20,585 nt of DNA from a virus (IMGVR_UViG_3300035698_033779:1-20585), one strand, 5' to 3'. Numbered from the stretch's first letter, positions 1 through 20,585 are shown. Numbers and translations are program-made. Notes: generated from the sequence alone by a model not told the origin.

Positions 1-1124
1 ATGATTATTTTGAATTTGTTAAAGAGTATATTTTAATGGCAAAAGATTTGTGGAATAAAATTATTGACAGAAATATTAAATCAGGAGAGCCAGGATTTTT
101 GTTTGTTGACAACATTAAAAAATATTTCAATAACCACTATTTCCAACCGTTTGCATGTACAAATCCATGTTCAGAATTGCCTCTCTCAAATGGAGGGTCT
201 TGCTGTTTAGGTTCAATAAACCTATCAAACATGTATGATGAAAATAAAAATGATGTTGATTATTCTAAATTAGCCAAAACAATAAAAGGTGGTGTTAGAT
301 TTTTGGATAATGTGTTAACAGTAAATAGCTATCCTATTTCTAAATCTCAAGAAGCAGCACATATGGGTAGGCAAATTGGATTAGGAACATTGGGATTGCA
401 CTATTTGCTAATTAAACTTGGTCTAAAATATGGGAGCAAAAAATCCTTAGAGTTTATTGAAAGGTTGTATGCAACAGTAAGAAATGAGGCATACATGGCA
501 TCAATTGATTTAGCCATAGAAAAGGGAACGTTCCCCAAGTTTAATGCTGATGAGTATCTAGAAAATAATTTTGTTAAGAATTTACCTCCGAGAATATTGA
601 AAAGAATTAAAAAATACGGCATTAGAAATGTTAGTATGCTAACATGTGCACCGTGTGGAACCATATCTATGATATCGGGAGTATCGTCAGGAATTGAACC
701 AATTTTCGCACCCGTATATAAAAGAAAATATAATATCGATAATGTATTGCATGAAGAATTGGTAATGGATTCATTGTTTGCTGATTATATTGCTAAAAAC
801 AAAAAATTAGATGTGTTTGTCGGAGCCTATGATATAACTCCAGAAGAACATCTAGCAGTACAAAGTACAATCCAACAACACATAGACAATTCAATTTCAA
901 AAACTATAAATGTTTCATCCAGTTATAACTCAAACGAGCTGGCAGATATTTTGCTAGATTATACAGACCATTTGAAAGGTGTAACAATATATCAAGCTGG
1001 GTCAAGAGGAAACGAGCCGCTGACTATAGTTGATTGGAAAGAAATGGATAAAGAAGAATTATTAAAAACAGCAAGTAAATATACTGTTAATATTGAGTGT
1101 GAAAATGGAAGCTGTGAAATCTAA
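1..1124 (+). CDS. nrdJ: Adenosylcobalamin-dependent (class II) ribonucleotide reductase, C-terminal part, 5' truncated by window
   Basis: Reduces ribonucleotides to deoxyribonucleotides for phage DNA synthesis. The reading frame is already open at base 3, so the gene begins upstream of the window; the ATG at 36 is internal. Visible family motifs are NPCSELPLSNGGSCCLGSINLS in pieces (NPCSE, then CLGSINLS), CAPCGTISMISGVSSGIEPIF in pieces (GTIS, GVSSGIEPIF), DNSISKTIN and GVTIYQAGSRG. The C-terminus ends with Cys-x4-Cys (CENGSC), as in the monomeric Lactobacillus leichmannii type of class II enzyme, where this pair reduces the active site. Trp codons are all TGG. The stop is TAA, and the last codons overlap the GTG start of a 39-codon gene. 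Class II rather than class I is inferred from the motifs and tail; the cobalamin-binding part is not in view. Confidence 0.85.
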   Translation, partial: DYFEFVKEYILMAKDLWNKIIDRNIKSGEPGFLFVDNIKKYFNNHYFQPFACTNPCSELPLSNGGSCCLGSINLSNMYDENKNDVDYSKLAKTIKGGVRFLDNVLTVNSYPISKSQEAAHMGRQIGLGTLGLHYLLIKLGLKYGSKKSLEFIERLYATVRNEAYMASIDLAIEKGTFPKFNADEYLENNFVKNLPPRILKRIKKYGIRNVSMLTCAPCGTISMISGVSSGIEPIFAPVYKRKYNIDNVLHEELVMDSLFADYIAKNKKLDVFVGAYDITPEEHLAVQSTIQQHIDNSISKTINVSSSYNSNELADILLDYTDHLKGVTIYQAGSRGNEPLTIVDWKEMDKEELLKTASKYTVNIECENGSCEI

Positions 1125-1233
1125 TAAGTGGGATGCAACTGATGCAATAATGTTAAAATGGATGGAATGGTTTAATCCAGAAGAATATATATTGCTCAAG
1201 CTTGAATTACTTGATAAGGTAGATGATGGTTAA
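1114..1233 (+). CDS. 39-aa protein with the shared C-terminal KLELL tail
   Basis: Unrecognised microprotein. It starts with GTG inside the last codons of nrdJ, giving an 11-bp overlap and so likely translational coupling. The body is short (MKSNKWDATDAIMLKW) and contains no SH3-like part. It ends YILLKLELLDKVDDG, which matches the tail shared by about 29 proteins in this window. It may be a remnant that kept only the tail. The function is unknown. Confidence 0.6.
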   Translation: MKSNKWDATDAIMLKWMEWFNPEEYILLKLELLDKVDDG

Positions 1234-1236
1234 ATC

Positions 1237-1380
1237 ATGACTATAACTAACTTCATTTTGAAACTGTATGATCTAGATGTACAAAAGACACTTGGTATAA
1301 TAACAGAAGAAGAATTTTTAAAAGGAATAGAAAAAGAGAAAAAAGTATATATTCTTGAGAAGTTGAAATTGTTAAATTAA
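1237..1380 (+). CDS. 47-aa protein ending in LEKLKLLN
   Basis: Unrecognised microprotein beginning ATG three bases after the previous stop, with no strong Shine-Dalgarno sequence. It has an acidic and lysine-rich centre (ITEEEFLKGIEKEKK) and ends ILEKLKLLN followed by TAA. A promoter follows directly, so here the tail is not serving as a ribosome binding site for a coupled gene. That argues that the tail is kept at the protein level. No N-terminal barrel is present. Confidence 0.6.
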   Translation: MTITNFILKLYDLDVQKTLGIITEEEFLKGIEKEKKVYILEKLKLLN

Positions 1381-1389
1381 AAAATAGCA

Positions 1390-1420
1390 GTTTCTTTTTT
1401 TGTGTTTTTCCTTATATTAC
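1390..1420 (+). promoter_or_regulatory. Phage promoter, class A
   Basis: GTTTCTTTTTTT at 1390 and TTATATTAC at 1412. The two boxes start 22 nt apart, as in eight other copies in the window. It lies upstream of the gene at 1461. Confidence 0.75.
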
Positions 1421-1460
1421 TAATATATATAAAAAATTTAATTTGGAGGAATTAAACACA

Positions 1461-1838
1461 ATGAATATTAATCAAGGGACTTTAAAAAACTTTAGAAAAG
1501 ATTTCAAAGAAGCAATCAAAGAATTAGAAAAAAAATATGAAATTGAATTATCTGCTGGAAACATTCGTTTTAGTGAAAACGACTTCCGCTTCAAAGTTAA
1601 CGTAGAAAATAAAAAATATGGTACTTCCCTCACTCCTGAAACTCACACCAAAGGCTATTGGAATGAATATATTGAATATCTTGGCTACTCAAATTTAAAA
1701 GATGCTTTAGGTAAAGTTCTTCCATCAGGTCACAAAATCATCGGTATTAAACCATCTGCAAGAAAAAACAAAGTTCTTATCAAAAAAAACAACAAGCTTT
1801 TCGTTACTTCATTCTTGTCAATTAGCCGTCAATTATAA
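1461..1838 (+). CDS. Conserved phage protein of unknown function, 125 aa
   Basis: The ATG at 1461 was chosen because GGAGG lies 11 nt upstream; the in-frame TTG at 1443 would place that site inside the gene. The protein has an N-terminal helix (FRKDFKEAIKELEKKYEIE), then a beta-rich part with GNIRFSENDFRFKV, and near the end LPSGHKIIGIKPSARKNKVLI. From memory it resembles a family of small phage proteins with the same order (GNIRY..., then K-I-I-G-I-K-P-x-A-R-K) and no known role. It has its own class A promoter and is followed two bases later by the first SH3-like gene, so the two are probably co-transcribed. It does not carry the KLKLL tail. Confidence 0.8.
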   Translation: MNINQGTLKNFRKDFKEAIKELEKKYEIELSAGNIRFSENDFRFKVNVENKKYGTSLTPETHTKGYWNEYIEYLGYSNLKDALGKVLPSGHKIIGIKPSARKNKVLIKKNNKLFVTSFLSISRQL

Positions 1839-1840
1839 AT

Positions 1841-2101
1841 ATGAAGTATAAATTCCATCTTGGACAAAAAGTTAGAGTTGTTAAAGTTTCACCTACGGGT
1901 TCCCCTACGGGTGATGACGATTTAAAAAAAATGTTGAACAGAATTGTAACAATTAAAAAAAACCAGGATAATGGTATGCTTTCACCATCATCAATACATT
2001 ACAACACACCTTGCTATCATATTGAAGAAATTAGTACATGGTACTGGCCAGAAATATTTTTACAATCTCTAATTTTAGAAAAATTAAAACTATTGGAATA
2101 A
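1841..2101 (+). CDS. SH3/KOW-like small protein with KLKLL tail (subfamily A)
   Basis: 86 aa. The N-terminus KYKFHLGQKVRVVKVS fits the first strand of a small SH3/KOW-like barrel (x-G-x-x-V-x-V). A tryptophan-rich segment, STWYWPEIF, precedes the tail LEKLKLLE, as in most members of this subfamily. A short repeat (TGSPTGDDD) sits in the first loop. It begins two bases after the previous stop. The function is unknown; the barrel is inferred from spacing of hydrophobic residues, not from a search. Confidence 0.75.
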   Translation: MKYKFHLGQKVRVVKVSPTGSPTGDDDLKKMLNRIVTIKKNQDNGMLSPSSIHYNTPCYHIEEISTWYWPEIFLQSLILEKLKLLE

Positions 2102-2104
2102 ATC

Positions 2105-2353
2105 ATGAAGATAGCAACAAAATTTAAATTTAGACAGCTTGTATATATTAATGGATTATCGCCGAAAAAACCAAAAGAAGATTGTGAATATTTAGGCTGC
2201 TCTGGAAAAGTTGGTTATATATTTACACATGAATTTAATGAGCGAATATATCAAGTTGATGGATTCGATCGATTCTTCTATGAATCAGAGTTGATCAGCT
2301 ATGAACAATACTGGATTAATAAAAAACTAGAACTATTAAGCAAGGAAAAATAG
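2105..2353 (+). CDS. SH3/KOW-like small protein with KLELL tail (subfamily A)
   Basis: 82 aa. It begins KIATKFKFRQLVYINGLS, contains GCSGKVGYIF and YQVDGFDRFFYESELI as probable barrel strands, and ends YWINKKLELLSKEK with TAG. It starts three bases after the preceding stop. The next promoter begins right after its stop codon, so it is the last gene of its unit. Function unknown. Confidence 0.72.
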   Translation: MKIATKFKFRQLVYINGLSPKKPKEDCEYLGCSGKVGYIFTHEFNERIYQVDGFDRFFYESELISYEQYWINKKLELLSKEK

Positions 2354-2355
2354 CA

Positions 2356-2386
2356 GTTTCTTTTTCATAAAAAACTGTTATATTAT
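2356..2386 (+). promoter_or_regulatory. Phage promoter, class A
   Basis: GTTTCTTTTT at 2356 and TTATATTAT at 2378, again 22 nt apart. It drives the DNA ligase gene and probably the coupled genes behind it. Confidence 0.8.
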
Positions 2387-2419
2387 AACTATATAAAATA
2401 AGATCAGGAGAAAATAAAA

Positions 2420-3787
2420 ATGATTAATGAAATAATCACAGAACTAGAAACTACAAACTCAAGAATAGATAAAATCAAAATCTTAAAGAAATACAAAGAT
2501 AATGAAATACTGAAAAAAATATTTTTCTACGCCCATAATCCTTTTTTCAATTACTACATAAAAGATTATCAATTGCCAAAGCAAGATTTGCCAGCATTAT
2601 ATGATTTCGATTTGATGTTTGAATTGTTAGATAATTTAAGAAATAGAGTAATTACTGGGAATGAAGCACGACAAGAAATTATCAACATATTGTCAGACAG
2701 TACTAATGATGTACGTTTTACTCTCCCTTTAATCTTAAATAGAAACTTAAAATGTGGCATTTCAATATCTACAATTAATAAAGTCTGGGACAATCTAATT
2801 CCAGAATTCAAAATTGCAAAAGCTAAAGGTGAAGCAGAAATCAAAAGTATTCACTATCCAGCATATTGCCAATTAAAAGGTGATGGGCGAAGAACTATCA
2901 TTATGTATTCAAAAGGTGCTGTTAAGTATTACACAAGCTCAGGAAAACAAGATTTCAAATTAAATCACCCATCAATTGATTCTGAAGTAATTCAAGCAAT
3001 TCAAACTAAAATTCCATCTTTAGACTATGATTGGGTTTTAGATTGTGAAGCAGTTATAATCAATAATGAAGATGGTACTACAATGGATAGAAAATTATCA
3101 AATGGAATCTTAAACAGAAAAGAAATTCCAGCTGATATCTATCCAAACATTGTTTTTCTAACTTGGGACAGTTTACCCAAATTATCTTTTGATTTGAAAT
3201 ATGATGCAACTCCTTACAGAGAAAGATTTAATTTCTTGCAAGGGCAATTGAAAAAAACTGCTCAAAAACATCTAAGAGTAATTGATTCTTGTACAGTTAA
3301 TTCAATTGAAAGGGGAAAAGCAAAAGCAGATGAATACATTGCAAATGGTTATGAAGGGGCAATGCTAAAGAATATGAATGCTCCATACGAAGGGAAAAGA
3401 TCAAAGAACCAAATCAAAATAAAAGCTGAAAGAGAAGCTGATTTAGTTGTAATTGGCTGGCAAGAAGGCACTGGTATTATGGAAGGAAGTATGGGAGCTC
3501 TAATTGTAGAATCAGAAGATGGCAAACTTAGAGTTAATGTTGGAACTGGTTTTACTCATGAAGAAAGAGGTTTTACCATTACAGATACTAGCACTATGGA
3601 AACAAAGCAAGTTATCACAGAATTGGCCAAATCAAATATCATTGGAAAAATCATTACTGTAAAATATAATGAAATCATCAAGAAAAAAGGAAGCACTAAA
3701 TATAGCCTATTCCTTCCCAGGTTTGTTGAAATACGTCATGATAAAAACACAGCTGACACTTTGGGGAAAATCAAAAGTGAAATATAA
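2420..3787 (+). CDS. ATP-dependent DNA ligase
   Basis: Seals nicks in double-stranded DNA through an enzyme-AMP intermediate, in phage replication and repair. At 455 aa it is close to T4-type ligases. Motif I is K153-GDGRR, with Lys153 the expected AMP acceptor. Motif III-like LDCEAV is at about 208-212, motif IV EGAMLK at 312-317 and motif V KIK at 333-335, followed by DLVVIGW, where the OB domain starts. The C-terminal LFLPRFVEIR also fits. All four Trp codons are TGG. A good SD (AGGAG) lies before the ATG at 2420. The 3' end overlaps the GTG start of a small SH3-like gene. The family call is firm; the symbol is left blank because phage names differ. Confidence 0.93.
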   Translation: MINEIITELETTNSRIDKIKILKKYKDNEILKKIFFYAHNPFFNYYIKDYQLPKQDLPALYDFDLMFELLDNLRNRVITGNEARQEIINILSDSTNDVRFTLPLILNRNLKCGISISTINKVWDNLIPEFKIAKAKGEAEIKSIHYPAYCQLKGDGRRTIIMYSKGAVKYYTSSGKQDFKLNHPSIDSEVIQAIQTKIPSLDYDWVLDCEAVIINNEDGTTMDRKLSNGILNRKEIPADIYPNIVFLTWDSLPKLSFDLKYDATPYRERFNFLQGQLKKTAQKHLRVIDSCTVNSIERGKAKADEYIANGYEGAMLKNMNAPYEGKRSKNQIKIKAEREADLVVIGWQEGTGIMEGSMGALIVESEDGKLRVNVGTGFTHEERGFTITDTSTMETKQVITELAKSNIIGKIITVKYNEIIKKKGSTKYSLFLPRFVEIRHDKNTADTLGKIKSEI

Positions 3788-3998
3788 AGTTGGATCCTAT
3801 GTTGAAATTGTAGACTTTCCATCATTGTTTGAAGATGATCAAAGGAGCAACCTTTTTAGAATTGAATCTGTATCGGATGACCCAATATTATGCATTTTTA
3901 CGCATTATCTTTTAGATGATGTATTTGGATATTTCTATGAACATGAAATCAGGCAGCCGTTGAAGTTAAAGCTAGAGTTATTAGATGAAAAAATATAA
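3777..3998 (+). CDS. SH3/KOW-like small protein with KLELL tail (subfamily A)
   Basis: 73 aa from GTG at 3777; a longer in-frame start inside the ligase gene is less likely because GGGGA lies about 10 nt before this GTG and the protein then begins MKYKVGSYVEIV like its paralogues. It ends LKLKLELLDEKI. It overlaps the ligase by 11 bp and the next gene by 14 bp. Function unknown. Confidence 0.75.
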   Translation: MKYKVGSYVEIVDFPSLFEDDQRSNLFRIESVSDDPILCIFTHYLLDDVFGYFYEHEIRQPLKLKLELLDEKI

Positions 3999-4206
3999 AG
4001 TTGGGGATCGAGTTCAAGTAGTACACAGTGTAACCTGGGGGAAGGATGGTGATGCTGGAAAATACGGTACAATTATAGCATATGATTATGCATACCTCGG
4101 ACATGATGATTGGTACAGATTAGATACAACCGGAGAATGGTGGTGGAAGAGTCAAGAGATTCATTTTTCAATAGAACAAAAATTGGAGTTATTAAGTGAA
4201 GTATAA
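3985..4206 (+). CDS. SH3/KOW-like small protein with KLELL tail (subfamily A)
   Basis: 73 aa. It begins MKKYKVGDRVQVVHSV, has a glycine-rich turn GDAGKYGTIIAYDY and an aromatic stretch GEWWWKSQEIHF, and ends IEQKLELLSEV. This is the clearest match to an SH3/KOW-like pattern (x-V-G-D-x-V, G-x-I, W-W). The codons for L-E in its tail (TTGGAG) form the Shine-Dalgarno of the next gene, which starts 11 bp before this one's stop ends. Confidence 0.77.
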   Translation: MKKYKVGDRVQVVHSVTWGKDGDAGKYGTIIAYDYAYLGHDDWYRLDTTGEWWWKSQEIHFSIEQKLELLSEV

Positions 4207-4474
4207 AGTTGATGACATCGTTAAAGTTAAGAGCGAAAAATGGTTTAAAGCCCATGCAAAAGAACATCTCTATATGTATAATGAAAAGGGTCTCAGACAG
4301 TTTTTAACTTTAATGGATAAATACTTTGGAAAAACTGGGAGAATTCTTTCAGCAAGTGGTGATCATTATATGGTAACTAGTATGTTGAAGAAGCCAAAAG
4401 TCATTGCTGGATTTGAAGATTGGATGTTTGAAGATATGAAATTAGTAAAGTTGGAACTATTAAATGAATTATAA
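4196..4474 (+). CDS. SH3/KOW-like small protein with KLELL tail (subfamily A)
   Basis: 92 aa from GTG at 4196, coupled to the previous gene. It begins MKYKVDDIVKVKSEKW, has a middle insert (KEHLYMYNEKGLRQF), then GFEDWMFEDMKLVKLELLNEL at its end. The DWMFED segment is important because the next paralogue has TGA in place of this Trp. Function unknown. Confidence 0.77.
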   Translation: MKYKVDDIVKVKSEKWFKAHAKEHLYMYNEKGLRQFLTLMDKYFGKTGRILSASGDHYMVTSMLKKPKVIAGFEDWMFEDMKLVKLELLNEL

Positions 4475-4718
4475 AATTGGAGATATAGTTAAAATCAGAT
4501 CAAGAAAATGGCATGAGGAACATTATGAAATAATTATGCAGCACCAGGCTGGATTTATTAGTCAAATGAAAGAATATTGTGGGGAAACAATAGTGATTAC
4601 CGAAGTAATAGAAGACACCCATGGCTGGACGAAATATTATTTAAAAGGCAATCATTGGAGTTGGAATGGATGAATGTTTGAAGATCTAATTTTAAAAAAA
4701 ATAAAATTATTAGGATAA
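4464..4718 (+). CDS. SH3/KOW-like small protein with an in-frame TGA read as Trp (subfamily A)
   Basis: Begins MNYKIGDIVKIRSRKW. Reading stops under the standard code at TGA 4671-4673, but the frame continues as [TGA]MFEDLILKKIKLLG and then TAA. The upstream paralogue has WMFEDMKLVKLELL at the same place, so TGA stands exactly at a conserved Trp, and the family tail (KKIKLLG) lies beyond it. I therefore annotate 84 aa to the TAA at 4716. It is the only subfamily member with an internal TGA; its other Trp codons are TGG. Confidence 0.8.
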
Positions 4719-4723
4719 AAATT

Positions 4724-4760
4724 GTTCTTTGGGTTTTCTAACTAATATATATTATTATTA
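4724..4760 (+). promoter_or_regulatory. Probable promoter, class B-like
   Basis: GTTCTTTGGG upstream and an AT run, ATATATTATTATTAA, ahead of the zinc-ribbon gene. The second box resembles the GATATATATTATTAA element before the GIY-YIG genes rather than the class A box, and the 22-nt spacing is not kept. Confidence 0.5.
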
Positions 4761-4787
4761 ATAAAGATTTAAGGAATTAAAAAAGAT

Positions 4788-4928
4788 ATGGAAGAAATTA
4801 AATATTGTATTGAATGTGGTAGAGAAAGAAAAGAAGATGAGAATTACTGTCCGGTATGTGGCACAAAATTTGAAATCTGTGATGAATCTATTCTCACTGA
4901 AGTTGATAAAGAATTACTACTTGATTAA
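4788..4928 (+). CDS. Zinc-ribbon microprotein, 46 aa
   Basis: MEEIKYCIECGRERKE then YCPVCGTKFEIC: two CxxC knuckles about 15 residues apart, the zinc-ribbon pattern found in many small bacterial and phage proteins. An acidic tail (TEVDKELLLD) follows. AAGGAA lies about 14 nt before the ATG. It stands alone between a class B-like promoter and a terminator. It probably binds zinc and a protein or nucleic acid, but the sequence gives no partner. Confidence 0.7.
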   Translation: MEEIKYCIECGRERKEDENYCPVCGTKFEICDESILTEVDKELLLD

Positions 4929-4965
4929 TAATTAGACAAACGAATCATACGCTCCTCCTAAATGG

Positions 4966-5001
4966 AAAACCCAATTAGCTCCTCCACTAGTTGGGTTTTT
5001 C
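4966..5001. terminator. Bidirectional terminator
   Basis: AAAACCCAA (4966-4974) pairs with TTGGGTTTT (4991-4999) and continues into T on the right. The A-rich left arm supplies T on the other strand. It separates the rightward zinc-ribbon gene from the leftward sigma gene. Confidence 0.8.
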
Positions 5002-5038
5002 GATGTGTGTAAATGTGTGTATATATATATGTATTTAT

Positions 5039-5824
5039 TTAGCTTAATGCTTTCCTCAATTTCTGCAGAGATCTTTTATGAATCTTTCTGACACCTGGAG
5101 CTGTTAAACCAAGATAGTCAGCAATAGTATCATTAGTAACTTTACCTTTTTTACTCAACATCTGATCTTCTTCCTTTGGGCTTAACATTCCATATTTTGC
5201 TTTAATTACGAGCTTTTCATCATCAGATAAAGTCTTAAATCCTTTGTTAGCTATAGCTTTCATGAAATCTGATTTTTCTTTTTCATCATACATATCAACA
5301 GCATCAGGGTCAGATATCAAATCACTTAAGCTTCTTTTTTTGTCTCCACCACTTCCAATTTGCATGTCAATTGATTTTGATTTGTTTCCAATTGTTCTAG
5401 ATGATTTAGAGATAAAGTGTTTGTAATTCATAACTACTTCCCTTAACCATTTATCTAAGTAAGTAGAGAACTTCAATCCTTTAGAGACATCAAATTTATT
5501 AATTGCTTTTGCAAAGTTAATAATCATTGCATTGAATACTTCTTCAGTAGTAATATTTTGATCTACTTTTTCAAGTTTAGATTTGCTCTTCATTATCATT
5601 GATAGCATATACTTAGAGTGTGCTCTGATTAATCTATCAAATGCTTTACTGTCTTTGTTCTTTTGGTATTTTAATATTGCAGCATTTTCTTCTGCAGGTT
5701 TCATTGGGCTGTAATATTTGATATAATAAGAAATAGGTGATTTTGGATCCACATGACCGATATATTCTTTAATCAGTGTTTCCTTGTACGTATGCTTATT
5801 TAAATTTTCAACTATTTTATTCAA
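5039..5824 (-). CDS. Phage RNA polymerase sigma factor (sigma-70 family)
   Basis: Directs host RNA polymerase to phage promoters. Region 2 is visible at about 60-140 (FDRLIRAHSKYMLSM, then KAINKFDVSKGLKFSTYLDKW split around FSTYLDKWLREVV, like the FSTYAxWWIR motif of sigma-70). Region 4 lies near the C-terminus (LSDDEKLVIKAKYGML, then TNDTIADYLGLTAPGVRKIHKR, a helix-turn-helix). It is the only leftward gene in the window. The 5' end is uncertain: TTG at 5824 is the longest start without crossing a TGA, but an in-frame ATG at 5860 leads into the same frame through one TGA (5852-5854), which this genome reads as Trp. Neither start has a good SD. It could recognise one of the two promoter classes seen here. 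Confidence 0.85.
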   Translation of the reverse strand: MNKIVENLNKHTYKETLIKEYIGHVDPKSPISYYIKYYSPMKPAEENAAILKYQKNKDSKAFDRLIRAHSKYMLSMIMKSKSKLEKVDQNITTEEVFNAMIINFAKAINKFDVSKGLKFSTYLDKWLREVVMNYKHFISKSSRTIGNKSKSIDMQIGSGGDKKRSLSDLISDPDAVDMYDEKEKSDFMKAIANKGFKTLSDDEKLVIKAKYGMLSPKEEDQMLSKKGKVTNDTIADYLGLTAPGVRKIHKRSLQKLRKALS

Positions 5825-5955
5825 GCTGTGGTTTTGACCAACGTCACTAACTCAATTCATTAGTGGTCTTAATTCTATCATTTTCAATTTTATTCATTCT
5901 CCCGTCTTGGATTTTTTAATCACATTAATAAATATTAAGAATAGGAAATTTTTGA

Positions 5956-5986
5956 GTTTCTTTTTCTCGTAAATTGTTTATATTAT
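5956..5986 (+). promoter_or_regulatory. Phage promoter, class A, next to a start codon
   Basis: GTTTCTTTTT at 5956 and TTATATTAT at 5978, 22 nt apart. The ATG of the next gene begins only 5 nt after the second box, so the transcript should be leaderless or nearly so. Confidence 0.8.
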
Positions 5987-5990
5987 TACT

Positions 5991-6212
5991 ATGAATAGAA
6001 AGTTTAAAATCGGAGACGTAGTAAAGATAATTGAGTCCTGTAGCCATGGTTTAGTTCGTGAGGTTAGATGTTATGTTGGAACATACCACAGCATTACAAA
6101 AGCAGATGATGGGTACAATTGTATAACACTATCTGGCATCCCGCGTCGTTGGACATGGTCCGGTAATAATTTAATTCTAGATGATAGATTAGAAAAATTG
6201 AAGTTGTTATAA
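5991..6212 (+). CDS. SH3/KOW-like small protein with KLKLL tail (subfamily A), probably leaderless
   Basis: 73 aa: MNRKFKIGDVVKIIES, then RWTWSGNNLILDDRLEKLKLL as the very last residues. The ATG lies five bases beyond the promoter's AT box, with no room for a Shine-Dalgarno, so translation probably starts on a leaderless mRNA. The last A of its TAA stop is the first base of the next gene's ATG. Function unknown. Confidence 0.77.
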   Translation: MNRKFKIGDVVKIIESCSHGLVREVRCYVGTYHSITKADDGYNCITLSGIPRRWTWSGNNLILDDRLEKLKLL

Positions 6213-6463
6213 TGCGATTGAAGAATAAATTCGTTGTTGGCCAAATAGTAAGAGTTTTACCTGATGGAGACTATATCAGACCTGTACAGAATTACGTTAA
6301 CAAAGAATTTAAAGTGTTAAGAGTTTTGCAGGTTTATGCATGTGCTGATAAAGAAGTGGAATATGTATTAGACAATGATAGTCCTTACCACTGGCCTGAG
6401 CATTGTTTGAGTTATAGTATCTCTGAAAAGTTAAAGTTATTGGAAGGAAAGGATGAAATATAA
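6212..6463 (+). CDS. SH3/KOW-like small protein with KLKLL tail (subfamily A)
   Basis: 83 aa. It begins MRLKNKFVVGQIVRVLPDG, has YHWPEHCLSYSI before the tail, and ends SEKLKLLEGKDEI. The start overlaps the previous stop (TAATG). GGAAGGAAAGG in its tail codons gives the next gene a strong SD. Function unknown. Confidence 0.75.
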   Translation: MRLKNKFVVGQIVRVLPDGDYIRPVQNYVNKEFKVLRVLQVYACADKEVEYVLDNDSPYHWPEHCLSYSISEKLKLLEGKDEI

Positions 6464-6727
6464 AGTTGGAGACTTAGTAGTAGTCAAAAATTTAAAGTGG
6501 TACGGTGAAATAAGTTCTTTTGGTATGCAGAAAATTAAAAGTGACAATCCAAGAATGGATAGAAGCCACTGGGATGTGAGAAGAAAGACATTTGCAGGTA
6601 AGATTTATAAAATAACATCTATTACAGGCATTACATATGTGTTCAACAGTGATTTTCATTTTCTCTGGAATGAATGGATGGTTGAATCAGCTAATGCATT
6701 TAAATTGAAATTGCTGGCAAAAAATAA
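6453..6727 (+). CDS. SH3/KOW-like small protein (subfamily A) whose frame runs on into the CCA-adding enzyme
   Basis: Begins MKYKVGDLVVVKNLKWYG and reaches the family tail, AFKLKLL, at about 6716. There is no in-frame stop. The frame continues through the promoter-like region (6728-6758) into the CCA-adding enzyme, so one 546-codon frame covers both. At the expected end lies A-AAA-AAT; a -1 slip there, or one added A in the run of six, gives an immediate TAA at 6725-6727, which is the end annotated here. It could be a true fusion, a frameshifted product or a homopolymer sequencing error. Confidence 0.65.
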
Positions 6728-6758
6728 GTTTCTTTTTCTGGAAAATCTCTTATATTAT
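6728..6758 (+). promoter_or_regulatory. Phage promoter, class A
   Basis: GTTTCTTTTT at 6728 and TTATATTAT at 6750, 22 nt apart, ahead of the CCA-adding enzyme. Its presence inside the long fused frame supports separate expression of the enzyme from ATG 6786. Confidence 0.8.
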
Positions 6759-6785
6759 ACATATATAAAGAAAAGAGGAAAAGAA

Positions 6786-8093
6786 ATGATAAAATTTAAT
6801 AAAAGACTTTCAAAAATATTCAAAGACAATAACAAAGAATTATACCTAGTTGGGGGAGCTGTAAGAGATATCATTCTTGGTATTGAACCAAATGATTTGG
6901 ATTTTGCAACAAACGCAACACCTACTGAAATGATGAAAATGAATGCAAAAACTATTCCCACTGGATTTGATCATGGTACAATTACTTTCTTGATTAATGG
7001 TGAATCATTTGAAGTTACTACTTATAGAGAAGATATTCAAACTGATGGAAGACATGCTCAAGTAAGATTTTCGAAAACAATTCTTGAAGATCTTTCTCGA
7101 AGGGATCTACAAATAAATGCAATGGCAATGACAGAATCAGGAACAATTTTTGATCCATTCAATGGTCAGGAAGATTTGAAAAATGGTATTATCAAAGCAG
7201 TTGGGGTTCCAGAATGTAGAATTACAGAAGATTATCTTAGGATGCTTAGAGCTCTTAGATTCGCTGCCAAATTCAATTTTACAATCGATGATGATCTCTT
7301 TATAGCAATTATGAAAAACTCACGTCACATCAATAAGATTTCAAATGAAAGAATTAGAATGGAAATAATGAAAGCTGCAGAATATCCTTTGTTCCATAAA
7401 TTCATAATTTCTCTAAGACAATCTGGCTTACTAGCTAACATTATTCCTGAACTGAATGATCTATATGGGTTTACTCAAAATGATTATCATGATAAAGATG
7501 CTTTCGGCCATACAATTGATGTATTGATCAGAACTGAAATGTATAGTAAATTTCCATTGACAAGAATTGCTGCTCTTTTCCATGACATTGGTAAGAAGCA
7601 AACAAGAACTAATATTGATGGTAAAGTTCAATTCATAGGTCATGAGAAAGTTGGAGCAAATACAACTGGAACTATTCTCAGAAGATTGAAATTCTCAAAA
7701 AAAGAAATTTCATTTGTAACTGGTTTGGTTAGAGAACATATGAGAACTAAAGGCTGGGGAGATAATGTTGAAGTCTCTGACAAAGCAATCAGGAAATTGA
7801 AAAGAACAGATAATCTGGAAAGTTTGTTGCACTTGATTAATGCTGATAATAAATCACATGCTGTTAATTCCTGCATGCCAAATCAAGTAGATCAAATTCG
7901 AATCAGACTAGATAAATTGTCAGATGAACCAACAGTTGTTACTATGCCAATTAATGGTAAAGATATCATGGATAAATTTGATCTGAAATCTGGTTCTGAA
8001 GTTGGAAGACTTTTGAAAATTGCTAAAGAATTTGTATTTGATGATCCAACAATCAGTAAAGAAGATTTGCTCAAGGAATTAGATGCAGTTTAA
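6786..8093 (+). CDS. cca: CCA-adding enzyme / tRNA nucleotidyltransferase with HD domain
   Basis: Adds or repairs the 3' CCA of tRNA. The ATG at 6786 was chosen because AGAGGAAAAG precedes it, a class A promoter sits upstream and the family N-terminus starts here. In the 435-aa protein, the class II nucleotidyltransferase signature LVGGAVRD is at 21-28, catalytic DLD at 37-39, RRDLQINAMA at 105-114, and LRMLRALRFAAKF at about 151-163. An HD-phosphohydrolase-like domain follows (ALFHDIGK, HD at 266-267; REHMRTKGWG later). Its context is telling: three tRNAs in the window lack encoded CCA and are followed by self-cleaving ribozymes, so their 3' ends need this enzyme. The 3' end overlaps the next small gene. 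Confidence 0.92.
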   Translation: MIKFNKRLSKIFKDNNKELYLVGGAVRDIILGIEPNDLDFATNATPTEMMKMNAKTIPTGFDHGTITFLINGESFEVTTYREDIQTDGRHAQVRFSKTILEDLSRRDLQINAMAMTESGTIFDPFNGQEDLKNGIIKAVGVPECRITEDYLRMLRALRFAAKFNFTIDDDLFIAIMKNSRHINKISNERIRMEIMKAAEYPLFHKFIISLRQSGLLANIIPELNDLYGFTQNDYHDKDAFGHTIDVLIRTEMYSKFPLTRIAALFHDIGKKQTRTNIDGKVQFIGHEKVGANTTGTILRRLKFSKKEISFVTGLVREHMRTKGWGDNVEVSDKAIRKLKRTDNLESLLHLINADNKSHAVNSCMPNQVDQIRIRLDKLSDEPTVVTMPINGKDIMDKFDLKSGSEVGRLLKIAKEFVFDDPTISKEDLLKELDAV

Positions 8094-8337
8094 AGTTGGA
8101 GACGTATTACTTTTAAAGCCATATGATGTACACATGTCAAACCCATCAGAGTGGCTGAAATTTCTTGGAACTTGGGTAACTATCAAATTGATTGATCATG
8201 GTGGTGATATAAGAATCGAAGAAGATGATGGAGATTCTTTTTGGAAGCCATGGGAGTTTGAATCTAATGAAGTTATGGTTTCAGAAAGATTAAAAATGCT
8301 AGGGAATATCAATAATGATTGAAACAACATCTGATAA
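8083..8337 (+). CDS. SH3/KOW-like small protein with KLKML tail (subfamily A)
   Basis: Begins MQFKVGDVLLLKPYDV, has DSFWKPWEFES near the end, and reaches SERLKMLGNINND. The first in-frame TGA is at 8320-8322; with UGA as Trp the frame adds WNNIW and ends at the TAA at 8335. I annotate that end to be consistent with the code used elsewhere, but a TGA stop here cannot be excluded. It starts inside the last codons of the CCA-adding enzyme gene. Confidence 0.7.
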
Positions 8338-8602
8338 AAATACAAAGGTAATTATTCTTAAGTATGAAGATTTGAATAAAGAGGGAGAACACCAGCTTAT
8401 TTTTGATCAAACGAGATTATGTCTAACTCACTTCAGAGTAATATTCAGAAAATTATATTCTGCACATTTTGTAATGTTCGTTGATGTTGATACTCAAACA
8501 TTTATTGTACTTAAAGATAGACTTATGGATGGCCATTTGTTATGTTATTACACTAACAAATTCAACAATCAAAGAAAGATGGAGTTACTAAGTGAAATAT
8601 AG
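8315..8602 (+). CDS. 95-aa protein with KMELL tail, divergent
   Basis: Begins MIETTSDKNTKVIILKYEDL and lacks the K-x-G-D start of the barrel subfamily. Beta-rich centre (HFVMFVDVDTQTFIVLKD). Ends RKMELLSEI with TAG. GGAATATC lies before its ATG, which overlaps the previous gene. A divergent member placed in the series by its tail and position. Confidence 0.7.
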   Translation: MIETTSDKNTKVIILKYEDLNKEGEHQLIFDQTRLCLTHFRVIFRKLYSAHFVMFVDVDTQTFIVLKDRLMDGHLLCYYTNKFNNQRKMELLSEI

Positions 8603-8888
8603 TATTGGTGATAGAATAACATTTAAAAATACACAAGGAATAAAGCGTGCATATTGTGGGAACAATAATCTGGGGGGAATATCATTCAAGAAGATTTTAG
8701 TTCTAGCTAACACTACACATACAATAACAAGTATTACAGAGTCTGCAGATTATGGATTCTGGGTACGACTTAACAATAATCCAAATTCATTATATCCTAC
8801 AGATGTTTTAAGTTGTTCTTTTCCCATAGACCTTTTTGTTAAATATTCTATCACACTAAAATTAAAGCTATTGAGTGAGGATGAATAA
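8592..8888 (+). CDS. SH3/KOW-like small protein with KLKLL tail (subfamily A)
   Basis: 98 aa from GTG at 8592: MKYSIGDRITFKNTQG at the N-terminus and TLKLKLLSEDE at the end. The SD (GGAG) is formed by the Met-Glu codons of the previous gene's tail, and the two genes overlap by 11 bp. Function unknown. Confidence 0.73.
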   Translation: MKYSIGDRITFKNTQGIKRAYCGNNNLGGISFKKILVLANTTHTITSITESADYGFWVRLNNNPNSLYPTDVLSCSFPIDLFVKYSITLKLKLLSEDE

Positions 8889-8891
8889 AGA

Positions 8892-9167
8892 ATGAAATTT
8901 AGAATTGGAGAGAGGGTATTAGTAAAAACTGTTGATCAGTTAAGTAAATACAGAAAGTTTCAAATGCACAACTACAATCAAGATTATTGTAATAAAGAAG
9001 CTTTTATTGCTGATATAGTAAAGGACTATTATTACAAGCTAGATTTCACATTAGAATTGAATCCTGAATTAAAATGGTACTATGGAGTTCCCTCGTATTA
9101 TTTCGCACCATATGAAATAGTTAGTATTGATGTACAAAAGAAATTGGAGTTGTTAAGTGAAAGTTAA
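8892..9167 (+). CDS. SH3/KOW-like small protein with KLELL tail (subfamily A)
   Basis: 91 aa. It begins MKFRIGERVLVKTVDQLSKY, shares the K-x-x-x-[QM]-H-N/Q segment (FQMHNYNQDYC) with the next gene (FTMHQCCGIP), and ends VQKKLELLSES. It starts three bases after the previous stop. Function unknown. Confidence 0.73.
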   Translation: MKFRIGERVLVKTVDQLSKYRKFQMHNYNQDYCNKEAFIADIVKDYYYKLDFTLELNPELKWYYGVPSYYFAPYEIVSIDVQKKLELLSES

Positions 9168-9450
9168 GAAAGGCGATAAAATTAGATTCAAATCATTACA
9201 TGAAATGAATAAACTTCCTGAATTTACCATGCACCAATGTTGCGGCATACCAAGCAGTGCATTAAGAAAACTTGCCCTGAGAGAAGTGACAGTAAAAGCA
9301 TATTATGACGGAAGATCAAGCAGTGATATGTATTGGACAGTATTAATTGAAGAAACTAGTTTAGTATCAAATGTTGATTTCTCATACCCAAATACACTTT
9401 TCGATACATTACAATTAGATTTGAAGTTGGAGTTATTAAGTGAAAGTTAG
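9157..9450 (+). CDS. SH3/KOW-like small protein, first copy of a tandem duplication (subfamily A)
   Basis: 97 aa from GTG: MKVKKGDKIRFKSLHEMN, ending TLFDTLQLDLKLELLSES. The next gene begins MKVRKGDKIRFKSLHEIK and also has TLFDTLQLDLKLKLL, with near-identical DNA at both ends and a divergent centre, so this is a recent tandem duplicate. Start is coupled through TTGGAG in the preceding tail. Function unknown. Confidence 0.75.
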   Translation: MKVKKGDKIRFKSLHEMNKLPEFTMHQCCGIPSSALRKLALREVTVKAYYDGRSSSDMYWTVLIEETSLVSNVDFSYPNTLFDTLQLDLKLELLSES

Positions 9451-9733
9451 GAAAGGTGATAAAATTAGGTTTAAATCATTACATGAAATTAAACAATTGA
9501 GAGAATGGAAAAATGGATATTGGGGCATTGGGAATAAATGGTTTCCAATGATTGCCGGTAAAGAGGTAACAATAAAATCAATCGACCTAGAGACAGGCAC
9601 AACAAAAATAAACTATTCAATTAAGATTAAAGAATTGTTTTTGGTAGAAGGACATGGATTTTTCTGGCCTGATACTTTATTCGATACATTACAATTAGAT
9701 TTGAAATTAAAATTACTAGAAGAAGAAAAATAA
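9440..9733 (+). CDS. SH3/KOW-like small protein, second copy of a tandem duplication (subfamily A)
   Basis: 97 aa, same length as its upstream twin. Ends are conserved (MKVRKGDKIRFKSLHEIK and DTLQLDLKLKLLEEEK) while residues of about 20-75 differ strongly, including a FFWPDTLFDTL segment with the subfamily's W-P motif. The pattern of conserved edges and a fast-changing middle suggests diversifying change in the exposed part. Confidence 0.75.
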   Translation: MKVRKGDKIRFKSLHEIKQLREWKNGYWGIGNKWFPMIAGKEVTIKSIDLETGTTKINYSIKIKELFLVEGHGFFWPDTLFDTLQLDLKLKLLEEEK

Positions 9734-9735
9734 AA

Positions 9736-10047
9736 ATGATACCAGTTGCAGGGCAATCTCTGACTTTCAAAACAAAAAGTCAATTAAAAGAATTATTCAC
9801 CAATAGCAACTCCAGTCCAACTTACTATGGTATTAGGAAAGCACACTTGTATAGTTATGCTAGCAAATCATTCGAAATAATTCGTGTCACTCAAAAAGAT
9901 ATTCTTGATCGTGAATATGGCAGATATTCAGTTGACTTGGAAGAAAGTGGTACTAATAGCTGCCCAAACTCATGGTACACATATCCAGAGGCAGTATTTT
10001 CTAAAAATAATTTAATGTTAAAACTAAAATTAATTGGAAAAAAATAG
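9736..10047 (+). CDS. 103-aa protein with KLKLI tail
   Basis: Begins MIPVAGQSLTFKTKSQLKEL and ends LMLKLKLIGKK with TAG. It is beta-rich in the centre (RYSVDLEESG) with a WYTYPEAVF segment, equivalent to the W-P-E motif of its neighbours. Last of the run 8083-10047. No terminator was recognised directly behind it; a promoter for the next micro-gene follows. Function unknown. Confidence 0.72.
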   Translation: MIPVAGQSLTFKTKSQLKELFTNSNSSPTYYGIRKAHLYSYASKSFEIIRVTQKDILDREYGRYSVDLEESGTNSCPNSWYTYPEAVFSKNNLMLKLKLIGKK

Positions 10048-10075
10048 AGAAAAATTCACTTTTAAATTTTTAGAA

Positions 10076-10091
10076 TGATATATATTATTAA
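10076..10091 (+). promoter_or_regulatory. Probable promoter, class B
   Basis: ATGATATATATTATTA, nearly the same as the element before the first GIY-YIG gene (TTGATATATATTATTA). A TTCACTTTTAAATTTTT tract lies just upstream. It precedes the 46-aa gene. Confidence 0.5.
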
Positions 10092-10125
10092 GAATTAATA
10101 TAAAAAACAAAAAGGAAAATATATC

Positions 10126-10266
10126 ATGGATTCAAACAGATTTTTTGAGAACATAGTCACAACCAATTATTCACTTCATATTGCAGTGATGGTTTTAGAC
10201 GGGCAGTCTGTTGAAGAACCTACATGTAAAACAAGTGATATTAATCAAGCGTTGGTTTGGTGGTAA
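10126..10266 (+). CDS. 46-aa protein of unknown function
   Basis: MDSNRFFENIVTTNY, then HIAVMVLDGQSVEEPT, ending QALVWW and TAA. AAAGGAAAA precedes the ATG by about 6 nt. It has its own promoter and a strong terminator follows, so it is an independent unit. No family is recognised and it has no KLKLL tail. Confidence 0.6.
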   Translation: MDSNRFFENIVTTNYSLHIAVMVLDGQSVEEPTCKTSDINQALVWW

Positions 10267-10301
10267 GAAAAAGAATTTAAACTCAATTTCTATAAATTAC
10301 C

Positions 10302-10340
10302 AACCTAGCTTTTTTTTTAAAAAGTTTAGGTTTTTTTTTG
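10302..10340 (+). terminator. Rho-independent terminator
   Basis: AACCTAGCTTTTT pairs with AAAAAGTTTAGGTT (one internal mismatch) and runs into a T tract. It closes the unit of the 46-aa gene and isolates the RNA locus that follows. Confidence 0.85.
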
Positions 10341-10360
10341 TAGTTTTTTTTGAAGAATTA

Positions 10361-10391
10361 GTTGCTTTTTTTAATTAGTTCTTTATATTAT
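10361..10391 (+). promoter_or_regulatory. Phage promoter, class A, for the structured RNA locus
   Basis: GTTGCTTTTT at 10361 and TTATATTAT at 10383, 22 nt apart. The predicted transcript starts at about 10397 and opens with hairpin CTACTT-TTT-AAGTAG (10400-10414). No protein gene follows for about 2.2 kb. Confidence 0.75.
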
Positions 10392-10439
10392 AATTGTATC
10401 TACTTTTTAAGTAGAACAAAAAGAAGTAAATTGATCATT

Positions 10440-10735
10440 AGAAGATAAAATTTCTTAGTTTGTTTACATAAAATTAAGATTAATAGAAGTGGAATTTTTG
10501 AAAATTATGTTTTTCAAACAAATCTGTATGGTGGTTATGATGTCTAACCATTATTCATCAAGACTAACCATACAGATCCTTTTTGAAATTCAGTTTTGTA
10601 AAAAACTTAGAAGCGGTGAGATGAATATTTATAGTTTGTCAACTATGAAAACCTAGAAGCGTAGGACGAAAGACAGATCGGTCCTATAAGGTACCATAGG
10701 CTCACAAAGTATGTCAACAAAACTGAATTTTGAAA
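10440..10735 (+). ncRNA. Large structured RNA, 5' domain
   Basis: No plausible protein frame. Long perfect helices are visible: ATCTGTATGGT (10522-10532) with ACCATACAGAT (10567-10577), enclosing GGTTA/TAACC with a 7-nt loop; and a 14-bp helix, AAATTCAGTTTTGT (10586-10599) with ACAAAACTGAATTT (10717-10730). The latter encloses a multibranch region with GTGAG/CTCAC, ATAGTT-TGTC-AACTAT, CCTA-GAAGCG-TAGG, GGAC/GTCC and CCTAT/ATAGG. The motif TAGAAGCG appears twice in loops. This density of helices indicates a folded RNA upstream of tRNA-Pro. Size and tRNA context recall the GOLLD and ROOL classes of giant phage RNA, but I cannot assign a class. Confidence 0.65.
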
Positions 10736-10743
10736 AAATATTT

Positions 10744-10821
10744 CTGGATATAGCCTAGTCCGGTTAGGGCGCCTCGTTTGGGACGAGGAATTTTTCGGAG
10801 GTTCGAATCCTCCTATCCAGA
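10744..10821 (+). tRNA. tRNA-Pro (UGG), no encoded CCA
   Basis: Acceptor CTGGATA/TATCCAG, anticodon arm CCTCG-TTTGGGA-CGAGG, T arm GGAGG-TTCGAAT-CCTCC, discriminator A. CCA is not encoded: the next base begins an HDV-like ribozyme, which would cut exactly at the discriminator. Confidence 0.93.
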
Positions 10822-10886
10822 GTCTAACAATGAACTAACCTCCACGGGGTGTTAGATGGGTAACAGAGCAATCTGGCTAATAGTTC
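10822..10886 (+). ncRNA. HDV-like (theta-type) self-cleaving ribozyme 1, after tRNA-Pro
   Basis: Nested double pseudoknot. P1 GUCUAAC (10822-10828) with GUUAGAU (10851-10857), starting with the G-U pair typical of the cleavage site. P2 GAACTA (10832-10837) with TAGTTC (10881-10886). P3 ACC/GGT around a 7-nt L3 TCCACGG. P1.1 CC of L3 with GG after P1. P4 CAGA-GCAA-TCTG with a GNRA loop. J4/2 is GGCTAA, with the catalytic C at 10877. Cleavage is predicted before G10822, leaving tRNA-Pro at its discriminator base. Confidence 0.88.
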
Positions 10887-11439
10887 AAGATAAGTTTTTA
10901 GTAACACACGCGGAAAACAAATTTTAAAAGATAGCAAAAAGTTATGCTTAGGTGACTTCCTTCGGGAAAAGGATAATGTGGGGTAACTCACAAAAGACAG
11001 CAACTGTCTCTTATAGCTGTACCATATATATTATGGTCCAACCAAGCAAGCTCCGTCTCAAACTGCTTTCCAAGCAGTAGTTTCATACACCATATGGAAC
11101 TAAGGACGTAGTGGAGTTTTAGATTCTTTGGAAAGAATAAACTTTTGTAAACTGCTCTTCCCTCGGGAAGTGGTACAGAGCATTAGGAAATCGACCTTGA
11201 CAAGTCAATCTAATAAGTCAACTTCACGATTCTCAAAAAGATAAGGAGTAGTATATCTGTCTGAGTCCTCGCAAGATTAAGGCTAGTATATAGTTTAAAT
11301 GGCAAATAGGTGTAATACCTGTTCTATCCGTTGAAAACCGCACAGTAGGTCGCAAGCCGAAACGTATTTGGATGTGTTGTATTTTGTATCTCAAAAGGAT
11401 ATGAAGCAATTGATCAAGCACTCCCAGAAGAGTAAAAAA
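10887..11439 (+). ncRNA. Large structured RNA, central domain
   Basis: 553 bases without a credible gene. Hairpins with stable tetraloops and perfect stems: TTCC-TTCG-GGAA (10957), GACAG-CAA-CTGTC (10996), ACCATA/TATGGT (11021), ACTGCTT-TCC-AAGCAGT (11062), ATTCTTT-GG-AAAGAAT (11123), and CTTCC-CTCG-GGAAG (11157) enclosed by TGCTCT/AGAGCA. After ribozyme cleavage this RNA would carry the ribozyme fold at its 5' end. It lies between two tRNA-like folds in one predicted transcript. The class is unknown. Confidence 0.65.
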
Positions 11440-11511
11440 GTTATATAGCTCAGATGGTAGAGCATTTGTATTAAGAACAAAAGGTCGCAGGTTCGATCAC
11501 TGCATTAACAA
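11440..11511 (+). tRNA. tRNA-like fold with anticodon-position UAA, degenerate acceptor
   Basis: A perfect D arm (GCTC/GAGC) and anticodon arm TTTGT-ATTAAGA-ACAAA put UAA at 34-36. The T arm GCAGG-TTCGATC-ACTGC has one mismatch. The body reads much like a bacterial tRNA-Lys, but the acceptor pairs over only four bases (GTTA with TAAC), the variable loop is short although UAA is a Leu anticodon, and no CCA follows. It is probably a tRNA-derived module of the large RNA rather than a working tRNA. Confidence 0.55.
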
Positions 11512-11845
11512 CTTAAAATAATCCAAAGTCTTGATCTCAGTAATATGAAAGGTGTATTAATCCATGAGTACAAATTGTACAATCATGGTACTGGAAGCTC
11601 GGAAGGCTGAAGGTATTAATGGCATCTTGCACCTAATCACCTAGCGGTGATTTACAGCTAGCGATAGTTGGGGGAAAAGATAAAGTTGAGTATTATTGCT
11701 GATTGCTAAAGAGATTTAGCGAGCCATAAAGCTTGTGGCTATATAAATAAGCATCACTGTTTCGATACTTCCCAAGAGTGAAGTGGATACGATGAGAACA
11801 TCAGTACTTAACCATATTGATGGTAATGCATTCTAAAGTTGAAAC
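11512..11845 (+). ncRNA. Large structured RNA, 3' domain
   Basis: No credible gene. Helices: CCATGA/TCATGG around GTACA-AAT-TGTAC (11562-11588), AATCACC-TAGC-GGTGATT (11635-11652), GCTAAA-GAGA-TTTAGC with a GNRA loop (11705-11720), and GCCA/TGGC nearby. It ends just before a terminator, so the predicted primary transcript is about 1.48 kb, from 10397 to about 11879. Confidence 0.62.
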
Positions 11846-11846
11846 G

Positions 11847-11879
11847 ATTGTCGATGTAATCTCAGTCGACAATTTTTTA
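11847..11879 (+). terminator. Rho-independent terminator of the RNA locus
   Basis: ATTGTCGA (11847-11854) pairs perfectly with TCGACAAT (11866-11873), followed by a T run. It closes the structured RNA unit just before the tRNA array. Confidence 0.8.
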
Positions 11880-11884
11880 TATTT

Positions 11885-11972
11885 GCTCGGATGGTGTAAT
11901 GGCAGCCACAACAGGTTTAAGCCCTGTCGAAGTTTTATCTTCGTGCGAGTTCGAATCTCGCTCCGAGTACCA
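11885..11972 (+). tRNA. tRNA-Leu (UAA)
   Basis: Acceptor GCTCGGA/TCCGAGT, anticodon loop TTTAAGC, long variable arm CGAAG...CTTCG as expected for Leu, T arm GCGAG/CTCGC, discriminator A, CCA encoded. Confidence 0.95.
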
Positions 11973-11985
11973 TTTTTATTTACAT

Positions 11986-12061
11986 GTCAACGTGGCCGAA
12001 TGATTAAGGCAATAGATTGCAACCCTATTCTTTGTTGGTTTGATTCCAACCGTTGACTCCA
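11986..12061 (+). tRNA. tRNA-Cys (GCA)
   Basis: Acceptor GTCAACG/CGTTGAC, anticodon loop TTGCAAC with one A-C mismatch closing the stem, T arm GTTGG/CCAAC, discriminator U typical of Cys, CCA encoded. Confidence 0.92.
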
Positions 12062-12068
12062 TTTATAT

Positions 12069-12146
12069 GCCTTTGTAGTGTTAACGGATTCAGCACGCCG
12101 GCTTTGTAACCCGGAAGTAAAAGTTCGATTCTTTTCTAAGGCACCA
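12069..12146 (+). tRNA. tRNA-Thr (UGU)
   Basis: Acceptor GCCTTTG/CTAAGGC with one mismatch, anticodon loop TTTGTAA, T arm AAAAG-TTCGATT-CTTTT, CCA encoded. Directly abuts the next tRNA. Confidence 0.88.
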
Positions 12147-12224
12147 GCTTCCTTAACTCTAATCTGGCAGAGTAACTGTTTCGTAATCAGAAAGTTGAAA
12201 GTTCGAGTCTTTCAGGAAGCACCA
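12147..12224 (+). tRNA. tRNA-Thr (CGU)
   Basis: Acceptor GCTTCCT/AGGAAGC, D arm ACTC/GAGT, anticodon loop TTCGTAA on a weak stem (three central pairs), T arm GAAAG/CTTTC, CCA encoded. The weak anticodon stem makes the identity slightly less certain. Confidence 0.82.
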
Positions 12225-12235
12225 TTTTCGCACAA

Positions 12236-12312
12236 TGCCGATTCGTCTAAATGGATAAGGCGCTGGAATTTGGATCCAGTTAGTTTAGGTTCGAACCCTA
12301 AATCGGCAACCA
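12236..12312 (+). tRNA. tRNA-Gln (UUG)
   Basis: Acceptor TGCCGAT/ATCGGCA begins with a U-A pair as in bacterial tRNA-Gln. Anticodon arm CTGGA-ATTTGGA-TCCAG, T arm TTAGG/CCTAA, discriminator A, CCA encoded. Confidence 0.93.
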
Positions 12313-12328
12313 TTTTAATTTTAATCAC

Positions 12329-12405
12329 GGCTCTATAACATAACCGCGCAATGTAACTCCCTTTTAAGGAGTAGATTTCCAGTTCGAATCTGGATGGAGC
12401 CACCA
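12329..12405 (+). tRNA. tRNA-Lys (UUU)
   Basis: Acceptor GGCTCTA/TGGAGCC, D arm ACAT/ATGT, anticodon arm ACTCC-CTTTTAA-GGAGT, T arm TCCAG/CTGGA, CCA encoded. Confidence 0.94.
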
Positions 12406-12411
12406 TTTTTC

Positions 12412-12484
12412 GGAGAATGTAGTGTAACTGGTAACACGCTAGACTGTCGATCTTGAATCTGGAGTTCGAACCTCCCATTCTCCG
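12412..12484 (+). tRNA. tRNA-Asp (GUC), no encoded CCA
   Basis: Acceptor GGAGAAT/ATTCTCC, anticodon loop CTGTCGA, T loop TTCGAAC, discriminator G as expected for Asp. Only a single C follows before an HDV-like ribozyme begins, so CCA is not encoded in full. Confidence 0.92.
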
Positions 12485-12485
12485 C

Positions 12486-12550
12486 GCCCGATAAGAACTA
12501 AGCTTCCTTGTAGCATTGGGTGGAAACAGATAATGCTGGCTAATTAGTTC
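12486..12550 (+). ncRNA. HDV-like (theta-type) self-cleaving ribozyme 2, after tRNA-Asp
   Basis: P1 GCCCGAU (12486-12492) with AUUGGGU (12515-12521), G-U at the cleavage site. P2 GAACTAA (12495-12501) with TTAGTTC (12544-12550). P3 GCT/AGC around L3 TCCTTGT. P1.1 CC/GG. P4 CAG-ATAATG-CTG. J4/2 GGCTAA with the catalytic C at 12540. P1, P3 and P4 differ in sequence from the other two copies but keep pairing. Predicted cut after C12485, leaving tRNA-Asp with discriminator plus one C. It heads the first GIY-YIG cassette. Confidence 0.9.
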
Positions 12551-12554
12551 GATT

Positions 12555-12572
12555 GTTTAAATTAATTTGAAC
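12555..12572 (+). repeat. AT-rich hairpin shared by both GIY-YIG cassettes
   Basis: GTTTAAAT-TA-ATTTGAAC, 8 bp with one G-U. The same hairpin occurs after ribozyme 3 with the G-U pair moved, so the pairing is kept. The loop is only two bases, so it may act as a DNA palindrome as well. Confidence 0.6.
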
Positions 12573-12587
12573 AAATTTTCTATCTTC

Positions 12588-12603
12588 TTGATATATATTA
12601 TTA
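12588..12603 (+). promoter_or_regulatory. Probable promoter, class B
   Basis: TTGATATATATTATTA just before AAGGAG and the first GIY-YIG start. Similar elements precede the second GIY-YIG gene and the 46-aa gene. Confidence 0.5.
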
Positions 12604-12615
12604 AGGAGATAGAAA

Positions 12616-13296
12616 ATGTATTATATTTATAAGACGACAAACAAAGTTAATAATAAGATTTACATTGGTGTTCATAAATCAGATAATATAGAATTAGATA
12701 AATATATTGGTTCTGGAACATTATTAAAAAGAGCTATAGAAAAATATGGAATTGATAAGTTTAAAAGAGAAATTTTATATGAATTCAATGATAAAAAAGA
12801 AGCTTTTGATATGGAAACTAAAATAGTCAATGAAGTATTTGCTGCTAGATTAGATACATATAATATTATGTTAGGTGGTCATGGTGGATGAGAATATGTA
12901 AATAAAACAGGATTAAATAATAAGGATCACCATGGAAAAGAGTACAGCGAAAAGATGATTGCAGCTGGTGTACTGGGTGGTGCAGCATTGATAAGGAAAA
13001 AAAAGAATAATCTAATATTTTCTGAAGAAGTTAATCAAAAAATATCAAATGGGCTTAAGTTATATTATAGTATTAATGAACATCCTTTTATTAATAAGCA
13101 TCATTCAGAAGAAGCAAAGAAAAAAATGTCAAAATCTGCTCAAGGTAAACATGTTGGTAAATTAAATTCTCAATATGGGAAATGTTGAGTTTACAATGAG
13201 AAATTAAAAGAAAGTAAAAGAATATATAAAAAAGATATCGTAGAATTTTTAAAATATAATATAGATTGAAAAAAAGGAAGAAAAATAAATTTTTAA
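12616..13296 (+). CDS. GIY-YIG homing endonuclease with three in-frame TGA (Trp) codons
   Basis: Cuts DNA to promote its own spread. Residues 1-90 carry the GIY-YIG core: MYYIYKTTNKVNNKIYIGVH (Y-I-Y ... Y-I-G), then GSGTLLKRAIEKYG, the catalytic-region Glu in NEVFAARLDTYNI and GGHGG. The C-terminal half holds NUMOD3-like DNA-binding repeats (SEEAKKKMSKSAQGK). Under the standard code it would break at TGA 12889, 13186 and 13267. Read as Trp, they fit the family (GGHGG-W-EYVN; GKC-W-VYNE) and give 226 aa ending at TAA 13294. It has no TGG codon. AAGGAG lies before the ATG. It is close kin to the gene at 14529, and both stand behind a tRNA and a ribozyme. Confidence 0.9.
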
Positions 13297-13322
13297 AATA
13301 AAAAGCAAAAGGAGTAAAAATC

Positions 13323-13499
13323 ATGCCAAGAGGTGACAAAACAGGACCAGATGGTGATGGACCTAAAACTGGAAGAGGTTTAGGAAACTGTACTGACACT
13401 AAGAAAACAACTACTAAAAAAGATAGTTTTGGTGGTTGGGAAAGAGTAATACCTTCAGGACGTAAAGGTCGTGGTGGAAACAGAAACGGAAGGAAATAG
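13323..13499 (+). CDS. DUF5320-like small Gly/Arg-rich protein, 58 aa
   Basis: MPRGDKTGPDGDGPKTGRG followed by LGNC resembles the start of DUF5320 proteins (MPRGDGTGPxGxGPMTGRGxGxC), from memory of that family. The C-terminal part is basic (SGRKGRGGNRNGRK). AAAGGAG lies 8 nt before the ATG; the stop is TAG and its Trp is TGG. It lies between the GIY-YIG gene and tRNA-His. The family's function is unknown, so none is assigned. Confidence 0.7.
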   Translation: MPRGDKTGPDGDGPKTGRGLGNCTDTKKTTTKKDSFGGWERVIPSGRKGRGGNRNGRK

Positions 13500-13528
13500 T
13501 AAGAAGTAAAACTATGTTTAGGTTTTAT

Positions 13529-13604
13529 GGTGATAGTAGCTTAAGTGGTAAAGCTCAAGATTGTGGATCTTGCAGATGCGGGTTCGGTACCGTCTATCAC
13601 CCCA
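13529..13604 (+). tRNA. tRNA-His (GUG)
   Basis: Encodes the extra G-1 paired with C73, the His hallmark, on acceptor GTGATAG/CTATCAC. Anticodon arm CAAGA-TTGTGGA-TCTTG. The T arm is slightly irregular (GCGG/CCGT with an 8-nt loop). CCA encoded. Confidence 0.9.
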
Positions 13605-13613
13605 AATTTTTAT

Positions 13614-13689
13614 TGCCCAGTGGCCAATTTGGTAAGGCAATGCGCTGTTAACGCAAAGAATGTCGGTTCAATCCCGACCTGGGCAGCCA
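13614..13689 (+). tRNA. tRNA-Asn (GUU)
   Basis: Acceptor TGCCCAG/CTGGGCA, anticodon loop CTGTTAA, T arm GTCGG-TTCAATC-CCGAC, discriminator G as for Asn, CCA encoded. Confidence 0.93.
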
Positions 13690-13696
13690 TTTTCAT

Positions 13697-13784
13697 GGGT
13701 AGGTATAAGCTAATTGGTTAGGCGTGGTGGCTGTAACCCACTCCCCGAAAGGGGCTGGAAGTTCGAGTCTTCCCCTACCCACCA
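13697..13784 (+). tRNA. tRNA-Tyr (GUA)
   Basis: Acceptor GGGTAGG/CCTACCC, anticodon loop CTGTAAC, long variable arm CCCC-GAAA-GGGG as expected for bacterial Tyr, T arm GGAAG/CTTCC, CCA encoded. Confidence 0.94.
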
Positions 13785-13937
13785 ATTTTCTCTAGTGTAG
13801 CTCATTAGGGAAAACAGAGAGAAGCATCAACCTTGGACTCACACTAGTCTCTGATTCTAGGGCCCCAAACTTCTTGAGGATTGTAGGCAAACTCCATGGG
13901 TTGAAATCCCTTAAAAGCTTACGCCAAATTTTTATAT
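13785..13937 (+). ncRNA. Unassigned structured spacer inside the tRNA array
   Basis: 153 bases between tRNA-Tyr and the UUC tRNA, far longer than other spacers here (0-18 nt). It holds CTAGTGT (13792) with ACACTAG (13841), a competing nested set GTGTAG/TTACGC, TTAGGG/CCCTTAA and ACCTTGGA/TCCATGGGT, and a T-arm-like GGG-TTGAAAT-CCC. It begins like a tRNA (GTAGCTCATTAGGG) and ends ACGCCA. It may be an interrupted tRNA or another folded RNA; I cannot assign it. Confidence 0.4.
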
Positions 13938-14024
13938 GCTCCTGATGACTAATTGGCAGGTTACCAGACTTTCACTCTGGTCCCATTATAGGGGAAGCGG
14001 GTTCGAGCCCCGTCGGGAGTACCA
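13938..14024 (+). tRNA. Class II tRNA with UUC anticodon (nominal tRNA-Glu)
   Basis: Acceptor GCTCCTG/CGGGAGT, three-pair D stem, anticodon arm CCAGA-CTTTCAC-TCTGG, discriminator A, CCA encoded. The variable arm is long (CCC...GGG), as in Leu, Ser or Tyr tRNAs, whereas bacterial tRNA-Glu is class I. The body is closer to the tRNA-Leu of this array. It is the only UUC tRNA in the window. Confidence 0.8.
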
Positions 14025-14028
14025 ACTG

Positions 14029-14080
14029 AACAGGGAAGGGGAGACTCTCTAAAACGGAATGCCTTTTTCCTGTTTCTTTT
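14029..14080 (+). terminator. Probable terminator overlapping the next promoter
   Basis: AACAGGGAAGG (14029) pairs with CTTTTTCCTGTT with G-U pairs, then a T-rich run that is also the upstream box of the promoter at 14072. It would end the tRNA array transcript. Confidence 0.55.
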
Positions 14081-14102
14081 TTTTAATTTTCCTTTATATT
14101 AT
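14072..14102 (+). promoter_or_regulatory. Phage promoter, class A
   Basis: GTTTCTTTTT at 14072 and TTATATTAT at 14094, 22 nt apart. It drives the 56-aa gene and tRNA-Trp behind it. Confidence 0.8.
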
Positions 14103-14129
14103 GTATATATCTTAAAAAGGGAGAATTAA

Positions 14130-14300
14130 ATGGACATAGTAATTAAATTTTATTGTAAAGCATGTAATACTGATCAAGTAGCAAAAGATCCTGATTTTTG
14201 TACTGCAGAGTCAAAAGAATATGGTCGGGAATCTCATCAAATATATGTAGAATATGCTTGTCCCAATTGTGGAAAAGTTCATTACGAAGAAGTATATTAA
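14130..14300 (+). CDS. Small zinc-binding protein, 56 aa
   Basis: MDIVIKFYCKACNTDQVAKD, later EYACPNCGKVHYEEVY: two CxxC pairs about 33 residues apart, consistent with a zinc ribbon. GGGAGAA lies before the ATG at 14130. The stop is TAA. tRNA-Trp follows within 25 bases and is probably in the same transcript. The partner and role are not shown. Confidence 0.7.
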   Translation: MDIVIKFYCKACNTDQVAKDPDFCTAESKEYGRESHQIYVEYACPNCGKVHYEEVY

Positions 14301-14324
14301 AAGAAAAAGATGAAAAAAATATTT

Positions 14325-14397
14325 AGATCTGTAGCACAATTGATAGTGCATTGGTCTCCAAAACCAAAGGTTGTAGGTTCAAGTCCTATCAGATCTG
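14325..14397 (+). tRNA. tRNA-Trp (CCA), no encoded 3' CCA
   Basis: Acceptor AGATCTG/CAGATCT, D arm GCAC/GTGC, anticodon arm TTGGT-CTCCAAA-ACCAA, discriminator G. One C follows, then an HDV-like ribozyme. The anticodon CCA reads UGG; it is not the UCA anticodon expected to read UGA as Trp. Confidence 0.93.
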
Positions 14398-14398
14398 C

Positions 14399-14465
14399 GC
14401 TCAGTTTATAAACTAAACCTCTACGTGGTACTGAGTAGAAACAGATAAAGCTGGCTAATTAGTTC
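14399..14465 (+). ncRNA. HDV-like (theta-type) self-cleaving ribozyme 3, after tRNA-Trp
   Basis: P1 GCUCAGU (14399-14405) with ACUGAGU (14430-14436), G-U at the cut site. P2 AACTAA (14411-14416) with TTAGTT (14459-14464). P3 ACC/GGT around L3 TCTACGT. P1.1 is CU with AG, where the other copies have CC with GG, so the pairing covaries. P4 CAG-ATAAAG-CTG. J4/2 GGCTAA with the catalytic C at 14455. Predicted cut after C14398. It heads the second GIY-YIG cassette. Confidence 0.9.
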
Positions 14466-14471
14466 GATTAA

Positions 14472-14493
14472 AAGTTTGAATTAATTTAAACTT
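14472..14493 (+). repeat. AT-rich hairpin, second copy
   Basis: AAGTTTGAAT-TA-ATTTAAACTT, 10 bp, matching the hairpin at 12555 with the G-U pair on the other strand. Confidence 0.6.
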
Positions 14494-14494
14494 C

Positions 14495-14510
14495 TGATAT
14501 TTATTATTAA
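14495..14510 (+). promoter_or_regulatory. Probable promoter, class B
   Basis: TGATATTTATTATTAA followed by AAGGAA, in the same place as the element before the first GIY-YIG gene. Confidence 0.5.
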
Positions 14511-14528
14511 AAGGAATTTAAATTAAAA

Positions 14529-15194
14529 ATGTATTATATTTACAAAACAACAAACAAAATAAACAACAAAATCTATATTGGGATTCACAAATCAAATGAT
14601 ATTGAAAATGATAGATATTCGGGATCAGGAAAATTATTGAAATACTCAATCAAAAAACATGGAATTGATAAATTTGAAAGAAAAATTTTATTTGAATTTA
14701 CAGAAAAAGAAAAAGCCTATCAAAAAGAAGCTGAAATAGTTGATCAAATGTTTATTGCCAGATTAGATACTTACAATATTAAATTAGGTGGTGAAGGTGG
14801 ATGAGACTATTTAAATTCAACAGGTCTAAATAGAAAAAATCACAACACTAAAGAATTTTACAGCAAAATGAGCAATGCAGGAAATGTTGGTGGAATTAGT
14901 TTAGCTAATAAACTAAAAGAGCAACCAGCTTGAGCTGAAGAGATTAGAGAAAAGATATCTAATGCACTAAAGCTTTATTATGAAAGTCATGATGCATCAT
15001 TTTTGAACAAACATCACTCTGAAGAAACTAAAAAGAAAATGTCTTTAGCGAAAAAAGGGAAGTACCTAGGTAGAGACAACTCACAGTATGGTACTTGCTG
15101 GATTATGAATGAAGAATTAAAGCAAAGCAAAAAAATTAAAAAAGATGATCTTAATAATTGGGTTTGCAGAGGATGAATTAAAGGTAGAAAGATA
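14529..15194 (+). CDS. GIY-YIG homing endonuclease with three in-frame TGA (Trp) codons
   Basis: Paralogue of the gene at 12616 with the same architecture: GIY-YIG core in residues 1-90 (MYYIYKTTNKINNKIYIGIH; LDTYNIKLGGEGG), then NUMOD3-like repeats (SEETKKKMSLAKKGK). TGA at 14802, 14931 and 15174 stands for Trp (GGEGG-W-DYLN, QPA-W-AEEI, CRG-W-IKVER). Two further Trp codons are TGG (TC-W-IMN and NN-W-VC). It has 221 aa and ends at TAA 15192. The last residues, WIKVER, differ from the sister's WKKGRKINF, and one lost A would explain this as a small frameshift at the tail. It probably has the same activity as its paralogue. Confidence 0.88.
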
Positions 15195-15201
15195 AAGTAA
15201 T

Positions 15202-15232
15202 GGTTGCTTTTTATCATAAATTGATTATATTA
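15202..15232 (+). promoter_or_regulatory. Phage promoter, class A, before tRNA-like RNAs
   Basis: GTTGCTTTTT at 15202 and TTATATTAT at 15224, 22 nt apart. An ATG sits at 15238 but its 24-codon frame (with one TGA) runs through the first tRNA-like element, so the promoter more likely serves the RNAs. Confidence 0.75.
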
Positions 15233-15262
15233 TTACTATGAATAAAAGAAGAATAAGTACCA

Positions 15263-15343
15263 GGGGATGTATTAGGAATGATTGAACACAAACCAACAAA
15301 TGGAATGTTTAATCAGAGAGTTCGATTCTCTCCATCTCCACCA
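15263..15343 (+). ncRNA. tRNA-like element 1, resembling a tmRNA acceptor domain
   Basis: Acceptor GGGGATG/CATCTCC with G3-U70 (the alanine signal), T arm GAGAG-TTCGATT-CTCTC, discriminator A and encoded CCA. Between them there is no normal D or anticodon arm. Instead, AATGATTGAACA leads into a helix, TTGAACA/TGTTTAA, with a 17-nt loop. The 5' part resembles the GATTCGAC region of tmRNA. It could be a reduced tmRNA-like domain or a decayed tRNA. Confidence 0.5.
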
Positions 15344-15354
15344 ACTTTATTTAT

Positions 15355-15421
15355 GGGGGTGAAATGATTCGACTAGGTATTGTATATTTAGGACTCGGGT
15401 TCGATCCCGACACCTCCACCA
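15355..15421 (+). ncRNA. tRNA-like element 2, minimal tmRNA-type acceptor domain
   Basis: 67 nt. Acceptor GGGGGTG/CACCTCC with G3-U70, discriminator A, CCA encoded. It carries the tmRNA-type sequence GATTCGA (15366-15372) where a D loop would be, an 8-bp helix CTAGGTAT-TGT-ATATTTAG in the place of tmRNA helix P2, then GAC and a T arm TCGGG-TTCGAT-CCCGA. No tag reading frame or pseudoknots are present. It looks like the alanine-accepting domain of tmRNA closed by a 3-nt loop. Confidence 0.6.
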
Positions 15422-15445
15422 ATTTTAGAAGAAAGAAAGTAAATT

Positions 15446-15637
15446 ATGAATAAGTATTATGTACAGTTATATCCAGAGACTTTAATACATAATGAAAAAA
15501 TAAACCATGGATCAATATTTACTGTTGAATCAAATGATCTCAAGTTTTACTTTGATGAAAATGGTTTTATATATTTCAATCGAAATATTGAATGGATTGT
15601 ACCAGAATTAGAATATAAATTAAAAATGATTAAATAA
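15446..15637 (+). CDS. Small protein with W-I-V-P-E-x-E-Y-K-L motif (subfamily B)
   Basis: 63 aa: MNKYYVQLYPETLIHN, beta-rich centre, ending NIEWIVPELEYKLKMIK. First of ten genes with this C-terminal block, in which the KLKLL-type tail follows W-[IV]-[IV]-P-E-x-E-Y. AGAAAG lies before the ATG. It is isolated between tRNA genes. Function unknown. Confidence 0.73.
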   Translation: MNKYYVQLYPETLIHNEKINHGSIFTVESNDLKFYFDENGFIYFNRNIEWIVPELEYKLKMIK

Positions 15638-15653
15638 GATGTAAGAATATAAG

Positions 15654-15729
15654 GGGCCTGTAGTTCTAACGGGAGAACAACTCCCTTGCACGGAGAAGGT
15701 TGAGAGTTCGAGCCTCTCCAGGTCCACCA
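15654..15729 (+). tRNA. tRNA-Ala (UGC)
   Basis: Acceptor GGGCCTG/CAGGTCC contains G3-U70, the Ala identity pair. Anticodon loop CTTGCAC, T arm GAGAG/CTCTC, CCA encoded. Confidence 0.95.
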
Positions 15730-15743
15730 AATTATAAATATGT

Positions 15744-15830
15744 GCCGATGTGGTGAAATTGGAATATACGCTGGATTTAGGATCCAGTGGCAGAAATGTC
15801 GTGAGAGTTCGAGCCTCTCCATCGGTACCA
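15744..15830 (+). tRNA. tRNA-Leu (UAG)
   Basis: Acceptor GCCGATG/CATCGGT, anticodon arm CTGGA-TTTAGGA-TCCAG, long variable arm, T arm GAGAG/CTCTC, CCA encoded. Confidence 0.94.
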
Positions 15831-15847
15831 AATTTCAAAATTTTTAA

Positions 15848-15922
15848 GCGGGCTTAGTTTAATTGGTAAAATAAGTGGCTTCCAACCATTGGTCAGGGGA
15901 TCGTAACCCCTAGCCCGCTCCA
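15848..15922 (+). tRNA. tRNA-Gly (UCC)
   Basis: Acceptor GCGGGCT/AGCCCGC, anticodon arm AGTGG-CTTCCAA-CCATT, T arm AGGGG-ATCGTAA-CCCCT, discriminator U as for Gly, CCA encoded. Confidence 0.93.
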
Positions 15923-15931
15923 TTTTCATAT

Positions 15932-16008
15932 GCCCGATTAGCTCAATTTGGGAGAGCACTTCCCTTACAAGGAATAGGTTACTAGTTCAAGTCTAGTATC
16001 GGGTACCA
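15932..16008 (+). tRNA. tRNA-Val (UAC)
   Basis: Acceptor GCCCGAT/ATCGGGT, D arm GCTC/GAGC, anticodon loop CTTACAA, T arm ACTAG/CTAGT, CCA encoded. Confidence 0.94.
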
Positions 16009-16021
16009 TTTTTATTTATAC

Positions 16022-16105
16022 GGAGAGTTCGTCAGTAGGGAGACACGCTGTCTTGAAAACAGTCGCCTTTAGGGGTTGTAGGTTCGAGTCCTATGCTCTC
16101 CGCCA
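16022..16105 (+). tRNA. tRNA-Ser (UGA)
   Basis: Acceptor GGAGAGT/GCTCTCC, anticodon loop CTTGAAA, long variable arm, discriminator G as for Ser, CCA encoded. Abuts the next tRNA directly. Confidence 0.93.
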
Positions 16106-16182
16106 GCGCCAGTGGCTTAATCGGTTAAAGCACTCGACTGATATTCGAGAGAGCGGTGGTTCGATTCCACCCTGGCGCACCA
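16106..16182 (+). tRNA. tRNA-Ile (GAU)
   Basis: Acceptor GCGCCAG/CTGGCGC, D arm GCTT/AAGC, anticodon arm CTCGA-CTGATAT-TCGAG, T arm GGTGG/CCACC, CCA encoded. Confidence 0.95.
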
Positions 16183-16185
16183 ATT

Positions 16186-16265
16186 CTGGACCAAAGAGAG
16201 TGGCATTTCAACTAAGTTTCCTCCAAACTTAGTTGATTATTAGACCCGGTTCTTTGGTCCAGCCA
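16186..16265 (+). ncRNA. tRNA-sized two-helix RNA ending in CCA
   Basis: CTGGACCAAAGA (16186-16197) pairs perfectly with TCTTTGGTCCAG (16251-16262), 12 bp. Inside is a perfect 10-bp hairpin AACTAAGTTT-CCTCC-AAACTTAGTT (16210-16234). No D or T arm is present. If the acceptor is taken as TGGACCA/TGGTCCA, then G and CCA follow exactly as in a tRNA. It stands between tRNA-Ile genes in the array, so it may be processed and aminoacylated or may be a decoy. No known class is recognised. Confidence 0.5.
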
Positions 16266-16273
16266 CCTTTTTT

Positions 16274-16350
16274 GCGAGTGTAACTCAGTCGGTCAGAGAT
16301 CCGGGCTTATATCTCGGAAGTCGAAGGTTCAATTCCTTCCACTCGTACCA
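16274..16350 (+). tRNA. tRNA-Ile (UAU)
   Basis: Acceptor GCGAGTG/CACTCGT, anticodon arm CCGGG-CTTATAT-CTCGG, T arm GAAGG/CCTTC, CCA encoded. UAU reads the AUA codon, which is frequent in this AT-rich genome, and is uncommon in bacteria. Confidence 0.9.
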
Positions 16351-16355
16351 GATTT

Positions 16356-16441
16356 GCTCCTGTTGACAAAGTGGTGAAGTCAGCGTTCTCAAAAATCGTC
16401 CCTGAAATGGGTTGAGAGTTCGACACTCTCCAGGAGCACCA
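16356..16441 (+). tRNA. tRNA-Leu (CAA)
   Basis: Acceptor GCTCCTG/CAGGAGC, anticodon loop CTCAAAA, long variable arm CCCTGAAATGGG, T arm GAGAG/CTCTC, CCA encoded. Confidence 0.92.
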
Positions 16442-16460
16442 TTTTTAATTAAATTTTTAT

Positions 16461-16548
16461 TGCGCAGTCGAGAAGGGGTTTCTCACTAGTCTCATAAGCT
16501 AGCTGTGATAAAACACTTACGGTGGTTCGAGTCCATCCTGCGCAACCA
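16461..16548 (+). tRNA. Class II tRNA with CAU anticodon (nominal tRNA-Met)
   Basis: Acceptor TGCGCAG/CTGCGCA, D arm GAGA/TCTC, anticodon arm CTAGT-CTCATAA-GCTAG, T arm GGTGG/CCATC, discriminator A, CCA encoded. The variable region is about 18 nt with GTG/CAC pairing, a class II arm not expected for Met, initiator or Ile2 tRNAs. The charging enzyme is uncertain. Confidence 0.8.
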
Positions 16549-16553
16549 ACTAC

Positions 16554-16630
16554 GTCTCTGTAGCTCAACTGGATAGGGCACAGCACTTCTAATGCTGCGG
16601 TTGAAGGTTCGAATCCTTCCAGAGACGCCA
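16554..16630 (+). tRNA. tRNA-Arg (UCU)
   Basis: Acceptor GTCTCTG/CAGAGAC, anticodon arm CAGCA-CTTCTAA-TGCTG, T arm GAAGG/CCTTC, discriminator G, CCA encoded. Reads AGA, the main Arg codon here. Confidence 0.95.
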
Positions 16631-16641
16631 TTTATTTTTCG

Positions 16642-16672
16642 GTTTCTTTTTTTCAAATTTCTGTTATATTAT
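16642..16672 (+). promoter_or_regulatory. Phage promoter, class A
   Basis: GTTTCTTTTT at 16642 and TTATATTAT at 16664, 22 nt apart, upstream of the 65-aa gene. Confidence 0.8.
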
Positions 16673-16712
16673 CAATGTATATATATATAAATAAAGGAAA
16701 GGAGATTCACAA

Positions 16713-16910
16713 ATGTCTTTAAGTAAAGCAATAAAATCAGGCAAAGAACATCGAAAAGAATATCACGGTTCAAAAAGATTTGATAGTACTTGCTGCAATC
16801 ATGGATCTTGTGGTTATTGTGAAGATAATAGAACTAAGAAATTAAGAGAAAAAGCAAAAGAACTAGATAAAGAAGCAAATTTTATAGTTAATTTTATTGA
16901 AAAGAAGTAA
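16713..16910 (+). CDS. Small Cys-rich protein, 65 aa
   Basis: MSLSKAIKSGKEHRKEYHG, then FDSTCCNHGSCGYCEDNRT, then a charged helix (KLREKAKELDKEANFIVN). The CC-x4-C-x2-C cluster with nearby His residues suggests metal binding. AAAGGAGA lies before the ATG. Stop TAA. First gene of a transcription unit that continues into subfamily B genes. No family with known function is recognised. Confidence 0.72.
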   Translation: MSLSKAIKSGKEHRKEYHGSKRFDSTCCNHGSCGYCEDNRTKKLREKAKELDKEANFIVNFIEKK

Positions 16911-16916
16911 TATACA

Positions 16917-17267
16917 ATGGACAATAATGTAACTGCTTACTATATTAAGCTGAAGCCTTATGTAGAAATTTATACATCACATTTAAATGAAGAATCATTT
17001 ATATTAAATTCTGATCATATTGCATGGGATGGTCCTGATTCTAAAGACATTTCTTTCTATTTTGAAATGAAAATTTATTGTGATGGATTTTACAAGTTTG
17101 TTGAACAGAGTTTTACAATGAGCAGCTATAAATATGTAACGGTTCACCCAAATACTTCAGCTAATTGGTATGTTATTGATGAATGGATTGAGACTAAATA
17201 TACAGAATTAGAATATAAGTTTTTATTGTTGAATGGTAGAATATGACGAAAAGATATGCAGGACTAG
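16917..17267 (+). CDS. Subfamily B small protein, ends near a TGA
   Basis: Begins MDNNVTAYYIKLKPYVEIY and has the family block WIETKYTELEYKFLLLNGRI. The first in-frame TGA is at 17244, overlapping the ATG of the next gene (ATGA). With UGA as Trp it runs seven residues more, WRKDMQD, to TAG 17265. I give the longer end to match the genome's code, but TGA could be the stop here. Function unknown. Confidence 0.68.
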
Positions 17268-17524
17268 TCAAAGATTTGTATAAACTTACAAAAAATGAAG
17301 CAGAAGGTTTAAATCAAGATGGGAAAATGCATGTTTATTCGGGTAAAATCCTTATCATGACTAAATACCAAGGTGATTCATACGAAGATGTAAACCTCAG
17401 TGGTAGTGTACCAGATTGGCCAAATCATAAATGGACTTGGAGACCTAAGTGGTTTGAATGGATAATTCCAGAAGCAGAATATAAATTAAGATTATTAGTA
17501 GCTGAAGATGAATGTAAAAAATAA
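17243..17524 (+). CDS. Subfamily B small protein with EAEYKLRLL tail
   Basis: 93 aa: MTKRYAGLVKDLYKLTKNE, ending WFEWIIPEAEYKLRLLVAEDECKK. Its ATG overlaps the previous gene. tRNA-Phe begins just behind its TAA, so mRNA and tRNA share a transcript. Function unknown. Confidence 0.74.
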   Translation: MTKRYAGLVKDLYKLTKNEAEGLNQDGKMHVYSGKILIMTKYQGDSYEDVNLSGSVPDWPNHKWTWRPKWFEWIIPEAEYKLRLLVAEDECKK

Positions 17525-17526
17525 AT

Positions 17527-17603
17527 GGCCCGATAACTCAGTTGGTCAGAGTGCTTGCTTGAAGCGCAAGAAGTCGAAGGATCGAGACCTTCTCGGGCCA
17601 CCA
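17527..17603 (+). tRNA. tRNA-Phe (GAA)
   Basis: Acceptor GGCCCGA/TCGGGCC, D arm ACTC/GAGT, anticodon arm CTTGC-TTGAAGC-GCAAG, T arm GAAGG-ATCGAGA-CCTTC, CCA encoded. It lies between two subfamily B genes. Confidence 0.95.
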
Positions 17604-17625
17604 TTTTTTTAATAAGGAGCGAAGA

Positions 17626-17895
17626 ATGATAAAAACTTTTTATGCATATGTTTCAAAAGATTCACCTCGCAGCAATTTCAACAGTGAAGGGATGATGGAT
17701 AAACATATTGGAACTGTAATTAAAGTGTTTCGGATAACCAATAATGAAGTGTCACATTCAACCTTAAACTTCAAGCCAACCTATAAACAAGAGTATATGC
17801 ATAATGGTAAAATATCTTATTGGATTTATTTAAAAGAAGATTTAGAATGGACCATAACAGAAGCTGAATATAAACTAAGATTAATAAAAGGTTAA
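17626..17895 (+). CDS. Subfamily B small protein with EAEYKLRLI tail
   Basis: 89 aa: MIKTFYAYVSKDSPRSNFN, ending LEWTITEAEYKLRLIKG. AAGGAG precedes the ATG by 7 nt. Function unknown. Confidence 0.74.
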   Translation: MIKTFYAYVSKDSPRSNFNSEGMMDKHIGTVIKVFRITNNEVSHSTLNFKPTYKQEYMHNGKISYWIYLKEDLEWTITEAEYKLRLIKG

Positions 17896-17900
17896 GAATT

Positions 17901-18170
17901 TTGAAACCAAATAAGAAAAAAATATTTTATGGATTTCTATCAAAGGAATTCATTGGAATAGTATTGGACTTGCAAAAGTCTCAGAAAGAGAAATCTGATT
18001 ATTACTCAATAATAAAAGAGAAAGGCACAATTATTCTCAAACTAAATATGCTAGGGAATGATTTCTATGATTCAGCAGTTGGAATTTGGTCTGGTGAAGG
18101 CTTTGATAAAATAATTGGTGAAACTGAATACAGATTGTATTTATTGACAGGTTCTGAAGATGAGAAATAG
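17901..18170 (+). CDS. Subfamily B small protein with ETEYRLYLL tail
   Basis: 89 aa from a TTG start five bases after the previous stop; AAAAGG lies about 12 nt upstream. Begins MKPNKKKIFYGFLSKEFIG, ends IIGETEYRLYLLTGSEDEK with TAG. The F-Y-G-[FYL] start is shared with neighbours (YYGYFSD, KYFYGKL, KIFYGLV). Function unknown. Confidence 0.72.
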   Translation: MKPNKKKIFYGFLSKEFIGIVLDLQKSQKEKSDYYSIIKEKGTIILKLNMLGNDFYDSAVGIWSGEGFDKIIGETEYRLYLLTGSEDEK

Positions 18171-18414
18171 CAATAAAAAGGGAGATATATATTACGGTTA
18201 TTTTTCTGACAAAATAGTTAGAATGGTTATCAACAAAACAGATCGGTATGGCAAGGATTATTATAATTTTATTAAGGCTGGAAATAGAGAGATTAAATTA
18301 GTTGTAGAGGAATATTACTATTCATCAGAACTTGGATTTTTCCCAGAAGAAGCTTTTAAATGGATAGTAACACAAGCTGAATATATTTTGATGAAAGGAA
18401 TGCTTGATGATTAG
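18160..18414 (+). CDS. Subfamily B small protein, divergent tail
   Basis: 84 aa: MRNSNKKGDIYYGYFSDKI, ending FKWIVTQAEYILMKGMLDD with TAG. It overlaps the previous gene by 11 bp. The tail keeps W-I-V-x-x-A-E-Y but not the KLKLL part. Function unknown. Confidence 0.72.
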   Translation: MRNSNKKGDIYYGYFSDKIVRMVINKTDRYGKDYYNFIKAGNREIKLVVEEYYYSSELGFFPEEAFKWIVTQAEYILMKGMLDD

Positions 18415-18619
18415 CATGTGGAAATATATTCAGTTTTGTAAAAAATTTCCAGAATTGACTGATCATGGTGGAAACCTAATAAGCCTTCATAAATTAGCAG
18501 AAGCATTGAAAATGTATGAAATAGTCCCGAGTGTATTCCCACAATATGAGAATTTAATTATAGAATTCAATGAAATAGATGATGGGAATATTATGAAGAA
18601 ATTAGAATTATTAGACTAG
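18407..18619 (+). CDS. 70-aa protein with KKLELLD tail
   Basis: MISMWKYIQFCKKFPELTDHG at the start, a helical middle (LHKLAEALKMYEI), and MKKLELLD at the end with TAG. ATG 18407 was chosen over TTG 18404 because GGAA lies 8 nt upstream. It lacks the subfamily B block and ends like subfamily A. tRNA-Met follows 13 nt later. Confidence 0.68.
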   Translation: MISMWKYIQFCKKFPELTDHGGNLISLHKLAEALKMYEIVPSVFPQYENLIIEFNEIDDGNIMKKLELLD

Positions 18620-18632
18620 AAAATTAACATAT

Positions 18633-18708
18633 GCCGAGGTAGCTCAACTGGTGGAGCAGTAGAATCATAATCTAAAGGTTGTGGGATCGTACCCCACTCT
18701 CGGTACCA
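18633..18708 (+). tRNA. tRNA-Met (CAU)
   Basis: Acceptor GCCGAGG/TCTCGGT, D arm GCTC/GAGC, anticodon loop ATCATAA, short variable loop, T arm GTGGG-ATCGTAC-CCCAC, CCA encoded. Class I, so the more conventional of the two CAU tRNAs here; elongator Met and Ile2 cannot be told apart by eye. Confidence 0.9.
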
Positions 18709-18715
18709 TTTTTCA

Positions 18716-18746
18716 GTTTCTTTTTTTGTTCAATTGATTATATTAT
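18716..18746 (+). promoter_or_regulatory. Phage promoter, class A, next to a start codon
   Basis: GTTTCTTTTT at 18716 and TTATATTAT at 18738, 22 nt apart. The ATG at 18755 follows 9 nt after the box, so the mRNA should be nearly leaderless. Confidence 0.8.
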
Positions 18747-18754
18747 TTATATAT

Positions 18755-19018
18755 ATGAAAGCTAAAGATAGAGTATTTTTTGCAAAAGTCGATCAACGAA
18801 GTATATATGAATATGTTGACTGGATTGGTAGTAAGCACAGTGCAATGCATAACTACATAACAAGAACAGAAATAGTTATGTTGGGGAAATCCAAATGGAA
18901 CCAAAGTATGTACATTATATGGAATGACCATTATTGGACTACAAATAAATTAAAATTTGTATGGATCATTCCTGAAGAAGAATATAAATTGAAATTGTTA
19001 GGATTGCAAAGTGAATAA
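18755..19018 (+). CDS. Subfamily B small protein, probably leaderless
   Basis: 87 aa from ATG 18755: MKAKDRVFFAKVDQRSIYEY, ending FVWIIPEEEYKLKLLGLQSE. An earlier TTG in frame lies inside the promoter and is unlikely. There is no Shine-Dalgarno between promoter and start. The tail combines the W-I-I-P-E-x-E-Y block and a perfect KLKLL. Function unknown. Confidence 0.74.
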   Translation: MKAKDRVFFAKVDQRSIYEYVDWIGSKHSAMHNYITRTEIVMLGKSKWNQSMYIIWNDHYWTTNKLKFVWIIPEEEYKLKLLGLQSE

Positions 19019-19232
19019 TAAATATTTTTACGGAAAACTTGACAATCCATCACCAAACTTATTGTCAAAAATTCCAAGTGCAATTATTAAAGTGTATAGA
19101 ATATCAGCAAAAATATATGATGAAACATGCTATAAAAGAGGAATTGGCGGAATGATTTTCGTTGAATCAAATTTTACATGGTTAGTTCCTGCAGCTGAGT
19201 ATAAATTGAAATTAATTGGAGAGCTCGCATAA
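19011..19232 (+). CDS. Subfamily B small protein with AAEYKLKLI tail
   Basis: 73 aa from GTG, overlapping the previous gene by 8 bp; TTAGGA in the preceding tail is its likely SD. Begins MNNKYFYGKLDNPSPN, ends FTWLVPAAEYKLKLIGELA. Function unknown. Confidence 0.74.
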   Translation: MNNKYFYGKLDNPSPNLLSKIPSAIIKVYRISAKIYDETCYKRGIGGMIFVESNFTWLVPAAEYKLKLIGELA

Positions 19233-19305
19233 TGGTATTGCAGCGGTTTAATTATTTTATCAAATTTTTTAAATTCTTTATATGTATATATAAGGAGAAT
19301 AAAAA

Positions 19306-19977
19306 ATGGTAAAGAATATAAGATGTAAAATATGTGGAAAAATGTTCAATAAGTATGGAATAAAGTCTCACATATTTAGAGCTCATTCTAAAGAAGGCAA
19401 AATGTTTAATAAAAAGCAAATACAATCTGTTAGTAAACCATCCTGAAATTCTGGAAAAACAATAAAAAGCTTATTAACCCCCGAGAAATATGAAAAATAC
19501 ATAGAAAAGTGTAAAAAAGGTAGAAAAAATTGTTCAGGATATGCATCAACTCCAGAAAAGGAATTAATTAGAAGACAAAAACTTAGACAAAAAATTAATG
19601 AAAGATATGCTGCTGGTTGAGAAGTTAAATGTGGTAGAGCCCCAAAATTAGATTATATTAGCCCTATTGCTGGTAAGATAAAATTAGATGGTAGTTGAGA
19701 ATTATCAACTGCTCAATATCTGGATAGAATCGGGGTACAGTGAAGAAGAAACAAAAAAAGATTTAAATATTTTAATACGATAAAAAATAGAGAATCAACA
19801 TATTGTCCAGATTTCTTTGTAAAAGATTGAAATACTTATATAGAAGTAAAAGGTTATGAAACAGATTTAGATAGATGTAAGTGAAGTCAATTTACAGAGC
19901 CTTTATTAATTTGAAAGAAAGATAAAATAAATGAAATACGGAGAGTTATTCTAACTGGTAAGGAACTCGATTGCTAA
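19306..19977 (+). CDS. PD-(D/E)XK-like homing endonuclease with seven in-frame TGA (Trp) codons and N-terminal zinc finger
   Basis: Under the standard code this 223-aa gene is broken into pieces. TGA at 19444, 19618, 19696, 19741, 19828, 19882 and 19912 all read well as Trp (KPS-W-NSG, AAG-W-EVK, DGS-W-ELS, GVQ-W-RRN, VKD-W-NTY, RCK-W-SQF, LLI-W-KKD); there is no TGG. The N-terminus CKICGKMFNKYGIKSHIFRAH is seen as CxxC...H...H, a C2H2-type finger. The C-terminal half has W-E-L-S-T-A-Q-Y-L-D, then YCPDFFV and YIEVKGY, the PD...ExK pattern of a nuclease centre. AAGGAG precedes the ATG. Its last 38 bases lie inside tRNA-Ser(GCU). A homing role is inferred from architecture, codon use and position. 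Confidence 0.85.
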
Positions 19978-20024
19978 TCGAGCGGCTTCTGGCTGTCTCG
20001 GTTCGAATCCGAGGCTCTCCGCCA
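19940..20024 (+). tRNA. tRNA-Ser (GCU)
   Basis: Acceptor GGAGAGT/GCTCTCC, anticodon arm CTCGA-TTGCTAA-TCGAG, long variable arm, T arm CTCGG/CCGAG, discriminator G, CCA encoded. Its 5' half also encodes the C-terminus of the endonuclease. Confidence 0.94.
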
Positions 20025-20055
20025 CCCTCCCTCGTACAAATATGGAGAATGTATA

Positions 20056-20355
20056 ATGAGTTCAGAAAAATATGTTTATGTAAAAATCAAGCCATATTAT
20101 AAGTGCACCTTCTATGAAAACAAAGAAATACCAAAGGAAAAATATTGTTTATATAATGTAATAACTCGTGCATTCAGAATAAATATGGAACAGTATGAAG
20201 TAAGTATTCCAAAAAAATATCGAACAAAAAGAGTTGTTAATCACACTACTTATAAAAGAGCAAGATATGAACTTTGGTCTAGGAATAATTTTGAATGGAT
20301 TAAAACAGAAGCAGAATATAAAATGGAATTGGTTGGAAAAAGTGGTAGAAACTAA
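20056..20355 (+). CDS. Subfamily B small protein with EAEYKMELV tail
   Basis: 99 aa: MSSEKYVYVKIKPYYKCTF, ending FEWIKTEAEYKMELVGKSGRN. GGAG lies 9 nt before the ATG. The tail is a looser version of KLKLL. It overlaps the next gene by 14 bp. Function unknown. Confidence 0.73.
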   Translation: MSSEKYVYVKIKPYYKCTFYENKEIPKEKYCLYNVITRAFRINMEQYEVSIPKKYRTKRVVNHTTYKRARYELWSRNNFEWIKTEAEYKMELVGKSGRN

Positions 20356-20585
20356 AATATTTTATGGGTTAGTTAAATCTAAAACTTTTTTAATTGAAGA
20401 AAAGCATCTTTGCCGCGGCCCAGGAATTGCATCGGAAATGCTAGCTAACGCTGGTAAAGTAATTGAATTATCTTCCAATGGGGGATATCATAAACAAGAT
20501 ACATCTGGTAACGTACGAGGATATTGGAACTGGCCTGGAATATGTTTTATTTGGGTATTGCCAAGATCAGAATATTTAGAAATGA
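20342..20585 (+). CDS. Subfamily B small protein, 3' end cut by window
   Basis: Starts GTG inside the last codons of the previous gene, with GGAAAAA about 5 nt upstream. Begins MVETKIFYGLVKSKTFLIE and reaches FIWVLPRSEYLEM, the family block, at the window edge. The tail itself lies beyond the window. Function unknown. Confidence 0.7.
   Translation, partial: MVETKIFYGLVKSKTFLIEEKHLCRGPGIASEMLANAGKVIELSSNGGYHKQDTSGNVRGYWNWPGICFIWVLPRSEYLEM

Follow-up and report, generated by a model that had tools for sequence, protein, structure and literature searches.

A short K-L-x-L-L end shared by clustered small phage proteins as a candidate private docking peptide

The window analysed here, a whole virus record of 20,585 bases (IMGVR_UViG_3300035698_033779), derives from a large, AT-rich phage. 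Besides 25 tRNA genes, it encodes the end of a ribonucleotide reductase (RNR), a CCA-adding enzyme, a DNA ligase, a sigma-like factor and three homing endonucleases. Interspersed among these genes are small ones whose products share a K-L-x-L-L-type C-terminal end (Table 1), and this array runs on past the window end, where its last gene is cut. PADLOC gave no match in the window, Pfam and PHROG gave no convincing match for its small proteins, a tblastn search of 50,697 phage records revealed no direct relatives of these proteins, and no close relative of the window was found among GenBank phages. The exact K-L-x-L-L tail patterns had zero matches elsewhere in 2.9 million viral contigs; among the data searched, the tail is carried by this one phage fragment only. 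The nearest cellular RNRs found were mostly those of Patescibacteria, with an identity of 38-42% that is too weak to name a host.

Table 1 Tail-bearing genes of the window. Given are position, strand, head type, form of the tail and remarks; A and B denote the two head families described in the text.
Position	Strand	Head	Tail	Remarks
1114..1233	+	39 aa, B-like end only (FNPEEYILLKLELL)	KLELL	GTG start overlaps RNR stop
1237..1380	+	47-aa helical protein	KLKLL	no gene close behind
1841..2101	+	A (SH3-like barrel)	KLKLL
2105..2353	+	A	KLELL	uncoupled
3780..3998	+	A	KLELL	overlaps ligase end; start codon not fixed
3985..4206	+	A	KLELL	coupled to next gene, SD GGAG within tail codons
4196..4474	+	A	KLELL
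4464..4718	+	A	KIKLL	needs TGA=Trp (codon at 4671); uncoupled
4788..4928	+	Zn-ribbon protein	degenerate, DKELLLD	doubtful member
5991..6212	+	A	KLKLL at very C-terminus	stop overlaps next ATG (TAATG)
6212..6463	+	A	KLKLL	folded with AlphaFold2
6453..8093	+	A barrel fused in frame to CCA-adding enzyme	KLKLL	Met at 6786
8083..8322	+	A	RLKML
8315..8602	+	diverged	KMELL
8592..8888	+	A	KLKLL
8892..9167	+	A	KLELL
9157..9450	+	A	KLELL
9440..9733	+	A	KLKLL
9736..10047	+	A	KLKLI	uncoupled
15446..15637	+	B	KLKMI	uncoupled
16917..17246	+	B	KFLLL
17243..17524	+	B	KLRLL	tRNA next; uncoupled
17626..17895	+	B	KLRLI
17901..18170	+	B	RLYLL
18160..18414	+	B	degenerate, EYILMKGML
18404..18619	+	non-barrel	KLELL	tRNA next; uncoupled
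18755..19018	+	B	KLKLL	folded with AlphaFold2
19011..19232	+	B	KLKLI	uncoupled
20056..20355	+	B	KMELV
20342..20585	+	B (FIWVLPRSEYLEM)		cut by contig end; start codon read from sequence

Of 40 curated genes, 26 encode the motif [KR]-[LIMF]-x-[LIM]-[LIV] among the final 14 residues, while shuffled proteins contained on average 0.64 and at most 4 such relaxed tails (2000 trials). For the strict form KL[KE]LL, 15 cases were observed compared to 0.01 from shuffling. Throughout the entire proteome the relaxed motif occurs 29 times, 26 times in tails and three times elsewhere, one of the latter being the fused copy in the gene at 6453. An unbiased tail-versus-tail comparison of 56 ORFs gathered 22 in a single cluster and gave 81 similar tail pairs, where about 14 were expected. 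The first-pass annotation had reported about 29 genes with a common KLKLL-type tail. This number is right, since the 26 tails are complemented by the fused copy (6453-8093), two degenerate copies (18160 and 4788) and the B gene cut off at the contig end (~20342-20585). The distance from the motif to the C-terminus is 0-8 residues across the members; just one member terminates exactly at the motif, and in nearly all of them 1-8 mostly charged residues follow. The tail is absent from the RNR, the ligase, the sigma factor, the end of the CCA enzyme and the three homing endonucleases, as well as from the products of genes 1461, 13323, 14130 and 16713. A selfish in-frame repeat was considered as the source of the motif and set aside, because the motif is almost exclusively C-terminal.

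On the DNA level, all 26 copies are distinct 15-mers; the eight copies of KLKLL have eight DNA sequences, and likewise the eight of KLELL. Codon differences within the motif comprise 650 synonymous and 477 non-synonymous changes; the corresponding numbers for a block located 15-20 residues upstream are 37 and 1537. The 26 different 15-mers, together with the excess of synonymous changes, indicate that the motif is selected as amino acids. Its codons have a further use in some genes. The motif ends 1-2 nt ahead of the next start codon in seven genes. KLELL is encoded with GAG five times, each time in such a coupled gene, where GGAG or GAG is thereby placed as ribosome-binding site. In at least seven genes, motif codons carry or adjoin the ribosome-binding site of the downstream gene. 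The tail is also kept in eight genes in which no start codon lies less than 75 nt from the motif (1237, 2105, 4464, 9736, 15446, 17243, 18404 and 19011). The earlier suggestion that it persists in uncoupled genes holds for these eight, among them the gene ending at 1380, and has to be corrected for 5991-6212, which is coupled via TAATG. Hence it is very improbable that the tail codons are maintained only as a Shine-Dalgarno or coupling sequence for the next gene: the seven abutting motifs and the position of the GAG codons favour this explanation, but at least eight members have no nearby start and the DNA versions all differ, mostly by synonymous changes. As sole cause a DNA-level constraint is refuted, while the dual use in coupled genes stands.

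Fifteen heads align as one diverged family (alignment A2), which we term family A. Its profile matches an MIB1 repeat (PDB 4tse; E=6e-5, profile positions 2-71 of 85) over a span that covers the barrel and stops short of the tail. The AlphaFold2 model of the protein encoded at 6212 (mean pLDDT 84.6) shows strands at residues 12-15, 32-43, 46-53 and 66-68, followed by a helix at residues 70-81 that bears the tail and has a confidence of about 70, compared to 83-95 for the barrel. A Foldseek search with this model returned SH3-like barrels on top (best E 0.02, probability ~1), and such barrels, many of them from phages, dominate both the PDB and the viral fold lists. Profile and model thus point to small SH3-like barrels of the MIB type, a class that includes L21e, the nitrile hydratase beta subunit, Tudor and PetP. 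In contrast to MIB repeats, the A proteins of the window consist of a single predicted barrel with an added C-terminal helix that holds K-L-x-L-L. Conservation within the family peaks at the four tail columns (93% per column versus a head mean of 36%). The spacing between barrel and tail is 7-9 residues in 11 of the 15 proteins and 11-18 in the other four. In the protein at 4464 the tail is reached only if TGA is read as Trp, and the same column holds a TGG-encoded Trp in the proteins at 4196 and 6453.

Family B comprises nine aligned genes and 9-11 in all, with a W-[IV]-x-[PT]-E-x-E-Y-type segment immediately before the tail. The model of its member at 18755 has an overall pLDDT of 68. Since the C-terminal strand and helix are its best predicted part (pLDDT 86), the tail may belong to the B fold. 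Foldseek gave weak SH3/MIB fold hits and no confident PDB match for this model. A W-P-E-type motif precedes the tail in A and B alike, and the two profiles match weakly over the tail end (E=0.00085, with a probability of just 24%). Three to five tail carriers are outside both families, and the tail is found on at least three kinds of head, including non-barrel proteins and proteins of 39-47 aa. The heads of 1237 and 18404 fit neither A nor B, and the 39-aa product of 1114 has little beyond its B-like end. A SHOCT domain was considered for 1237 and not supported, Pfam giving no match for 1237 or 1114 up to E 0.5. The description of the centres as unrelated in the first-pass annotation applies clearly to 1237 and 18404, but most heads are diverged paralogues of A (15) or B (9-11), and 1114 keeps only a B-like end.

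In the search for related phages, queries with the sigma factor, the CCA enzyme and a first RNR yielded nothing new, and alignments A1 and A2 were too diverse to serve for locus finding; an alignment of an RNR pair led to relatives. One of them, the 60.7-kb contig IMGVR_UViG_3300035698_016860 (G001), was found via its RNR, which is 70% identical to that of the window. It has orthologues of genes 1461, 14130 and 16713 (assigned by eye) and of the CCA enzyme (aligned). Profiles of A and B gave no convincing match in three relatives, G001 included, and three giant phages, in searches run without a positive control. Eight small genes of G001 (23055, 24520, 24822, 25253, 25646, 32646, 35190 and 49523) end in approximately R-Y-I-I-I-V-E and occupy the same RNR-to-tRNA stretch as the tail genes of the window. 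Seven of these carriers were compared by blastp and have mutually unrelated heads, and the codons of the tail vary among the copies.

The closest relatives of one homing endonuclease of the window are encoded by uncultured phages of 462-735 kb. In the 735-kb genome LR756501 (W03), the motif DPYGEExW is present in about 107 copies in 92 ORFs, 40 of them C-terminal, 20 near the N-terminus and the rest internal. Among 105 copies, 48 DNA forms were counted, and the 42 genes with a C-terminal copy that were compared fall into 41 head families. By eye, the N-terminus of some tagged proteins of this phage resembles the T4 capsid-targeting sequence, which is not the case for the window proteins. The DPYGEExW pattern was also found in many viral-contig stretches, often several times per contig. 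LR756500 (W01) carries NADDFGFFDN on 13 genes of five head families. A shared end in LR756508 (W02) was rejected as a tag because it represents one paralogous family. The K-L-x-L-L carriers of the window belong for the most part to two families, alongside some other heads; for the tails of G001 and LR756501, occurrence on non-homologous proteins is clear. In a survey of 70 contigs, mostly RNR-matched phage fragments, tails with more than two partners were found in the window only and in none of the 69 others. The DPYGEE motif was found in no phage paper in our literature search, the sections that we consulted of a paper describing a 735-kb genome (PMC7162821) contain no mention of a DPYGEExW-like motif, and a limited search for shared C-terminal phage motifs gave nothing relevant.

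A 1233-aa protein of LR756501 has the order barrel-DPYGEEDW-deaminase-like-DPYGEEDW-barrel-DPYGEERW-barrel-DPYGEEDW-barrel-CCA-adding enzyme, in which all domains except the CCA enzyme were named by eye. In the window, the barrel at 6453-8093 has no stop after KLKLL and continues in frame into the CCA-adding enzyme. A barrel, a tag and a CCA enzyme thus occur together in two distant phages with different peptides, which argues that barrel and tag form a unit and that the fusion in the window may be real. Some caution is needed with the fusion, since a run of six A nucleotides follows KLKLL in this gene and one additional A would let the protein end in KLKLLAKK.

We propose that the K-L-x-L-L end serves this phage as a short, private docking peptide, a reading to which we assign a probability of about 0.5. 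The tail, which probably forms an amphipathic helix, would be retained by a growing set of small proteins while their heads change. Each head, whether SH3-like barrel, B fold or other, would bind a different host or phage target, and the common helix would bring all members to a single partner or location. Part of the sharing is due to descent, as most carriers are paralogues of two families. The regular spacing of 7-9 residues is what a structural element would show. The main rival is a capping or dimerisation helix, in which case the tail would descend from the C-terminal helix of a single ancestral small barrel, with A and B as its branches. We consider this possible, although the weaker of the two readings. 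The near-constant spacing after the barrel, the helix predicted in both models, the shared W-P-E-type motif, the faint A-B profile match and the weak SH3/MIB hits of B are all in line with it. However, conservation is concentrated in the tail and not in barrel positions available for packing, the tail also occurs on three proteins that lack a barrel (1237, 18404 and the 39-aa 1114), the homologous MIB1 barrel ends ahead of it, and the private tails of G001 and LR756501 sit on unrelated heads. The first-pass annotation had named a tail that is merely the last helix of one fixed domain, with no conservation of its own, as the finding that would speak against a separate signal. The tail is conserved separately, being selected as amino acids and having analogues on unrelated heads elsewhere, and this weakens that case, which retains some likelihood in view of the spacing in 11 of 15 proteins and the predicted helix.

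Timed removal offers another explanation, in which the tail would flag early proteins for proteolysis by an enzyme of the host or the phage, or the proteins themselves would act as adaptors that bring targets to a protease. In G001, genes for HslV (27982-28515) and HslU (28544-29914, ending in DEDLSKYIL) lie beside the R-Y-I-I-I-V-E genes, and phage SPO1 has an adaptor-like protein, Gp53, that acts on a host AAA+ protease (PMC6873191). However, ssrA-type degrons are read at the very end of a protein, whereas the motif ends 0-8 residues from it and, in nearly all members, is followed by mostly charged residues; furthermore, the window contains no protease gene, and the G001 tail was likened to the HslU terminus by eye only. 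We therefore regard a degradation signal as improbable. HslV-docking mimicry in G001 is kept as an idea only. Even less probable is a capsid cargo signal by which proteins would be packaged for injection. Encapsulin cargo-loading peptides and the T4 capsid-targeting sequence are short terminal peptides that give unrelated proteins a common address, and one short tag on diverse small proteins follows the logic of such signals. Contrary to this, the window tail has no link to a capsid or virion: its carriers have the RNR, ligase, sigma, CCA and tRNA genes as neighbours and are not near virion genes, of which the window has none, and they use TGG for Trp, as do the early-type small genes of G001, whereas the virion-type genes of G001 make heavy use of TGA. 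Degron, capsid cargo and pure DNA constraint are thus all less likely than a docking peptide or a structural helix.

The array resembles the SPO1 host takeover module, which comprises 26 small genes, one of them coding for an adaptor-like protein for ClpCP (PMC6873191). Both are clusters of early-type small proteins in a lytic phage, but the window genes are mostly paralogues and are placed among nucleic-acid and tRNA genes. We know of no common C-terminal tag on the proteins of the SPO1 module. More similar is DPYGEExW of LR756501, which is likewise private to its genome, mostly C-terminal or interdomain, conserved on the amino-acid level and found with barrels fused to a CCA-adding enzyme. 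It differs in being acidic-aromatic, in its many linker and N-terminal copies and in its nearly always unrelated heads. It may be speculated that large phages provide their accessory proteins with an address peptide private to each genome (KLxLL, RYIIIVE, DPYGEExW or NADDFGFF), which would change between lineages together with a putative phage-encoded receptor, hub or compartment and would deliver unrelated heads to one place.

Small genes of unassigned function make up the majority of the genes in large phages. Where dozens of them in one genome share a private tag, all become accessible together: the tag could replace homology as the basis for sorting genes, and the common partner could be identified in a single pull-down with the peptide. 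The recurrence of different peptides in four phages, for which our limited literature search found no precedent, suggests an organising principle for phage proteomes.

Four genes in the window, three for homing endonucleases and one encoding the SH3-like barrel head, are open only when TGA is read as tryptophan, and their TGA codons fall at Trp positions (for example GGHGG[W]). For tryptophan, the window's genes for ribonucleotide reductase (RNR), ligase, sigma factor and CCA-adding enzyme use TGG. In G001 (IMGVR_UViG_3300035698_016860), a close relative, the virion-type and RNR genes use TGA heavily for tryptophan and the small early-type genes mostly TGG. The only tRNA-Trp found in either genome was tRNA-Trp(CCA). 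In the RNR genes of G001 and two further relatives, L025 and L026, the NPC motif is followed by an intein-like insertion; the window RNR has none.

Coordinates of the features
Feature	Source	Positions	Remark
Homing endonucleases needing TGA = Trp	window	12616-13296, 14529-15200, 19306-19977	two GIY-YIG, one T4-like
Barrel gene needing TGA = Trp	window	4464-4718	
RNR with intein-like insertion	G001	19050-22128	endonuclease frame inside
RNR with intein-like insertion	L025	9239-11524	
RNR with intein-like insertion	L026	3116-4657	
tmRNA-like piece	window	15240-15421	
Promoter-like element copies	window	1391, 2357, 5957, 6729, 14073, 16643, 18717	
DPYGEExW example locus	LR756501	154863-158564	

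Within the tmRNA-like piece, an Rfam tmRNA match (55.7 bits; window 15355-15421, 67 nt) includes the two ends of the tRNA-like domain and lacks a tag frame; the acceptor stem contains G3:U70. A second 3' end lies just upstream and could make a permuted tmRNA.

The element TTTCTTTTT-N13-TATATTA, which appears promoter-like, occurs in seven exact copies of fixed length in the window (0.01 expected). One copy falls within the fused frame 6453-8093, in which the barrel is joined in frame to the CCA-adding enzyme across this putative promoter (6720-6790). The six-A run after KLKLL at this junction may mark a site of slippage or stem from a mistake in the assembly.

G001 encodes its own HslV/HslU protease pair (27982-29914, corresponding to L105 8982-10911; named by eye from the sequence), which adjoins its tail-bearing genes; its HslU ends in DEDLSKYIL. 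Over the whole genome of the 735-kb giant phage LR756501, the proteome contains about 107 copies of the peptide DPYGEExW. Some stand at C-termini, some within linkers, and others behind N-terminal leaders (MIKxFxxFE), which by eye resemble the T4 capsid-targeting sequence.
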